This document shows positions 1-64,000 of a stretch of 64,000 nt of DNA, piece by piece. The position numbers and the translations under genes are program-made. Where the stretch lies: positions 186,001-250,000 of the forward strand of contig CANNBV010000005.1 in NCBI GenBank assembly GCA_947502975.1, read 5' to 3'. This stretch comes from an uncultured Flavobacteriaceae bacterium. Lineage in GTDB: Bacteria; Bacteroidota; Bacteroidia; Flavobacteriales; Flavobacteriaceae. Position 1 is the first letter of the stretch, and each line of letters begins with the position of its first letter. Below the pieces are notes generated by a model that worked only from the letters and a program-made list of their open reading frames with translations, was not told where the DNA came from and made no database searches.

Positions 1-28
1 TTTTAAATTTAGATTGAAAAATTAATCA

Positions 29-73
29 CCAAATTCCATTTTTTTTCAAAAAAAACTATCCTGTACTGTCTCG
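29..73 (-). promoter_or_regulatory. Operator and -7 box of a gene off the left edge
   Basis: The sense strand reads CGAGACAGTACAGGAT (58-73), matching the window-wide operator consensus. A GAATTTGG box lies at 29-36, the fixed position for the -7 element. Nothing inside 1-57 can be its gene: the only nearby ATG (39-37) stops after five codons. The site therefore belongs to a minus-strand gene that starts a few bases beyond the window. Confidence 0.6.
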
Positions 74-122
74 AAATTTCAATATTTAAACACGAATCAC
101 TTATCATCTGAATTTTACAAAT

Positions 123-158
123 AAAAAAGCTAGAGAATTTAAATTCTCTAGCTTTTTT
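123..158. terminator. Bidirectional intrinsic terminator
   Basis: A perfect inverted repeat has arms AGCTAGAGAATTT (128-140) and its complement (141-153), flanked by A and T runs on both sides. It lies about 25 bases beyond the stop of the minus-strand PL24 gene and separates it from the next promoter. Confidence 0.85.
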
Positions 159-183
159 TAAAAACAAAATCTTTTTTTATCCT

Positions 184-2661
184 TTATCTAATCATAAGTT
201 TTGCGTGGAAAACTCTTTGATTGTCATCGATTATTTTTATAAGGTATAATCCTGATGTAAACCTACCGTCATTATCAATATCAATTCTATTAGAGTTTAT
301 TGTATTTTGATACACTGTTTTTCCAAGGATATCGTTAATAACAATATTTGCCTTGTTCACACCATTAAGCAAGATTGTAAATTCATTGTTGGCCGGATTA
401 GGAAAAATCTTCGCCGAAAAAGCGTTGACTTCTACTTCTGGAGTACTTAACGTGATAGATTCTACAACCCATTTAGACCTATCACCTGTATTTCCAACAT
501 GTTCTATTATGCCGTTAGCGTTGTGATATATATAATTTGATAGGTTTCTTCTTTGAAATTGGTAGGTCCCATCAGAACTGTTATATATCACAGTAAATTG
601 CTTATCTACGTCCTCTCTTGGTGCACTAAAACCAGTACTTATGATATCATTTGGTGGGTTACCAGCTCCTCTTAAAACACCTCTATCTGTTCTTTTGCTT
701 TCTATATTATAAAAACCACCAGCCTTTACAAATTCCCATTCCTTATCACCAAAGGCTACATTAGTGCCGTCATCGCTCTCAACAACATCTGATCCTACAG
801 AATGCAAGTATTTCCCCGTTACAAAATTTTTGATCCGATAAATATCGCCAGTTAAATCTGTGGGGTCAAAAACTCGGATGGTTACAGTAGCTTCATTAGA
901 GGATACTGTTTCATTACTCCCATTATAAGCTACCGCTTGTAGTGTATAATCTGCTTCGGTAGTTGGTGTCCAATCTATTGAATAAGGGGCAGTACTATCT
1001 TCACCAAAATATGTACCATTAACCCAAAACTCTACTTTGGAGATACTACCATTTTCGTCAACCGCATCGGCGGAAATTTGTACGGTACCTCCAATATCAA
1101 AAGTTTCACCATCAGAAGGTGATGTTAAGGATATCCTGAACGGATCTAAAATTATACCTAAATCAATAATTTGAAGATAAAGCGGTTGTGCATTACCAGA
1201 AGCATTTTCCATTAAATAGTAATACAACTTGCCATCTTTTATATGCACTCTACCATGATCAAAAGTTCTTCCAGACGTAGGTTGATACACTGTTGTGAAA
1301 TTATTTGTACCACCTTCCGTTTTTTGAATAAACACCCGATTGTTTTTCAAACCTATAATGAAAACACTATCTCCAGATGTGTAAATTGAAGTTCCACCAG
1401 CAAAATCTTCTGAGGTAATAAAATCAGTAGCTCCAGCCGGTTTGTATGTATGCAAATATTTAGTAACATTATATTGATCATCCCTTACCTTACTTATAAT
1501 GTGTACATCGCCATTTTCGGTAACTGTCCAATCAAAATCCCCAACAATATAAACTTGGTCTTCCTGAGTAGTCTGCACATAATCACCAGGTTCCATTACT
1601 TTTATAAAATCGGCATCATAAAGTGGTAAAGAAAAAGCTGTACCTGAATGATTTTTCCATCCATTTAACCCGTCTTGATTATCTGAATATGCATAATACA
1701 CACCGTTTTGATATTGAAACTTATCGCTATTGTTTTGAGATCGTCGTTGAAAGCCAATTCTAATTTTTCCATTTACGTATTTCATGTTTCCGTAAAGTCC
1801 CCAGTTATATGTTATTCCTGGTTGATTTCTGGCATTTAAAACATTAAAATCTGTAAAACTAGACCATGAAGAAGTACTAGCCGTATATTTTGAAAACTTA
1901 TAAGCCCCATTATTATTCCCGCCTTCTCTCATGTACATAAATAAATCGCCAGCATCATTTTGAAAAAACTGTGGATAGGTTAGTGCCGAAAAATTACTGT
2001 ACTCTTCACTGGGGTAACCTGGTCTTCCGCTATTTAAAGATAAATGTTTATAAACCCCAGGATTAGAAGGTTTTTCCACAAACTTATCTAAAGTAAATTC
2101 GGCATCAGAAACAGATGCAACACCTGCTATGGAATAAGAATACCTAAAATAATCATCACTCAAACTTCCATCGGAAGGTCTTGAATTACTATAGGAATGC
2201 ATATCATAAAGTAAATGGATAGTACCATCTAAAGGACTTACAGCAACAGCAATTGTATTGTGAGATTCTCCAATCCACCACCTATTTTGGTAACCCGTAT
2301 GCGTATGAGGAAACTCAATAGTTGCTGATGTACCTGTATTTGTATTATGTCGTGTTAGCATGACATGACGGTCTCCTTTTCCTCCTCGATACCAAGTCAT
2401 AAACACATACTCATTGTATGTTTTTATACAATCCCCGTGTGCAGAAATATTACGACCAAAAAAATAATCATAGCTTGTATTTGGATCGTCATTAGTATTA
2501 GTACTTCCTACCTTACTACCGTCAAAATGTAATCCAAAATCGGTTATCTTAATTTCGTTTTCTAAAACGACTTGTGCAGTGTTAAGTTGAACAAAGCACA
2601 TTGATAGAATAAGGCATAAGTTCATTCTTAAAAACCTTATAATTAGGGTATTAAATTTCAT
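184..2661 (-). CDS. Secreted ulvan lyase candidate, PL24-type beta-propeller with Ig, ricin-like and T9SS domains
   Basis: An 825-residue secreted protein. A signal peptide (about 1-29) is followed by a BNR_4-type propeller (about 30-505), a bacterial Ig-like domain (508-597), a ricin-like beta-trefoil or ulvan-binding-type domain (605-736) and a T9SS sorting domain (750-825, with FPNPANNEF). The candidate catalytic quartet is His134, His155 (in YDMH), Tyr229 and Arg245. The spacings of 21 (His-His) and 16 (Tyr-Arg) equal those I recall for the PL24 ulvan lyase LOR_107. The family cleaves rhamnose-3-sulfate/uronic acid linkages by beta-elimination. It is a monocistronic unit with its operator 70 bases upstream and a strong terminator. 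A paralogue with the same architecture lies at 43730-46198. Activity is inferred from family and motif spacing. Confidence 0.8.
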   Translation of the reverse strand: MKFNTLIIRFLRMNLCLILSMCFVQLNTAQVVLENEIKITDFGLHFDGSKVGSTNTNDDPNTSYDYFFGRNISAHGDCIKTYNEYVFMTWYRGGKGDRHVMLTRHNTNTGTSATIEFPHTHTGYQNRWWIGESHNTIAVAVSPLDGTIHLLYDMHSYSNSRPSDGSLSDDYFRYSYSIAGVASVSDAEFTLDKFVEKPSNPGVYKHLSLNSGRPGYPSEEYSNFSALTYPQFFQNDAGDLFMYMREGGNNNGAYKFSKYTASTSSWSSFTDFNVLNARNQPGITYNWGLYGNMKYVNGKIRIGFQRRSQNNSDKFQYQNGVYYAYSDNQDGLNGWKNHSGTAFSLPLYDADFIKVMEPGDYVQTTQEDQVYIVGDFDWTVTENGDVHIISKVRDDQYNVTKYLHTYKPAGATDFITSEDFAGGTSIYTSGDSVFIIGLKNNRVFIQKTEGGTNNFTTVYQPTSGRTFDHGRVHIKDGKLYYYLMENASGNAQPLYLQIIDLGIILDPFRISLTSPSDGETFDIGGTVQISADAVDENGSISKVEFWVNGTYFGEDSTAPYSIDWTPTTEADYTLQAVAYNGSNETVSSNEATVTIRVFDPTDLTGDIYRIKNFVTGKYLHSVGSDVVESDDGTNVAFGDKEWEFVKAGGFYNIESKRTDRGVLRGAGNPPNDIISTGFSAPREDVDKQFTVIYNSSDGTYQFQRRNLSNYIYHNANGIIEHVGNTGDRSKWVVESITLSTPEVEVNAFSAKIFPNPANNEFTILLNGVNKANIVINDILGKTVYQNTINSNRIDIDNDGRFTSGLYLIKIIDDNQRVFHAKLMIR

Positions 2662-2701
2662 GCTTTTCTTTTTTTTTCTTTTTCGAACTAGAATAATTCT
2701 A

Positions 2702-2746
2702 TAAAATTAACTAGAAAAACAACTCTAAGTGTCCTGTTGTATCCTG
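2702..2746 (-). promoter_or_regulatory. Operator and -7 box, PL24 gene
   Basis: The sense operator CAGGATACAACAGGAC (2731-2746) has two CAGGA half-sites at a 10-bp period. The -7 box TAATTTTA is at 2702-2709. The site is 70 bases from the ATG. Confidence 0.75.
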
Positions 2747-2777
2747 AGATATATTTAAAAAATAGTTAAATTAATGC

Positions 2778-3092
2778 CTATTTCATATAAAACACCTCTT
2801 CTAAAGGTATGGATACTGGTGAATTATCTGAATTGGTTTCCATAATATCTGCCATAAAATCCCACCACTTTTTTACAATTTCATTGTTAGCTAAATCTTG
2901 AGAACCGCCTTCTCCTGATATTTTTTGAAAAGCAAACAATGTACATGTTTCTTCATCCAAAAAAATTGAGTATTCGCTGACGCCATTATTCTTTAACAGT
3001 TGTTTTAGTTCCGGCCACAACTCGTCATGACGTTTTTTATACGCATCTTTTTGACCAGAATTTAGTTTCATTTTAAATGCTAATCTTTGCAT
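2778..3092 (-). CDS. rhaM: L-rhamnose mutarotase
   Basis: 104 residues, the full family length, with no signal peptide, so cytoplasmic. RhaM (PF05336) interconverts alpha and beta anomers of L-rhamnose before isomerisation. The N-terminal strand MQRLAFKMKL, His22 in the KKRHDELWPEL segment (the position of the catalytic His in the E. coli enzyme) and the paired Trp residues of KKWWDFM are all present. It is one of the few cytoplasmic genes here and shows that rhamnose is an end product of the locus. It has no operator of its own and lies downstream of the terminator of the 3220-4029 gene, so it is probably expressed by read-through or a weak promoter. Confidence 0.93.
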   Translation of the reverse strand: MQRLAFKMKLNSGQKDAYKKRHDELWPELKQLLKNNGVSEYSIFLDEETCTLFAFQKISGEGGSQDLANNEIVKKWWDFMADIMETNSDNSPVSIPLEEVFYMK

Positions 3093-3152
3093 GATTTTTT
3101 AAGATAAAATAGAATTAGAGATACTACTAGTATAAATAATTATAAGGGTTTT

Positions 3153-3193
3153 AACAAAAAAATCATTCTATCTAAAACAAAGACAGAATGATT
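3153..3193 (-). terminator. Intrinsic terminator after the 269-residue T9SS protein
   Basis: A 13-bp stem (3161-3173 with 3181-3193, one wobble pair) has a 7-base loop. On the minus strand it is followed by a U-run (A-run at 3156-3162 on the plus strand). It lies 26 bases beyond the stop of the gene at 3220. Confidence 0.8.
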
Positions 3194-3219
3194 TTTAAAT
3201 TTTGTTTTGTAAAATCAGC

Positions 3220-4029
3220 TTATTGCTTTACAATTTTCTTTGTAAAACTTCCGCGATCACCTTTCATTTCAACTAAATACAAACCACTTGCAAGAGCGCT
3301 AGTATCTAGATTAAGCGAAGTTTGTCCATCCAATTCTCTTGTTAAGACCTGCTCACCAAGTAAAGAGTAAACAGAAACTCTATTAACACTTGTTGTTAAT
3401 CCTTTGATAGTTAATTGGTTATTTACTGGGTTTGATACAAAAATAGAACTAGTGTCAAATTCTTCATTGCTTAAAGTTTGAGATACCCAGTCAAATGCTA
3501 CTGGGCCTCCACCACTAAGTCTTACGTCATCTCCTAATGCAAAATTTTGAACACGTCTTTTTGCTTTTCCATTCCAAGAACATGTTGCACAAGTATTTTC
3601 ACTAAAGATCTGTGTTCCAGACCCTCTAGTTGGGTTCCACCAATCCATTTGATCAGGGGCTCCACTAGCATTGCCTTGCACACCTATTGCTGGATTATCA
3701 ATATCTGTTTGTAAAATTTCCACGACACCACGTCCAGCGATTACAGATTCAAGGTAATAAAAGTTTGTTGTACCTGTAAAGACTGTTGTGAACTGCTGTA
3801 GTTCTGGTTTGGTAGTGTTTAATGGTTGGTAAGTAAGACGCTGCTCCCAAGCTCCAAATATAGGTGGTTCTTCATCCGGTAAGGTTAAATAAAGATTCTC
3901 ACCTTGAACTTTAATTATCCAAGTTCCCAAACGTGCGGCCGGATCGGTTGGAAAAGCTTGAGCTTCAATTTGAATAGTTACTAATGCGAAAAATAAAAAC
4001 GCAAGTAATTGAATTGTAGTTTTTTTCAT
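3220..4029 (-). CDS. T9SS-sorted secreted protein of unknown function
   Basis: 269 residues: signal peptide (cleavage near IEAQA, about 24), an unrecognised domain of about 165 residues, and a T9SS type A sorting domain from about residue 195 (SNPVNNQLTIKG, ending SFTKKIVKQ). The central domain is rich in aromatic residues (LGTWIIKVQGENLYLTLP, DWWNPTRGSG) and has a CATC pair that could form a disulfide. I recognise no catalytic motif. Its own PUL operator lies 70 bases upstream, so it is co-regulated with the lyases. A small extracellular ulvan-binding or lyase-accessory role is plausible but not shown. Confidence 0.75.
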   Translation of the reverse strand: MKKTTIQLLAFLFFALVTIQIEAQAFPTDPAARLGTWIIKVQGENLYLTLPDEEPPIFGAWEQRLTYQPLNTTKPELQQFTTVFTGTTNFYYLESVIAGRGVVEILQTDIDNPAIGVQGNASGAPDQMDWWNPTRGSGTQIFSENTCATCSWNGKAKRRVQNFALGDDVRLSGGGPVAFDWVSQTLSNEEFDTSSIFVSNPVNNQLTIKGLTTSVNRVSVYSLLGEQVLTRELDGQTSLNLDTSALASGLYLVEMKGDRGSFTKKIVKQ

Positions 4030-4347
4030 AATTTTAATATTAAATAGTTTTAGAAAAATTTTGATTTTCTAAATTTATGCTGTTTTTAAGTTTTTACTAT
4101 CCTGTACTATCATGCCGTCGAGGGGAATAGTTAGTCCTTTTTTAATACACTAGAAGTAAGATGATGATTCTTTGTTATGCTAATCTCTGGTTGAAAACAC
4201 TTTAAAGTTGTAGTAAATTATACTCCATTTTCAATTTTTATGAATTCTATGGTTAGTATTGATGTATCACTAAGTATATAAAGAATAAGCTAAGTTACTA
4301 TAAGAGCAATTTGATTATATTCTTTACGCTTTTATCATTTTAGCCTA
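4030..4347. other. Intergenic region with one promoter, otherwise empty
   Basis: 318 bases between the start of the T9SS protein gene and the stop of the GH3 gene. It holds the operator at 4099-4114 and its -7 box. The remainder (about 4120-4347) is AT-rich; I see no ORF, clear hairpin or repeat in it. Confidence 0.6.
4070..4114 (-). promoter_or_regulatory. Operator and -7 box, 269-residue T9SS protein
   Basis: The sense operator is CATGATAGTACAGGAT (4099-4114) and the -7 box TAAATTTA (4070-4077). It lies 70 bases from the ATG. Confidence 0.75.
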
Positions 4348-6522
4348 TTACTCTTTTACAGTAAGTTTTACTACTTTCAAGTCAGCATCTAAAGAAGATT
4401 TACCAACTGAAATAGTAAAAGTTCCTGGTTCTACTACTTTTTTCATGTCTTGATTAAGAATATTCAGTTCATCGAAACCAAGTTTAAAAGACACTTTTTT
4501 CGTTTCTCCAGGTTGCAATGTAATTCGTTGAAAGCCTTTTAACATTTTAAGATAACGGCCAACTGAAGCATAATCATCACGCACATATATTTGGACTACT
4601 TCATCACCTTCCCTGTCTCCGGTATTTGTAACTTCAACCGAAACGGTAGTAGATCCATCTACAGAAATAACATTTTGCTCTAGTTTTGGCGCACTATATT
4701 CAAAAGTGGTGTAGCTTAAACCATATCCAAAAGGAAATAAAGGAGACTTATCACTAAATCGATACTTTCCTTTTCCAGATCCAATAAAGTCTGGACGCTC
4801 AAGGTATGTAACAGGAACTTGTCCTACAGAGCGCGGAAAAGACATGGTTAGTTTACCTCCTGGGTTTACATCACCAAAAATCACATTGGCAACCGCATCA
4901 CCTGCTCTCATTCCGCCATACCAAGTTTCGAGTATAGATGGTATATTTTCGGCGATGTAATTTATACTCAACGGACGACCATTAATGAGAACAACAATTA
5001 CTGGTTTTCCTGTTTTATGAATCAACTCTACCAATTCATTTTGAACACCATACAAATCAAGATCTGACCGATCTCCACCTTCACCGCAGGTTTTATGAGA
5101 GCTACCCACAACGAGAACAACAGCATCCGATTTTTTCGCAGCAGACACAGCCGCAGGAAACCCCTCTTTTGAAAAACTATTAATATCGCAACCTTTAGCG
5201 TAGTTTATTTTTACTTTATCACCTACTTTTTTCTTTAAACCATCCAGAACTGAAACATAATATGGTGGTAATCCTGAATATCCCCCCAATAGTTCATAAG
5301 TTCCCTTTTTAGGTCTTTTTTCATGGGCATTAGGACCAATAACAGCTAAGGATTTTATTTTTGATAAATCAATGGGTAAAAGGTTATCATCATTTTTTAG
5401 CATGATAATAGATTTTTCAGCAACTTCCAATGCAAACTCACGATGTTCTTCACGACCAGCATTTACAGTTTCCTCATCAATTTCCTTTGGCTCTGCATCA
5501 AATAAACCTAATTTATATTTTGCAGTCAAAATACGTGATGTAGCTTTGTCTATGTACGGCATTAATGAAGGATCTTGAATTACTGTATCCTTCAAAACAT
5601 TAGCGTGATACGTTGCTAGCTCAACATTCTTGCCAATTACCAAGTCCATGTCAACACCTGCTTTTAACCCTAAAATAGCCGCTTTAGTTCTGGTTTCAGA
5701 AATAAAATGCATAGTTTCTATTCTCCCTACATCGTTATTGTCGGAAACAATAAAACCGTCAAAACCTAGTTCATCTCGTAAGATGTCCTTTAACAACCAA
5801 GTATTCATATGACATGGAACTCCGTTATAATCTTGATGCCCTGGCATAACAGAACCTACATGTGCTTCCTTTACTGCCGCCTCGAAAGATGGTAGGTAAA
5901 CTTCACGCAAACGACGTTCGGACATGTCGCTAAACCCACCATTTATACCACGGCGGTTTTCAGGGTATCCTACAAAATGTTTCGCTGTTGCAATGACATG
6001 ATTTTTATCAAATTGCTCATCACCCGTACCTTGTAAACCTTGAATAAATGCAACACCCATTCGCGACACTAAATAAGGGTCTTCACCATAGGATTCTTCA
6101 ACACGACCGTAGCGCGCATCTCCTGCGTAAACATCTAAATTAGGTGAGTAACAATGTGTAACGCCTAAAGCCCGTGCTTCTAGTGCTGTTTGGGAAGCCA
6201 TTTTTTTAATGAGTTCAGGTTCCCAAGTTGAGGCACAGGCCACCGCTTGCGGATAAACAGTTGTATTACCATAATAGTCAAGAACAAGCCATAATCCATG
6301 TAATGCTTCTCCATATTTCATAAAAGGAATACCTAGTCTATCATTAGCGGGAGCATCTTGTGTTAATTCGGCTATTTTTTCATCTAGGGTCATTTCACTC
6401 AAAAGTGCTTTCACCTTTTTATTTACGTCGTTGTTATTCTTGTTATATACTGCTTTTTCATCTGAATTACAATTCGTAAATAAGATAAAAACTGATACTA
6501 TTAGTAAAAAATAAGACTTCAT
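4348..6522 (-). CDS. GH3 glycoside hydrolase (beta-xylosidase/beta-glucosidase type)
   Basis: 724 residues; Cys18 in the N-terminal FTNCNSDE segment suggests a lipoprotein. It has the full GH3 layout: TIM-barrel domain (about 35-345), alpha/beta sandwich (about 370-590) and C-terminal fibronectin-III-like domain (about 640-715). The nucleophile is predicted as Asp261 in GFIVSDNNDVG; the KHF motif (181-183) binds substrate, and the Glu of GEGGDRSDL is the likely acid/base. GH3 enzymes release terminal beta-linked xylose or glucose; in ulvan the obvious target is xylose. It is monocistronic with its own operator 56 bases upstream. Substrate is inferred from context. Confidence 0.85.
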   Translation of the reverse strand: MKSYFLLIVSVFILFTNCNSDEKAVYNKNNNDVNKKVKALLSEMTLDEKIAELTQDAPANDRLGIPFMKYGEALHGLWLVLDYYGNTTVYPQAVACASTWEPELIKKMASQTALEARALGVTHCYSPNLDVYAGDARYGRVEESYGEDPYLVSRMGVAFIQGLQGTGDEQFDKNHVIATAKHFVGYPENRRGINGGFSDMSERRLREVYLPSFEAAVKEAHVGSVMPGHQDYNGVPCHMNTWLLKDILRDELGFDGFIVSDNNDVGRIETMHFISETRTKAAILGLKAGVDMDLVIGKNVELATYHANVLKDTVIQDPSLMPYIDKATSRILTAKYKLGLFDAEPKEIDEETVNAGREEHREFALEVAEKSIIMLKNDDNLLPIDLSKIKSLAVIGPNAHEKRPKKGTYELLGGYSGLPPYYVSVLDGLKKKVGDKVKINYAKGCDINSFSKEGFPAAVSAAKKSDAVVLVVGSSHKTCGEGGDRSDLDLYGVQNELVELIHKTGKPVIVVLINGRPLSINYIAENIPSILETWYGGMRAGDAVANVIFGDVNPGGKLTMSFPRSVGQVPVTYLERPDFIGSGKGKYRFSDKSPLFPFGYGLSYTTFEYSAPKLEQNVISVDGSTTVSVEVTNTGDREGDEVVQIYVRDDYASVGRYLKMLKGFQRITLQPGETKKVSFKLGFDELNILNQDMKKVVEPGTFTISVGKSSLDADLKVVKLTVKE

Positions 6523-6548
6523 TATTAATATAAATTAGATATACTTTA

Positions 6549-6593
6549 CGAAACTAGTTTTTATTTCAATTAACAGTATCCTGAACTGTCTTG
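6549..6593 (-). promoter_or_regulatory. Operator and -7 box, GH3
   Basis: The sense operator is CAAGACAGTTCAGGAT (6578-6593) and the -7-like box TAGTTTCG (6549-6556). It lies 56 bases from the ATG. Confidence 0.7.
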
Positions 6594-6605
6594 TATTATG
6601 TGCAA

Positions 6606-6637
6606 AAAAAACCGAAGTACATCATACTTCGGTTTTT
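6606..6637. terminator. Intrinsic terminator after the susCD operon
   Basis: The stem ACCGAAGTA / TACTTCGGT has a 5-base loop and A and T runs on either side. It lies about 30 bases beyond the susD stop. Confidence 0.85.
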
Positions 6638-6668
6638 CAAACTAAACAATTTAAAAAAGTACTCTTAC

Positions 6669-8252
6669 TTAATTTCTATATCCATTGTTTGTTGGATCAG
6701 ACTCTAACAAGGCTGGGTTATTCTCTAACTCCTGTAAAGGAATAGGTAATTTTACATGCCATGGTCTGATATTATCAGCTGGGTTCCAGAAGCGGAATTC
6801 TAAATCTTGAACTACGTCTAATAAAATTCCCCATCTAATTAAATCATATCTTCTGTGCATCTCTGCTGCCAGCTCCCACTTACGCTCATCATAAATAGCT
6901 TCTCTAAACCCTTGTTGGTCTAAACCTAAAATTGCCTCAGCCTCTGCTACTGTAGCAAAAGCACGCTCTCTTATTTCTCTTATATATTCAAAAGCAGTGT
7001 TAGGATTACCTCCAGAGCGCTCGTTCTCACATTCTGCAGCCATTAAATGCACATCTGCTAAACGAAATACCATTCTGTTATCAGAGTGATTAAATCTTGG
7101 AGATCTATCTAATTCTAAATTCCAGAATTTAGCCATGTATGGAAAATTTAAGTCAAACCCTAAGTAGTTATCCACTATATTTAGCTCTCTTCTTAGATCA
7201 TTCATTGGGAATGACTCTGCGAAATCTTTAGAAGCCACTTGTAGACCTGTTCCATTAAAAGCTTCGCCTCTAGCCGCTAAAGCATCAGCTAAACCACTTC
7301 TCTCATCTGTATTGGCTGGTTCATCTCTTAAACGTGGATTAAACATACTTGGACGCCAGTTATTATTACCAGCAAATGATCTACCAGGGAATGCTGGATC
7401 GAATTGACTATTAATATCTCTAGCAAAATCTAAAGACCAAATAATTTCATCATTGTATTCATCGAATTGATCAAACACTTCATTATAAGTATCTAATAAT
7501 CTGTGAGGCGATTGATTAATGATTTCTAAACACTTATCTAAACCTTGTTGCCATTGTTGCTGCTTCATATAAATTTTTGCAATAACTATAGCTGCAGCCC
7601 ATTTTGAAGCTCTACCACTTTGATCTCCTGTGTAAGCAGTTTGCAAGTTATCTTGTGCAAATTGTAAATCCTCTAGAACACCTTCGATGATAGTAGCCTC
7701 TGGCGCTCTTCCTAAAGAACTAATTTCTTCAAGAGTCAAAACTTCGGTGTAATAAGGCGCATCACCCCAAAGATTAGTAATATGCCAATAGCATAAGCCT
7801 CTAATAAATCTAGCATCTGCAATAATATCTGTTCTTACTTCCTGTGAACCAATAGCTTCATTACCAGTTACTCGTTCGATAATTACATTGGCATTTAGTA
7901 TTGTTCTATAAAGGTCTTTCCAAGTATCTGAAACGCTCATTTTTTGGACAGAAACATCTGCTAAAGCTTCATTCATTGAATAATTCCCAATAGGTTCTAC
8001 AAAGTTTGCAGCACGATTGGGTTCAATAATATCACACCCGTTATCATAAAAATGATCTAACCCTACTTGCCCATATAAAGAGTTATTCTTTAATATAGCA
8101 TACATACCTTGAACGGCTTGTCTTGCATCATTCTCTGAAGCGAAAAAGGTTTCTGGAGAAATAAGCGCTTTTGGGTCTTCTTCTAAAAAACTCTCACAAC
8201 TAAAGCATGCAAAAGCGATAAAGACATATAAAAATATATTTTTTGTTTTCAT
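6669..8252 (-). CDS. SusD/RagB-family outer-membrane glycan-binding lipoprotein
   Basis: 527 residues with a lipoprotein signal (Cys19 in FACFSCESF) and the SusD hallmark FLEEDPKALISPETFF right after it. TPR-like helices follow, and the C-terminal half has the conserved YDERKWELAAEMHRRYDLIRWG segment near residues 450-480. SusD proteins cap the SusC pore on the cell surface and capture oligosaccharides. It is co-transcribed with susC, 10 bases downstream of it, and is followed by a terminator. The glycan bound is inferred to be ulvan oligomers from the neighbours. Confidence 0.95.
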   Translation of the reverse strand: MKTKNIFLYVFIAFACFSCESFLEEDPKALISPETFFASENDARQAVQGMYAILKNNSLYGQVGLDHFYDNGCDIIEPNRAANFVEPIGNYSMNEALADVSVQKMSVSDTWKDLYRTILNANVIIERVTGNEAIGSQEVRTDIIADARFIRGLCYWHITNLWGDAPYYTEVLTLEEISSLGRAPEATIIEGVLEDLQFAQDNLQTAYTGDQSGRASKWAAAIVIAKIYMKQQQWQQGLDKCLEIINQSPHRLLDTYNEVFDQFDEYNDEIIWSLDFARDINSQFDPAFPGRSFAGNNNWRPSMFNPRLRDEPANTDERSGLADALAARGEAFNGTGLQVASKDFAESFPMNDLRRELNIVDNYLGFDLNFPYMAKFWNLELDRSPRFNHSDNRMVFRLADVHLMAAECENERSGGNPNTAFEYIREIRERAFATVAEAEAILGLDQQGFREAIYDERKWELAAEMHRRYDLIRWGILLDVVQDLEFRFWNPADNIRPWHVKLPIPLQELENNPALLESDPTNNGYRN

Positions 8253-8262
8253 ATCTGTTTTT

Positions 8263-11200
8263 TTAAAAAGTTACGTTTAAACCAAGTGTTAAAACTCTTG
8301 GGTTAGGATATTGAGCACTAATATATCCTTGTAAAATATTATCACGACCAAAATTACTTGCTTCCGGATCTATCAATCTCGTTTTAGAAAATAATAATAA
8401 ATTAGTTCCTGAAAGATAAACGGTTGCATTTTTAATGCCATCTAATCCCATTTTATCTGGTTGGAAATTATATGCCAATCTTATATTTTTAAGTCGAATG
8501 TGTGACCCATCTTCAACATATTCAGAGTTAGGTATTGTATTAGTTACAGAATCCGCTCCTGCTCTTGGAATATTTGAAGTTTCATTAACTCCTTCTATCC
8601 AACGGTTTCGTAAATCTCCAAATTTTACGGTTTCGCCACGGTTAAAATAATTATTTCTCATTGATAAATTATACACTTCATTACCTTGAGTCCCTTGGAA
8701 GTAGAAAGAAAAATCCCAATTCTTATATGAAAAATTGTTTTCAATCCCAAAGATTAAATCTGGAAATGGGCTACCTAATACTACAGCATCTTGAGTTGAA
8801 GCTATACCATCCCCATTTAAATCCTCAAAATGCGATCCACCAACAACCTGCGGGTCAGTTCTACCTGATGCATCAATCTCTGCTTGACTTTTCCACGTCC
8901 CTAGGTATCTAACTCCCGTAAAAGCAGGAACAGATTCTCCCACAATTAAACGCGTGTTACCTGAGCCTAAAATAGGATCTGCGACAATATCTATAAAGTC
9001 TACCCCACCAAGATCTAAAATTTCATTCTTGTTGGCTGATAATGTTACAGTAGAATTCCAATTAAAGTTAGCTGTACTCACGTTTGTTGAATTCACTAAA
9101 AGCTCCCATCCAGTGTTTTTTAAAGATCCAATATTTTGTAATTGGCTATTAAAACCGGTCTGTCTAGGAATAGTAACATCTAATAATAAATCTTCGGTTT
9201 CCTTATAGTAATAGTTAAATTCTGCAAATACTCTACCACCAAACAATGACGCTTCAAGTGCGATATCAAAAGAACTTGTAGTTTCCCATTGTAAATTAGG
9301 GTTGGAAGGCCTACCTAAAGTTAAACCAGGTACTTCTACTCCATTAAGTGTTGTGTTTGCCCCTGTTAAAAGTCCAAGAGTACTGTATGGATCAATGGCT
9401 TGATTACCCGATTTACCCCAACTCGCTCTTAATTTTAAGTCTTGAAATATATCTTGATCTTGCATGAAATCTTCTTCAGATATTTTCCAAGCCCCTGCTA
9501 TTGAAGGGAAAAACGCATATTTATTACCTTCTGCAAAACGAGAACTACCATCTGATCTACCTACCAATGTCAACAAATATTTATCCTTGTAAGAGTAATT
9601 TAATCTCCCGAAAAAAGATGCGAATTGAAATCCAGTAAAGTCACTTGTTACTACTGCGCGAGTAGGATCAGAATTACCTAAATTATTAAACCCTGTAGCA
9701 TCACTTGTGATACCAAAAGCTTGTGCTTCAGCTATCTCAGTTGACACTTTTTGAAATGAAGCTCCTGCAAGAGCTGTGACGCTATGGTTTTCTCCAATAT
9801 CTGATTGGTATTGTATGGTATTTTCATTGTTCCATCCATTAGTATTTACAGTGCGAATGCTGGCACTTCCTTGTCCAGTATCCCCTACCGCAAGTAGACC
9901 AGGCAACTGGCTAGAACTAAATCTATTTCGTTTAGTATTATTAAATTCCGGGCTAAATGTTGAGCGAATAATCCAATTCGGAGCTGGACTATACTCCAAA
10001 TATACCGTTGCTAATAGGTTATTAGTAAATGTTTCATTTGTATTTAAAGCTATAGCAGCTAAAGGATTGTTGAATGGTGATCCAACAATATCATCAAAAC
10101 CATTAAAAGAACCATCGTCATTAAAAGCAGGCTGTGTGCGAACAATACCAAAAGCAGCCTGACTAAAACTCGCTAGTGCATTATCTTGTTCTAATCTAGA
10201 ATAATTTAATCTAAATCCTGCTTTTACTTTATCGCTTATTTTAAGATCCAAATTTGCTCTGAAAATATATTTTTCAAGTCCTGAACTTTTTACAATACCT
10301 TCTTGATTAAAATAATTCATTGAGGTATAGTAGTTTACATTATCAGTAGCTCCAGAAATGGAAACATCTGCATTATAAATTGGTGCTGTACCCAATACTA
10401 AATCTACCCAATCATTGTCTGGATATGTAGAAGGGTCATCTGGAAATGGTTCGGCAGCTGCTCTAAAACGAGCGCTCTCATTGTTGAATTCTATTTGCTC
10501 TCTTTGGTTTAATCTATCTGGTAATTCTGGCAACATTTGAGAACTGGTATATAGATTTACACTTATTTGTGGCTTACCTGTTCCAGCGCTAGCACCATTT
10601 TTTGTAGTTACTAACACAACCCCATTTGCACCTCTAGCACCATAAATAGCAATAGAAGAGGCATCCTTTAAAATCTCAATGGATTTAATATCATTACTAT
10701 TAATATTGTTCAAGTTGAAATTTGTTCCAACAATAATACCATCAATAACCCAAAGAGGTTCGTTACTTCCCGTAATAGAATTACCACCACGAACCCTTAT
10801 TACGGTACCAGCACCAGGAGCACCATTAACTTGAGTAACTTGTACACCTGAAGCACGTCCTTGAAGTGCTTGATCTACCCTTGGTACAGGAAGTGCAGTC
10901 AAATCTTCTGAGCTAATAGAGGATACTGATCCTGTTAAGTCTGACTTTCGTTGTGTACCATAACCAATAACAACAACCTCGTCCAGTGTATTGTCCTGAT
11001 CTAGCGTAACGTTAATTGTAGTTTGATTTCCTACTACAACTTCTTTTGTAGAATACCCTACATAAGAAAATACAAGTGTGTTTTCGTCACTTGCATTGAT
11101 GGTATAATTACCATCAAAATCTGTACTTGTTCCTGTTGTACTCCCTTTCACCACAACCGTGGCACCTGGAAGCGGCTGGCCATCTGCAGTTACTGTTCCT

Positions 11201-11307
11201 GTTACAGTTTGGGCAAATGAAGTTGCCACACAGGATAACAACAAAATGGTAAGCATCCTAATTTTTCGAAAATTAGATACTTCATTTAGTTTAGTTTTTA
11301 GTTTCAT
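8263..11307 (-). CDS. SusC/RagA-family TonB-dependent oligosaccharide transporter
   Basis: 1014 residues: signal peptide (to about 33), CarboxypepD_reg-like domain (about 34-110, with GQPLPGATVVVKG), plug domain starting at VVVIGYGTQRKSDLTGS, then a 22-strand barrel ending in an aromatic strand (TLGLNVTF). SusC imports glycan oligomers with SusD and TonB/ExbBD energy. There is no N-terminal STN extension, so it does not look like a sigma/anti-sigma signalling receptor; regulation more likely acts through the operator found 60 bases upstream. It is the first gene of a two-gene operon with susD. Confidence 0.95.
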   Translation of the reverse strand: MKLKTKLNEVSNFRKIRMLTILLLSCVATSFAQTVTGTVTADGQPLPGATVVVKGSTTGTSTDFDGNYTINASDENTLVFSYVGYSTKEVVVGNQTTINVTLDQDNTLDEVVVIGYGTQRKSDLTGSVSSISSEDLTALPVPRVDQALQGRASGVQVTQVNGAPGAGTVIRVRGGNSITGSNEPLWVIDGIIVGTNFNLNNINSNDIKSIEILKDASSIAIYGARGANGVVLVTTKNGASAGTGKPQISVNLYTSSQMLPELPDRLNQREQIEFNNESARFRAAAEPFPDDPSTYPDNDWVDLVLGTAPIYNADVSISGATDNVNYYTSMNYFNQEGIVKSSGLEKYIFRANLDLKISDKVKAGFRLNYSRLEQDNALASFSQAAFGIVRTQPAFNDDGSFNGFDDIVGSPFNNPLAAIALNTNETFTNNLLATVYLEYSPAPNWIIRSTFSPEFNNTKRNRFSSSQLPGLLAVGDTGQGSASIRTVNTNGWNNENTIQYQSDIGENHSVTALAGASFQKVSTEIAEAQAFGITSDATGFNNLGNSDPTRAVVTSDFTGFQFASFFGRLNYSYKDKYLLTLVGRSDGSSRFAEGNKYAFFPSIAGAWKISEEDFMQDQDIFQDLKLRASWGKSGNQAIDPYSTLGLLTGANTTLNGVEVPGLTLGRPSNPNLQWETTSSFDIALEASLFGGRVFAEFNYYYKETEDLLLDVTIPRQTGFNSQLQNIGSLKNTGWELLVNSTNVSTANFNWNSTVTLSANKNEILDLGGVDFIDIVADPILGSGNTRLIVGESVPAFTGVRYLGTWKSQAEIDASGRTDPQVVGGSHFEDLNGDGIASTQDAVVLGSPFPDLIFGIENNFSYKNWDFSFYFQGTQGNEVYNLSMRNNYFNRGETVKFGDLRNRWIEGVNETSNIPRAGADSVTNTIPNSEYVEDGSHIRLKNIRLAYNFQPDKMGLDGIKNATVYLSGTNLLLFSKTRLIDPEASNFGRDNILQGYISAQYPNPRVLTLGLNVTF

Positions 11308-11337
11308 AAAATTTTGAGTTAATTTGTTAATAGATAT

Positions 11338-11382
11338 CTAAAATATTTCTTAAAATTTTACTCTGTATCCTGCACTACCCGT
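11338..11382 (-). promoter_or_regulatory. Operator and -7 box, susCD
   Basis: The sense operator is ACGGGTAGTGCAGGAT (11367-11382), with a weak distal half-site and a perfect proximal one. The TATTTTAG box is at 11338-11345. It lies 60 bases from the ATG. Confidence 0.65.
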
Positions 11383-11423
11383 TCTGCTCTGTGCTGTATT
11401 TGTTTATACTTCATTAAAAGTCA

Positions 11424-11468
11424 CAGGATAGCACAGGTTAACCAAACCAACAAAACCTCATAATTTTA
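11424..11468 (+). promoter_or_regulatory. Operator and -7 box, nucleoside-hydrolase-like gene
   Basis: The operator CAGGATAGCACAGGTT (11424-11439) faces rightward, back to back with the susCD operator. The -7 box TAATTTTA is at 11461-11468. The operator ends 99 bases before the ATG. Confidence 0.7.
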
Positions 11469-11537
11469 TAATTTCAATATTTAAATGTCTTATTACAGAA
11501 TTAAAAACATAAGCACTCATCTATTAAATTACAAAGA

Positions 11538-12413
11538 ATGTATAAAAACATAATATCCATACTTATTATATTACTAGCAATTCATGCTACCAAAGCTCAA
11601 AAAATAAATGCCCCTAACGGACGTATAGCTATAGTAGCTGATGGCAATTCTCCAGACCCAGACGATTTAGGTGGTACCGCTATTAGTATTGCATTACTAC
11701 GTGCCTCTGGATTAGAAAGCCGACTTGTACATTATTCCCACAGTTGTGATTTGGTAAGAGATGACCGTATTTCTGAAAAGGCTGAAAAAGAACGCCATCA
11801 TTTGATGCAGGTGGCTTGCGATATGACAGCAAGACGTTGGGGTGGTTTTGAACACCTAACATTTTATGATGCCATATGGCAAAAAGAAGAAACCATCAAC
11901 GATTTATGCTGGGCAATAAATGCTTCTACTGAAAAAGACCCACTTTGGATTATTGAAGCTGGTGAACCAGACATTATTGGTATGGCCTTAAAAAAGACCC
12001 CAAAAGAAAAACATAAATTCGTTAAAGTTGTGACACACCATCCTGCTAATGATAATGCTGGCGACTTTTATACTTGGCAACAAATATTAGATTTCGGCAT
12101 TGAAGAAGTGCGCATCCCAGACCAAAATATTAATTTGAAATTAGACCACGAAAAATGGGACTGGGCAAAGAACCACGAAGACCCTCGCATAAGACTTATT
12201 TGGACGATAGGAAACATTGCAGAAATTGATAATATTGTAAACTTCCAAAAGGGTAAATGGGACTGCTCTGATGCTGGAATGGTTTTATATTGGATTACTG
12301 GAGCTAATATCAATAATGGTGGTTTAGAAGCTGGTTCTGCAAGTATTGTAAAAACAATTTTAACTGATTATATTTCCAAAAATCCCGAGCTTAAAACATC
12401 AAAGAAAAAATAA
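11538..12413 (+). CDS. Secreted nucleoside-hydrolase-like protein
   Basis: 291 residues with a signal peptide (cleavage near TKAQ, 18-21), so periplasmic or exported. The strand-loop IAIVADGNSPDPDDLGG (residues 30-46; Asp35, Asp40, Asp42, Asp43) resembles the calcium-binding Asp cluster of inosine/uridine nucleoside hydrolases and the DUF1593 relatives. A later DAGMVLYWITG segment fits the same fold. The true substrate is unlikely to be a nucleoside: the gene sits in the ulvan locus, divergent from susC, with its own operator. A glycosidase-like role on ulvan fragments is a guess. It is one of only three plus-strand genes in the window. Confidence 0.6.
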   Translation: MYKNIISILIILLAIHATKAQKINAPNGRIAIVADGNSPDPDDLGGTAISIALLRASGLESRLVHYSHSCDLVRDDRISEKAEKERHHLMQVACDMTARRWGGFEHLTFYDAIWQKEETINDLCWAINASTEKDPLWIIEAGEPDIIGMALKKTPKEKHKFVKVVTHHPANDNAGDFYTWQQILDFGIEEVRIPDQNINLKLDHEKWDWAKNHEDPRIRLIWTIGNIAEIDNIVNFQKGKWDCSDAGMVLYWITGANINNGGLEAGSASIVKTILTDYISKNPELKTSKKK

Positions 12414-12542
12414 TGGATGCTTAAAGGTGAGATTAAAGTGGTATTTAGAGGTGTAGACACCAAAGTAGCCTGCGTCAATGATAGAAACGGCATCCTTTTT
12501 AAACCTTTAGAAAGCCAAATTAGTGATGCACCAAAATGTTTG

Positions 12543-12574
12543 AGATTGCCACGTCGTAAACTCCTCGCAATGAC
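12543..12574. repeat. Interspersed repeat of the 'GTCATTGCGAGG' type
   Basis: The complementary strand reads CGTCATTGCGAGGAGTTTAC followed by GACGTGGCAATCT. From memory this resembles a short intergenic repeat found in many bacterial genomes. It is part of a mosaic of three repeats between two convergent genes. Confidence 0.6.
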
Positions 12575-12592
12575 GCCTTTTTTAAAAAGACC

Positions 12593-12608
12593 TGCCTGCT
12601 GGCAGGCA
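12593..12608. repeat. Short palindromic REP-like element
   Basis: TGCCTGCTGGCAGGCA has arms TGCCTGC (12593-12599) and GCAGGCA (12602-12608). It is the second element of the mosaic between the convergent genes. Confidence 0.6.
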
Positions 12609-12614
12609 AGTATG

Positions 12615-12650
12615 GTGGATAGCCCTACCTGACCACAGGAGGGTAACGCC
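12615..12650 (-). repeat. GGGCGTT-type 3'-end repeat, copy A
   Basis: On the minus strand it begins GGCGTTACCCTCC and includes TAGGGCTATCCAC. It starts 7 bases after the stop of the 12658-15639 gene. Related copies B (15825-15907) and C (51769-51816) also sit just after minus-strand stops in the same orientation. Confidence 0.6.
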
Positions 12651-12657
12651 AAAAAAA

Positions 12658-15639
12658 TTAATTGAATAATAATCTTTTAGTGATACCTTCTTCAGTTTTC
12701 AAGACATATAAACCTTTAGAAAATTTAGATAGATTAACAGACGCACCCATACCTTCACTAACTTGAACCCCTAACAAAGAATACACTTTCCAGTTTTTGG
12801 GTTTACTTAGTTTAAATTTACCGTCCATACTCGGTATTGGATAAACCTTAAATTTATTGGCATTTGCATTCACGTCATCCACACTTAAACTACCCACACG
12901 GTTTAAGGTTACATAATCGTAACTTGGGCCAGCACCACCCGATGGTATTTTTAGCTCTAAAACCCAATTACCGCTTTGTAAGTCAAATTCGTCCGAAGTA
13001 TAATCTTGAAATATTCCTCCTTCTGTTATCTTTCTTATCCCATCGGTAGTTGATCCACTAGGAGCGGAAAACAAGAATTCTGATGACGATAAATCCTTTG
13101 GCAGTAGATATGCTGCAAATGGTTTGGAAGTACTAGAAAATGTTCTATAATTCACCAACATTTCGTACCTGCCTGCTTGCGTCACATCCATGGTGTACCT
13201 TATATATTCATTACCCGTTACAGATGTCACAGCAAAACCAGTGCCACCAGCAGTTATATCCACATCATCTCCTACCTCCGTTCTATAAACTCCTCCTGAG
13301 TTTCCAGATGACGAGTCGTTAAAGGCAAAATCCTGCCCGCCCAAATCATAATCTTCAACCTGAATAATTCCCGGCACTTCATGAGGTATACCTCCAAAAG
13401 GTTGCGTTGGATAATTGTTACTAGTTACTATAATTGATGTTTCTGCTGTTTTATTTCTGTTATCAGTTAGCACTAATTTTAATGTATAAGTACCACTAGC
13501 TATGTTTTCTAACAGGACATCGTTTTGCCCATCATATCCCCAATTAAAAGGAGCACTTGCAATACTGCGAACCGACACATCATTTATAAATAGCTCAATA
13601 TTGGCAATATTTTCAGGCACCATAGTTGTAGAAGCCTCAACTTCAATATCCCCGCCCGGGAGAACGTTATCACCATTATTAGGTGTTACAAACGCAGGTG
13701 CCATAACTGGTAATACTTCTATAACATTTATTTTATCTAAATTAAAACCGCCACCTAGTATATTAATTTTAAGTTCATGAAGCCCTTTTGTTAAAATAGC
13801 ATCTAACTTGGTTATACTTTGGAAATCTGTTATTCCAGCTGTTTGGGGTAAGGAAAAATTATCAAAAAGCAGTACATCATCAATTTCAACACTTACCAAG
13901 GCCCCGGAATTTTGCGCGGCATATACAAATTCAAAATCGTAATTACCTGCTTTCAAAACATTAACATCATATTTTAACCATTCGCCGTTTTGTGTATCGC
14001 CAACATAAGTAATGCCATTATCTGTTCCTACATCAACACCATCGGTATCCGTACCCGGACTTAACGTATTATCGGCAGTAGTATCTGAAAAACCAACACC
14101 TTCACCTCCGTCTTTATAATCTTCGGTCTCAATAGTACCGGCAATTAAATGTATTGACTCGTCAAAATAAATTTCTGAAATTTTACTAACCGATAATGGT
14201 GGCAAAGTAATAGTACCTGTACCTTCCTTAATCGTTTGAAGTGGGTTTGAAAAATAATCAACAGCATCTACAACACCTAAATTATCAAAAACTAGAGCTT
14301 CGTGCTTAAAGTTTCTGGAGTAAACCACATTATCAAATTTTAATTCCAAGGTTACAGGCTTATCGGTAAGGTTTACGGCTACCACTTTAGTTTCACCAAA
14401 TTCATTGGTAGTTGCTCTGGCATTTATAGCATTTACTGAACCACGAGGCACTGTTAATTGCGCTGAAGAGGTTACTGTTCCATCCATCAGCGTTGCATCT
14501 CTAAATACATCCTGAATAATTTCATAAGTAGATAAATACCCTCGCTTTTGTAGAGGATAAACTGGCTCTCTATTACTACCAACCACCACCATAGCATTTA
14601 AAACACGGTTAAATATAAACCAGTTTGCACGTTCATAAATATCTTGGTTTTCTGCCATAAACATAAATACATCTGCCATACCTAAACAGGCGCCTCCATG
14701 AACGTTGTCTCCTGCTGAAACACCCCATTCTGTTAACCAAATAGGTTTTCCTGGTGCAAAGCTCCTTACCCAGTTTGCAGAATCTTCTAGTTCTAATTTT
14801 GCAGTTAACAATAGGCCGTATGCAGTATTACTATCTGCTGCTTGATCAGGATCGGATCCCATATATTTATGTAGCGATATAGCATCAAAAAAACTTCCAT
14901 CCCCGATAATGGTATTATTGTAGCTTGTATGATTTATTGAACTGTCAATACCATTTCTCCAACTTAAGGGCAAAGACAATTTAATATCTGGAAACTCAGC
15001 TTTTAAAGCACTTGAAACTTCAGAAGCGGCCGCTAAATACATTTCTGGAGTTTCAGTTCTTAATGAGCGTTGGCCTCTCCAAAAATGTTCATTTCCTAAT
15101 TCAATGGCTTTAACTTCTAGCCCTAAACCAATATCCTTTTGTGCCCTGGCTACGCTACTAGTCCCATCGTCAAAATTGATGGAGTAAGTCCACATCATAT
15201 CGTAACCCTCACCTCCTGTTCTATTCTTTTTTTGCGTGTTCAATTCAGCAATACCATCTATATCTCCAGAAATACAACATACAAACGTTTGTAATGCATC
15301 TTCATGATCTCGATTATCGTAGGCATCGTCTTGATAACCATCGGTTTCCCATTCGTAAAAATTAGCCCAAACCCCATGCGGGAAACGAATAGTTACTGGG
15401 TCAACTAGATTTATAAAATCTTTTTGAAGTTGGGTATCAAAACCCTGAATGTTATAACCTATGAGTTTATTATTGAATGGCTCCGTATCATCCGTATCCA
15501 CATTTAAAGATGCTGTGATTGTGTTTGGTAATGTAAAAGGATAGTCCTGACTGAAAGATTTTAAGCTGAGTATAAAAGTAAAACTTACTAGAAATATTGC
15601 TTTATAAAATTGCCTTTTACGAATGGTAATCTTTTTCAT
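12658..15639 (-). CDS. Modular clan-A glycoside hydrolase (GH39/GH51-like) with two CBM6-like domains and T9SS signal
   Basis: 993 residues: signal peptide (to about 30), TIM-barrel domain (about 36-400) with a beta-sandwich to about 490, a CBM6-like domain (about 498-650), an Ig-like domain (655-745), a second CBM6-like domain (755-905) and a T9SS domain (925-993). Predicted acid/base is Glu184 (KAIELGNEHFW) and nucleophile Glu304 (KPIWLTEWGVS), the clan-A arrangement. I cannot assign a GH family with certainty; GH39 or GH51 relatives are the closest I recognise. It is secreted by T9SS, so it acts on polymer or large oligomers. The catalytic part is paralogous to 29366-31123. The operator is 41 bases upstream, the same distance as for that paralogue. 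Confidence 0.7.
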   Translation of the reverse strand: MKKITIRKRQFYKAIFLVSFTFILSLKSFSQDYPFTLPNTITASLNVDTDDTEPFNNKLIGYNIQGFDTQLQKDFINLVDPVTIRFPHGVWANFYEWETDGYQDDAYDNRDHEDALQTFVCCISGDIDGIAELNTQKKNRTGGEGYDMMWTYSINFDDGTSSVARAQKDIGLGLEVKAIELGNEHFWRGQRSLRTETPEMYLAAASEVSSALKAEFPDIKLSLPLSWRNGIDSSINHTSYNNTIIGDGSFFDAISLHKYMGSDPDQAADSNTAYGLLLTAKLELEDSANWVRSFAPGKPIWLTEWGVSAGDNVHGGACLGMADVFMFMAENQDIYERANWFIFNRVLNAMVVVGSNREPVYPLQKRGYLSTYEIIQDVFRDATLMDGTVTSSAQLTVPRGSVNAINARATTNEFGETKVVAVNLTDKPVTLELKFDNVVYSRNFKHEALVFDNLGVVDAVDYFSNPLQTIKEGTGTITLPPLSVSKISEIYFDESIHLIAGTIETEDYKDGGEGVGFSDTTADNTLSPGTDTDGVDVGTDNGITYVGDTQNGEWLKYDVNVLKAGNYDFEFVYAAQNSGALVSVEIDDVLLFDNFSLPQTAGITDFQSITKLDAILTKGLHELKINILGGGFNLDKINVIEVLPVMAPAFVTPNNGDNVLPGGDIEVEASTTMVPENIANIELFINDVSVRSIASAPFNWGYDGQNDVLLENIASGTYTLKLVLTDNRNKTAETSIIVTSNNYPTQPFGGIPHEVPGIIQVEDYDLGGQDFAFNDSSSGNSGGVYRTEVGDDVDITAGGTGFAVTSVTGNEYIRYTMDVTQAGRYEMLVNYRTFSSTSKPFAAYLLPKDLSSSEFLFSAPSGSTTDGIRKITEGGIFQDYTSDEFDLQSGNWVLELKIPSGGAGPSYDYVTLNRVGSLSVDDVNANANKFKVYPIPSMDGKFKLSKPKNWKVYSLLGVQVSEGMGASVNLSKFSKGLYVLKTEEGITKRLLFN

Positions 15640-15650
15640 TTACTTTTTTT

Positions 15651-15695
15651 TCAATGTATTTTATTCCCCGCTAAAAGGTATCCCGTACTATACTG
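15651..15695 (-). promoter_or_regulatory. Operator and -7 box, modular clan-A hydrolase
   Basis: The sense operator CAGTATAGTACGGGAT (15680-15695) is one of the most diverged copies. A TACATTGA box is at 15651-15658. It lies 41 bases from the ATG. Confidence 0.6.
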
Positions 15696-15824
15696 GTTTT
15701 TAGGTTAAATTCGATGAACAGTTGATTAACCTTAATAAATGACCAAATAATAGGTTTTTTCATGACTAGAATTTTGCAAAATTACTTTAACCCATATAAA
15801 ACAAATGGGTTGGCAGAACTAACT

Positions 15825-15907
15825 GCGTTAGGGTTGAGGGATTTGTTGAAGCTCCTTGATACAGGAGAGAGCGACTTCTGACAGCCCGAACCCACGTGGG
15901 AACGCCC
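15825..15907 (-). repeat. GGGCGTT-type 3'-end repeat, copy B
   Basis: On the minus strand it starts GGGCGTTCCCACGTGGGTTC, with a CCCACGTGGG hairpin, and ends in CCCTAACGC. It begins 22 bases after the stop of the GH2 gene. It shares its start with copies A and C and the closing CCCTAAC with copy C. Confidence 0.65.
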
Positions 15908-15929
15908 AAAAAGTTTATAACACTACTTT

Positions 15930-18911
15930 CTAATACTTCTTACCAATTACGGTGTACATCCTGCAATTTTTAGGTGCATCGCCGTTGCTATTTCCAGCCA
16001 TAATAATACTTTCTCCGGCTTCGGCAACTCTGTGAAAAACGGACATTACAGGGTCTTCTCCATCTATTTTTATGTCATCACCAGTATCTTTGTAGTCTTT
16101 TAATAGGAAATCAGGTCTTGGCACTGCGTCATCGTGCAATACATAAATATGCATTTTAACGCCGGCAATGAACTGTAGCTGATCTCTAGCCCAATATCTG
16201 TTATCAGAATTTGGCGTTCTTATGTATTCTGCTTTATTCAGATATCTTGGAATAACCGTATAGTTAAGATCCAAATCGGTATAAGCTTTTTTGCCCCAAT
16301 GCATGTTGGTTCGAAGGATTGCTTTACCGTCACCGGTGTAACTAAATTTAGTAAACAGTTCACTTTTATTGGTTTTGCCCGGGATGTATTCTGGAATTTC
16401 AGGCGTATGCACCGGCATAGGCTCTTCTGTTAGTACATTCTCGAATACCTGAGGCAATTCGGTGGTTAATCCGTTTTTAATGTCCACATAATTAGAAGTT
16501 AATTCTACACTAGCATTAGGCAAACCTTGTTTTGTCGCTGTAATGGTAACAGTTCCAGCTTCCAAAACCGAACGCACCGCAACACGGTTTATACCAGCTT
16601 CGATATCTAAATATAAGTTATTGGTTGAATTTTTATTTCCGCTATTATAGCCACCGCGCCAAATGGCTGGCCCTTCTAAAGTAAAATCAACCCGACCTTT
16701 TGCTAATGGACATCTTCTACCTTCGGCATCAACCACTTCAACATCAATCAGCGCAATATCTGAACCATCAGCTCGCCAACCTTTTGGCCCTGTAATTGGA
16801 GTTAATTTTAAAGTTGCAGGCTTTCCTGCTGTGGCTTTTGTTTGAGTAACATGAACTTCATCATTGATAATACCCTCTGCTTTAATGTCTCCTGCTTCCC
16901 ATTCAACATTTTTAAAAGTATAAAGATATCCACTCTTAGGTGCTTTATTTTCACCTATTAATTTTCCGTTGACATATAATTTTACCGCTTCGGTATTTGA
17001 AACCACAAATATGTCCTTTTTAATGCCGTCCTTATAATTCCAATGGCCTATAATGTGTACTTGAGGCTTTGGTCGCCACATAGCTTTTGTGGCATAAAAT
17101 GCTTCTTTGGGCAAACGTACAGCGTCTACCTCGCCACTAGCACGAGTCACCTCGGTTTGCCCACGACCACCATGAGTTCCATCTGTAAATATCCAATTGG
17201 CGCCGCCAACATGATACGCTTTTCTGCCCATTTTGTCCCACCAATGTTCCACTTGTCTTACAGCAAATTGCTCCGAAGTTATTTTATAGGTGTTTTTTTC
17301 TATGTTAGGATGACTAAAAAAATTATCATCTGGCGAATGTTTATCCCAAATACGCCTTGGTGCTTCCTCGCGCATGTATTCACTCTCTATAAGTGGTAAA
17401 TCGGGATATTCGCGTTCCCAACCTTCGGTACCAATTTCAATAGACACATAACCTTCAGAACCATTTTTAACATCAGCCCTTCTGTTACCCATTAAACGTT
17501 TTCCGTTAGGATCGAATGTATTAATAACATCTAAAATTTCTTGATAATGTGCTTCACTTTCAGCCCAATTGCCTCCTTCCCAAATGAAGATTGATGGATG
17601 ATTTCGGTAATATACAATCATATCCTTAAAAGCTTTAATACGGATATCCCAGGTTTCCCCTTCGTCTTGCGATTCGCCACTAACTCCAGGCATTAAGGTT
17701 ACAAACCCATATTTATCGCCCATAGCAACCTCAGCTGGAGAACCGGCACAATGCCCCCATCTGATAAAGTTTCCACCAGCTTCATCCATTAATTGAAACG
17801 TATAATCGCGCAACCAATCGGGCAATGCGGCACCTAAGCCCGCCCAAGCATTGGTTGGTTTTTGCCCCCAACCGTGTAATTTCGCATATTCGCCATTATT
17901 AAAAAAGCCCTTATCCTTATCAAAATTAAATGCACGAATACCTAAAGGTGTGTTATATGAATCAATAACTTTTCCATCTATTTTTAAAACACTTTCAACG
18001 GTGTACATATATGGATAACGGGTGTACCAACGGTTTGGATTTTCTAAATTGGTTTGCGTTGAAAATGTAAATTTTTCTCCAGATTTTATCTCATGTTGCG
18101 CTTCTGAAGCACCTACAAGCTTACCATCATTATCAAATATCTTAGCTTCAAAATTGACTGTTTTGTTTTCTTTATATTCATTTTGAACTTCAGCATTTAC
18201 AAAAATATCAGCTTTGGTTTCGGAAATATTTTCGGCATACACATAAGTGCCTAAAGTTTCTAAATTATCATAAAGCGGTAGGGTAATATGGAGTGGTCCC
18301 ATGACATGAAGGAATACGTTTCTGTAAATTCCGCCATGTGTTGGATGCCAATGCTCGTGATTCCAAACTAGCGGAAAATTTTCTCTAAAATGATCGACTC
18401 TGTCATTATTTACTTTTACGGCAATAACATTGTCTCCTTCATTAAGATGAGGCGTTAGATCAAATCCAAAAGGTATAAACCCCGTTTGATTTTGACCTAA
18501 ATGTACACCATTGATGTAAACATCCGCTATTTGACGTACGGATTCAAACTCAATAAACACTTTTTTGCCAGCATCTGATTCTGGTAATCTAAAATGTTTA
18601 CGATACCAAACCGTACCTCGCCATTGGTTCTCTTCTCCATCATGATGTCCAAGACTGTAATCATCAAAAGTGTCTATATCATTAAAGGTATGCGGACAGC
18701 TAACCGTATTCCATGAACCGTCATCGTAATTAAATTCGTAGGCGTTTTTAGGGTTTTCTTTTATGAATTTCCAGTCTGGATTGAAGTTATACTTATTCCT
18801 AGTTTTTTCAAAGGTTTCAAAAACTACCTTAGAGCTATCGGTACAGGATATACATCCGATTACTACAAGAATTAAATTGAGAAATCGGAGTTTAAAGCTT
18901 TTATTTGTCAT
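15930..18911 (-). CDS. GH2-family glycoside hydrolase, surface or periplasmic lipoprotein
   Basis: 993 residues with a lipobox (VIGC, Cys20). Domains: sugar-binding jelly roll (about 45-205), Ig-like GH2 domain (about 210-325), TIM barrel (about 330-640), then C-terminal Ig-like domains with DUF4982-type sequence. GH2 enzymes are exo-beta-glycosidases (galactosidase, glucuronidase and others). The predicted nucleophile is Glu511 (LIESEYM). The usual acid/base Glu after Asn is replaced: the strand reads FIWEGGNWAES (442-452), with Trp449 where Glu is expected. Either Glu445 or Glu451 takes over or this is a divergent subfamily. It is last of a three-gene operon with the GH5 (41 bases upstream) and GH39-like genes. 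Confidence 0.8.
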   Translation of the reverse strand: MTNKSFKLRFLNLILVVIGCISCTDSSKVVFETFEKTRNKYNFNPDWKFIKENPKNAYEFNYDDGSWNTVSCPHTFNDIDTFDDYSLGHHDGEENQWRGTVWYRKHFRLPESDAGKKVFIEFESVRQIADVYINGVHLGQNQTGFIPFGFDLTPHLNEGDNVIAVKVNNDRVDHFRENFPLVWNHEHWHPTHGGIYRNVFLHVMGPLHITLPLYDNLETLGTYVYAENISETKADIFVNAEVQNEYKENKTVNFEAKIFDNDGKLVGASEAQHEIKSGEKFTFSTQTNLENPNRWYTRYPYMYTVESVLKIDGKVIDSYNTPLGIRAFNFDKDKGFFNNGEYAKLHGWGQKPTNAWAGLGAALPDWLRDYTFQLMDEAGGNFIRWGHCAGSPAEVAMGDKYGFVTLMPGVSGESQDEGETWDIRIKAFKDMIVYYRNHPSIFIWEGGNWAESEAHYQEILDVINTFDPNGKRLMGNRRADVKNGSEGYVSIEIGTEGWEREYPDLPLIESEYMREEAPRRIWDKHSPDDNFFSHPNIEKNTYKITSEQFAVRQVEHWWDKMGRKAYHVGGANWIFTDGTHGGRGQTEVTRASGEVDAVRLPKEAFYATKAMWRPKPQVHIIGHWNYKDGIKKDIFVVSNTEAVKLYVNGKLIGENKAPKSGYLYTFKNVEWEAGDIKAEGIINDEVHVTQTKATAGKPATLKLTPITGPKGWRADGSDIALIDVEVVDAEGRRCPLAKGRVDFTLEGPAIWRGGYNSGNKNSTNNLYLDIEAGINRVAVRSVLEAGTVTITATKQGLPNASVELTSNYVDIKNGLTTELPQVFENVLTEEPMPVHTPEIPEYIPGKTNKSELFTKFSYTGDGKAILRTNMHWGKKAYTDLDLNYTVIPRYLNKAEYIRTPNSDNRYWARDQLQFIAGVKMHIYVLHDDAVPRPDFLLKDYKDTGDDIKIDGEDPVMSVFHRVAEAGESIIMAGNSNGDAPKNCRMYTVIGKKY

Positions 18912-18952
18912 GTGATTTTATAGAAGAGCGTAAAGTAATTATATACCATATT

Positions 18953-20347
18953 TTAGTCTAAATTTCTGATACCTGGAACAATTTTAATGTGTAATTCATT
19001 TTGAGATTCAGGCCATTGTAATACTATAAGCTTTTGGGTATACTCATCCCAAATAAAGTTGGATGAAGTCACTTCCTTTGGGGATTTGTGAACCTCTAAA
19101 CCTAGATTTTTAATTGGATTATAATATAGAACAATATCACTACCAATCAATACCGAAAAACCGTCAGGATAATGCCGATTGGCTCCGATGAAAAATTTTG
19201 ATAAACCTAATGTATTATTGGGTTTAATGGTTGCATCTAAGGTTCTGGTAGCATGGTTAAAAAGAAACGATTGAATATCTCCAGCTATGATTTGAGGAAA
19301 TGGTCTAGAAATTACATCCGTAATATATTTGCGCTCAACTGTACCCACATCGGTGCTATCGCTAAAAATTGCCCATGTTGATGGCCCTCCTGGGAGAAAG
19401 TTCTGCATAGTTCTATTACCCAAAAACCAAGCTTTAATGGAGCCAACCCCCATTTTATCAAATACTTCGGCAGTTTTTATATAAAGCTCCCTGTATTCTA
19501 GTTGTCCCAACTTACCACTAATTAATGTATCGGTTTTTGCAAATGTTGGCATACCCCACTCCCCAATTAGTATTGGTGCGTTTAATAGGTTGGATTCTTT
19601 ATCGAATCGTTCCAATACCGGTTTTATAAAGTCGATTTTACTCTGATAAATGTGGGGCGCAAAAACAACATTCTTTCGATTGATGGGAGCGGTAATTTCA
19701 GCGTATTGATTATTGTCAACGCCTTCCCCTTTATTCATAAATATGGATTGGATAAGTATCTTTTTTTTAGCATTAATCTTCTGACTTTCATCAATAATTT
19801 TTTGATATAATGGGATCAAATATTTCTCGGTTAAATTTCTATAGGATATATCCATTGTAAGCTTTCGAGGTTCATTAACCACGTCATACCCTACTACGGC
19901 CTTGTTTCTGGCATATCTATTCCAGACAACTTTCCATGCTTCAATATAGGTGTCGTATTCATTTTTATTGTTCAACCAAAAGTCCTCCCACTTAAATTTA
20001 TCCACACCATAAACCGTCATTTTAAAAACCGTCTTGATGTCGTGATTGTTTCCTAATGCAACTAGGGTGTCCAATTTTTTCAAATACTGATTATCCAAAT
20101 GACCTCCGGGAAAGCTACTTAGTTTACCAAGTTCCAATCGAATCACTTGAAAATTAGCGCCCATTCTTACCATACGCACATAATCATCACTGTTAAAAAA
20201 CACTTCGCCCTTATGGTCGTTGGTATTTACAACAAATCCCCGTGGTACAACATGCCTACCCGAATCATCCCTCAATCCATGTTTTATTTGTGAAAACAGA
20301 TGTATAGTACATAAGCATAGCATAAGTACTAATTGGTTCTTTTTCAT
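18953..20347 (-). CDS. GH5-family glycoside hydrolase
   Basis: 464 residues with a cleavable signal peptide (to about 19) and neither lipobox nor T9SS domain, so probably periplasmic. The TIM barrel carries the GH5 signature GYDVVNEP (acid/base Glu159) and ILIGEWG (nucleophile Glu263). A C-terminal beta-sandwich of about 100 residues (FLFNHATRTLDATI onward) is like that of endoglycoceramidase-type GH5 enzymes. GH5 members cleave many beta-glycans; the target here may be a beta-linked xylose or uronic-acid oligomer, which is inference. It is the middle gene of the GH39-GH5-GH2 operon, 30 bases after the GH39-like gene. Confidence 0.82.
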   Translation of the reverse strand: MKKNQLVLMLCLCTIHLFSQIKHGLRDDSGRHVVPRGFVVNTNDHKGEVFFNSDDYVRMVRMGANFQVIRLELGKLSSFPGGHLDNQYLKKLDTLVALGNNHDIKTVFKMTVYGVDKFKWEDFWLNNKNEYDTYIEAWKVVWNRYARNKAVVGYDVVNEPRKLTMDISYRNLTEKYLIPLYQKIIDESQKINAKKKILIQSIFMNKGEGVDNNQYAEITAPINRKNVVFAPHIYQSKIDFIKPVLERFDKESNLLNAPILIGEWGMPTFAKTDTLISGKLGQLEYRELYIKTAEVFDKMGVGSIKAWFLGNRTMQNFLPGGPSTWAIFSDSTDVGTVERKYITDVISRPFPQIIAGDIQSFLFNHATRTLDATIKPNNTLGLSKFFIGANRHYPDGFSVLIGSDIVLYYNPIKNLGLEVHKSPKEVTSSNFIWDEYTQKLIVLQWPESQNELHIKIVPGIRNLD

Positions 20348-20377
20348 TTTAAAGGATTTATAATTTTTTAATGCTAT

Positions 20378-22045
20378 CTACTCAGGAATCAATTCCAATA
20401 ATTTCACACTATGAGGCTCTAATTTAATAGCTAAACTAAGTTTACCGTCTTTCTTTTCTATAATAGAATCTGTAATGGTTTGTGGCAATTCGGCCATAGT
20501 TTTATATTTGGCTAAATTACTATTTAGTACATCCTTCCAGCCGTCTTCAAAACGGTCAGAAGGCCTATTGCCATAAATACGTCCATTTGTTTTTTCGCCA
20601 ACACCAGCTTCTCTTACATCTTTATAAAGTTCATGCATCATTATACCATGGGTCTTATCAACGGTCCATTCATTCATTTTCCATGTGTTATTTTCCGAAA
20701 TTTCTCCACCTTCTAACCTAGGGTATAATGTCCTTTTAAATGTGCTATTTCTTGTAGTGTTATGGTTATACACCAATAAATAAATGTTACCATTTTTAAT
20801 TGCAGGAATTACGCCAGCATGTACATTAATATTGTCAATAGTTTCCAACCTACTTCCACCTTCCATCATTTGGAACATTTTAGTGACATTTCTTCTACCT
20901 TGAGGCAAATTGCTAGACTCAATTTCTTGTCCCCAATCATATATTTCTGTTATTCTATAATTGTAGGCCAAGTCTGCTACTCTCGCATACCAACTTACTC
21001 CCAACTCTGTACCATCAGTTAAACTAATGCCTCTCACGCCATTTTCATCTCGTAGCATTCCAAATTCTTGTATATCTAATGGAATATCACTGAATTGTGA
21101 ATAACTATTCAATTTATTTCTATATGGCTCTATAATTTGAGGTAATGCCACTGTATTTTTATCAATTTTCTCGTAGTATGAAATACTGAAAAAATCCATT
21201 TTAGTACCCATAGCACCAGTAGCATAATTAGTGCCTGTAGCGCAATGGTCAATAAGTTCCGTAGTATAAGTTGCCACACTTTCGGTTAACATATTTCCTG
21301 GACCAATAATCGCATCTGGTATCACTTTTAAAACCTCATCAACTGTAATATCATAATGTTTAAAGTAGTCCTCTTTAGTCCCATTCCAGTGGTTTGGTGT
21401 ATAATTGGGTTCTGTACTCACTCTAAACCTCCAAGTTTTAACTTCGTCCATGCCAAATTCGCTAACCAGCGTGGTTAAAAAGGCATTTACGTATTGTCGC
21501 CAATGGTTGTAATCATCTGGTGGACTTGTATTTCCGTATGTGTTCACTGTTTTATCGGCAACCATTTCCCAAGGCACCTTGCTTAAAACAATTCTCGGTT
21601 TAAAACCAGTACTCATAAAGTTTCTCATGCTATTAAGTAATCCACTAAAATCAGTAATGATGTTGCCCGATGCATCAACACCTTTATAAAACATGTTTAA
21701 GTTATCAGTTCTGCCACCCATAGTTCTTACCATATTATAACTTTCCACGTAATCTTTAATTGGTTCGATTGAGCCTCTAAAATTCGCACTATTAAAACGC
21801 GTTTGGTTCACCATGGGTCTGGTAGACCAAAAGTTGTATATCTGTCCTACAACATTTCCTGTATTTATTGTAACAATTCTATTAGCAGGAATGTTAGCAT
21901 CGGGGTCGGAATCTGGATCTGGATCAGGTTCAGGATTCTCAGTAATTTCTTCTTCTACATCCTCTGCTTTTGAACATGTGAACACTACTGCCACAGACAG
22001 AAGAAAAATAAATAAAACTCCTATTTTTTTGAAAGACATAAGCAT
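20378..22045 (-). CDS. GH39-like glycoside hydrolase lipoprotein
   Basis: 555 residues. A lipoprotein signal (Cys24 in VVFTCSKAED) is followed by an acidic Pro/Asp linker (ENPEPDPDPDSDPD, 36-49) that could hold the enzyme away from the membrane. The TIM barrel has WRFRVSTEPNY (Glu212, putative acid/base) and PLDIQEFGML (Glu327, putative nucleophile), which match GH39 xylosidase/iduronidase patterns. A C-terminal beta-sandwich follows. In ulvan such an enzyme could act on a uronic acid or xylose residue; GH39 enzymes are reported from ulvan loci. First gene of the operon, with the operator 67 bases upstream. The second Met (22039) is an equally good start. Confidence 0.7.
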   Translation of the reverse strand: MLMSFKKIGVLFIFLLSVAVVFTCSKAEDVEEEITENPEPDPDPDSDPDANIPANRIVTINTGNVVGQIYNFWSTRPMVNQTRFNSANFRGSIEPIKDYVESYNMVRTMGGRTDNLNMFYKGVDASGNIITDFSGLLNSMRNFMSTGFKPRIVLSKVPWEMVADKTVNTYGNTSPPDDYNHWRQYVNAFLTTLVSEFGMDEVKTWRFRVSTEPNYTPNHWNGTKEDYFKHYDITVDEVLKVIPDAIIGPGNMLTESVATYTTELIDHCATGTNYATGAMGTKMDFFSISYYEKIDKNTVALPQIIEPYRNKLNSYSQFSDIPLDIQEFGMLRDENGVRGISLTDGTELGVSWYARVADLAYNYRITEIYDWGQEIESSNLPQGRRNVTKMFQMMEGGSRLETIDNINVHAGVIPAIKNGNIYLLVYNHNTTRNSTFKRTLYPRLEGGEISENNTWKMNEWTVDKTHGIMMHELYKDVREAGVGEKTNGRIYGNRPSDRFEDGWKDVLNSNLAKYKTMAELPQTITDSIIEKKDGKLSLAIKLEPHSVKLLELIPE

Positions 22046-22082
22046 AGCAAAACTTTTTTAAGTTCTTTATACAATTAGCTTT

Positions 22083-22127
22083 CAAATTTAATAGTTGTCT
22101 AAACAAATTCTATCCTGCACAATCCTT
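22083..22127 (-). promoter_or_regulatory. Operator and perfect -7 box, GH39-GH5-GH2 operon
   Basis: The sense operator is AAGGATTGTGCAGGAT (22112-22127). The box TAAATTTG at 22083-22090 is an exact match to the Bacteroidetes TAnnTTTG -7 consensus, which anchors the alignment of the other promoters. Confidence 0.8.
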
Positions 22128-22257
22128 GTTGTGGGTGTTTATTTCAATAGCATAACTTCTATTGAAAACCATTAATTTGTGGTAGCTTTCAATCAGAATT
22201 CTAATGGTATTGCTTAATAATTTCTTCATTAAAATGGTATAATAAAATTTTAAATTG

Positions 22258-23844
22258 CTAATCCTCGGTAAGCCTACTTCCCCACCAATCGGCATTGGGC
22301 TGAAAGTTTTTGGAAAGTATTTCTAAACGTTCCTTTTCTAAATTCGGCAGTTTTTTATTAATGATATTAGTATATCGCTTTTTTGCCTTTAAACTATCAA
22401 ATTCACAGTCTTTAACTGGATATTTAGCATCCAGTGAGTTTAACCAGTTTAGCAAATTTTCACTAAGCGTTTTAGCAATTTCAGGATTTAGTGAAATAAC
22501 ATTAAAGCTATCCTTTTCCGAAAAGGGCATTTTAAACAATTCTTCATGACCATCTTCCCAGTAATGGATGAGCTTCCAACCATTTTGTTGTATCATTGAT
22601 GCTGGCTCACCACCTTGATTTCCGTAATGCGGATAATGCCAGTATAAGGGTCTGTTAATATTTAAAGATTTGCCTTCTAATAACGGTTTTAAACTGATAC
22701 CGTCAATATGCTGTTCAGGAATTGAGGGAATATTAGCTAAATCTAAAAGTGTTGGGTAAAAATCGGTGTTAATTGCAGGAAACTCTGTTTTTGCACCTGA
22801 ACTGTTTAACCACGGTACTTTAATAAAATAGGGCTCTCGAATACCACCTTCCCATTGATAGCCTTTTCCTCCCCTTAAAGGTAAATTACTGGTTGCATAA
22901 TTGTCGCCTGAAGCCACTCCTCCATTATCGGAGGTAAAAACAACGATGGTGTTTTCATCAACACCATTATCTTTTAAGGCTTTTAAAACCACTCCAACGG
23001 CATCGTCCATAGTTTCCACCAAACCACCATAAATAGGATTATCCTGTACTTGGCGAATGGGTAAAACGCGCTCCATTTTATAACCGTTCTCTGCTATTCC
23101 TAAACTATCGGCTTTATCTCTGTATTTTTTCCATTTTGTCTGTGTGGTTTGAATTGGCGCATGTACAGCGTAAAAAGACAGAAATGCGAAAAATGCCGAG
23201 TCCTTGTGCTTAGTTATAAAGTTAGCCGTTTCATTTGCTAATCGCAATGTTAGGTTTTCGCATTTTTGTTTATTTTTTAGTTTTGGGTTGTTCCAAGGTG
23301 AAAAGAAGCCTCCTCTTGGGCTACCCGCATCTATACCCGCAATGTTAATATCAAAACCATGATCTTCGGGATGTGATCCATTACCTCCCAAATGCCATTT
23401 TCCAGCAAAGAACGTTTTATAACCGTTTTCCTTAAAAGCTTCCGCAATTGTAAGATCGTCTTGTGGCAATTGTCTAACATAATCCGCTGGCAACAGTTTA
23501 TCATGATGGTTTCTTGTGCGCCAATCTTCTCCAGCTTTGGCACCAATCCAGTCCGTAATACCATGACGTGCTGTGAACTTACCCGTCATGATACTAGCCC
23601 TAGAAGGACTGCAAACCCGACTTGAAGCATAGCCATTGGTAAAAATTACCCCCTCATTCGCCAACTTATCTATGTTTGGAGTTTCGTAAAATGTACTGCC
23701 TGTAACACCTAAATCGTGATACCCTAAATCGTCAACTAGAATGAAAAGAATATTAGGTTTAACATAATCGTTTACCTCCTCTTTTTTACAATTAAAAAAA
23801 AGAATGAAATATAATAATAGTAAACTATTTAGAACCTTATCCAA
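22258..23844 (-). CDS. S1-family sulfatase lipoprotein
   Basis: 528 residues. Cys19 in FFNCKKEE suggests a lipoprotein. The formylglycine motif is C-S-P-S-R (Cys78 in SSRVCSPSRAS), preceded by the metal-binding ILVDDLG strand (Asp38, Asp39) and followed by GKWHLGG and TSDNGG motifs. S1 sulfatases hydrolyse sulfate esters after an activator converts the Cys to formylglycine; no activator is in the window. The likely substrates are rhamnose-3-sulfate or xylose-2-sulfate. It follows the 347-residue T9SS protein by 17 bases and shares its promoter. Confidence 0.92.
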   Translation of the reverse strand: MDKVLNSLLLLYFILFFNCKKEEVNDYVKPNILFILVDDLGYHDLGVTGSTFYETPNIDKLANEGVIFTNGYASSRVCSPSRASIMTGKFTARHGITDWIGAKAGEDWRTRNHHDKLLPADYVRQLPQDDLTIAEAFKENGYKTFFAGKWHLGGNGSHPEDHGFDINIAGIDAGSPRGGFFSPWNNPKLKNKQKCENLTLRLANETANFITKHKDSAFFAFLSFYAVHAPIQTTQTKWKKYRDKADSLGIAENGYKMERVLPIRQVQDNPIYGGLVETMDDAVGVVLKALKDNGVDENTIVVFTSDNGGVASGDNYATSNLPLRGGKGYQWEGGIREPYFIKVPWLNSSGAKTEFPAINTDFYPTLLDLANIPSIPEQHIDGISLKPLLEGKSLNINRPLYWHYPHYGNQGGEPASMIQQNGWKLIHYWEDGHEELFKMPFSEKDSFNVISLNPEIAKTLSENLLNWLNSLDAKYPVKDCEFDSLKAKKRYTNIINKKLPNLEKERLEILSKNFQPNADWWGSRLTED

Positions 23845-23861
23845 CTTAAAATTTTGGTATG

Positions 23862-24863
23862 TTATAGTTTAATAATTTTTTTAATAAAATGATTATTCTT
23901 ATCAAAATTAGATATAAAATAGACACCACTTTTTAAATCACTAATATCAATAATTTCTGATGATTTTGTTGTGTTTATTTCCTTGAGGATAGCTCCAGAA
24001 ACATTAAAAATAGTTAAACTAGAATTAACAGGTAGGTTGCTAATTTGTATTTCCCCCATTGTTGGGTTTGGATAAATTTTTGTTTCTCGTTTGTTTACAT
24101 CATTTAGAGATAAAGCATTGTAGCAGGAAGATTCTGGATTATTTAAATTAAACGCTGTACTATCAGAAACATCCGTTCTACGCAATACCATTTTATCCAT
24201 AAAAAAGAAACTAGACCTAGCATCTACAATTACGGAATAGTTACCTGGAGCATTAAAAGTGGCCCATATAAACCTAAAAGAATTACCATCGTTTGTATTA
24301 GTAACGAAACCCCAACGCTGATCGATAGGGAGGTTTACGGGGTGTCTATTCATAAAGGCTTTGAAATACCCATTAGTACTAGAACCTTCTGGACAATCTC
24401 TATCTGGGTTACTATTACAACTAGGTTTTGGCTCTAACTGAGGAGTAGAAGTTGAATTGTTTTGACTAGTAGCATAAAAATCATCAGCTACTATACTAAG
24501 CCATGCATCATTGTGTTCTCCTCCTGAAGTACCTGTACCAATTCGTCCACGCCATGCAAGTCTGTAAGTACCGGGATTATTAATTTTTATATTATAGGTA
24601 ATTGGAGCTCCAGTTAAAGAACCGAAAGACTGTGCTCCATCCCAATATATATAATTTATAGTCGATCCAGGTAAATTAGGGTCAACTTCACTACCAGTTT
24701 TCCAATCTGACCCAGAAGGAAAGACACCTGATTCCATCTCTATTGTTAACAAGCCATTCTGTTCTTCAAAAGGTAGAGTTCCATCGCAAGTTGCTGTTTG
24801 TGAAAACGAACTAACTGAAATTAAAGAAAGTGCAAAAAAAATAAATATAATTTTAAGTTTCAT
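23862..24863 (-). CDS. T9SS-sorted carbohydrate-binding-like protein
   Basis: The ATG at 24863 is preferred: it precedes a normal signal peptide (MKLKIIFIFFALSL), and the operator lies 51 bases upstream, whereas an upstream in-frame ATG (24905) would leave only 9 bases. The 333-residue protein has a beta-sandwich resembling CBM6/CBM35-type modules (LLTIEMESG, GTYRLAWRGRIGTG, GNYSVIVDARSSF) and a T9SS domain (KIYPNPTMGEIQIS to the C-terminus). There is no catalytic motif I recognise, so an extracellular ulvan-binding role is the best guess. It is first in an operon with the sulfatase at 22258. Confidence 0.7.
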   Translation of the reverse strand: MKLKIIFIFFALSLISVSSFSQTATCDGTLPFEEQNGLLTIEMESGVFPSGSDWKTGSEVDPNLPGSTINYIYWDGAQSFGSLTGAPITYNIKINNPGTYRLAWRGRIGTGTSGGEHNDAWLSIVADDFYATSQNNSTSTPQLEPKPSCNSNPDRDCPEGSSTNGYFKAFMNRHPVNLPIDQRWGFVTNTNDGNSFRFIWATFNAPGNYSVIVDARSSFFFMDKMVLRRTDVSDSTAFNLNNPESSCYNALSLNDVNKRETKIYPNPTMGEIQISNLPVNSSLTIFNVSGAILKEINTTKSSEIIDISDLKSGVYFISNFDKNNHFIKKIIKL

Positions 24864-24884
24864 TTTATATAAATTAAAAGCCAT

Positions 24885-24929
24885 CGAAATTAAAAGATTA
24901 TTCAAAATAAAGTGTCCTGTTCTATTAGG
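24885..24929 (-). promoter_or_regulatory. Operator and -7 box, T9SS binding protein and sulfatase
   Basis: The sense operator CCTAATAGAACAGGAC (24914-24929) has a weak distal half. The box TAATTTCG is at 24885-24892. Its position decides the gene start at 24863. Confidence 0.65.
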
Positions 24930-24937
24930 TTGTTTCT

Positions 24938-27799
24938 TTAGTCTCTTTTGTAGCTTATTTTGTATATTCCTGAACCAATAACTACGTTGTAATCATCATT
25001 CATTTTTACAATATTTCTCTTTTGAAAATCTTTAAAAGACAAGCCATTTATCTTTAAAGACTTCAACTCATTTTTACTTAAAATCAATTTTGCATTGGTA
25101 TTAAAAGGCACCTCCAAATCCATTGATAAAACACCTTCATTTGTTGTCCAATCATTCTTTATATTACCATAAGGCGTAGGAATCGACACGCTTGTACTTG
25201 TTATCTTACTTGAAAATTCTGTGTTTACTGAAAACACTTTGTAACCTGGATTTGATTCAGAAGATTTTATACCTCCCAAAGACTCATAAAAGTAAGCCGC
25301 AAAACCGCTATGCATTGGGTGGTTTAAAGAGTTCGTCGGCCCTTCCATCTCTTCCCAAACAAATTGACGCTCTGGCCATGTGGTAAATCCAGAATTCATC
25401 ACATAAGTTTGACTGGGGAAATCTGGAGTGGTTAAAATATCATAAGCTAAATCTGCTTTTCCATACTTTGATAAAACTGTATAAATGTATCTGTTTCCAT
25501 GAATACCTGTTGAATGATGACCGCTTTTAACCTCAACAATATCATGAACCAACCCGTTGACTACATTTTCAATTTCATTTTCAGGTACAATACCAAATTG
25601 TAAAGCCTGTACCGTTGCTGTTTGACTTTGATACCATTTGTGTTTTGTATTAGGTATTTCAACTAAGAACTCTTTATTAAATGCATCTTTTAATTCGCGT
25701 TGTTCTTTTTTCATTTTTACTGCATACACCACATCATTATTCATTTCTGCAAAGGTTTCCATAATACCTAAAACATCATAAAAATAGGCGTTTGCTGAAA
25801 TAATAGGGTCACATTCCATAGCTGAAGGGTTTTTACGTCTGTCCCATCGTGGTGGACACCAATCGCCCATACCATCTTGCATAATGCCGTTTTCACCTTT
25901 ATAGTTTAGATAAAAATCGGTTAAGCCCTTCATGTTTTCGTAATATTCCTCGACAATGGCATCATCACCATAATACCTATAATTATACCAAGGCAAATAC
26001 ATGGTAGCTACACCCCAATCTATTTTTGCGTAGGTTGAAGTACGCCTTCCTGGAGCAATCATAGTTGGCACTTGAAACTTAATTTCAGGATTGTTATATC
26101 CTTTTGTCGGTCGCATTTGCGTACGGATATCTTCCATGTATTTCTTGTAGAAATCGTACATGTCGTAATTATAAAGTGCGTATTCACAAAAGGCGTGCGC
26201 ATCACCTAACCAACCACATTTTTCGCGATGCGGACAGTCTTCTGGAATACCGTGAACATTATCCACAATCGTCCATTTACTGATGCTGTGCATTTTGTTT
26301 AATAATTCATCAGAAGATGTAAAACTTCCCGTTTCTTGAATATCGGTAGCGACTAAAACTGCTTTAATCATATTCGTATCGGGCTTAGTAGAAATACCTT
26401 TTATTTTTGCATATCGAAACCCGTGATAACTAAATTTTGGCTCCCATGATTCTATAGCATCACCTTTGCAGATGTACTTATAAATTTGAGGCATGCCGTT
26501 AGCACCGCCTCCTGTTGAACCTTTAAAAATGTCACTCCCATCGGTTAACAATGCTTCAGTAGTTATAATTTCGATGATCTGTCCTTCTTTTTCTTTTACA
26601 TTTAACTTTACCCAACCTGCAATGTTTTGTCCAAAATCTACAATCCATTCGCCATCGTCACCTTTAAATACCTTTTGAGGTTCAAATTCTTTTAACTTTT
26701 TGATTGGTGGAATTTGACTTGCACTTATTTTTTTGACTTTTGGTGATGCTACTCTTGCATTTCCCCATGAGGCATCATTATAATCAACTGTATTCCAGTT
26801 ACCCAATTCGTAACGTGCATCATAGGTGTCACCTCCGTAAATATTATTGAATACGATTGGGCCTGTAGCTTCTTTCCAGTTTTCATCAGTATAAAAATCT
26901 GATGATGAACCATCAGTATAGTTTAGTTTTACCAAACAACGTACAGTTGGCGGACCGTAAGACACACCTTTTTTATTTGATTCTGGGTCTCTGCTCCAAG
27001 AAATATTTTGTCCGTAAAAGCCATTTCCTAATATAATTCCGAACACATTTTTACCAGATTGTAATTGTTCAGTAATGTCATAGTTGACATAATATGCTTG
27101 CTTATCATAGTTAGATGGCGCAGGATCTAAAACATGATCTCCAACTTTTCTCCCATTTAAATACAACTCATAATAGCCTAAACCACAAATGTATGCTTGC
27201 GCATTTTTAATGATTTTATTCACTTCTAATTCATTCCTAAAATAACTTGCAGCAAAACCATCAACTGGTTTCGCTTTTTTCATGTTTCCTCTTTTATAGC
27301 CTCTAAAACGGTGTTCTGAAGTTCGTGTGTCTTTATTTAGAGTAATCCATTTTGAAGCACCCCAGTTTTCAGGGTGCATCAAACCCATTTCGAATTCTTG
27401 AATCTCTGACCATCTAGAAACCGTACCCTGTTCATCCCAGATTTTAACTTTCCAAAAGTATTTCTGGAGCGCCTGTAAAGATTTTCCTTGGTATTTTACA
27501 AATGTAGATTTATCACTATTTACTTTATCTGAATTCCATAAATCTGCATCATCTTCATTCAATTTTTCTTGGGATGAAGCTACCAAAATATGATAAGCCG
27601 ATTGAGATTTATTAAAGCCTTCAATATCTATTATCCAAGAAAAAAGTGGTTGTTCACTTTCTATTGTTGATGGATTTACTTTTGAGTTGATAGTTAGTTT
27701 TTCAAAAGATATTATAGTTCTTGATGTTGACACTTGATTACAGGATAAGTTAAATAAAGTTAAAAACAGTAATGGAAATAGTGCTTGTTTTTTTATCAT
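24938..27799 (-). CDS. GH78 alpha-L-rhamnosidase lipoprotein
   Basis: 953 residues with a lipoprotein signal (Cys20, LFNLSC). Domain order is typical of GH78: N-terminal Fn3-like domain (about 35-140), jelly-roll domains (about 180-490), alpha/alpha toroid (about 500-830) and a C-terminal beta-sandwich. The family motif EDCPHREKCGWLGDAH lies at 520-535 and carries the acidic and Arg residues around the catalytic site (Asp521, Arg525, Trp530, Asp533). It releases terminal L-rhamnose, here probably after desulfation. It is monocistronic, its operator is 72 bases upstream, and it is transcribed divergently from the PL28-like lipoprotein. Confidence 0.9.
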   Translation of the reverse strand: MIKKQALFPLLFLTLFNLSCNQVSTSRTIISFEKLTINSKVNPSTIESEQPLFSWIIDIEGFNKSQSAYHILVASSQEKLNEDDADLWNSDKVNSDKSTFVKYQGKSLQALQKYFWKVKIWDEQGTVSRWSEIQEFEMGLMHPENWGASKWITLNKDTRTSEHRFRGYKRGNMKKAKPVDGFAASYFRNELEVNKIIKNAQAYICGLGYYELYLNGRKVGDHVLDPAPSNYDKQAYYVNYDITEQLQSGKNVFGIILGNGFYGQNISWSRDPESNKKGVSYGPPTVRCLVKLNYTDGSSSDFYTDENWKEATGPIVFNNIYGGDTYDARYELGNWNTVDYNDASWGNARVASPKVKKISASQIPPIKKLKEFEPQKVFKGDDGEWIVDFGQNIAGWVKLNVKEKEGQIIEIITTEALLTDGSDIFKGSTGGGANGMPQIYKYICKGDAIESWEPKFSYHGFRYAKIKGISTKPDTNMIKAVLVATDIQETGSFTSSDELLNKMHSISKWTIVDNVHGIPEDCPHREKCGWLGDAHAFCEYALYNYDMYDFYKKYMEDIRTQMRPTKGYNNPEIKFQVPTMIAPGRRTSTYAKIDWGVATMYLPWYNYRYYGDDAIVEEYYENMKGLTDFYLNYKGENGIMQDGMGDWCPPRWDRRKNPSAMECDPIISANAYFYDVLGIMETFAEMNNDVVYAVKMKKEQRELKDAFNKEFLVEIPNTKHKWYQSQTATVQALQFGIVPENEIENVVNGLVHDIVEVKSGHHSTGIHGNRYIYTVLSKYGKADLAYDILTTPDFPSQTYVMNSGFTTWPERQFVWEEMEGPTNSLNHPMHSGFAAYFYESLGGIKSSESNPGYKVFSVNTEFSSKITSTSVSIPTPYGNIKNDWTTNEGVLSMDLEVPFNTNAKLILSKNELKSLKINGLSFKDFQKRNIVKMNDDYNVVIGSGIYKISYKRD

Positions 27800-27841
27800 C
27801 GTTAAGAATAATTTAAAAAAGATGGTCCTTAAAATATATTA

Positions 27842-27886
27842 TAAAAATAATGGTATTACTTCTAGCTTTTATCCTGTACTCTCATG
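27842..27886 (-). promoter_or_regulatory. Operator and -7 box, GH78
   Basis: The sense operator CATGAGAGTACAGGAT (27871-27886) is identical to that of the DUF1549 operon. The -7 box TATTTTTA is at 27842-27849. It lies 72 bases from the ATG. Confidence 0.75.
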
Positions 27887-28070
27887 TAATTTTTCAATAC
27901 ATAAATAGTCATAAAATCACTAGGCCTATCTACTAAATTTTTCAAATTAAAAATTCGCTCTTACTAGTCATTAAAAACAAAGCTTACTGTGGTAAAACCA
28001 TAAAACTATTACGGTTTAACAATATCACAATCAACCTTTTATCGGAAAGAACAAGCATTAATATCAAAAA

Positions 28071-28115
28071 CAGGAAAGAGCAGGATGGAAACACTTATTA
28101 ATAATCTGAAATTAC
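28071..28115 (+). promoter_or_regulatory. Operator and -7 region, PL28-like lipoprotein
   Basis: CAGGAAAGAGCAGGAT (28071-28086) has two perfect CAGGA half-sites. The -7 position (28108-28115) reads GAAATTAC, a weak match. The operator ends 99 bases before the ATG, the same as for the gene at 11538. Confidence 0.65.
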
Positions 28116-28184
28116 AAAAAGTTAAGATTCTTTGCGCAAGAAAATCTTCTAAAATCTATTCTTAATCCTAATTCAAAAATTAAA

Positions 28185-29207
28185 ATGAAAAGACAATTAA
28201 ATTTTTTAAATGTAAAATTATTAAGAGGTATTTTTGCAGCCTTATTATTGGTCAGCATTTCTTGTACCGAATACGAAGATGTTGAAAATATTAATGAGGA
28301 AACATTAATAACAAATTTAGATGAAAGTGCTGATATTGATGGTTTAACCCATAGAAAAAAAGATCCAAAAAATATAGGGCAAAGCTGTGATAACCCGCTT
28401 AAGTCAGGTACTACATACTATCGTCAATATGAATCGACTGATGTTGGGGCTGGCACCGATGTAGTATCAAGAACAGCTATCAACGGCACAAATGTAGATG
28501 TTATAAAGTTTCTGGATGATAGAACATGTTCCTTCAACTATTCGCAATCAGGAAGTTATGGTGTTTATAGATTGGCGGCGAATAGTAATGGGTTTGATGG
28601 ACTTCAACCAAGGATTGAACGTCAATCTAAAAAGGTAGACAGAGGAGGGAGCCGCTTTACAAGTGTTGAAGGATATGTTAATATCAGAAGTGTAGGTAGT
28701 GGAGATGCTGTTAAAAGTACTAGTAGTGCAACTATAACTAATCAGAAAAGATTTGGTGAAGAAAGTGGAACTTATATAATGCAAGCTAAAGGACAGCATG
28801 ATAACCAAACTGAAGGTTCTCCAGATCCAGCTATTTTACTTCTTATAGCAAAACCAGCAAACCCAGAGCCAGGTACAGGACGAACAAGGTATAATTTATA
28901 TGCTGAACAAATTAAAAGACCAGGAGGCTCAGGCTCTAGTGGCAGAGAACTTCAATTTCTAAGAACAATACTAGGCAATCAAGATGTTTTTATAAAGATG
29001 GTAAATCGCTTTAGCAATACAGGTAACGTACAATATGTTGATATTCAGATTGGTAAAAACCCCACTTTAAAAAACTACACATTTAGAGTTCCTAACGGGA
29101 ATGGGAAAAAAGGAAAAAATGCAAAAATTAGATTTGGAGCCTATAGATGTAAAAATGGTTCAGCTAATATTAGATGGCGGAATATTAAACATGATTACCG
29201 AATTTAG
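28185..29207 (+). CDS. PL28-like jelly-roll surface lipoprotein (lyase or binding protein)
   Basis: 340 residues with a lipoprotein signal (Cys27, VSISCTEYED) and an acidic N-terminal stretch. From about 65 on it aligns by eye with the catalytic region (190-437) of the modular PL28 at 41555-43570: [54 protein letters not shown] and IRFGAYR/IRYGAYR. It lacks the ricin-like modules and T9SS domain and is lipid-anchored instead. It may be a membrane-bound ulvan lyase or a surface binding protein. The strongly conserved basic and His residues favour a lyase. Confidence 0.65.
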   Translation: MKRQLNFLNVKLLRGIFAALLLVSISCTEYEDVENINEETLITNLDESADIDGLTHRKKDPKNIGQSCDNPLKSGTTYYRQYESTDVGAGTDVVSRTAINGTNVDVIKFLDDRTCSFNYSQSGSYGVYRLAANSNGFDGLQPRIERQSKKVDRGGSRFTSVEGYVNIRSVGSGDAVKSTSSATITNQKRFGEESGTYIMQAKGQHDNQTEGSPDPAILLLIAKPANPEPGTGRTRYNLYAEQIKRPGGSGSSGRELQFLRTILGNQDVFIKMVNRFSNTGNVQYVDIQIGKNPTLKNYTFRVPNGNGKKGKNAKIRFGAYRCKNGSANIRWRNIKHDYRI

Positions 29208-29285
29208 CTCGTCATGATAAATTGAACTATGTATAAATATCAAAAGCCATTGAAAACAAAGGTTTTGAGTGGTTATTCTAAGTAT

Positions 29286-29330
29286 AATATAAAACGCTAC
29301 CATAAAATTGATTTGGTAGCGTTTTATATT
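29286..29330. terminator. Bidirectional terminator between convergent genes
   Basis: A perfect 17-bp stem has arms 29286-29302 and 29314-29330, GC core CGCTACC/GGTAGCG, an 11-base loop, and AT-rich flanks on both sides. It serves the plus gene ending at 29207 and the minus gene ending at 29366. Confidence 0.9.
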
Positions 29331-29365
29331 ATTCTTATTGTTATATGTTTTGAATATTTAAACGT

Positions 29366-31123
29366 TTAATTAACCACAATTTTGTGGGTAGAAATGCCTT
29401 GGCTTCCTTCTAATTGTAAAATATAAATACCAGTTTGATTATGATGAATCTCTTTTGATGATACAAAATTCCCTTTTTGAATCTCTACACCATTAATTGA
29501 ATAGATTCTATACAGCACGTTTTCGCCGTGGCTTAGTTTTACATTGAAACTGCCTTGATTTGGGTTCGGATATATACTTACCTCATTTTGTTTTACAATT
29601 TTTGAGGTAGATAGCGAGGCATTGGATAATTCTATAATATTTATTGAAAATTTAGGTAAAGTGATGTTTCCGTTAGTATTACTAATTAAGGTTAACGGAT
29701 TTACATCAATACCCATTGTGCGCTCTTCATCCATTGTTGAAAATGATATAGCTTTGTGCTCCACGGTATCAGTATATACAGCACCATCAATATTTACATT
29801 AAATTGCACATTCTGATTACTAAGGTTTACAACAAAAATCGAAGTCTTTCCATCTTTAGCTACTACTCTGGCGTTAACGGCTTTTACGCCATCTACAAGG
29901 TTTGGAACTTGTACATCACTCTCAATTAATGTGGTGTTTTCAAGTGCTAGACGTATGATTTCATAGGCTGACCCGAAAAGTGTTTTTTCTAAAGGATATT
30001 TAATTCTTGGACGCTCTACACCACTAGGAGAAATGTACGTTTCCCAAACATAATGTGAGTTTAATTTCCCATTTACGCTAAACCAATTGGCGCGCTCAAA
30101 AACATCTTGATTTTCACTCATAAAAATATAACAATCTGCCATTCCTAAAGCAGATACCGCATTTGGACCACCAGATTTCACACCCCACTCGGTTAACCAA
30201 ATGGGTTTATTAGGTGCTACTTTATGTGCATAATTGTAAATAGAATTTCCTAAGTAATAGCGCGCTATAAGTGCCGTACCATATGCTTCGTTGCTACTGG
30301 CAGCATCATCAGGGTCTGACCCCACATAAGTATGAACTGTTACGGCATCAAAATAACTAAGGTCTTCTGTTAAATCTTGATTCCAATTGGGGTTTGCCCA
30401 ATTGTCTCTTCGCAATAAAGGAACAGATACTTTTATATTTGGGTCTTTTATTTTTAGTGCTGCTGACATAGCTTTTGCTCTAGCAATATAGTCTTCAGTA
30501 TTTGGAATAATGGAGCTTCGTTGACCTGGATAAAAATTCTCGTTACCCATTTCAACAGCTTTTACTTCAAAGCCTCTAGCAATTAAATCATCGTATCGGG
30601 CTATGGTCTCGGGGCATCCATTATTAAAATCAGTACCATCGGCACTCATGTTAAACGTCCACATCATGTCAAAACCTCTACCTGTTTCAGATTTTCTAGT
30701 TGTATTTAAACTTGTAAGGCCTTCTATTCCAACTTTAATATCAAGATTATCAAATACATTTATATTAGCTAACTTATCTACTGTTTTTGTTCTGATAGTT
30801 TTATTGACACCTTGTTCATACTGAAAACTTTCGGTTCCAAAAAGTCGCGAAACATCACGTCGCCAATCGTACCAATTAGACCATAAACCATGTGGAAACC
30901 TAATGGTAATAGGCTTTAATTTGTTTATTAAATCCTTCTCTGTTGTGGTTCTAAAATTATGCGTATTTGTTCCAAGCAATAAATTATTATATACTTCAGT
31001 TGATGAAGACGTTATATTAATGGTTGCTTCCATATCTGCAGGTAAACTAAATGGATAGTCTTGAGCAAATACGAATGCTGAAATTAGTAGTGCTATATAT
31101 AAATAAGGTAGTTTTTTTAGCAT
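29366..31123 (-). CDS. Clan-A glycoside hydrolase (GH39/GH51-like) with T9SS signal
   Basis: 585 residues: signal peptide (to about 20), TIM barrel (about 25-390), beta-sandwich (about 400-500) and T9SS domain (about 510-585, SIYPNPNQGSFNVK). Predicted acid/base is Glu195 (KAVEMGNENFY) and nucleophile Glu312 (KPIWLTEWGVK). It is a shorter paralogue of 12658-15639, sharing QDYPF after the signal, PITIRFPHGLW and VHTYVGSDPDDAA, but it has no CBM6-like modules. Family assignment and substrate are uncertain; secretion by T9SS means it acts outside the cell. Monocistronic, with the operator 41 bases upstream and a terminator downstream. Confidence 0.7.
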   Translation of the reverse strand: MLKKLPYLYIALLISAFVFAQDYPFSLPADMEATINITSSSTEVYNNLLLGTNTHNFRTTTEKDLINKLKPITIRFPHGLWSNWYDWRRDVSRLFGTESFQYEQGVNKTIRTKTVDKLANINVFDNLDIKVGIEGLTSLNTTRKSETGRGFDMMWTFNMSADGTDFNNGCPETIARYDDLIARGFEVKAVEMGNENFYPGQRSSIIPNTEDYIARAKAMSAALKIKDPNIKVSVPLLRRDNWANPNWNQDLTEDLSYFDAVTVHTYVGSDPDDAASSNEAYGTALIARYYLGNSIYNYAHKVAPNKPIWLTEWGVKSGGPNAVSALGMADCYIFMSENQDVFERANWFSVNGKLNSHYVWETYISPSGVERPRIKYPLEKTLFGSAYEIIRLALENTTLIESDVQVPNLVDGVKAVNARVVAKDGKTSIFVVNLSNQNVQFNVNIDGAVYTDTVEHKAISFSTMDEERTMGIDVNPLTLISNTNGNITLPKFSINIIELSNASLSTSKIVKQNEVSIYPNPNQGSFNVKLSHGENVLYRIYSINGVEIQKGNFVSSKEIHHNQTGIYILQLEGSQGISTHKIVVN

Positions 31124-31134
31124 ATTTTTTGTTT

Positions 31135-31179
31135 TGAAATTAGGTGTATTGTAAACGAAAAGTATCCTGTACTGTCTGA
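31135..31179 (-). promoter_or_regulatory. Operator and -7 box, clan-A hydrolase
   Basis: The sense operator is TCAGACAGTACAGGAT (31164-31179) and the box TAATTTCA is at 31135-31142. It lies 41 bases from the ATG. Confidence 0.65.
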
Positions 31180-31225
31180 TTGAGGTTGTGGGGTTAATTG
31201 TAACAGAAAAAACTGTTGAAGTATC

Positions 31226-31258
31226 AGACCTGACATGTTTTTAAAACCTGTCAAGTCT
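31226..31258. repeat. AGACCTGACA-type palindromic repeat
   Basis: An imperfect inverted repeat has arms AGACCTGACATGTTTT and AAAACCTGTCAAGTCT. It starts 24 bases beyond the stop of the NHL gene and may double as its terminator. I recall similar palindromes between genes in other Bacteroidetes. Confidence 0.65.
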
Positions 31259-31282
31259 CTTAATATTTAGAAAAACCATACA

Positions 31283-32383
31283 TTAACAACGCTCTAATTT
31301 TATAGGATACGCCTTATTAGCATTCCATTGGCAAACATATAAATTTTCATCATTATCGACACACACATCATGGCAATGGCGAAAAATAGGTTCGTCTTGC
31401 ACCATTCGCTGCAATTTTCCTTTCTTATATTTAGGTTTCGTACCTCCGGGGTTTGACACTACTTTTCCTTTTTCATCTAAGATAGTGACAAAACCAGATT
31501 TAGGGTTGATATTAAAAGGATGTGTATTCTTATCGCCTTCAACATAATCTATATCTGACGACCAACAAACTCCAGAATACAAATTTTCATTATGAATTAC
31601 AGGACGACATACAAATGCTCCCGGTAAGTCAATTTGCTCTATAAATTTACCCTCTAAAGTAAAACGCTTAAAGCAATTTGCCGCTCTTGATGTAATTAAC
31701 AAGGTAGGTTCGCCTTTACCTCTGTAATCGATACATACACCATGGGCCGTTTGAAATTGATTTTGCCCTGTACCTCTACCTTCGCCTATTTTTCTAATAA
31801 ACTCGCCTTTTTTTGTAAATTGAAGTATATAATTTGCGCCATAACCATCTGCGATGTAAATATCGCCATTAGGTCCAATAGCACTTTCTGTAGGTTTAAA
31901 TTTATCTTTTTTATCGTATGCGCCATATTGAGATGGGTGTCCGATAATCATTAACTCTCTACCGTCTAATGTGGTTTTTATTACGCTTTCGCCTTTGGCA
32001 TCGCAAATGAATAAAAAATCTTCTAAGCCATCATTCCAAATTGACAAACCATGACCTCCTTTGTAGCGTATACCCCAGGAATCTAGAAGCTTTCCGGATT
32101 TATCGTAAATTAGGATGTTGTTTTTGGTATTGTCACCTACCATAATCAATCGGCCTTTGGAATCCATTACCATTTCGTGGCAATTTTTTACAGGTGTGAT
32201 AGTTCTATCTAAATCGCCCCAAGATTTATGCACCTTATACTTAAAATCGCCATGACCAATGATTTTATCATACATTTTTGGTTTAGATTTTAAAATGTTG
32301 AAATGCGGTACAACCACCATACCTAAACTTGCTTTTGCTGTAGAATTTATGAATGTTCTGCGATTAATTTTAGACTTGGTCAT
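31283..32383 (-). CDS. Tat-exported NHL-repeat beta-propeller protein
   Basis: 366 residues. The N-terminus SKINRRTFINSTAKASLG is a twin-arginine signal. The rest is a six-bladed NHL-type propeller (repeats such as GPNGDIYIADGYGANYILQF, DNDENLYVCQWNANKAY). Such proteins bind or hydrolyse diverse ligands and I see no diagnostic catalytic motif. It is the last gene of an operon with the DUF1501 protein (14-base gap) and the DUF1549/DUF1553 protein, a trio best known from Planctomycetes. The shared promoter carries the PUL operator, so it is part of the ulvan response; its reaction is unknown. Confidence 0.75.
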   Translation of the reverse strand: MTKSKINRRTFINSTAKASLGMVVVPHFNILKSKPKMYDKIIGHGDFKYKVHKSWGDLDRTITPVKNCHEMVMDSKGRLIMVGDNTKNNILIYDKSGKLLDSWGIRYKGGHGLSIWNDGLEDFLFICDAKGESVIKTTLDGRELMIIGHPSQYGAYDKKDKFKPTESAIGPNGDIYIADGYGANYILQFTKKGEFIRKIGEGRGTGQNQFQTAHGVCIDYRGKGEPTLLITSRAANCFKRFTLEGKFIEQIDLPGAFVCRPVIHNENLYSGVCWSSDIDYVEGDKNTHPFNINPKSGFVTILDEKGKVVSNPGGTKPKYKKGKLQRMVQDEPIFRHCHDVCVDNDENLYVCQWNANKAYPIKLERC

Positions 32384-32397
32384 TATTGATTGAAAGT

Positions 32398-33861
32398 TTA
32401 AGCGATGTTTTCTTTTGAAGATTTCATAGGATTACCAAATAAATCTAGTATGGGTTGGCCTTTACCATCTGGGGTGGTATAAAATGGTCTACCTTCTATT
32501 TCGTAATGGGTTTCTGGATGAATCCCCAATGCATGATAAATGGATTGATGTACTTGGTCTATCACTACAGGGTTTTCTATGGATGAGCAAGGTCTTTCAT
32601 CAGCCGTTTTACCATAAACTAAGCCTTTTTTTACACCTCCACCCCACATTAAAATAGAGCTTCCATCAGTGAAATGACGGTGCATGCCGTAGTGTTTTTC
32701 TTTTCTTATAATATCAGGTTGATTTACTTGGTTTTTTACTTTTTTACCCGGTCTTCCTTCCATAATAGCATCACGACTAAACTCGCTTGCTAAAATTATT
32801 AATGTTCTGTCTAGATGTCCTGATTCGTCTAAATCTTTAACAAGTTGCGCTATCGGTTTATCTATTAATTGTTTCATTTTAATAAGTCTCGTATGTCCAT
32901 TTTCATGCGTATCCCAGCCTAAAAATGGTTCGTATTCTGTAGACACACTAATAAAACGCCCACCATTCTGAGCCAAACGTTTTGCCAACAAACAACCTAA
33001 ACCAAAACGCCCTGTGTTATACCTATCATAAACGTCTTTTGTTTCTTCTGATAAATCAAACACTTTAGCTTCTGGAGAATTCAATAAACGATATGATTGC
33101 TCCATAGAACGCATTAATGACTCGCGTTGATAATCGCTGGCTTGTTCCATAACCTCGCTTTTATTGGCGAGTTCTTTATATAGTTTATAGCGTGCTTCAA
33201 AACGTTTAAGCGACATGCCCTTTGGAGGACGTACACTTTCTAAACCACTAGAAGGATCTGGGATCAAAAATGGGCCGTATTCTGTACCTAAAAATCCTGC
33301 AGAGTGAAACGCTTTTAACTCTTCTGATTCTCCCATTGTAAAACGCTGTCCCATAGCAATAAAAGGAGGGATTACTGGGTTTGCAGGCCCTAATTCCTTA
33401 GCTATCCACGCCCCTATATGTGGTGCTTGAACTGATTGCGGTGGTTCATAACAGGTATGCCAATGGTATTGATGGCGGGTGTGTAAAATATGACCTAAAT
33501 CGGCCGATTTATAAGAGCGAATTATAGCGCCTTTATCCATTACGCTACCAATAGATTCTAATCCTTCAGAAAAATATAAATCATCAACTATAGTCGGTTT
33601 TTTGGGAAAGGTACTAAGTACTCTCTTGCTTTCCACTCCTTTTTCAAACGGGACGTAAGCTTTTGGATCAAAAGTTTCAGTATGTGCCATACCTCCAGCC
33701 ATCCATAATAAAATAACAGTATCTGCCGTAGATGCCATTTTTTGAACCTCAGGCGAACAAGAACTTAAAAAACTAAATCCTGGAATTGTAGTTGCAGCTG
33801 CTGATAAACTAGCAGCACTCATTTTCTTTAAAAAATCTCTACGTGATTTATTGACATCCAT
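32398..33861 (-). CDS. Tat-exported DUF1501-family protein
   Basis: The chosen start (33861, MDVNKSRRDFLKKMS) puts a twin-arginine signal at the N-terminus and gives 487 residues. An in-frame ATG further upstream (34008) would translate a palindromic intergenic repeat and overlap the preceding gene. The body is DUF1501, a relative of the alkaline phosphatase/sulfatase fold: HTRHQYHWHTCYE, WDTHENGHTRLIKMK and ASEFSRDAIMEGRPGK segments carry candidate metal ligands. Members almost always accompany DUF1549/DUF1553 cytochrome-like proteins, as here. The function is not established. Confidence 0.8.
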   Translation of the reverse strand: MDVNKSRRDFLKKMSAASLSAAATTIPGFSFLSSCSPEVQKMASTADTVILLWMAGGMAHTETFDPKAYVPFEKGVESKRVLSTFPKKPTIVDDLYFSEGLESIGSVMDKGAIIRSYKSADLGHILHTRHQYHWHTCYEPPQSVQAPHIGAWIAKELGPANPVIPPFIAMGQRFTMGESEELKAFHSAGFLGTEYGPFLIPDPSSGLESVRPPKGMSLKRFEARYKLYKELANKSEVMEQASDYQRESLMRSMEQSYRLLNSPEAKVFDLSEETKDVYDRYNTGRFGLGCLLAKRLAQNGGRFISVSTEYEPFLGWDTHENGHTRLIKMKQLIDKPIAQLVKDLDESGHLDRTLIILASEFSRDAIMEGRPGKKVKNQVNQPDIIRKEKHYGMHRHFTDGSSILMWGGGVKKGLVYGKTADERPCSSIENPVVIDQVHQSIYHALGIHPETHYEIEGRPFYTTPDGKGQPILDLFGNPMKSSKENIA

Positions 33862-33868
33862 TTTTTTA

Positions 33869-33955
33869 CTCGATAATCGAGATTTAAATAACCCGACGAT
33901 TGCGTCGAAATCAATGTTAATTTTCCTTCTAACACCTCGTGGGCTTGCCCCGAGG
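33869..33955. repeat. Structured intergenic repeat with three hairpins
   Basis: Three palindromes lie in 87 bases between the DUF1549 stop and the DUF1501 start: CTCGATAATCGAG (33869-33881), CGACG/CGTCG (33894-33898 with 33903-33907) and CCTCG/CGAGG (33935-33939 with 33951-33955, GGGC/GCCC inside). It fills almost the whole 104-base gap in the operon. It looks like a mobile REP-type insertion. Confidence 0.6.
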
Positions 33956-33965
33956 TTATTTACTT

Positions 33966-36800
33966 TTAATTGATAAACTGAAATTCTGGCGACATCAAAA
34001 CTGCCCAAAATACATCTTGCAGCTGCTCTTCTTCTGGTGCCTCTCCTAAAACATTTAGCATAATCGTTTTTTCTTCATTTGAAGGCTTTCTATTTAATGC
34101 TTTTTCATATAAATTATCGACAATAGCACTACTATCCTCGCCATATTTTTTTAACCATGACTGCGCTCCTTCTTCTAAAACGCTGTTAAAAAACTCTCCA
34201 TTTGTGAGTTCTAAAGCTTGCAACAAGGTGGCTTGGTCTTCTCTTGAAGTGGTTACAATTTCTCTACTCGGCCGCCCTAATGCTTTCATAAAGGGGTGCT
34301 GTTTTACCAAACTAGCACGTGCAAATTTTTCGTTGTGCGGTTTAAAAGTAAAATCAAGTAGTTGGCCCCAATTTTTAAAATTTCCGGTACTGTAATTTCT
34401 AACCTTTTTCCATAAACTGTCGTCATACGCCACAGCAGTCCAATCGCCTTGAGGTAATTCACGAAAACTTACCCAAGATAAATCAGACTTTAAAAGTGTG
34501 CTTTTACCAGATTCGTAGTCAATCTTAAAAGCAAATAATATACCTGCAGGATTTGCAATAGCACCTCCATTTTCTCCTATAATCGCGATGATATTTTTTC
34601 CTGGATGCAATTGCTCAGAAACATCAATTTTATCTACTGCTTTCCAATTTTTATTTTGCGATATTTTTTTTCCATTAAGATATAGGACATATGAATTATC
34701 AACGGAAATCAAAATCTCTCCTTTCTTAATAACTTCTTTTGAAACATGAAATGATTTTCTAAAATATCGTTTACCAGGTTCAGGTAAAACTACTCTACCT
34801 AACACTTCTTCTAAATGCCATATGCGTATGGCTTTAATATCATCTCCATTGGGGTTAAAGGCTACTTGTGAGTACAAAGGTCCAATAATTTGACTTACAC
34901 CGTCCGAAAATTGCTCCGCACTTAACCGACGCGTTACCGGGCCCTTAAAGACATATTTAGTTTTTAAGTCTTCTTCATTTTTATAATTGACCATGGGTAG
35001 TTGATAGACTTTAGAGGTCATGATGCGCTTAAGTAAATGCTTTAAATCTGAACCCGAATCGATAAAATCGGCCGATAACCAATCAAGCACCTCAGCATCC
35101 CATGGCGCATTATCCATTTCGTCTAACGGTTCAACAATACCTCTTCCCATTAATCTGTCCCATAACCTATTGGTAATGGTGCGGTACAGCCTGCCATTAT
35201 CTCTCTGTACCATAACCTCTGAAAGCTTTAGCAACCTATCACTAACGGTTTCTCCTTCAACACTTCCTAATTCTGGATACAAAAAATTAGCTTTCGCCAT
35301 TTTACCTATCGGTTTATCACATCTATTCAATTCTAGTATGGAATCAGAAAATATAGTTGCAAATCCGTAGGCTTGATCTAAGGTTAGATTACTAATAAAA
35401 CTGTTATGACACGACGCACACTTAACATTAACTCCCATTAAAGATTGTCCGATGTTTTGCGCCGCTTGCATCTCGGTTCTTTGACTTGCATTAACAACAC
35501 CGCGCCATTTTACACCCTGTATAAAACCTTCTGAACCTCTTACAGGATTTACCAACTCGGTAACTATTTGGTCATAAGATTTGTTTTTCATTAATGACGT
35601 ATACAACCAATGCGTAATTGGCTTTTTACCACCTACGCTGTAATAATCGTTTCGTAATAAATCATTCCAAAAACTTAACCAATGCTGTGTGTAATTTTGA
35701 TTATCATTTAATAAACTATCAACTAACTCTTCTCTTTTGTTTGGATTATTATCATTTATAAAATCTTTAACTGCGCTTGGTTCAGGTAATAATCCAACGA
35801 CATCCATATAGGCACGTCTTATAAAAGCTCTATCGTCAATAACGTCTTGCCAATCAATATTATTTTTTTCGAAATAAACATCAATTAATTTATCAATGGG
35901 ATGGGTAATATCTTGATTTTTTGGCAGCTCAGGTTTTACTAAAGCTAATTTTGCTTCAGGAAAAACTTTCACTGCTTTATCCGACCAATGTGCCCCTTCT
36001 GCAATCCAAAGTTTTACTAGTGCAATCTCATCTGAAGTCAGTAATTTACCTTTGGTTGGCATGACTTCCTTATGATTGGCAGGAAGCGTAATACGTCTGT
36101 AAATTTCGCTTTCTTCAGGCTTGCCAGCCACCACTGCCAAACCGCTTTTTCCTCCTTTAAAAACACCTCGTTTTGTTTCAAGCACCAACTCGCCCTTTTG
36201 TTTGTTTTCACTATGACATTGATAACATTTATGTGCAAAAAGACCTCTTACTTCTAGGTTTAATTTGTCTTTTTGTAATTCTGATAAGGAATCTGATGCT
36301 TTGAGTTCAGAAAGTAAAATTCCTGATACTTCATTGCTATATTCATCTTTATTACCTAGAAAAACAGCCGTTAAATAATCTTCACCGTGTGTTAAGTTAG
36401 CTCCTAAATGTCCTGCTATGGTTAGTAAAACCACTGTTGCAAAAAGCATAAACCGATATGCTTTTAAATTTACTACGGTTTTTTTTAAACTGTTCTTTAA
36501 AATTATGGCTGTAAGCATAGCTAGAATTGCTGTAGCCATTCCTGTGTATTGATGATTATCTACTAAAGCACCTGAATACTCGTCTTGAGTTTTTAAAAAC
36601 CAACCAAAAAGCGCAGAGAATGCTGCAAAACCTGATCCAATATAAATCATAAGGTTTATGCCTTCTCTAAGCCCTTTACGCCTTCCGTTTATAGTTAGCA
36701 ATTCTAGAAAAAAACCAATAATTAAAAGACCTATAGGAAAATGTACCAATAATGGATGTAAACGCCCTAACAATTGAAGTACCCAATTTGTATTTTCCAT
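33966..36800 (-). CDS. DUF2231-PSCyt1-DUF1549-DUF1553 membrane cytochrome-like protein
   Basis: 944 residues. The N-terminal four-helix membrane domain (about 10-135, HPLLVHFPIGLL with His15 and His20) is DUF2231-like. A planctomycete cytochrome c-type domain follows with haem motif CYQCH (192-196), then DUF1549 (PSCyt2, about 300-510) with a second motif CASCH (461-465), a jelly-roll insertion (about 680-790) and DUF1553 (PSD1, to the C-terminus). It is probably anchored in the inner membrane with periplasmic haem domains. In Planctomycetes this family is abundant and uncharacterised; here it heads an operator-controlled operon with DUF1501 and NHL proteins. A redox step on ulvan-derived sugars is possible but unproven. 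Confidence 0.82.
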   Translation of the reverse strand: MENTNWVLQLLGRLHPLLVHFPIGLLIIGFFLELLTINGRRKGLREGINLMIYIGSGFAAFSALFGWFLKTQDEYSGALVDNHQYTGMATAILAMLTAIILKNSLKKTVVNLKAYRFMLFATVVLLTIAGHLGANLTHGEDYLTAVFLGNKDEYSNEVSGILLSELKASDSLSELQKDKLNLEVRGLFAHKCYQCHSENKQKGELVLETKRGVFKGGKSGLAVVAGKPEESEIYRRITLPANHKEVMPTKGKLLTSDEIALVKLWIAEGAHWSDKAVKVFPEAKLALVKPELPKNQDITHPIDKLIDVYFEKNNIDWQDVIDDRAFIRRAYMDVVGLLPEPSAVKDFINDNNPNKREELVDSLLNDNQNYTQHWLSFWNDLLRNDYYSVGGKKPITHWLYTSLMKNKSYDQIVTELVNPVRGSEGFIQGVKWRGVVNASQRTEMQAAQNIGQSLMGVNVKCASCHNSFISNLTLDQAYGFATIFSDSILELNRCDKPIGKMAKANFLYPELGSVEGETVSDRLLKLSEVMVQRDNGRLYRTITNRLWDRLMGRGIVEPLDEMDNAPWDAEVLDWLSADFIDSGSDLKHLLKRIMTSKVYQLPMVNYKNEEDLKTKYVFKGPVTRRLSAEQFSDGVSQIIGPLYSQVAFNPNGDDIKAIRIWHLEEVLGRVVLPEPGKRYFRKSFHVSKEVIKKGEILISVDNSYVLYLNGKKISQNKNWKAVDKIDVSEQLHPGKNIIAIIGENGGAIANPAGILFAFKIDYESGKSTLLKSDLSWVSFRELPQGDWTAVAYDDSLWKKVRNYSTGNFKNWGQLLDFTFKPHNEKFARASLVKQHPFMKALGRPSREIVTTSREDQATLLQALELTNGEFFNSVLEEGAQSWLKKYGEDSSAIVDNLYEKALNRKPSNEEKTIMLNVLGEAPEEEQLQDVFWAVLMSPEFQFIN

Positions 36801-36836
36801 TTATTATAGTAAAAAAGTGGTTTTTAAATTTTATGC

Positions 36837-36881
36837 TAAAGTTATTGGCAATTGACAATAAGATTATCCTGTACTCTCATG
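36837..36881 (-). promoter_or_regulatory. Operator and -7 box, DUF1549-DUF1501-NHL operon
   Basis: The sense operator is CATGAGAGTACAGGAT (36866-36881) and the -7 box TAACTTTA is at 36837-36844. It lies 66 bases from the ATG. Confidence 0.75.
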
Positions 36882-36898
36882 CTCCTATAAGTATAAAA

Positions 36899-36943
36899 CA
36901 AGATGGAGCAGGATACTACAAAATGGCTTTATAATTACCTTTA
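36899..36943 (+). promoter_or_regulatory. Operator and -7 box, 289-residue lipoprotein
   Basis: CAAGATGGAGCAGGAT (36899-36914) with the -7 box TACCTTTA (36936-36943). It is only 17 bases from the leftward operator, so the two promoters are nearly back to back. It lies 73 bases from the ATG. Confidence 0.7.
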
Positions 36944-36986
36944 GTAACTTAATTGAAAACACCTATTTATCTTAATTAATTTTACA

Positions 36987-37856
36987 ATGGAGAACAAGCT
37001 TCAACTTATTGGCAAAAACGGACTCATTTTATTTTCAGTCTTTTTAGTGTCCTGTTCTACAGGTTCAGAAAAGGTATCAGAAAAAGAAGAAACCATGATA
37101 GAAGAATCAGAGGACGACAACTCGAACCCAACTAATAACCAGGTTTGTGATGACATTTCAGATTTTCCTAACTTGGGACCTAGTGCGTCACAATCACAAT
37201 CTTGTGATGATGTTTCAACCCCTAACAATCTAGGCACACTAGATTGTAGAACCGATAATACTGTTGGAGGTTATGAAAATTTAGCTAATGGTTGGGGTAG
37301 CTATAAGATTACTGGTGGTGAAATACGATATGATGGCACAAGAACTAGAGTAGAACGTTTTTTTAAAACTATTTCGCAAGGAATCAGTAAAAAAACTATC
37401 CTAACTGGAACACTTAAAATTGTAGATTTAAGCGACGGAAATACTTGTATTATTCAGTCGCATGCAGGTGGAGATATTTTGAAAGGCGAAGAAGCTGGAA
37501 GTATGAACAGAAGTGCACAATTTTTGTTGTATGCAAAAAAAACAACTGACAATAAAATTAAGCTAGAAACTCACGTTACCACAAACCCTTACACCACTGA
37601 AACAGGCGGTGCTAGAGATGTACAAGACTTCAAAATTCTTAATTATAACGAAGCCCATCTTTTTGTTTATGAAACTGGTTATGACGAAAACGGTACTGCA
37701 TTTTCAAAGATAAAAATTGGTGATACCGAAAAATATGTTGAACATACCCATACTACCGAACGTGTTTACTCTCGCTATGGTGCCTATGGTACCAGCGATG
37801 ACGGTGACGTAACGGCACACGTTGATTTTAAGGGTGTTGAGTTATGTAGAGAATAA
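36987..37856 (+). CDS. Surface lipoprotein with a PL28-like or concanavalin-like jelly roll
   Basis: 289 residues with a lipoprotein signal (Cys23, FLVSCSTGS), then an acidic, Ser/Asn-rich linker (about 28-90) and a beta-sandwich (about 95-289). Distant similarity by eye to the PL28-type proteins here: GSYKITGG...RTRVERF against GVYNITR...LQPRIER, TGTLKIVDL against TGTFRILEV, and YSRYGAYGTSDDG near the C-terminus against IRYGAYR. The QAKGxH and GRE-FLK segments of the other two are not conserved. It may be a binding protein or a divergent lyase. It is convergent with the sulfatase at 37872, with a 15-base gap and no terminator. Confidence 0.6.
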   Translation: MENKLQLIGKNGLILFSVFLVSCSTGSEKVSEKEETMIEESEDDNSNPTNNQVCDDISDFPNLGPSASQSQSCDDVSTPNNLGTLDCRTDNTVGGYENLANGWGSYKITGGEIRYDGTRTRVERFFKTISQGISKKTILTGTLKIVDLSDGNTCIIQSHAGGDILKGEEAGSMNRSAQFLLYAKKTTDNKIKLETHVTTNPYTTETGGARDVQDFKILNYNEAHLFVYETGYDENGTAFSKIKIGDTEKYVEHTHTTERVYSRYGAYGTSDDGDVTAHVDFKGVELCRE

Positions 37857-37871
37857 TAGTTAAACTAAAAA

Positions 37872-39269
37872 CTAAATTTCTCCAACGTAATCTGGATTTA
37901 ACTCTGTTGGTATTGGAGCATTAGTATCTTTCCACCATTTTCTTAGAAGTTCTAATAACTCTTCTGTTTTTTCAGGGTTCGCCTCAGTAAGATTATTTCT
38001 CTCCCCAATATCTTCCGATAAATTATATAATTCCACGCCATCGTCTTCAAAATAATAATGCAGTTTCCAATCTCCTTTTCTTATTACAGAGCCTGGGCGT
38101 GTTCTAAATAATGCATCCCGAGTTTCGTTATCATTTACATTGTAAGCTTGTAAATACACAGGGAAATGCCAAAATAATGGGCGCTCAAAAGTCTGTACTT
38201 TTTCCTCTAAAACAGGAGCTAAACTATTACCATCAAGATTATGCGTGCTAGTATTTATTCCAGCATAATTTAATACTGTTGGAAAAATATCCAAGTTCGT
38301 TATTGGAACATCACTTTTAATATTTGATTTAATCTTTCCATTTAGAACAAAGAAAAAAGGTTCTCGAATACCACCTTCATAGTAACTTCCTTTGCCTGCT
38401 CGTAATGGTTTTTGTTTAGTAATACCATACAAACCTCCATTATCAGAGGTAAAAACAATAAGTGTATTATCAAAAAGGGATTTTTCTTTTAATTTAAGGA
38501 TCAGCAAACCTATATTTCTATCTAAATTATCAACCATTGAAGCATACTCTGCATTACCTTGGCCATTCCAAGGTGATTTTTTCTCATATTTGGGCACAAT
38601 GCTATCAACCGCCATTATCGGGACGTGTACAGCGTAAGGTGAATAATTAAGATAAAATGGCGAGGATATAGTGTCAACAAACTTTAAGGCATTTTCCATC
38701 ACCAAATCGGTTAAATATTGACTATTCCCTATTTCAATCTTAACATTCTTATAGGGTGGATAATAGCTTCTAGGAAGTCCTGCATGATTTCCTCCAATGT
38801 TTACATCGAACCCATATTCTAATGGATTATCGCTTAAATGCCATTTTCCTGCATGACAAGTTATATACCCATTATTCTGTAAAACTTCTGGTAAAATATT
38901 ATGTTCTGGTGCCAGTGTATGTGTGTTTTTAATGGGAATAAGTTTTCTGTCTTCAGATTTACCCCTTGTAGAAGGGCTAACGGTATAAATACCATGACGA
39001 GGCGTCCATTGTCCCGTCATTAAACAAGCTCTACTAGGAGCACAGTTAGATGCTGATGCATAACCATTTGTAAACACCATTCCTAAACTAGATAGGTAAT
39101 CTATATTGGGAGTTTCATAATATTCACTGCCCATAAAACCAACATCTTTCCAGCCCAAATCATCAACATTTATAATGATAATATTAGGTTTTAGAGTATG
39201 TTCTTGCTTGTTATTACAAGAACACATTAACGCTAATAAAAAAGCTGAAATAATTAGTGAAAATCGCAT
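37872..39269 (-). CDS. S1-family sulfatase lipoprotein
   Basis: 465 residues with a lipoprotein-type N-terminus (ALMCSCNNK, Cys16 or Cys18). The formylglycine motif is C-A-P-S-R (Cys76 in ASNCAPSRACL). Metal-binding Asp residues are in INVDDLGW, and GKWHLSD, HVP and TSDNGG motifs are present. It resembles the sulfatase at 22258 in length and layout. Expected role: removal of a sulfate ester from rhamnose or xylose in ulvan oligomers. It lies 113 bases downstream of the toroid lyase-like gene with no operator between, so the two are probably co-transcribed. Confidence 0.92.
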   Translation of the reverse strand: MRFSLIISAFLLALMCSCNNKQEHTLKPNIIIINVDDLGWKDVGFMGSEYYETPNIDYLSSLGMVFTNGYASASNCAPSRACLMTGQWTPRHGIYTVSPSTRGKSEDRKLIPIKNTHTLAPEHNILPEVLQNNGYITCHAGKWHLSDNPLEYGFDVNIGGNHAGLPRSYYPPYKNVKIEIGNSQYLTDLVMENALKFVDTISSPFYLNYSPYAVHVPIMAVDSIVPKYEKKSPWNGQGNAEYASMVDNLDRNIGLLILKLKEKSLFDNTLIVFTSDNGGLYGITKQKPLRAGKGSYYEGGIREPFFFVLNGKIKSNIKSDVPITNLDIFPTVLNYAGINTSTHNLDGNSLAPVLEEKVQTFERPLFWHFPVYLQAYNVNDNETRDALFRTRPGSVIRKGDWKLHYYFEDDGVELYNLSEDIGERNNLTEANPEKTEELLELLRKWWKDTNAPIPTELNPDYVGEI

Positions 39270-39382
39270 TTGTTATGTTGAAATTTTAAAATTAAGGTTT
39301 TGATTATTTTTCCTTTAACATCTTTTTTTGGATGTTCTGAACGTATTTTATTAATGAGATAACGTAACGCTTTTACTTTATA

Positions 39383-41296
39383 TTAACTCACTTTAATTTC
39401 TAGAATTAATTCTTTATCATTCTCAAAAAACACTTCAAAAGGTATAGCTTCTACACCAGGTACCATATTAAAAGTTCTATTCCCTTCTATCTCTTTTATT
39501 TTGATAGGTGCATTTGCTTTAATAGTTAACAATCCTTCAGGTTTTTGAATGCTAATTTCTGTATCGCTGATTTTTGAAACGACTTCTTTATTAGGCGAAA
39601 TTATTGGTAACACAAAGGCTGTTGGTGTCGTTATTTTTTCGTTTGATTTTACTTTAATTTGAACAACCTCATCAGTGCATTCATAAGATAAATTAAAAGT
39701 TGAAGCTGTATCTGTAACCACTTCTCGTTTTTGACTTTTTAAAGCTATTTGAGCAGAAATATTAATTGCTCCGTTTTTATCTTCTGCTTTTGTGGTTGCT
39801 GTTAAATCGTAAAGATTCGTATACCAAACCTCATCCTTAAAGGTTTCAATTCGTGGTGTTAGTGCAATATCTTTATTGGGCTGGGATTGCTGATTATATG
39901 GTTCTACCATATGATATTCTGCCATACTTGCTGCACATAATAGTCCAACTTTATTATGGTATAAAACACCTAAACTAGCACCTGTTGCTTGACGAAAATC
40001 TTCTTTGTAATGATACTCTGCATCATAAGTGCTCACAGTTCCTCTCCACTCGCCTCTCGCAAAAAGGGTAACATCTAAATCTTTGACATATGTTACACCA
40101 TCGGCTGAAATTCTTGGTAATGCAGTGTTTTTATTTATTTCTGGTAAATGATTCCAATGGTCTAAAAGCGCAGCCAAAGGTTTGGCGTGGGTAAATGTAT
40201 GATGCACACAAGGCGGAATACCTGCTTCTATAAACCCAGGACCACCATGAATTAAACCATCTTGCGTACAGCGTTTTAGTAACTCCGTGTTTTTAACGGC
40301 TGCTGTACCAAAAGCTGGATTTTTATCTGCCATCATCGCAAATGCGGGTTGACTTCCGTCACAAGTTCTACTGCCCCAATAACTCCATTTGTACATACGA
40401 TTCCCCCAACTGTTGTCCCAAGCGCCATCTGGTAACATAAATTCTAGATGACTATTTAACGACTTGGTTAAAATTTCTAATAACGCTTCATCTTTTTCTT
40501 TTAATGCATACATTACTAAACTGTTCAACGTTTCTTCAACATTGTATCCTAAATCCACACCATGCAATCCTTTCCCACTTAGTTTACTTGAACTTTTTTT
40601 ACATTCACCAAATAACAGTCCTTCATTTTCTGTAAAGTATACTTTTACTTCCGAAGCTAATGTTTTACTCTTTGCCTTAAAATCTTCTCTTTCTAAAACA
40701 TTTCCAATTAAATTTAGTCCATACACCGCTGTACCCGGGTAATTTATATTGGTAAAATCTATGGTAAACGTATCATGAATATATTGTCCTGCTTTCTCCA
40801 AACGCTCTGTCCAACTTTCTTTTGTTTTTGCATCTAAAACATGTCCATGATAGTGCAACGCTTCTGCCAAAGCAATGGCTCCAAAAACAGTAATTCCTTT
40901 CCATGTTTTTGGATTTGGAACCACTGTCCACGCTCCACTTTTATGCGACACATTATTTTCTGCCCAAACCATGACTAGTTTTGCGCCTTCAATGTATTTT
41001 TTATCTCCCGTAACATCGGCCATATATAAAAATGGATAGACTGCATCCATACAACGCCCGTGAATATGGGAACATGATGGGCAACCTAATGCACCATGCT
41101 CTTCAAGGTTTGACGGATTATTGATTTGGACGTTTAGCATGCCATCACACCAGTCTTTTAGAAGCTCTGAAATCAAATTTTTGAATTCTATGGAATGTTC
41201 TGGATGACTTGTACAGGAATTTAAAATACCCGCTATCGGCAGTGAAATCCCTACTCCTGCTAATGTTGACAATTGTATAAAGTTACGTCGTTTCAT
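39383..41296 (-). CDS. Tat-exported alpha/alpha-toroid lyase-like protein (ulvan lyase candidate)
   Basis: 637 residues. The N-terminus MKRRNFIQLSTLAGVG is a twin-arginine signal followed by a possible lipobox (ILNSCTS). The first about 400 residues are helical with repeated HG/GG-aromatic motifs typical of an alpha/alpha toroid (GCPSCSHIHGRCMDAVYPF, AIALAEALHYHGH, WDNSWGNRMYKWSYWGSRT). The last about 230 form a beta-sandwich. This toroid-plus-sandwich layout is that of several polysaccharide lyase families; PL40, known from ulvan loci, is one candidate, but I cannot confirm the family. Conserved His/Tyr-rich segments (CVHHTFTHAKP) could be catalytic. It heads an operon with a sulfatase; the operator is 175 bases upstream, unusually far. 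Confidence 0.6.
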   Translation of the reverse strand: MKRRNFIQLSTLAGVGISLPIAGILNSCTSHPEHSIEFKNLISELLKDWCDGMLNVQINNPSNLEEHGALGCPSCSHIHGRCMDAVYPFLYMADVTGDKKYIEGAKLVMVWAENNVSHKSGAWTVVPNPKTWKGITVFGAIALAEALHYHGHVLDAKTKESWTERLEKAGQYIHDTFTIDFTNINYPGTAVYGLNLIGNVLEREDFKAKSKTLASEVKVYFTENEGLLFGECKKSSSKLSGKGLHGVDLGYNVEETLNSLVMYALKEKDEALLEILTKSLNSHLEFMLPDGAWDNSWGNRMYKWSYWGSRTCDGSQPAFAMMADKNPAFGTAAVKNTELLKRCTQDGLIHGGPGFIEAGIPPCVHHTFTHAKPLAALLDHWNHLPEINKNTALPRISADGVTYVKDLDVTLFARGEWRGTVSTYDAEYHYKEDFRQATGASLGVLYHNKVGLLCAASMAEYHMVEPYNQQSQPNKDIALTPRIETFKDEVWYTNLYDLTATTKAEDKNGAINISAQIALKSQKREVVTDTASTFNLSYECTDEVVQIKVKSNEKITTPTAFVLPIISPNKEVVSKISDTEISIQKPEGLLTIKANAPIKIKEIEGNRTFNMVPGVEAIPFEVFFENDKELILEIKVS

Positions 41297-41322
41297 CTGT
41301 TAATTTTTATTGTTTTTTATAG

Positions 41323-41386
41323 GTCATGCTTCAACTCCGCTCAGCACAGGAATATAATTTCCAAATAGTCATTTCGGTTGGTTTCA
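41323..41386. repeat. Degenerate intergenic repeat in a leader
   Basis: GTCATGCTTCAACTCCGCTC (from 41323, running on to 41350) and GTCATTTCGGTTGGTTTC (41369-41386) resemble, from memory, common Bacteroidetes intergenic repeats containing 'GTCATTTCGA' and 'CTTCGACTCCGCTCAG'. They sit between the promoter and the ATG of the toroid lyase-like gene. Confidence 0.5.
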
Positions 41387-41441
41387 ACTTCTTATTATGG
41401 CTTATTCCATATTTAATTTATCATATAGTTTATTACCTTTT

Positions 41442-41486
41442 GAAAAGTATTTAAAATTAAGAATTTATCTGTCCTGTTTTGTCCTG
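41442..41486 (-). promoter_or_regulatory. Operator and -7 box, toroid lyase-like gene and sulfatase
   Basis: The sense operator CAGGACAAAACAGGAC (41471-41486) has two perfect half-sites. The box TACTTTTC is at 41442-41449. It lies 175 bases from the ATG, about 100 more than most others. Confidence 0.7.
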
Positions 41487-41498
41487 CATTATTGCATT

Positions 41499-41530
41499 AA
41501 AAAAGCCAGAAAATTGTTTTTCTGGCTTTT
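41499..41530. terminator. Intrinsic terminator after the PL28 gene
   Basis: The stem AAAAGCCAGAAAA (41501-41513) pairs with 41518-41530 around a 4-base loop. It lies 25 bases beyond the stop of the PL28 gene. Confidence 0.88.
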
Positions 41531-41554
41531 AATATAAATTATAGAGGTATAATA

Positions 41555-43570
41555 TTATCTCTTCACAAGTTTGGTATGATACACTCTATTGGTATCATCA
41601 ATAACTTTAACCAGATAAACCCCCGATTTAAAATCATTATCAACTTCAAGTCTATCTTTGTTCGTAGAGTTTTGATAAACAACCTTCCCTAAAACATCAT
41701 AAATACTAACTTTTACACCATTCATGTTTTTAAAAGATATGGTAAATCTATCTGCTGAAGGATTAGGATATACTTTTATTGTTGAAGATGAAAGCTCATT
41801 ATCATCAGTACTTAGTGATTCACTTAAAGCGATAACCTCCCATTTACTTCTATCATCCGTATCTGGGGCTGAAATATTGGTAACGTTTCCGTCTACTTGA
41901 TGATACAAGTATCTACCAGTATTACCTGCTTCAAATCTATAAGTCTTATCAGAAAAATCTTGAGTAACCGTCCAAACTTTATCAGTATCACTTGATGGTG
42001 CCCCTGTACCCGTACTTACTACAGCGTAAGGTAAACCAGCAAATCCAGAACCTGTTGCTCTCAGTATCCCATAGGATTCGCTATCTATATTAAAAAATGC
42101 TCCATTTTGTACAAAAGTCCAGTGTGTATTTGTTGCTTCACCAGAACTTGTCATTGTAACCGGAGTAGCTGAAATCCCAGAATCTGTCAAGAATTCCCCT
42201 GTAGCCACATTTCTCATTCTGAAAATATTATCATCATTTGATCCGCTACCATTATCTTCAACTTCTTCCCTTTGGTAAGTGGTATCTGCCCATCTAATTT
42301 GAGCCCTACCGCCTCTAACTCGGTATGCGCCATATCTAATCCCAGATTCTGTACCTCTTTCTGGATCAGGAATGTTCCAATTAAAAACTTCTCCTCCAAT
42401 TACGGCGTTACAGTAATGAATTTTTTTAGTAGAATCATTTGGATCTTCAGCAAAACCTATCTCCAACTCAAAGCTAGTTTCGGCATCCTTATCTACTCGC
42501 TTTAAAAAAACCACTTCTCTTCCACTACCTGATCCGCCTCGCTCCAAGATTCGTTCAGCATAAATATCGAATGCTATTTGCTTATCTGCATTTATACCGG
42601 TGCCATAAATAGGATGTGCTCTATACAAACAAATAGCCGGATCTGGCGGTCCGCCACCACCTGTGTGTTTACCTTTGGCTTGGGCTATATAACTACCATT
42701 TTGTCCAAAAGAACCAGCATCACCAACCTCAAGGATTCTAAATGTTCCCGTGAATCTTGCGAAACTTCCCACTCCTGTTTCCCCAGACCTAGGCATTGAT
42801 CGTTCAATTCTTGGCTGTAAAGTATTTGGAGCATCCCAGTGGTTAGAATTGCGCGTTATGTTATAAACACCCCAAGTTTTACCATACACGTTACTTTCTG
42901 AGTAATCGGAATAGCAACTTCTATCATCAGCAGTCCCTACATTAACGGAGTTTGGTAAATCTACATTTCTAGTAGTGTTGTTTTCGAATTCACCTGAAGC
43001 TGGACAATCTAAATCTGTACCTGTATCTTCATCTGGAGCTATCGCTACAGGTACTTCAACAGTAGTATCTACATATGGAATGAGTTCCCAATTACTTCTA
43101 TCATCAGTAGCAGAAACTACAACATGGGTTACGGTTCCATTTGCATCATGATACATAAATCTACCACTATTTCCCGATTGAAATCTATAGGTGTCATCCG
43201 TTTGGTTATGTTGTATCGTCCATACTTTATCACCATCCGTAGCTGGTGAAGCTTTAGTTGTACTAACAACTACAAAAGGACCTCCTGGACCACCGGAACC
43301 TGGTGCTCGTAATATTCCTAAAATTTCACTATCAATATTATAGAACGCCCCACTCTGTACAAAAGTAAAATGGGTACTTTGAACTTCTTCATCTAAATCT
43401 GTCATAGTTACGGCTGTTGCACTTGTACCTGAATCAGTTAAGAATAACCCTGTTTCTACATTTCTCAATCTAAAAATGTCATCAGAAGGTGGCGCATCTT
43501 GAGCTGTTATGCAAATAGAGCATAACATAAAAACGAAAAATAAGATGGGGTTAATAGTAATTTTTTTCAT
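41555..43570 (-). CDS. Modular PL28-type ulvan lyase with two ricin-like modules and T9SS signal
   Basis: 671 residues: signal peptide (to about 23), ricin-like/ulvan-binding-type module 1 (31-165), jelly-roll catalytic domain (190-437), module 2 (447-582) and T9SS domain (598-671, [10 protein letters not shown]). The two modules are near-duplicates ([10 protein letters not shown] / [17 protein letters not shown] / FFNIDSE, DDRSNWE / DDRSKWE). The central domain matches my memory of PL28 ulvan lyases, some of which carry a separate ulvan-binding module and T9SS domain. PL28 cleaves ulvan by beta-elimination. Monocistronic; operator 75 bases upstream, terminator downstream. Confidence 0.75.
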
Positions 43571-43615
43571 AGTTTTTTTAGATATAAATCTATTGATATC
43601 AAATCAAATAGCATG

Positions 43616-43660
43616 TAAAGTTCTTTATAATAGTTCAAAACACTATCCTGAACTGTCCTG
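43616..43660 (-). promoter_or_regulatory. Operator and -7 box, PL28 lyase
   Basis: The sense operator CAGGACAGTTCAGGAT (43645-43660) is close to the consensus. The -7-like box GAACTTTA is at 43616-43623. It lies 75 bases from the ATG. Confidence 0.75.
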
Positions 43661-43729
43661 TGCGTAAGACAAACTATCTTATATTTCATACAAAGCATAA
43701 TTATAAAAACCCGTAAGCTGGCAATAAAA

Positions 43730-46198
43730 TTATTTTACAATCAACTTAGAATGAAACACCCTGTTATCTTCCGAAAACGCTTTTACTAAATAAATACCTG
43801 ATTTAAACTTTGTAGTTTTAACTTCTAAAACTTTACGCTTTGGCGAATTTTGAAAAACACGCTTTCCTAGAATATTAAAAATTTCAACATTTTTTATATT
43901 GTTAATATTTTGAAATGCTATGGTAAACCTATCCTCTGCAGGGTTGGGATATATTTTTATTGATGGTGATAAAAACTCATTATCTGTAACACTTAAAGAC
44001 TGACTTGTCGAAATAGCATGCCATACACTTCTCATATCTGTATCGGGCACATCCAAATTATAAACACTACCATCAGAATCATGATATAAAAATCGGCCAT
44101 TGTCTCTAGATTCAAACCTAAAAGTATCTTCAGTTTCATTATAATGTATAGTCCAAATTTTATCGGTATCGCCTGCTGGAGCAGATTTCCCAGTGCTTAC
44201 CACAAGATAAGCACCTACAGAAAAACCACTACCTGTGGCTCGTAATATACCATTGGTTTCGCTATCAATATTGAAATAATCAGTACCACCTACATTGGTT
44301 TTAACAAAATTCCAATGTTTGTTTGTATCCTCTCCACCATCGTTCATTGAAACTGGATTAGCGCTTCCACCTTCATCACCTAAAAACTTACCTGTACCCA
44401 CATTCCGCAATCTATAAACGTCACCTGTTAAATCGCTTTCATCAACCTCGGCAACTTCAATAGTAATTTCTGAAGATGTAATACTCTCGCCACCTGTTTT
44501 GTAGGCTATCGCCTTTATTTTATATGTGCCAATTGCACTAGGTGTCCAATCAAATAAATAAGGTTTTGTTGTGTCCTCGTTTACTAGGGCATCATCTACT
44601 AAAAATTCAACTTTAGTGATTTCACCTGTATCTGCAGTAGCATTTGCAAACAACTGCACATTGCTTCCTTCTTGAAAAGATTGATTATCTGTAGGTGTCA
44701 CTAAATTTACCGCAAAAGGTTTTGGACCTTCAATAACATCTAAATCAATTATTTGTAAATAGGTAGGTTGTGTATCATCACTATCCGAAGCATTATTTTC
44801 TAAAAGATAATAATAGAGCTTCCCTTCAGAGATATGAACCTGCCCTTTTCTAAAACGCCTTCCCGAAGTTTGCTCATAAACTCTTGTAAAAAGATTAGTC
44901 CCTCCCTGTACTCTATCCACAAAAGGTCTCCCCGAAGAATTCAAACCAATCACAAATACATCATCGCCAGAGGTGTACAAAGCTTCTGCTCCGGTAAAAT
45001 CAGTAGAAATTATAAAATCACTAACGCCGTTCGGCTTGTAACTATGTATATACTTGGTTATATTATTTTCATTGTCTTTTACCCTACTTATAATGTGCAC
45101 ATCACCATTATCTGTTACAGTCCAATCAAATCCACTTACTATATGTACTTTATTTTGAGCTGTAGTTTCCACATAGTCACCTGGCTCATAGACTAAAACC
45201 TCTTCTGCTTTGACTAATGGAAGCGTCATAGCTTCTCCTTTGTGGTTTTTCCATTGTGATGCTCCTGTTGGATCATCCGAATACGCATAATACACCCCAT
45301 TTTGATATTGATATTTATCAGACCCATTATTCAATCTACGTTGAAAACCAGCTCTTATTTTTCCGTCCACATATTTTATACTCCCATAAATACTCCAATT
45401 ATGCGTTTCTCCTTTACTACCAGCTCCTAGTGCATTTAAATATTTAAAACGACCCCATTTAGATAACGAGGCATCATACTTTATAAAAACTAGTGCTCCA
45501 TCATGAGAAGTTCCGTCTCTTCCCTTTAAAAATAACTCGTTTTGATCGTTTAGGAAAAATTCTGGGTATGTAAATCGATCATAATGAGAAGCATCTCTAA
45601 CGCCATCCATAGTGCAATGCCTATAATCGTTATCTATTGGATCTTTAACAAATTTATCTAATGCAAAATCTTCATCTGGAAGTTCCGCTGCCCCACTTAA
45701 AGAATATGAATATCTAAAATAATCATTTACAAAAGCTCCAGAATTGGTATATGCGTGCATATCATATACCATGTGTATACTTCCATTAATAGGACTTATT
45801 CCAATGGCTATTGTGTTATGTGTTTCACCTATCCACCATTTTCCTTTAAGACCTGTATGTTGATGAGGAAACTCAATAGTTTTCATAGTCCCCGTTTCGG
45901 TATTGTAACGTGTAAGCATCACGTGCCTATCTAACTTACCACCACGATACCAAGTCATAAAAACATACTGCTTGTAAGTCTTTATACAATCACCGTGAGG
46001 CGACAAGGCCGGACCATAGGCATAGTCATAAGGTTCGGTACCACTTTGTCTTGTACTGCCTTGGTTTTGAACACCATTAAAGTACATGGCTAAATCTGTA
46101 ATATGAATCTCAGATTCTAGAGTCACTTGCGCTTCTATAAAGAGTGAAAGCAACATGAAAGTTGAAAACAAAAAAATCTTCAAAGTAATATGTTTCAT
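43730..46198 (-). CDS. Secreted ulvan lyase candidate, PL24-type beta-propeller with Ig, ricin-like and T9SS domains
   Basis: 822 residues, a paralogue of 184-2661 with the same order: signal peptide (to about 23), BNR_4 propeller (about 24-495), Ig-like domain (about 497-587), ricin-like module (about 595-735) and T9SS domain (about 745-822, YPNPAEDRF). The candidate catalytic quartet is again conserved: His127, His148, Tyr211 and Arg227, with identical spacings of 21 and 16. Its ricin-like module is closer to those of the PL28 ([17 protein letters not shown]) than to that of its own paralogue. Operator 67 bases upstream. Lyase activity is inferred. Confidence 0.8.
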   Translation of the reverse strand: MKHITLKIFLFSTFMLLSLFIEAQVTLESEIHITDLAMYFNGVQNQGSTRQSGTEPYDYAYGPALSPHGDCIKTYKQYVFMTWYRGGKLDRHVMLTRYNTETGTMKTIEFPHQHTGLKGKWWIGETHNTIAIGISPINGSIHMVYDMHAYTNSGAFVNDYFRYSYSLSGAAELPDEDFALDKFVKDPIDNDYRHCTMDGVRDASHYDRFTYPEFFLNDQNELFLKGRDGTSHDGALVFIKYDASLSKWGRFKYLNALGAGSKGETHNWSIYGSIKYVDGKIRAGFQRRLNNGSDKYQYQNGVYYAYSDDPTGASQWKNHKGEAMTLPLVKAEEVLVYEPGDYVETTAQNKVHIVSGFDWTVTDNGDVHIISRVKDNENNITKYIHSYKPNGVSDFIISTDFTGAEALYTSGDDVFVIGLNSSGRPFVDRVQGGTNLFTRVYEQTSGRRFRKGQVHISEGKLYYYLLENNASDSDDTQPTYLQIIDLDVIEGPKPFAVNLVTPTDNQSFQEGSNVQLFANATADTGEITKVEFLVDDALVNEDTTKPYLFDWTPSAIGTYKIKAIAYKTGGESITSSEITIEVAEVDESDLTGDVYRLRNVGTGKFLGDEGGSANPVSMNDGGEDTNKHWNFVKTNVGGTDYFNIDSETNGILRATGSGFSVGAYLVVSTGKSAPAGDTDKIWTIHYNETEDTFRFESRDNGRFLYHDSDGSVYNLDVPDTDMRSVWHAISTSQSLSVTDNEFLSPSIKIYPNPAEDRFTIAFQNINNIKNVEIFNILGKRVFQNSPKRKVLEVKTTKFKSGIYLVKAFSEDNRVFHSKLIVK

Positions 46199-46235
46199 AG
46201 TTGTTTTAATTAGTCTTAGGAAACCTTAATTTGTA

Positions 46236-46280
46236 TAAAAATCACTAAAACCTATTAAAACTCTATCCTGAACTATCCTG
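46236..46280 (-). promoter_or_regulatory. Operator and -7 box, second PL24
   Basis: The sense operator CAGGATAGTTCAGGAT (46265-46280) has two perfect CAGGAT half-sites. The box GATTTTTA is at 46236-46243. It lies 67 bases from the ATG. Confidence 0.8.
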
Positions 46281-46372
46281 ATGTATTGGGAGATAGACTA
46301 GTTAATTCGATAAAATGCTTAATTAAAAGACGAATAAACTATCTGAAGAAAATTAATTAAGCTGTTTTTGTA

Positions 46373-49300
46373 TTAATTTATAATTTTTAATACCACAGGA
46401 CCTATCAAACCCGAAGGTTCCAAATCAGTTTCGCCGTTTTTGGGCGGATTGGTAGTCCATGTTTTCTTTTTATCTTTTGGGCGCATATTATCAAAAATAA
46501 GCTGGTTTCTCCAAGTATTTGTTACTTTAATTTCGATACTATTTTTTCCCGTTTGAACTACATCAGAAATATCAAAAATAAAAGGAGGCGCCCACTTCAT
46601 CCCAACTTTTTTACCATTGCAAAACACCTCAGCAATATTAGCGACCTCTCCTAAATCTAAAATCACACATTCGCTAACAGTTTCAATAGGAATAGATTTT
46701 GAATAAGTTACTGTACCAGAATAATGTTGTATGGCTTCATTCTGCATTTTTGTTAAGGGTTTTAATTCTGATATTTCGATAGTCTTTGGCGTATCCCAAC
46801 CTTTATTAAAAAACAATTGCCAATTATTTTGAAGTGATATTTCCTCAACCGAAACTTCTTTTTTGATTTCTTTTCCATTTTTATGAAACACAAACTCACC
46901 AGACTCTAAAGCCATAAAATCATCATTTTTCCATGATAATTTTGGAACAGCTTCGCCCTCAAAAATTTTGGACCACCCTGTTTCAGTATTTAACACAACC
47001 GCTCCATCATGAGTTACTATAGAAGCTAAAGGCTTTTTATCACTTTTGGAAAACACTACAATAGCACTTCCGTATGATGCTAAGGATAATGCAACGTTTG
47101 TTCTATCTTCGGAAGTTTTCCAGATTTTTGCGTCTTTCTGTTCTCCTGTAAAAGCATCCCAAATTTGGGGCGCAACATTATTTACCCTAAAACTTAGGGC
47201 TAAATTTACAGGTTCGTCTTCTTTTGATGCTACAAAATAAATATGTGCATCTTCTATTTCGCGATGTATCCAATTAATGTCTACATCCTGAGGGACGATA
47301 ACATCTGGTGCGATACGTTCTTCATTCAAAACCTCATCCAAAGTTTTACCCCAATATACTTTTCCTTTACCGACTTGTTTTACCCCACCTTTAGAGCTTC
47401 CCCATAATTTATCTGAAATGGATTTAAGTGTTTTTAAATCATTCTCATCATCCATCAAACTTGGAGAATCTATGGGTTTATTGCCTAAAACTACTGCTCC
47501 ATCTTCCACCAATGCTTCTAATTTTTTTAAGGTAGAAAGCAGCATTTTTTCGGAATCTCTGAGCATAATCACCCGATAATCGCCTGCATCTTCAACATGA
47601 ATCTTATCATTTTTCATACTTAATTTATCATGTAAAATTTCGGCATTCAAATAATCAAAACGGTAACCTTTTGGAAATTCATCTAAATCAAATGGTGGGC
47701 GATCAAAATGGTCGCCATAATACCAAAGTACATCGGCTACATATTCCCCTTGTTGTAACACAGTTTGGTTTCTAGTCAAATAATCCGTCCAATCTTTCAT
47801 ATACGGCCACCAAGTTTGTTGTCTTACCAAAGGAAATCCAATATGCCCGCCAAAACTAGAACCGGGATACACATCGGTTTGTGGTGTATGAGAAAAGGTA
47901 TGAAACACCAAATGGTTTACACCTTTAGCAAAATTATAATCGATTAAATATTTAACCGAAAACGGATGTTCATTCCATTGTACACCAATTTGTGTACATG
48001 CCTCTGCCGCTAAAACAGGTTTATTATATAAATGTGTTGCCGACGCAGCCGAATAAATGGGCTTTGCATATTCGTTTTGATTTGACGGTGCTTTAGGGTA
48101 CCAAAACTCAGTCATGGGGATATCACTAACACCATAATAACGCATAGGGTCTATGGGTAACACCTCACCTCCAGCACCCTCGGTGTATACTTCGGCGCCC
48201 ATATCATGTGCTACGATTGCAAAATGGGTAAAGAAGTTATCTATAAAAACTTCATCCATAGTGTGCCTTAAATCTCTTAGGAATTTTGTGGTTATCTCAG
48301 ACGTTTCAACAATATATCCCATTGTTGCCAGTAAATACGATTTCATACTATAACCTCTTCGGGTCTCAAATTCAGAAAACATATCTTCAGAATTTATAGT
48401 CCATGTTGGCACATGGCTTTCCCAACTATCTATCAATAACCCGTGTAATTTACCATCACTAATTGGGCCACCATCCTTTATCAAATCACCAATCATACCA
48501 TTACGCAAATGGTTTTCTATGGCTATTTTATCAAGTTTACTCGATTCCCAACCTGTAGCTTCTGGAACTGCTGGTTTGTTCGTTAATCGCATATTGATAT
48601 GACCAAAACGAACTACAGTCCAATGTCCTTCAGGTGTTTCCCAAGTCAATCTTCCATCACTAGACATTTTATCTGTGAGATTAATAATTGAGTTTGACTT
48701 GATAATCGTATTTTCAGCATAGTTGTATTCCACATCTTTTTCAAGACGCCTCAATACTTTTGCAGCTTTTGCTTCATGGTTATGAAATTTTGGCTTTGAG
48801 CTTAATCTGATAAACTCAGGAACGATACTATGACTGCCTTGAAAAGTAAATACAAACGTACTTGATGTTGTTTCTGGAATAGCCAACGTTAAGTGTTTTC
48901 GTCGATCATTCCAATTTGAATCAGGTAAATTTAAAGTTGTAATTTCTGTTAGTTTATTATCAATAAATGCTTCTACTTTGATAGCTACATCTATCTTTGG
49001 GTACTGGGCACTCATGATAATATGACGCAGTTGTGGAAAAATAATGGAGCGTAATGTTACAGGTGTTTCAAATTTAACTTTTACCCAAGTATCAGTTTCG
49101 TTTACTCTCGAAATACCCTGTTTTCTATATGCATTTAAAGGTTTATCTAGTTGAGTAGCTCTTCGGGTTACTATTAGTTTTGAATTAGGATTGAAAATAT
49201 CCTTCCAAGGCACAACTGTATTATTTGTTTCAATTTTTGAAGGATTGAAAGATTCTAAATCATCGCCTTCTGGTGTTGGAAAAGCTAATACTTGTATATC

Positions 49301-49831
49301 TTTATAATCATAATCTGGAGTAGTATATAATGCATCTAATTCTAATATTTCATTATACATTTCACCTCCTGAAATTCTATAAATCGACTCTACAACTTCT
49401 CGTTGCGCTTCTTCCGCTGGCACCCAAGGGCCACCAGTCATCGACCAACCAGGACAGTTTTGCATGGTGAATTTCAAGCCTAAGCGTTTACATTCATCAG
49501 CAGCATGACGAATCATATCCTCCCATTCTGGGGATAGAATTTCAATAGGTTTTACATTTGGATAAGGCCTTCCCGCTTTATTAAATAAATGAATTCCTTG
49601 TAGACCTGCTTCTTTTATGGCTTCTAAATCTAGCGTTAAACCCTCTTTTGAAATGTTATTCCCATTTAAATGAAACCAAGTTTCTGGACGGTATTTATTA
49701 GAGGGATTTTTAAACTCCTTCTTCAGTTCTTCGAAGGCAGACTTTTTAATAGTATTGGTTGAGTTTTTATTTTCTGATGTACAACCATAAGCTAAAAATA
49801 ATACTGAAAACAGAAAAATGACATACTTCAT
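46373..49831 (-). CDS. GH106-type alpha-L-rhamnosidase lipoprotein
   Basis: 1152 residues with a lipoprotein signal (Cys17, LAYGCTSE). Family features of GH106: RPETWFHLNGNNISKEG and LDLEAIKEAGLQGIHLF at the start of the barrel, the NCPGWSMTGGPWV segment, and a galactose-binding-like C-terminal beta-sandwich (ILDLGEVANIAEVFCNGKKVG). GH106 enzymes release terminal L-rhamnose by inversion. Together with two GH78 domains this gives three rhamnosidase domains, presumably for different linkages or substituents. Monocistronic, operator 54 bases upstream. Confidence 0.85.
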   Translation of the reverse strand: MKYVIFLFSVLFLAYGCTSENKNSTNTIKKSAFEELKKEFKNPSNKYRPETWFHLNGNNISKEGLTLDLEAIKEAGLQGIHLFNKAGRPYPNVKPIEILSPEWEDMIRHAADECKRLGLKFTMQNCPGWSMTGGPWVPAEEAQREVVESIYRISGGEMYNEILELDALYTTPDYDYKDIQVLAFPTPEGDDLESFNPSKIETNNTVVPWKDIFNPNSKLIVTRRATQLDKPLNAYRKQGISRVNETDTWVKVKFETPVTLRSIIFPQLRHIIMSAQYPKIDVAIKVEAFIDNKLTEITTLNLPDSNWNDRRKHLTLAIPETTSSTFVFTFQGSHSIVPEFIRLSSKPKFHNHEAKAAKVLRRLEKDVEYNYAENTIIKSNSIINLTDKMSSDGRLTWETPEGHWTVVRFGHINMRLTNKPAVPEATGWESSKLDKIAIENHLRNGMIGDLIKDGGPISDGKLHGLLIDSWESHVPTWTINSEDMFSEFETRRGYSMKSYLLATMGYIVETSEITTKFLRDLRHTMDEVFIDNFFTHFAIVAHDMGAEVYTEGAGGEVLPIDPMRYYGVSDIPMTEFWYPKAPSNQNEYAKPIYSAASATHLYNKPVLAAEACTQIGVQWNEHPFSVKYLIDYNFAKGVNHLVFHTFSHTPQTDVYPGSSFGGHIGFPLVRQQTWWPYMKDWTDYLTRNQTVLQQGEYVADVLWYYGDHFDRPPFDLDEFPKGYRFDYLNAEILHDKLSMKNDKIHVEDAGDYRVIMLRDSEKMLLSTLKKLEALVEDGAVVLGNKPIDSPSLMDDENDLKTLKSISDKLWGSSKGGVKQVGKGKVYWGKTLDEVLNEERIAPDVIVPQDVDINWIHREIEDAHIYFVASKEDEPVNLALSFRVNNVAPQIWDAFTGEQKDAKIWKTSEDRTNVALSLASYGSAIVVFSKSDKKPLASIVTHDGAVVLNTETGWSKIFEGEAVPKLSWKNDDFMALESGEFVFHKNGKEIKKEVSVEEISLQNNWQLFFNKGWDTPKTIEISELKPLTKMQNEAIQHYSGTVTYSKSIPIETVSECVILDLGEVANIAEVFCNGKKVGMKWAPPFIFDISDVVQTGKNSIEIKVTNTWRNQLIFDNMRPKDKKKTWTTNPPKNGETDLEPSGLIGPVVLKIIN

Positions 49832-49855
49832 AAGAACAAACCATGATTACCCATT

Positions 49856-49900
49856 GTAAAAAAATGATATTATTGAAATAAAGTATCCTGTTGCATCATG
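49856..49900 (-). promoter_or_regulatory. Operator, GH106
   Basis: The sense operator is CATGATGCAACAGGAT (49885-49900). The -7 position (49856-49863) is only a T-run ending in A, the weakest -7 match of the set. It lies 54 bases from the ATG. Confidence 0.6.
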
Positions 49901-49918
49901 CATAAAGCAAGAATTAAG

Positions 49919-51682
49919 TTATTCAGATACCACAATTGGATATACAGCAATATCACTAGCTTTAAACCCAATGCGATGCGCTTTTACTTGTAGTTCTGCG
50001 CCTTCAGGTAATACTAATGGATTTTGATACACTTCCCAAGACGGCTGTGATTTTTCTCTAGCTTTTAAAATTTTATACCCAATGGAAGCACCTTCAGTTT
50101 TGCAGGTTATTGAAATTTCCCCATTATCATTATCAATAACCGGTGCAGATGTTGCTGGTTGTTTGTTTTTACCATTCCACAGTTTCTTAATCAATTCCCC
50201 TTCGGGTAAATCAGGATTATCTCCAATAACTTTAAGCCATTGATCCATTTCGTCTCTAAGCTCATCAATTTTGTCTTTATACGCAGGGTTATCTGCAATA
50301 TTATTCAATTCGTATGGATCAATCAAGCAGTCGAATAATTCTTCTTTTGGCTTGCTCTCTCTAAACCATTGTTTTTGAAATTCATTCAATTGACCTTCGT
50401 CACGCAATCGTAACAATTCCTGCATTGTTGGGATGCGCTCTCTATAAGTAATTGGCAAATAGTAGCCTTGTTCTGGTCTGTAATTCCTAATGTATTTGAA
50501 TTGCTTATCGCGTACAGCTCTAATGACATCTGTTTCAGCATCAAAACGATCAGCCGCCGCATGAATATAATCACGCTCTTCAGCTTTATGCTTTCCTAAA
50601 AAGGCTTGACCTTGCATATATGGTTTTGGAGTTTCTCCTATTAATGACATTAAGGTTGGTGCAAAGTCTACAAAACTTATTAATTGATTATCTTTTGTAC
50701 CTGCTTGAAATTTTTTAGGAAAACGAATAATCATGGGCGTATTTAAACCTGAATCGTAAATTAATCTTTTTTCTCTTGGTAATGGTCCCCCGTGGTCTCC
50801 GTAGAAAAAAACTATGGTATTTTCAAGCAAACCATCTTCTTCTAATTGCTGTAATACGGCACCTACCTGCCTATCCATTTCAGCGATATTATTATAGAGT
50901 TTCCATATATCGCGTTGTACAACTTTATTATCTGGCAAATATGGTGGAATGTTGAATTTTGTGTCTTTTGGAAGATGAATTGGAGTATCCTCTTCAGCCA
51001 TGCGATTATTAGCATGATGCCCTCCAAAGTTTTTCCATTTATAATCTTTATTCCCTGAATGATAATGCCTAGTTTCAATTTCTCTAAAGCCATAAGGTTC
51101 AAACAAGCCTGATTCGTGCGTAACGGTAAAATTAAACACTGAAAAAAATGGCTGATTATCCTTTCTATTCCGCCAATGTGCATACGGACTACTCTCATCC
51201 CAAGCAGTAACTGGTGCTTTGAATTGATAATCAGTTTTGTCATTGTTGGTACAATAATAACCTGCACTTCGTAGCCACTCGCTTATCATCTTCACTTCGG
51301 ATGGTGGCACTGCTTCGTAAGCTGGCAAACCTCGTTCTTTTGTATATGAATTGGTTCGCATATGGTTTGCGCCAATACTTGACGGATACATCCCTGTAGC
51401 AATTGCCGCCCTGCTTGGTGCACAAACGCCCGAGGTTGAATATAGGTTTGGGTAAATAACACCTTCTTTTGCTAGCATACTTAAATTTGGTGTTGCGACC
51501 GTAGAGTCCCCAAATGGTGGAATATAGGCTCCCATATCTTCGGTTACAAGCCAAAGTATATTAGGACGTTCGGGCAACTTTAAATGCGTAACATTATTTG
51601 ATGGGCTTGCTTGATTATCCTTTTTTGTTTGGCAGCTTACAACACATAAACTCAACACCAATAAGACTCTAAATATTCTCAT
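49919..51682 (-). CDS. S1-family sulfatase lipoprotein with C-terminal beta-sandwich
   Basis: The start at 51682 (MRIFRVLLVLSLCVVSCQ) gives a clean lipoprotein signal; an ATG 10 codons upstream (51712) adds a non-signal extension. The 587-residue protein has the formylglycine motif C-A-P-S-R (Cys87 from this start, in TSGVCAPSRAA), LVTEDMG metal-binding residues and a YGDHGG motif. It looks closest to the S1_8-like sulfatases I remember, but the subfamily is not certain. The last about 75 residues (PVIDNDNGEISITCKTEG onward) form a separate sandwich like the C-terminal domain of hexosaminidases. It is probably the distal gene of the operon starting at 58807. Confidence 0.9.
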   Translation of the reverse strand: MRIFRVLLVLSLCVVSCQTKKDNQASPSNNVTHLKLPERPNILWLVTEDMGAYIPPFGDSTVATPNLSMLAKEGVIYPNLYSTSGVCAPSRAAIATGMYPSSIGANHMRTNSYTKERGLPAYEAVPPSEVKMISEWLRSAGYYCTNNDKTDYQFKAPVTAWDESSPYAHWRNRKDNQPFFSVFNFTVTHESGLFEPYGFREIETRHYHSGNKDYKWKNFGGHHANNRMAEEDTPIHLPKDTKFNIPPYLPDNKVVQRDIWKLYNNIAEMDRQVGAVLQQLEEDGLLENTIVFFYGDHGGPLPREKRLIYDSGLNTPMIIRFPKKFQAGTKDNQLISFVDFAPTLMSLIGETPKPYMQGQAFLGKHKAEERDYIHAAADRFDAETDVIRAVRDKQFKYIRNYRPEQGYYLPITYRERIPTMQELLRLRDEGQLNEFQKQWFRESKPKEELFDCLIDPYELNNIADNPAYKDKIDELRDEMDQWLKVIGDNPDLPEGELIKKLWNGKNKQPATSAPVIDNDNGEISITCKTEGASIGYKILKAREKSQPSWEVYQNPLVLPEGAELQVKAHRIGFKASDIAVYPIVVSE

Positions 51683-51768
51683 TTGAATGGTTTTTAAAAG
51701 CACAAATGCCATGTCATTCTATTTATATAACTAAATCAACATAAAATAACTCTGATGCTAATCTAAAG

Positions 51769-51816
51769 GTTAGGGATTGCAGTGGAAAATAGCCCGACCC
51801 CTTGCGGGTAACGCCC
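51769..51816 (-). repeat. GGGCGTT-type 3'-end repeat, copy C
   Basis: On the minus strand it begins GGGCGTTACCCGCAAGGGGT, continues CGGGCTATTTTCCACTGCAA and ends CCCTAACC. It starts 20 bases after the GH105 stop, in the same orientation as copies A and B, and separates GH105 from the sulfatase gene. Confidence 0.65.
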
Positions 51817-51836
51817 AAAATATTTTTTTATACCAA

Positions 51837-52964
51837 TTAATCTAACTTCAAAATTTCACTACCAGCCATTAAAAAAGCACCTGTACCAAAATTTTGCCAT
51901 GAATCGGCTGAAGCAGGTTCAGGAAAAGCACCAATGTTTTGTACCCAACCTACACGGCCATCTTCATGCTGACAAGCTGTCAAAGCATTCCATGCTTTTT
52001 TAACTGCATCTGTATGTGTTTTATCAACTAAGCCATTATTAATACCCCAAGCCAAAGCAAAGGTATGGAATCCACTACCGCTCACTTCACCATGGTTGTA
52101 TGATTCTGGACAAAGTAGACTGGTACGCCATAGGCCATCTTCTGGCTGAATGTCCAATAGTTTTTTTGCCATTTCTTTATATAAATTCTCGTAAAAAGGC
52201 CTATGCTGATACTCCTCTGACATATCATCCAAAATCAATGCTAACCCAGCAAACACCCAGCCGTTGCCTCTTGACCAAAATACTTTTTTCCCATTTGGTT
52301 CTTTACTGTCCTTATCATTTCCTTGCCAAACAAAGCGCATATCCCTGGCAAATAACTGCTCTTCGTCATCATATAATTGGTTATATGTCTGCATATAAAA
52401 TTTATGCATCTCATCCAAATATTTAGGTTGATTGGTGTGTTTGGCATACAGGTTAAGTACCGGAGGTGCCATAAATAATGCATCACACCACCACCATAAA
52501 ATGGTTCGGCCGTATTTACTTTTATCCGTTCCCGCTTTCCAGTTATCCTCTTCGTATAAATGCGCATCTAAAAATTTTTTGGTAGGTTCTAAATCAACAA
52601 AATTCTTTCTCCCATCGGTCATATCAATATATAAATAGCTGTATGAAATAGCCACATCATCAGCATGGTGCAAACGATTAAAGGTATTCCAATTATTCCA
52701 ATAGCCTTGATTTTTTAAGGCCGCCATATACATCATGTCTTTTGTTGCTTTATGAGCTCTCACAACACCAGTATAGTAGGCACCGTTGGTCCAATCAGTT
52801 GGGGCAATTGCAATTATCGGATGTGCTTCCTGCCATTCCAAAGCTTTAATCATGGATGCCTTAATAGCGGATTTATCCAGTGTTTTGGGTGCGGTTGTTT
52901 TTTGTGCCACTGAACAGTTGAGAAGAAAGACAACCGCTAAAAACGTGATTATTGATTTATTCAT
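51837..52964 (-). CDS. GH105 unsaturated uronyl hydrolase
   Basis: 375 residues, an alpha/alpha-barrel of normal GH105 length, with a signal peptide (to about 20, NCSVAQ). It removes the 4,5-unsaturated uronic acid left at the non-reducing end by ulvan lyases, via hydration of the double bond. The catalytic Asp is likely Asp161 in WWWCDALFM, a second Asp lies in HHADDVA (102-103), and the FWSRGNGW segment is the family signature. Three bases after the GH3 stop, so translationally coupled within the operon. Confidence 0.93.
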
Positions 52965-52967
52965 TGT

Positions 52968-55241
52968 TTATTTTTTCAGTTTGAACGTAGTTTCTAAGTA
53001 GTCTTTTGAAGAGGTTCCTATTTTAACCGTATAATCACCTGCCTCTAAAACTTTTTCCATGGTAATTCCTGTAAATTCAAGCATTTTTGGAGTAATTTTA
53101 AATGAAACAGTTTTACTTTCTCCAGCGTCCAATTCTATCTTTTCAAAGCCTTTTAATTCTTTATCGGGACGTGTTACGGAGCCAATTTCATCTTTCAGAT
53201 ACATTTGCACGACCTCTTTAGCCTTAACATCACCAGTATTGGCAACGGTTATGCTAACTTCAATTTCTGTTTCAGGTGTGATTTCTTGATTTGATATTTT
53301 AATATCGGAATATTCAAAATTACCATAGCTCAACCCATGCCCAAACGGGTAAAGCGCCCCTTTCCCTAAAAATAGATATTCTTTTTTATAGTTAATCTCT
53401 TTCATACTGTAATGGTAGGGTAATTGCCCTATAGATCTTGGAATTGTAACAGGTGATTTCCCAGAAGGTGATACTTCCCCAAAGATAATTCTTGCGGTAG
53501 ATTCGTCTCCAAATTCACTTAAATCCCAAGTATCTAAAATGGCGTCGGCATGTTCTGCAATGGCATTAATCGACAAGGTTCGTCTATGTTTTAGAACCAC
53601 AATAACCGGTTTTCCCAAAGCCTTAATTTTCTCGATAACCTCATCTTGAGGGCCAACGGGATCAATAGTTGCTCTATCCCCTAAAGTGCTGCTACTAAAG
53701 TAAGCTTCTTTCGCGGTGTATTTATCACCTCCTAAAAACAAGATGCATACATCAGCATTTCTTGCTGTATTTACTAATTTAGCAATGGCCTTTGGGTCAC
53801 GCTCTAATAACTCAGGAGCCCCACCCTTTTCATTTGTTAGATTAAAACCTTTTTCTGCTATAAATTTTACGTTTGAACCTGCGGCAGATTCAAACATTGT
53901 CTTTGTATTCTCATTTAATAATGGTCCCAATAATGCCACTTTTAAAGACTTATTTTTTGATAATGGTAAGACTTTATCTTCATTCTTCAATAGTATAATG
54001 GATTCTAAATCCGATTCTTTTGCAAGTTCTAAAGACGACTGTGCTCTTACTCCCTTTTTAACAGCTTCAATATCGATATAAGGATTATCAAACAACCCTA
54101 AAATGAATTTTGTTCTTAATACCCGTCTTACAGACCTATCAATTAGTTTTTCTAATTCAGGGTTTTTCTTTACCATCTCTGGTAAGTACGCATAAGAATC
54201 TTCAGCATATAAATCGACATCTATTCCTGCTTCTAAGCCCATTTGAGCTGCAGCTTCAGGGGACTCGACTACATTCATAAAATAAAATAAACGTGCAATA
54301 TCATTTGAATCTGAAACTACATAACCTTCAAACCCCCATTGGTCGCGAAGTACACCTGTCAATAATTCTGGATTACCATGACTCGCTACACCATTTAAAT
54401 CACCATGGGAAGCCATAATCCCTAAAGTTTTTGCTTCTTTTACTGCTGCTTCAAATGGTGGATAAATCTCATCAATCAGTGTTCTTTCAGAAATCTCAAT
54501 TGCTGCAAAGTTAGACCCACCTGATACTTGACCATAACCTGCAAAATGTTTTGCAACGGCTCCAATATGAGTACCATTTCCTAAGCCTTCATAATCACCT
54601 TGAACACCAATTATAGCGTTTTTAACCATCTGTGTGGTTAAATAAGTATCCTCTCCAAAAGCTTCACTCATACGGCCAAAACGCGGATCGCGAACAATAT
54701 CGGCCTCTGGCGAATGGCACATGTGCATCCCCCTTAAACGCGCTTCTCTGCCTACAACATCCCATTGGTGTCTAACCAATTCTGGATTAAATGATGCTGA
54801 TGATGTCATCGGGCGACCAAACTTAGTACAGCCCTCAGCATCCACACCATTGTAAGATTCTGTTACAAACAAGGCTGGAATACCCCAACGGTTATTTTCG
54901 ATGATATATTTTTGAAGTTCGTTATTTAGTTTTGCAGACGCCACCGCATCAATATGTTCTCCTGGATTTTTAATACCTGCAATTCCTAACTTTAATTTTT
55001 CAATAACTTTATCTGATAATTTTAAGTTACCATTTTCATCAGGTTTCGTACCAATGTTGGCATGAAAAATTCTCATTTGAGCCACTTTTTCTTCAAGTGA
55101 TAATTTTGGAAGTAATGCTTCTACACGTTCATCAATGGAGAGCGAAGCGTCTTTATAATCTACTGCACTTGAAACTTTCCTATTGCAGGAATAGAAGCTA
55201 ACACTCAGTGATATGAATACTAAAATAAGGATTTTTTTCAT
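52968..55241 (-). CDS. GH3 glycoside hydrolase lipoprotein
   Basis: 757 residues with a lipoprotein signal (Cys19, SFYSCNRK). Domains are as in the other GH3: barrel (about 35-385), alpha/beta sandwich (about 410-620) and Fn3-like domain (about 665-745). The nucleophile is predicted as Asp311 in GYVVSDSNDIA, and KHFAGYG lies at 231-237. The usual EGxDR acid/base segment is replaced by a longer loop (GGDKYTAKEAYFSSST), so the two GH3 enzymes probably differ in specificity. It lies 47 bases after the sulfatase-GH78 gene, upstream of GH105. Beta-xylosidase is a likely role but is inferred. Confidence 0.87.
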   Translation of the reverse strand: MKKILILVFISLSVSFYSCNRKVSSAVDYKDASLSIDERVEALLPKLSLEEKVAQMRIFHANIGTKPDENGNLKLSDKVIEKLKLGIAGIKNPGEHIDAVASAKLNNELQKYIIENNRWGIPALFVTESYNGVDAEGCTKFGRPMTSSASFNPELVRHQWDVVGREARLRGMHMCHSPEADIVRDPRFGRMSEAFGEDTYLTTQMVKNAIIGVQGDYEGLGNGTHIGAVAKHFAGYGQVSGGSNFAAIEISERTLIDEIYPPFEAAVKEAKTLGIMASHGDLNGVASHGNPELLTGVLRDQWGFEGYVVSDSNDIARLFYFMNVVESPEAAAQMGLEAGIDVDLYAEDSYAYLPEMVKKNPELEKLIDRSVRRVLRTKFILGLFDNPYIDIEAVKKGVRAQSSLELAKESDLESIILLKNEDKVLPLSKNKSLKVALLGPLLNENTKTMFESAAGSNVKFIAEKGFNLTNEKGGAPELLERDPKAIAKLVNTARNADVCILFLGGDKYTAKEAYFSSSTLGDRATIDPVGPQDEVIEKIKALGKPVIVVLKHRRTLSINAIAEHADAILDTWDLSEFGDESTARIIFGEVSPSGKSPVTIPRSIGQLPYHYSMKEINYKKEYLFLGKGALYPFGHGLSYGNFEYSDIKISNQEITPETEIEVSITVANTGDVKAKEVVQMYLKDEIGSVTRPDKELKGFEKIELDAGESKTVSFKITPKMLEFTGITMEKVLEAGDYTVKIGTSSKDYLETTFKLKK

Positions 55242-55288
55242 TTTCTTAGATAGAATTTGATGGTTAAGAAATAAAGTCTTTCAAAAAA

Positions 55289-58200
55289 TTAAAACGAATT
55301 AATTTTTAGTTGAATAGTGTGTTTCCCAGGTTCTAACCTTATAGAATCAAAAGCTGAAGGAACTTTTTTTCCGTTGTGGATTAAGTCTTTTCCATCAAGT
55401 CCATTTAAAGAAAACTCCGCCACCATATTACCTGGAATTTCGATTTCATAAGTTTGTAATCTTGCACCATTATATGTGTATTTCCCTTTTATCGCACCTC
55501 TTACTGTTGGCACTTCTATTTCACTAGATTTTAACTTACTCATTTGAGGTTTTATAGTTGCAATACCAAACCCTGGAGTTTTTGGTTTAATTCCCCATAG
55601 CCCTCTTGGTATAATATTAGCTGGTGCTGCACCCCATGCATGGTTCCAATCTAAATTTACTTTATATTCATAATCCCAGGCTTCCAAACTAATCGTTGAG
55701 CCTATACGAATCATATTGTACCAGCTTCTTTTAGCTTTACTGGCTAATAACTCTAAAGCGTAATCTTCCTCACCTGCGTTGTATAAACCATCCATTAAAA
55801 ATTGTGCGCCATAAACACTACAAGCCAGTCCTCGAGATTTTACAAAATCGACTACGGATTTTTGATGTTCCTCAGGTACTAATCCAAACGCTAAAGGCAT
55901 CATATTGGCATGTAAAGAGGCATGGTCTGTACCAATGCCATCTACATAAACACCACGTTCTTTGTCAAACATTTGTTCATTTACTGCTTTTTTAGCTTTT
56001 GCAGCTCTATATTCAAAATCTAAAGCCTCTTGTGTTTTTCCTAATAAAGTAGCAAACTCAGCCATAATTTTCATATTCTCATAAAAGAACGCATTAATAA
56101 CTGTACTGTATGGCTTAAAAACAAAACCATCGCGTTCACCTTTTGTTTTACTTCCCGCAAAATTCTTTGACGGCCAATCTACAATATCCGTTAAAGGCTT
56201 TTTGTAACCTTTTTCAAACCCAAGCTTATACATAAACTCTTCAGTAACTTTTGTTGATGTTATTAAACCATCTTCATTAGATAACTCATAAAGGGTTTTA
56301 TGCTTTAATGGCTCGTAATAACGCTCTATGAGTTCTGTATTTCCGGTATACATATAATCTGCATAAATCAACAAAGCAACATGCTGTTGCCATTCTGTTG
56401 GCCACGTAGGGTTTTTCATGAAATACTCTATGGTACGTCTTGCTATGGCATACTCCCTATCGGTAGTATAATGACTTAACTGATTTAGATACGCATCAGC
56501 CTCATAAGGAATACGTTCTCTGTCGCCATCTACATATAAACCAGCAAACGTAGTTGCTTTAATAGAGTATTTACAGAAATCCCAAACTTGATTTAAAATA
56601 TCATTATTACTTTTAAAGCTACTTGCATTATCATCCCAATAGCTTGTGTATCGTAATTGTTCAAAATCTTCTGCTTTTAAAGCTGTTTGAGTACCTTCAA
56701 CTTCTGCATATCTAAACGGCTGTAAAACAGGCCATTCTTCTTGTAAAGGAATAGCTTTACTTGGGCCTTTCATACGCTTGTCTGGAACTGGATTAATTTC
56801 TATTTGGTATTTTGTTTTTCCAGGGGTTACGTTCACCTTAATTTCTTGGTAACGAATATTACTCTTTTCTGGTGGTGTTCTGTTTACATTCCCTTTATCA
56901 TCAAGCATTTCACCAATTCTAACTGTTAAAGTATGTGGTTCTTTAGCTTCATATTTAAAATCGATGGTCGCAAAAGCCGCTTTACCAAAATCCATAAAGT
57001 AAAAATCGCCTCTGTTTTCAAATCCAACAGGATTTACTTTATCTATAAGGTATTTATTTTCTGTTGAAACAATGTAATCATCTGGCTTTCCTGTTGTAAA
57101 TTCTTGAGCTTCAGAATAATCCACCAATCTATTTTCCTGCTCCCAAATTCTAACTTTCCAATAATATATTTTTCCAACTTCTAATGGTTTTCCTTGATAC
57201 TCAACATTAGTAGATTCAATAGAAGCTACTCTGCCGCTATCCCAGACATCGCCATTATTAGCATCGATACTTTTTTTATTTGAAGCGACTAAAATTTGGT
57301 ATGCACCTTGAAACTTTGAACCTAAAGGCACCGTCCACCCAAATTCTGGTTTCAAATCGAAAATTTCAACTTCAGTACTAGGTTTTCTTATAAGTTCAAC
57401 CGTTAAATCGGATGGTGCTGCACGATACTCGTTACTATTTTTCTTGATGAGCTCATCTGTTTTAGCCCTAAGATTATCTAGTACCTTTTTGTATTTCTTT
57501 TTACTGACAAGATTTTTAATTTCTTGTGGATCCTTCTCTAAATCGTAAAGCTCTTCAATGGACTTATCGTTAACATATCTGAAGTATTTCCATTTTTTAG
57601 TTCTCACACCTTCACTAGGGGGAATTTCTTCAAAATCCCATATATGCTCAATTAAAATTGTATCTCTAGCAATCGTATTTGTTTGCTTTTTCACAATAGG
57701 CATTAAACTCTTTCCTTGCCACGATTCTGGTGCCTTAACACCTGCTAAATCTGCAATGGTTTGTGGCACATCAATATTTAATACCATATCTTTAATATCT
57801 TGATGGGTATTTTCTCTAGGGTCAAAAACTATTAATGGCACTCTAATAGAGTTATCGTACATTAACCATTTTCCTGCTAATTTACGTTCTCCTAAAAAAT
57901 AGCCATTATCACCCATGACTATAATAACAGTATTTTTATCAAGTCCTTTTTCTTTTAATTTATTTCTAATTTTTTTGATTTCTAAATCAATTCCAGATAT
58001 CATTCGGTAATACCCTTTTAGACTGTGTTGGTATTTTTCTGGAGTATCGTAGCGCCACGTCCAGCGTAACCAGTTAAACCCTTTCTTTACAATTTCAGGT
58101 TGTGCATCAAAATATTTATCATCACCAAGTTCTGGTCCAGGAATCGTTGTGTTTTCTAGAAGTTTATCTGTAGTATTCTGCCAAAAATATTGTTCTGGAG

Positions 58201-58807
58201 CTCCATCATGGGCATGTGGTGCACTAAAACTTAATGACAAACAGAATGGTTTTTCATTCGTTGCATTACTATCAATAAAATCGAGTGCTTTTTGACCTGT
58301 ATAGCGCGTTAAGTGAACTGTGTCATTATCGAGTGTTTTGTAATAATACCCTCTTCTATCTTTATAACGGTTATTTCTATCGTAAGACTCAAACTCGTCA
58401 AATTGCTTGTCTAAATCATCGTAACGCACACCATACTTACCATAAAAACCTGTGTGATATCCATTATTTTTGAGAACCGTTGGATACGAATCATCCATGT
58501 ATTCGCTTCTAATGTTACCTGTTTGAAAGTTAAAGTTATGAGCACGTTCATGCAAACCAGTTAAAATACTCGCTCTACTTGCCGCGCAAATAGGAGTTGT
58601 TACAATGGCAGAATTAAAGTAAGTACCTGATTTTGCCAAATCATCCATTTCTGGAGTTTCAACAAATTTATTACCCGCATAACCAATGGCGTCGAAACGC
58701 TGGTCGTCAGTAAGGATAAAAATAATATTTGGCTTGTCCTGAGCAATTGTAAAATTAAAACTTCCAATTGATAGTATAATTCCGAATAAAAATTTGAGTT
58801 TAAACAT
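55289..58807 (-). CDS. Bifunctional S1 sulfatase - GH78 alpha-L-rhamnosidase fusion
   Basis: 1172 residues: signal peptide (to about 22), S1 sulfatase (about 24-455) with formylglycine motif C-A-A-S-R (Cys74 in [11 protein letters not shown], an Ala variant of CxPxR) and the MGDNGYF motif, then a complete GH78 (about 465-1170) with N-terminal Fn3-like domain, jelly roll and toroid. The rhamnosidase motif [15 protein letters not shown] is at about 760-775. I recall a protein of the same organisation (S1_25 plus GH78) in the characterised Formosa agariphila ulvan locus. The fusion suggests coupled desulfation and release of rhamnose. First gene of the operon with GH3, GH105 and sulfatase. Confidence 0.9.
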
Positions 58808-58894
58808 TAAATTTTGATTAACTATTAAAGAATTGTAGATACTAATCTAAAAGTATCTTTTTTGAATCTTAACTAAGAATTTATTTATAATTTA

Positions 58895-58939
58895 TAAAAT
58901 TAAGTTTATTAAAACGCAACTTTATCCTGCACTGTCCTG
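58895..58939 (-). promoter_or_regulatory. Operator and -7 box, sulfatase/GH78-GH3-GH105-sulfatase operon
   Basis: The sense operator is CAGGACAGTGCAGGAT (58924-58939) and the -7 box TAATTTTA is at 58895-58902. It lies 117 bases from the ATG, longer than the typical 40-75. Confidence 0.78.
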
Positions 58940-58989
58940 AAAACTGCAATATCTACTATGCACTAAAAATAATGCCAATTTATGGTACA

Positions 58990-59031
58990 TAAAAAACTCT
59001 CCATTATAAAATCATATTTATAACGGAGAGT
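58990..59031 (-). terminator. Second terminator-like hairpin after the FAS1 gene
   Basis: A 15-bp stem with one mismatch (58996-59010 with 59017-59031, ACTCTCC/GGAGAGT ends) has a 6-base loop. A U-run follows on the minus strand (58991-58996). It backs up the hairpin at 59063 and shields the next promoter at 58924. Confidence 0.8.
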
Positions 59032-59062
59032 CTGTTAACTTAAACAGTTAAAATTTTTATTC

Positions 59063-59097
59063 AAAAAAAACAGCAGCATTATGTTGCACTGTTTTTT
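59063..59097 (-). terminator. Intrinsic terminator of the second susCD operon
   Basis: The arms AAAAAACAG (59065-59073) and CTGTTTTTT (59089-59097) enclose a GCA/TGC inner pair. An eight-base U-run is read on the minus strand. It starts 12 bases beyond the FAS1 stop. Confidence 0.75.
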
Positions 59098-59108
59098 AGC
59101 TTGTTAAT

Positions 59109-60161
59109 TTATATTTCTGGTGCAGCCAATAAAACTTTGTCAATCACGTGAACAATTCCATTTACTGCCACTAAATCAACTAAATTTGGATCAATATTAG
59201 CGGTTCTATCATTAGGATCAGTAACTGTTAAATTTATAGGGTCTATTTGCAATAATTCATTTTTAAATGAAGGAATTGGAAAAGGTCTTCCTATATCAAT
59301 AAGTTCTTGAGAGCTAATAGCGGCAATATCTATTATATGAGCGAAAATCGCATCAGCTACTATAGATGGATCTAATTCTGACAACTCAGTTACACCCTGT
59401 TCTACCAATAAATCTGCAAATGCATCATTGGTTGGCATAAATAACGTTCTTGAAGCTCCTGGATCTACCAATCTCCATCTTAAATTAGGACCATTACCAT
59501 CTTCATCTCTAGCTGTTTGCGCATGCTCAACAGCCTCGTTAAAAATTGATAACGATGGCACCATATTAGATAAATCTAACAACACTGGCAAGTCAATAAC
59601 TTTATCTACAATGTGTATCACACCATTGTTTGCATCAACATCAGGCGAAATTACATTAGCTTCACCATTTACCGTCACTCCGTTTGTAGTGTTAATATAC
59701 ATTGATACATTCTTTTCATTAGATCTTGGTCCAACTACAGCCTGAGATGTAGTTAATCCACTAACAAAATCAGCAGCCTTAAATTCGCCTTCAAGAATAT
59801 GGTTTAATACAAGATTTTCAATAAGGTCTATGTCTAATAGCTCAATATCGTCTATATTATTAGCATCTAACCAAGCCTGAAACGCTGTATCATTAGGCAC
59901 AAATAATGTGGTATTACCTGGTACATTAAATTCTGAAAGTATTTTAAAAGAACCAAATTCCTCTATGGCACGCATAGCGGTTTCCATAATGCTAAAGTCT
60001 TCTCTAGCAATAATAAATTGCGTTAAAGTTTCTGGGTTTTCTACTTCTCCTGCCTCAAAAGGAATATAAAATGCTTCATCCTCTGGGAAGTCACATGAGA
60101 GCATCACTAGGGATGCTATTATGCACGTAGAAAAATATTTTATAATTTTTATTTTATTCAT
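59109..60161 (-). CDS. Fasciclin (FAS1) double-domain lipoprotein
   Basis: The start at 60161 (MNKIKIIKYFSTCIIASLVMLSCDF) gives a standard lipoprotein signal; an ATG 13 codons upstream (60200) is less likely. About 350 residues with two FAS1 domains (roughly 60-185 and 190-350), each with the typical TLFVPNDTAFQAWL / TLFMPTNDAFADLL strand and the GVIHIVDKV close. FAS1 proteins mediate adhesion or carbohydrate/protein contact. As the last gene of a susCD operon it probably serves as an extra surface glycan-binding lipoprotein (SusE/F position). That role is inferred. Confidence 0.85.
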   Translation of the reverse strand: MNKIKIIKYFSTCIIASLVMLSCDFPEDEAFYIPFEAGEVENPETLTQFIIAREDFSIMETAMRAIEEFGSFKILSEFNVPGNTTLFVPNDTAFQAWLDANNIDDIELLDIDLIENLVLNHILEGEFKAADFVSGLTTSQAVVGPRSNEKNVSMYINTTNGVTVNGEANVISPDVDANNGVIHIVDKVIDLPVLLDLSNMVPSLSIFNEAVEHAQTARDEDGNGPNLRWRLVDPGASRTLFMPTNDAFADLLVEQGVTELSELDPSIVADAIFAHIIDIAAISSQELIDIGRPFPIPSFKNELLQIDPINLTVTDPNDRTANIDPNLVDLVAVNGIVHVIDKVLLAAPEI

Positions 60162-60212
60162 TTTTGTTTGTTTTATGTAAGATTTAATCTTATGTGACAA
60201 CTGTAACTACTA

Positions 60213-61010
60213 TTAATCTACAGAGAAATTATCATACAACGGAAAAGGTTGATAGCGTACTGTATCATTTAAATAGTGACCAACACCATTACTTAATACA
60301 TAATTGTGAGATCTTATCCTTTCGTTGAACCCATTTTGAACAGCAGATTCAATAAGTGGAGCACTAAGATTATTTGCCTCCATTCTCCATTCAATATCGC
60401 GTCTTAAAGCCATAGGTGCTCTTTCGGAAGATAAACCTATTGGCTCTCCTGTTGCAGCATCTATATTCATTACAGGCAATAAAGTATTAAACAAAAAATC
60501 TTTATCAAAAATGGTTATTTTAGGTACTTGAGCCACATCTTCTTCTAAAATATGATACTTTAATATGGCTTTCAATCTATTGATTTGTGTAGGTTCAGTT
60601 ATACTTGCCATAAGCGTATCTGGATTAACCCTTGCGGTTGGACCTTGAGTTACTCCAGTAACTGCTCTAATAATATCTCGATCGCGGTTACCACCTGTAA
60701 AAGCATTGTTATTTAGTAAGAAAAAAGTTCTTTTAGCAGATGTTTGAGCATATAAATCTTCATAACCAACATGCTTAATAGCAGCAATCATAAAATCTAG
60801 CTCTTCACCATTTAATAGTTTTCGATTTTGATCATCTATAATATCTGTAGTAGTTCTAGATTGGATATACTCCCAAGCTGTCATATTAGCAAAAGGGTCA
60901 CCAAAAGTATTTTCTGGTTTAAAGTTATATGGTTCTTGTAGTTCTAAAGTACAAGAGCTTAATATAATTGCTGAACAAACAGCGATTATGCCTTTTATAT
61001 ATGTTTTCAT
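60213..61010 (-). CDS. Fasciclin-like lipoprotein of a susCD operon
   Basis: The start at 61010 (MKTYIKGIIAVCSAIILSSCTLE) gives a lipobox (LSSC); an ATG 8 codons upstream (61034) would overlap the susD stop. The 265-residue protein has one diverged FAS1-type domain (FFLLNNNAF, LKAILKYHILEEDV, NGVGHYLNDTVRY). Residues 20-50 are a linker. It lies 17 bases after the susD stop and 51 bases before the double-FAS1 gene, so all are co-transcribed. A surface binding role next to SusD is likely; the ligand is unknown. Confidence 0.78.
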   Translation of the reverse strand: MKTYIKGIIAVCSAIILSSCTLELQEPYNFKPENTFGDPFANMTAWEYIQSRTTTDIIDDQNRKLLNGEELDFMIAAIKHVGYEDLYAQTSAKRTFFLLNNNAFTGGNRDRDIIRAVTGVTQGPTARVNPDTLMASITEPTQINRLKAILKYHILEEDVAQVPKITIFDKDFLFNTLLPVMNIDAATGEPIGLSSERAPMALRRDIEWRMEANNLSAPLIESAVQNGFNERIRSHNYVLSNGVGHYLNDTVRYQPFPLYDNFSVD

Positions 61011-61027
61011 AATTCTTTTATTTATCA

Positions 61028-62584
61028 TTACCAACCTGAATTTTGCATCAACAAATCATTTTCCAATAGATGTTCTATAAAAATAGGCCAAACTATTCGG
61101 TCTTCTCCAAAAGGAGTAATGTCTCTGTCTTGTAATATAGGAGTCATTACTTCAATTGCCTTATTATTTCTTACAAGATCCCACCATCTTTTACCTTCTC
61201 CAAATAACTCCAGTTGGCGTTCAACTAGTAAAAAGTCTAATTGCTCGTCAAAAGTAGTTCCAAAATCTGCTTCTGTTGCCAAAGGCAATTGTCTGGCAGC
61301 TCGAACATCATTTATTAATTTTAAAGTTTCTGAAGAGTTTCCAAGTTTTAACTCAGCTTCTGCCAAGAGCAATACCATATCAGCAAAACGATATACTGTG
61401 AGATTAGTATCATCATCATTTGGATCTATGTGTGATCTGTTCTTAGTCCATTTTGTACATCTAGCCTCACCAGGATCAGCAGACCCTAAACCATCTTCCA
61501 TAAATGCGTTTTCATTTCTAGTCGCAAAATGTCTCCAATCACCATATAGAGGCTCTATTTCAATTGAACCATCGTCTTGTACTACTTCTTGAGTAAATAC
61601 AGGTGGTGTGTCAGGATATTTAGTTTCCCAACCTAATGAATCATTTGGAAACCTCTCAGACCATTGCAAGTCAGCCACTTCTGAAATTGTACTTATAGCA
61701 GCACCGGCCATATAAGCCCTGGCAACACCAGATGTGGTTTCTTCCAATTCATAATGGATTGAAAAAATTAATTCTGGTCCGCTTTGTATTTTACCTGGAC
61801 CATCAGGAAACTCTGCTGTACTTGGCTGGTTAATAAATAAATCTTGCCAAGCCTGAGGTGTTTGCACTAAACTATGCGTTCCAAGAGCTATTAGTTTTTG
61901 AATAGCCTGTTTAGCTAATTGCTCTTCTTTCTCCCACATATATACTTCGGCCTGCAACGCCAAAACACCTGATTTCGAAAATCTAAATTCCGACTGTAAT
62001 ATTGAAATATACTCTTCTGCCTTTTTCATATCAGCAACCACAATATCTTGGATAATTTCAGCATAAGGAGTTGCTGGTCGTTTAGCTTCTCCTCTAGTAG
62101 ATACGGGTGCAAGAAAAACAGGAGCAGCGCCCCAAACTCTTGCAATGTCAAAATACACTTTAGCTCTAATGGCATGTGCTTCCCCAATAATGTTAAGATC
62201 TGCACCTTCAACATTTTCAGCTGCAATGATAATTCTATTTACTCTATCGATTACCCTATACAGGTTTGCCCATCTTAAATATCCTTCTCCTTGATCTAAA
62301 GAACTATTGTGCAAAGAGTTTCTAGAGGCGTTATTTCCATTAGGTTGAAAATTATCTGATCTAAACTCACCAGTGTTTAAAGCAAACTGGCTATAAGCTA
62401 CCTGTATTCCATCGTAAGCTCCTATCAAAGCAGATTCTAATTCTGCATTGTTGCTGTAAAACGACTCTGGTGCAACTTCACTTTCAGGAAGTTCTTCAGT
62501 AAAATCGTCACAGGAATAAAACATTCCTAGTGTAGTGATAAGAAGCATCACTACTTTAAATTTGTTTAAATTATAATCTATCAT
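61028..62584 (-). CDS. SusD/RagB-family lipoprotein (second pair)
   Basis: 518 residues with a lipoprotein signal (Cys25, GMFYSCDDF) followed by the SusD N-terminal signature LPESEVAPESFYSN. TPR-type helices follow, and the C-terminal VERQLELFGEGKRWWDLVRNN segment is characteristic. It differs clearly from the SusD at 6669, so the two pairs probably take different oligomers. It follows the susC stop by 11 bases. Confidence 0.94.
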   Translation of the reverse strand: MIDYNLNKFKVVMLLITTLGMFYSCDDFTEELPESEVAPESFYSNNAELESALIGAYDGIQVAYSQFALNTGEFRSDNFQPNGNNASRNSLHNSSLDQGEGYLRWANLYRVIDRVNRIIIAAENVEGADLNIIGEAHAIRAKVYFDIARVWGAAPVFLAPVSTRGEAKRPATPYAEIIQDIVVADMKKAEEYISILQSEFRFSKSGVLALQAEVYMWEKEEQLAKQAIQKLIALGTHSLVQTPQAWQDLFINQPSTAEFPDGPGKIQSGPELIFSIHYELEETTSGVARAYMAGAAISTISEVADLQWSERFPNDSLGWETKYPDTPPVFTQEVVQDDGSIEIEPLYGDWRHFATRNENAFMEDGLGSADPGEARCTKWTKNRSHIDPNDDDTNLTVYRFADMVLLLAEAELKLGNSSETLKLINDVRAARQLPLATEADFGTTFDEQLDFLLVERQLELFGEGKRWWDLVRNNKAIEVMTPILQDRDITPFGEDRIVWPIFIEHLLENDLLMQNSGW

Positions 62585-62595
62585 AACTATTTTTT

Positions 62596-64000
62596 TTAAA
62601 ATTGAGCGCGTACGGTTAATATAAACTCTCTATCGTTTGGATATCTTAAAGCATCTTCACTAGGTGTTAAAGGATTGCCTCTAGTACCAAACTCTGGATT
62701 ATACCCTGGGTAATTGGTCCAAGTCAATAAGTTATTAATAGCGAAGTTTAAGTTTAACCTTTTCATACCTATACCCAAAGATTGTAAAATATCTTTAGGA
62801 AAATCATAACCTATACGTACATATCTCCATTTTATGAAGCTTCCATCAGACACATACGTACTATTCGCAGTACTTCCAGAGAAATCAAATCTATTTTGAA
62901 TTCTAGTGGCACCACTCTGTAAAATAGGGTATTGTGCTAAATCTCCCTGATTTTGCCATGCATTGTTCAATCTATCAGGTGAAACTGTTAATACAGCTGC
63001 TCTCAAACTATTTCTATCATGATCGTAACGTCTGTAGATATCATTTCCAAAGCTATAGTCGAATAACGTACTAAATGTCCAGTTTTTATAGGTAATGTCA
63101 TGTGTAAATCCACCAAAAACTGTTGGTAAACCATTTCCTAAGATTTTTTCATCTTCACTATCAATTATAAAATCGCCATTAACATCTTCCCAAAAATAAT
63201 CACCACCTCGTAATATATTACCACTTGAATGCTCTAGTTGCTTTATTTCACCATCTGTTGGATAAAGATCTCCATTACCTCTGCTATATGATCCTAAGAA
63301 AAATCCGTTAGCATCAAAATTTGGGAATAATTGTTCTCCATCTGGCGTAAATGCATTTGATTCATCATATTGAAATACACCAAAATTATTATACCCCCAA
63401 ATGTTTCCGATAGGCTCACCTTCACGCGTTACAAAACGACCAGTAAAAATATCTTCGTCTAATTCAAGAACTTCATTTTCTACAAATCCAATATTAAAAC
63501 CTGCTCTCCAAGAGAAGTCTTGGTTTTGCACTATTGTTCCGTTAATACTTAAATCTATACCTTGGTTTTGCACAACACCTCGGTTTTCCCTGATAACATT
63601 GAATCCTGACTCTTCAGGTATTTCAGAGTTTACAAGTAATCCATCAGTCAATTTTCGCCATAAATCAAAAGAAACATTTAATCTTCTACCTTTAAATAAG
63701 CTTAAATCAAAACCTAAATTGGTAGTTTCAGTTTCCTCCCATCTTAAATCTTGATTCCCTAATCTTACAGGTGCAAAACCAGCTTCTCCATTATAGATGA
63801 ACCCAGGCTCTAAAGAACTTAAAAATGCGTAATTAGGAATCCTGTCATTACCAACGATACCGTAACTAGCTCTAATTAAAAAATTCTTAACTAAACCATT
63901 ATTTTTTAAGAAATTTTCTTTACTTATTCTCCATCCCACATTCGCAGAAGGGAAATAACCAAATGCATTATTCTTACCAAATCTTGAAGAACCATCTCTA
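62596..64000 (-). CDS. SusC/RagA-family TonB-dependent transporter, C-terminal part
   Basis: The frame is open to the right edge (RDGSSRFGKNNAFGYFPSAN precedes the GWRISKE segment), so only the last about 468 residues are present; N-terminus, plug and promoter are outside. Typical SusC barrel sequence: WEDVNGDFIIDSEDEKILG, GGFTHDITYKNWTFS and a closing aromatic strand REFILTVRAQF. It is first of the visible operon susC-susD-FAS1-like-FAS1. With the pair at 6669-11307 the locus has two import systems. Confidence 0.93.
   Translation of the reverse strand, partial: RDGSSRFGKNNAFGYFPSANVGWRISKENFLKNNGLVKNFLIRASYGIVGNDRIPNYAFLSSLEPGFIYNGEAGFAPVRLGNQDLRWEETETTNLGFDLSLFKGRRLNVSFDLWRKLTDGLLVNSEIPEESGFNVIRENRGVVQNQGIDLSINGTIVQNQDFSWRAGFNIGFVENEVLELDEDIFTGRFVTREGEPIGNIWGYNNFGVFQYDESNAFTPDGEQLFPNFDANGFFLGSYSRGNGDLYPTDGEIKQLEHSSGNILRGGDYFWEDVNGDFIIDSEDEKILGNGLPTVFGGFTHDITYKNWTFSTLFDYSFGNDIYRRYDHDRNSLRAAVLTVSPDRLNNAWQNQGDLAQYPILQSGATRIQNRFDFSGSTANSTYVSDGSFIKWRYVRIGYDFPKDILQSLGIGMKRLNLNFAINNLLTWTNYPGYNPEFGTRGNPLTPSEDALRYPNDREFILTVRAQF

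Follow-up and report, generated by a model that had tools for sequence, protein, structure and literature searches.

How the lyases, sulfatases, glycosidases and SusC/D pairs of a marine flavobacterial ulvan locus may be switched on together, and by which regulator, is the question raised by this DNA of an uncultured Flavobacteriaceae bacterium. The window, which is the whole stretch of 64,000 nucleotides analysed (C5:186001-250000), had been described in an initial annotation as carrying 19 copies of a 16-bp operator formed by two tandem half-sites 10 bp apart, and the coordinates and strands of all 19 proved correct. The operator is real: the word CAGGANAGTNCAGGAT has 20 matches in the window at up to 3 mismatches, against 3.78 +/- 1.70 (maximum 8) in 100 shuffles. 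Seventeen of the 19 annotated copies lie within this limit; the remaining three matches are a register-shifted overlap at 36909+ and two places absent from the earlier list (24124+ and 49450+). The copies at 24914 and 49885 have more than 3 mismatches, yet reach leave-one-out matrix scores of 23.3 and 17.5 bits. The spacing was likewise borne out, with each half-site slightly longer than claimed: it reads about CAGGAYA[G/C]T at a spacing of 10 bp, and the conserved word (CAGGATA[G/C]) is some 2 bases longer than had been noted. The copies are as follows, the element comprising operator, spacer and -7 slot and the bits being leave-one-out scores:

Operator 58-73, element 29..73, minus strand, -7 slot GAATTTGG; precedes the GH78 gene C5:183168-185987, left of the window; 27.5 bits
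Operator 2731-2746, element 2702..2746, minus strand, -7 TAATTTTA; before 184-2661 (BNR_4 / ulvan-lyase trefoil); 31.9 bits
Operator 4099-4114, element 4070..4114, minus strand, -7 TAAATTTA; before 3220-4029 and probably rhaM 2778-3092; 32.4 bits
Operator 6578-6593, element 6549..6593, minus strand, -7 TAGTTTCG; before GH3 4348-6522; 28.4 bits
Operator 11367-11382, element 11338..11382, minus strand, -7 TATTTTAG; before SusC 8263-11307 and SusD 6669-8252; 21.4 bits
Operator 11424-11439, element 11424..11468, plus strand, -7 TAATTTTA; before 11538-12413 (no family); 27.5 bits
Operator 15680-15695, element 15651..15695, minus strand, -7 TACATTGA; before 12658-15639 (CBM6/35 protein); 21.6 bits
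Operator 22112-22127, element 22083..22127, minus strand, -7 TAAATTTG; before 20378-22045 and probably 18953-20347 and 15930-18911; 25.7 bits
Operator 24914-24929, element 24885..24929, minus strand, -7 TAATTTCG; before 23862-24905 and 22258-23844; 23.3 bits
Operator 27871-27886, element 27842..27886, minus strand, -7 TATTTTTA; before GH78 24938-27799; 28.5 bits
Operator 28071-28086, element 28071..28115, plus strand, poor -7 GAAATTAC; before PL28 28185-29207; 21.3 bits
Operator 31164-31179, element 31135..31179, minus strand, -7 TAATTTCA; before 29366-31123; 24.5 bits
Operator 36866-36881, element 36837..36881, minus strand, -7 TAACTTTA; before 33966-36800, 32398-34008 and 31283-32383; 28.9 bits
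Operator 36899-36914, element 36899..36943, plus strand, -7 TACCTTTA; before 36987-37856; 27.4 bits
Operator 41471-41486, element 41442..41486, minus strand, -7 TACTTTTC; before 39383-41296 and sulfatase 37872-39269; 27.3 bits
Operator 43645-43660 (exact), element 43616..43660, minus strand, GAACTTTA; before PL28 41555-43570; 31.5 bits
Operator 46265-46280 (exact), element 46236..46280, minus strand, GATTTTTA; before 43730-46198; 30.9 bits
Operator 49885-49900 (weak, without a good -7), element 49856..49900, minus strand; before GH106 46373-49831; 17.5 bits
Operator 58924-58939 (exact), element 58895..58939, minus strand, -7 TAATTTTA; before the sulfatase-GH78 fusion 55289-58807, probably also serving 52968-55241, 51837-52964 and 49919-51712; 34.6 bits

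Because the -7 of operator 24914-24929 overlaps the ORF listed at 23862-24905 with a TTG start, the true start of this ORF probably lies further downstream. The operator at 36899-36914 is followed by a third half-site-like repeat (the match 36909+), and the relatives L185 and L113 contain arrays of four direct half-sites. All 24 sites assessed in this genome point their repeat towards the gene, with a same-strand ORF start 8-239 nt downstream. The half-sites are directly oriented and do not form the inverted repeat of an AraR-like GntR/LacI hybrid; a palindromic reading was also rejected, the columns upstream of the first half-site holding no matching arm.

The -7 box starts on the 22nd base past the 16-mer, with 21 bases between. 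TAnnTT is found at this offset in 14 of the 19 window copies, in keeping with the phase described earlier for most of them, and in 18 of 24 when five copies outside the window are included; behind these 24 sites, the remaining offsets have it in 20 of 1128 cases (1.8%). The copy at 22112 does carry TAAATTTG, while those at 49885 (TTTTTTAC) and 28071 (GAAATTAC) have poor boxes. This phase is kept across genera: of 131 operator-only sites from 79 named loci, 76 have TAnnTTT at offset 21 (next best offset, 12). Neither the 101 in-phase sites inspected nor the 24 own sites have a TTG 17-23 bases ahead of the -7, an absence that is partly forced since the operator occupies that slot. The operator thus lies over the -33 region at a fixed phase to a TAnnTTTG-type -7 box, as had been proposed, and has the layout of a class II-type activator promoter, in which the operator overlaps the -33/-35 slot at a fixed distance from the -7/-10. 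From the fixed phase, the fixed orientation and the filling of the -33 slot by the operator we infer operator-dependent activation, which agrees with the activator of the initial annotation. The housekeeping consensus of F. psychrophilum is TAnnTTTG, and an ECF-like CGT box is described beside it (PMC9723704); no ECF-type -10 replaces the housekeeping box in the own sites, three quarters of which have TAnnTT in phase. The claim that the SusC at 8263 has no STN domain, raised against sigma/anti-sigma control, also held: SusC 8263-11307 matches CarbopepD_reg and Plug only among Pfam families. The STN scan covered this SusC, one of two; the other lies at C5:248596-251763.

The regulon extends well past the about 60 kb first assigned to it, with 25 sites across C5:161040-255668 (~95 kb). 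A genome-wide motif search had been suggested, and in 400 kb elsewhere in the same genome no site scores at least 12 with the full matrix, making the signal locus-specific; operator-only scores of 12-14.7 occur six times in that 400 kb. All 14 own-genome matches to the composite of operator and -7 at up to 1 mismatch fall within the locus; at up to 3 mismatches the whole genome has 42, of which 23 are in the locus (8 control matches), and the 16-mer at up to 2 mismatches has 29, 17 in the locus and 12 outside (5 reversed controls). A single regulon with many separate promoters is supported, and the statement that the operator stands before every transcription unit agrees with the gene map, the units themselves being deduced from gene spacing. 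Beyond the window the regulon takes in L-rhamnose catabolism, fructose-bisphosphatase, uronate genes and two GntR genes. The signal is not confined to ulvan genes: in G049 the sole strict match sits between a rhamnose operon and a divergent GntR1 (L099). The operator is most likely a rhamnose-type regulon signal spread over a ~95-kb ulvan locus.

The most likely reader is GntR1 (C5:162474-163529, 24 kb left of the window), an identification well supported by sequence comparison. Its product has a GntR winged helix (PF00392, E 7e-12, 45.2 bits over a cut-off of 27; winged-helix match PDB 4egy, AraR, E 7e-8) and a C-terminal LacI-like sugar-binding domain (PF13377, Peripla_BP_3, E 7e-7), which makes it a GntR/LacI hybrid; this domain stands in the place of the aminotransferase-like C-terminal domain of MocR-type proteins, which is absent. 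The orthologue of Hyunsoonleella jejuensis has an AF2 model (pLDDT 89.9) whose top structural matches are LacI, RbsR and CcpA. Among 199 Flavobacteriaceae genomes the signal gave 221 matches in 45, against 2 reversed-control matches. Signal and GntR1 orthologue (at least 55% identity) occur together in 38, signal only in 7, GntR1 only in 4 and neither in 150 (p=4e-29, a value that overstates the association because relatedness makes the genomes non-independent). In the four genomes with GntR1 but no strict match, a site does stand before rhaD (24.7-29.2 bits). Of the 40 other GntR1 genomes that could be assessed, 39 have the signal upstream of rhaD (24.7-34.2 bits); 400 shuffled 300-bp stretches score at most 8.4. 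G127 has no site before its rhaD (65% identical). Named loci agree: 56 of 62 with rhaD have the signal before it and 6 do not, the species being partly shared with the GntR1-genome set. GntR1 loci hold 131 operator-only sites in 977 kb, and control stretches 1 in 67 kb. Of 47 genomes, 33 have a GntR1-type gene no more than 2.5 kb from rhaD, and 8 have GntR1 over 25 kb away or on a different contig; rhaD is present in 42 of 42 GntR1 genomes, so GntR1 also tracks rhaD. Seven signal-bearing genomes are without a GntR1 of at least 55%; in G012, G022 and G138 the match is inside an ORF, and G116 has one outside ORFs and no GntR1 match. At class level 18 of 247 genomes have a strict match (2 control matches), and 6 of 12 tested signal genomes, a set without G210, G219, G228 and G231, have a GntR1 relative. 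In three more distant families (G233, G229, G383) a 41-45% GntR1 relative, rhaD and signal occur together; in G307 and G402 no site was seen directly before rhaD.

In G108 and G037 the recognition helix is SRDT[VI]V, not SRDT[VI]E, and both half-sites are shifted from CAGGA towards CAGAA (three sites), as would be expected if one winged helix reads each half-site; the G037 site is without an in-phase TAnnTT, and G024 has just one site, of 14.7 bits, away from rhaD. CAGAA was rejected as a widespread second operator (55 matches, spread over 37 of 199 genomes, with 38 in the reversed control); the sites next to GntR/rhaD in G108 and G037 alone are kept, as a hint. Just upstream of an own-genome paralogue, C3:378058, stands another direct repeat of 10 bp, ACTAGTAGGGTCTAGTAGG, whose distance to a TATCTTTG box follows the same phase, and the GntR2-like genes of G115 and G134 have the in-phase repeat AACAGAACAGAACAGAAC at their start; of 5 such places among the 12 stretches examined, 3 are at a GntR gene. 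It is conceivable, at slightly below an even chance, that there is a Bacteroidota class of GntR/LacI activators reading one-turn direct half-sites in place of the -33, with GntR1 as its rhamnose member in several families, its cheap, modular operator copied before each promoter in ulvan users so that a cytoplasmic monosaccharide sensor runs a whole PUL.

AraR-like GntR/LacI hybrids are mostly repressors, and some Bacteroidota promoters may function on the -7 box alone, so a classical repressor GntR1 that blocks the -33 until rhamnose or its products release it has to be weighed. The operator does cover the -33 region, and AraR, the nearest domain architecture (4egy), is a repressor; but exact phase and orientation are not required of repressor sites, whereas offset 21 is kept in 76 of 131 sites and the repeat faces the gene in 24 of 24, and no TTG remains at -33. 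We regard this reading as unlikely. Far less probable still is the AraC-type or HTCS regulator encoded elsewhere that the initial annotation had favoured. The genome has 31 AraC HTH_18 matches, direct repeats are typical of HTCS operators and Bacteroides RhaR is AraC-type (PMC3878776). Yet none of the 31 lies in C5:140-280 kb, the nearest being at C5:59446 and, ~27 kb beyond the last site, at C5:282837; tandem HTCS sites are on average 21 bp apart, against 10 bp here (PMC3878776), and the signal is tied to GntR1 instead. On gene location and repeat spacing this reader was judged improbable. The reading of window sites in ulvan users by GntR2 (C5:254555-255556), or by a GntR1/GntR2 pair, is equally improbable. 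GntR2 is within the locus with its own upstream site at 255668 (21.0 bits), and the genomes that hold its closest orthologues have 8-14 sites; but orthologues of at least 62% are confined to 7 of 199 genomes against 45 with the signal, a distribution that excludes GntR2 as general reader, and a different repeat, AACAGAACAGAAC..., stands at the start of the GntR2-like genes in G115 and G134. What counts against GntR1 itself is that GntR proteins generally bind inverted repeats (PMC5320631), while the repeat here is direct.

We consider it probable that a rhamnose-type cytoplasmic GntR1 activates ~25 promoters via the one-turn direct repeat in the -33 slot; its binding, activation and ligand are proposed from the arrangement described above. 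Two GntR1 winged helices would sit on one face of the DNA, each on one of the head-to-tail CAGGAYA[G/C]T half-sites. The second of these fills the -33 slot 21 bases before a housekeeping TAnnTTTG-type -7, and bound GntR1 would replace the -33 element and recruit RNA polymerase. The signal may be rhamnose or an early rhamnose-breakdown product, released inside the cell from ulvan. Targets would include rhamnose catabolism, fructose-bisphosphatase for gluconeogenesis, and uronate enzymes with the second regulator GntR2; GntR1 would switch on its own expression via the fbp promoter, and lyases, sulfatases, glycosidases and SusC/D pairs would be induced together.

The GntR repressor AusR of Zobellia, which acts on alginate genes, is a dedicated regulator of a marine flavobacterial algal-polysaccharide locus, as GntR1 would be. 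AraR-type regulators are repressors on palindrome-like sites, unlike the one-turn direct repeat at a fixed phase to the -7 seen here. AraR-type GntR regulators (PDB 4egy) share with GntR1 its domain architecture and monosaccharide control. CgrA (AraC), of the Zobellia carrageenan regulon, is likewise dedicated to an algal polysaccharide, but no common fixed-phase operator before some 25 promoters is described in the accessible portion of its report (PMC5698469). Bacteroides HTCS PUL regulators also activate from direct-repeat operators before several units; they combine a membrane oligosaccharide sensor with an AraC DNA-binding domain and 21 bp, whereas here the candidate is a soluble GntR/LacI protein with 10 bp (PMC3878776). 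RhaR of B. thetaiotaomicron also governs L-rhamnose catabolism, but is of the AraC family with a single reported target operon, against a GntR candidate with ~25 sites including a whole PUL (PMC3878776). MocR, GabR and PdxR are GntR winged helices on direct repeats, some of them activators, but have an aminotransferase sensor domain, repeats two or three turns apart and no sugar regulons (PMC5320631). A monosaccharide signal on a polysaccharide locus is also seen in B. thetaiotaomicron arabinan use (HTCS plus AraR), where, unlike the proposed GntR1, AraR is a repressor beside an oligosaccharide-sensing activator (PMC5061871), and in Vibrio XylRA, which differs in being an E. coli XylR homologue in a gammaproteobacterium; the strategy is called uncommon (PMC12125979). 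A literature search with most subscription journals outside its range found no paper on GntR/rhamnose operators in Flavobacter or on L-rhamnose transcriptional regulation of ulvan PULs.

If this is correct, the GntR1 geometry, with a direct repeat of one turn occupying the -33 slot, would differ from the inverted or two-/three-turn direct repeats reported for GntR proteins (PMC5320631). A soluble sensor of monosaccharide type would govern a large PUL at which no HTCS, SusR or ECF system was seen. Across marine flavobacteria, one 45-bp element would mark the promoters that respond to rhamnose, those of ulvan loci among them, and ulvan regulons could be drawn from sequence alone.

We searched the window with the 16-bp direct repeat of two CAGGA(T/C) half-sites, 10 bp apart, that the initial annotation had placed in 19 copies before -7 boxes. 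Allowing at most 3 mismatches this recovered 20 matches (shuffle mean 3.78, shuffle maximum 8), including 17 of the 19 copies. In a matrix built on 24 sites of the genome itself (G000; 4.55 Mb, 36 contigs), 19 in the window and 5 outside, each site scored at least 17.5 bits when left out; across a 400 kb sample of the same genome outside the locus the full matrix found no position at 12 or above, and its operator part alone found six at 12-14.7. Further, TAnnTT lies 21 bases past the operator in 18 of the 24 sites; at other offsets its frequency is 1.8%. By the match counts, the leave-one-out scores and this phase the operator had been correctly recognized, and it is a genuine, conserved master operator.

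The matrix recovered 25 sites from 161040 to 255668 of the contig (C5), namely the 24 input sites and a new one at 255668. Thus, the regulon is larger than the window, which spans C5:186001-250000.

Operator sites outside the window (C5 coordinates, strand, gene that follows)
161040, minus: rhaD (bifunctional rhamnulose-1-phosphate aldolase/dehydrogenase), head of the rhamnose operon
161253, plus: fructose-1,6-bisphosphatase, then the GntR-type gene GntR1 (162474-163529)
177327, minus: GH2 gene
251860, minus: second SusC
254469, minus: SDR/UxuA pair
255668, minus: second GntR-type gene, GntR2 (254555-255556); new site

Pfam matches in the locus comprise two PL28 proteins, ulvan-lyase trefoil proteins, GH78, GH106, GH3, GH2, GH88, sulfatases, a rhamnose mutarotase and SusC/D pairs, and show it to be an ulvan locus. 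The UxuA/SDR uronate pair is duplicated: the copy at C5:252207-254229 lies behind the operator at 254469, and that at C5:147659-149684 adjoins a LacI-type gene and TRAP genes and has no operator. The window operator at 36866 is followed by genes (32398-36800, minus) for a DUF1501 protein and for a "planctomycete cytochrome" protein, which has PSCyt1, PSCyt2 and PSD1 as well as a DUF2231 membrane part. A single 1172-aa protein (55289-58807, minus) is a fusion of an S1-type sulfatase with a GH78-type rhamnosidase, and its homologues in G110 (L097) and G145 (L108), 75 and 89%, follow the same operator. The operator-preceded genes at 11538-12413 (plus), 36987-37856 (plus) and 39383-41296 (minus) gave zero Pfam or NCBIfam matches.

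As the reader of the operator, the AraC/HTCS regulator initially suggested is supported by neither location nor spacing. The regulator genes noticed in C5:140-280 kb are three: a LacI-type gene (149892), GntR1 and GntR2. Among 199 Flavobacteriaceae genomes, operator and -7 box searched together occur in 45 (221 matches, against 2 for the reversed pattern) and GntR1 at 55% identity or more in 42; 38 genomes have both, 7 the signal only, 4 GntR1 only and 150 neither (p=4e-29, kinship ignored). The 4 lacking a strict match all carry a site before rhaD (24.7-29.2 bits). As rhaD is present in all 42 GntR1 genomes, pathway and regulator are confounded there; GntR1 and rhaD are over 25 kb apart or on different contigs in 8 of 47 genomes. 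G127 has no site before its rhaD, and G116 has one strict match outside ORFs, yet no GntR1 match in its genome.

Five rhaD genomes whose GntR1 relative is only 37-45% identical formed a contrast set. Scores before rhaD were 20.9 (G064), 17.3 (G108) and 13.0 bits (G020), and no site precedes rhaD in G037 and G024, although rhaD identity in G108 and G037 (83%) is similar to that in many signal-bearing genomes; the site therefore weakens with divergence of the regulator, not of the enzyme. The recognition-helix sequence SRDT[VI]E is replaced by SRDT[VI]V in G108 and G037, where the nearby sites CAGAACAGTACAGAACGG, CTTAACAGTACAGAACAC and CGGAACAGTACAGAATAG show a corresponding change in both half-sites; with three sites, this match is only a hint.

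GntR1 similarity also retrieved 79 named loci, 62 with rhaD, and a site (23.3-34.0 bits) precedes rhaD in 56 of these. The 6 misses (rhaD 63-66%; five labelled Flavobacterium, one uncultured Bacteroidetes) have one or two sites at other positions of the stretch. In G233, G229 and G383, which belong to three further families of the class, the site lies together with rhaD and a GntR1 relative of 41-45% identity. Arrays of four half-sites with a 10-bp period (L185:6579-6599, L113:8935-8955) show that the operator unit is a single 10-bp half-site. Two tandem GntR1 paralogues, 82-87% and 63-68% identical to GntR1, adjoin the rhamnose operon in G132, G163, G070, G044 and G153 (L105, L136, L134, L135, L137), and the window's genome has one there. 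A paralogous GntR/LacI gene of this genome (G000:C3:378058-379044; L204:8002 and 8083-9045) is immediately preceded by a different direct repeat of 10 bp, ACTAGTAGGGTCTAGTAGG, which is phased to a TATCTTTG box as the operator is to its -7 box.

GntR1 combines a GntR winged helix with a LacI-like domain. By the account in PMC5320631, inverted repeats are the usual targets of GntR proteins, and the direct repeats of MocR-type members lie two or three turns apart, so that the one-turn repeat of the candidate GntR1 operator would be unusual. Among operator-only sites the -7 box is at offset 21 in 76 of 131; the next best offset (12 sites) is an overlapping register from TATA-like starts. The repeat is directed at the gene in all 24 sites of this genome, and at in-phase sites CAGGATA occupies the slot of the -33 TTG. 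A repressor acting at this operator is an unlikely reading; since phase and orientation are fixed relative to the -7 box and the gene, a GntR1-type regulator most likely acts as an activator, which when bound at the operator would contact the polymerase. Its ligand, judging from the rhamnose operon, would be rhamnose or an early catabolite.

Rhamnose and uronic acids are abundant in ulvan, and gluconeogenesis is required for growth on rhamnose; the metabolic logic of the regulon content matches both. Rather than a new kind of system, this is a PUL regulon joined to a monosaccharide regulator, a variation on known regulation.
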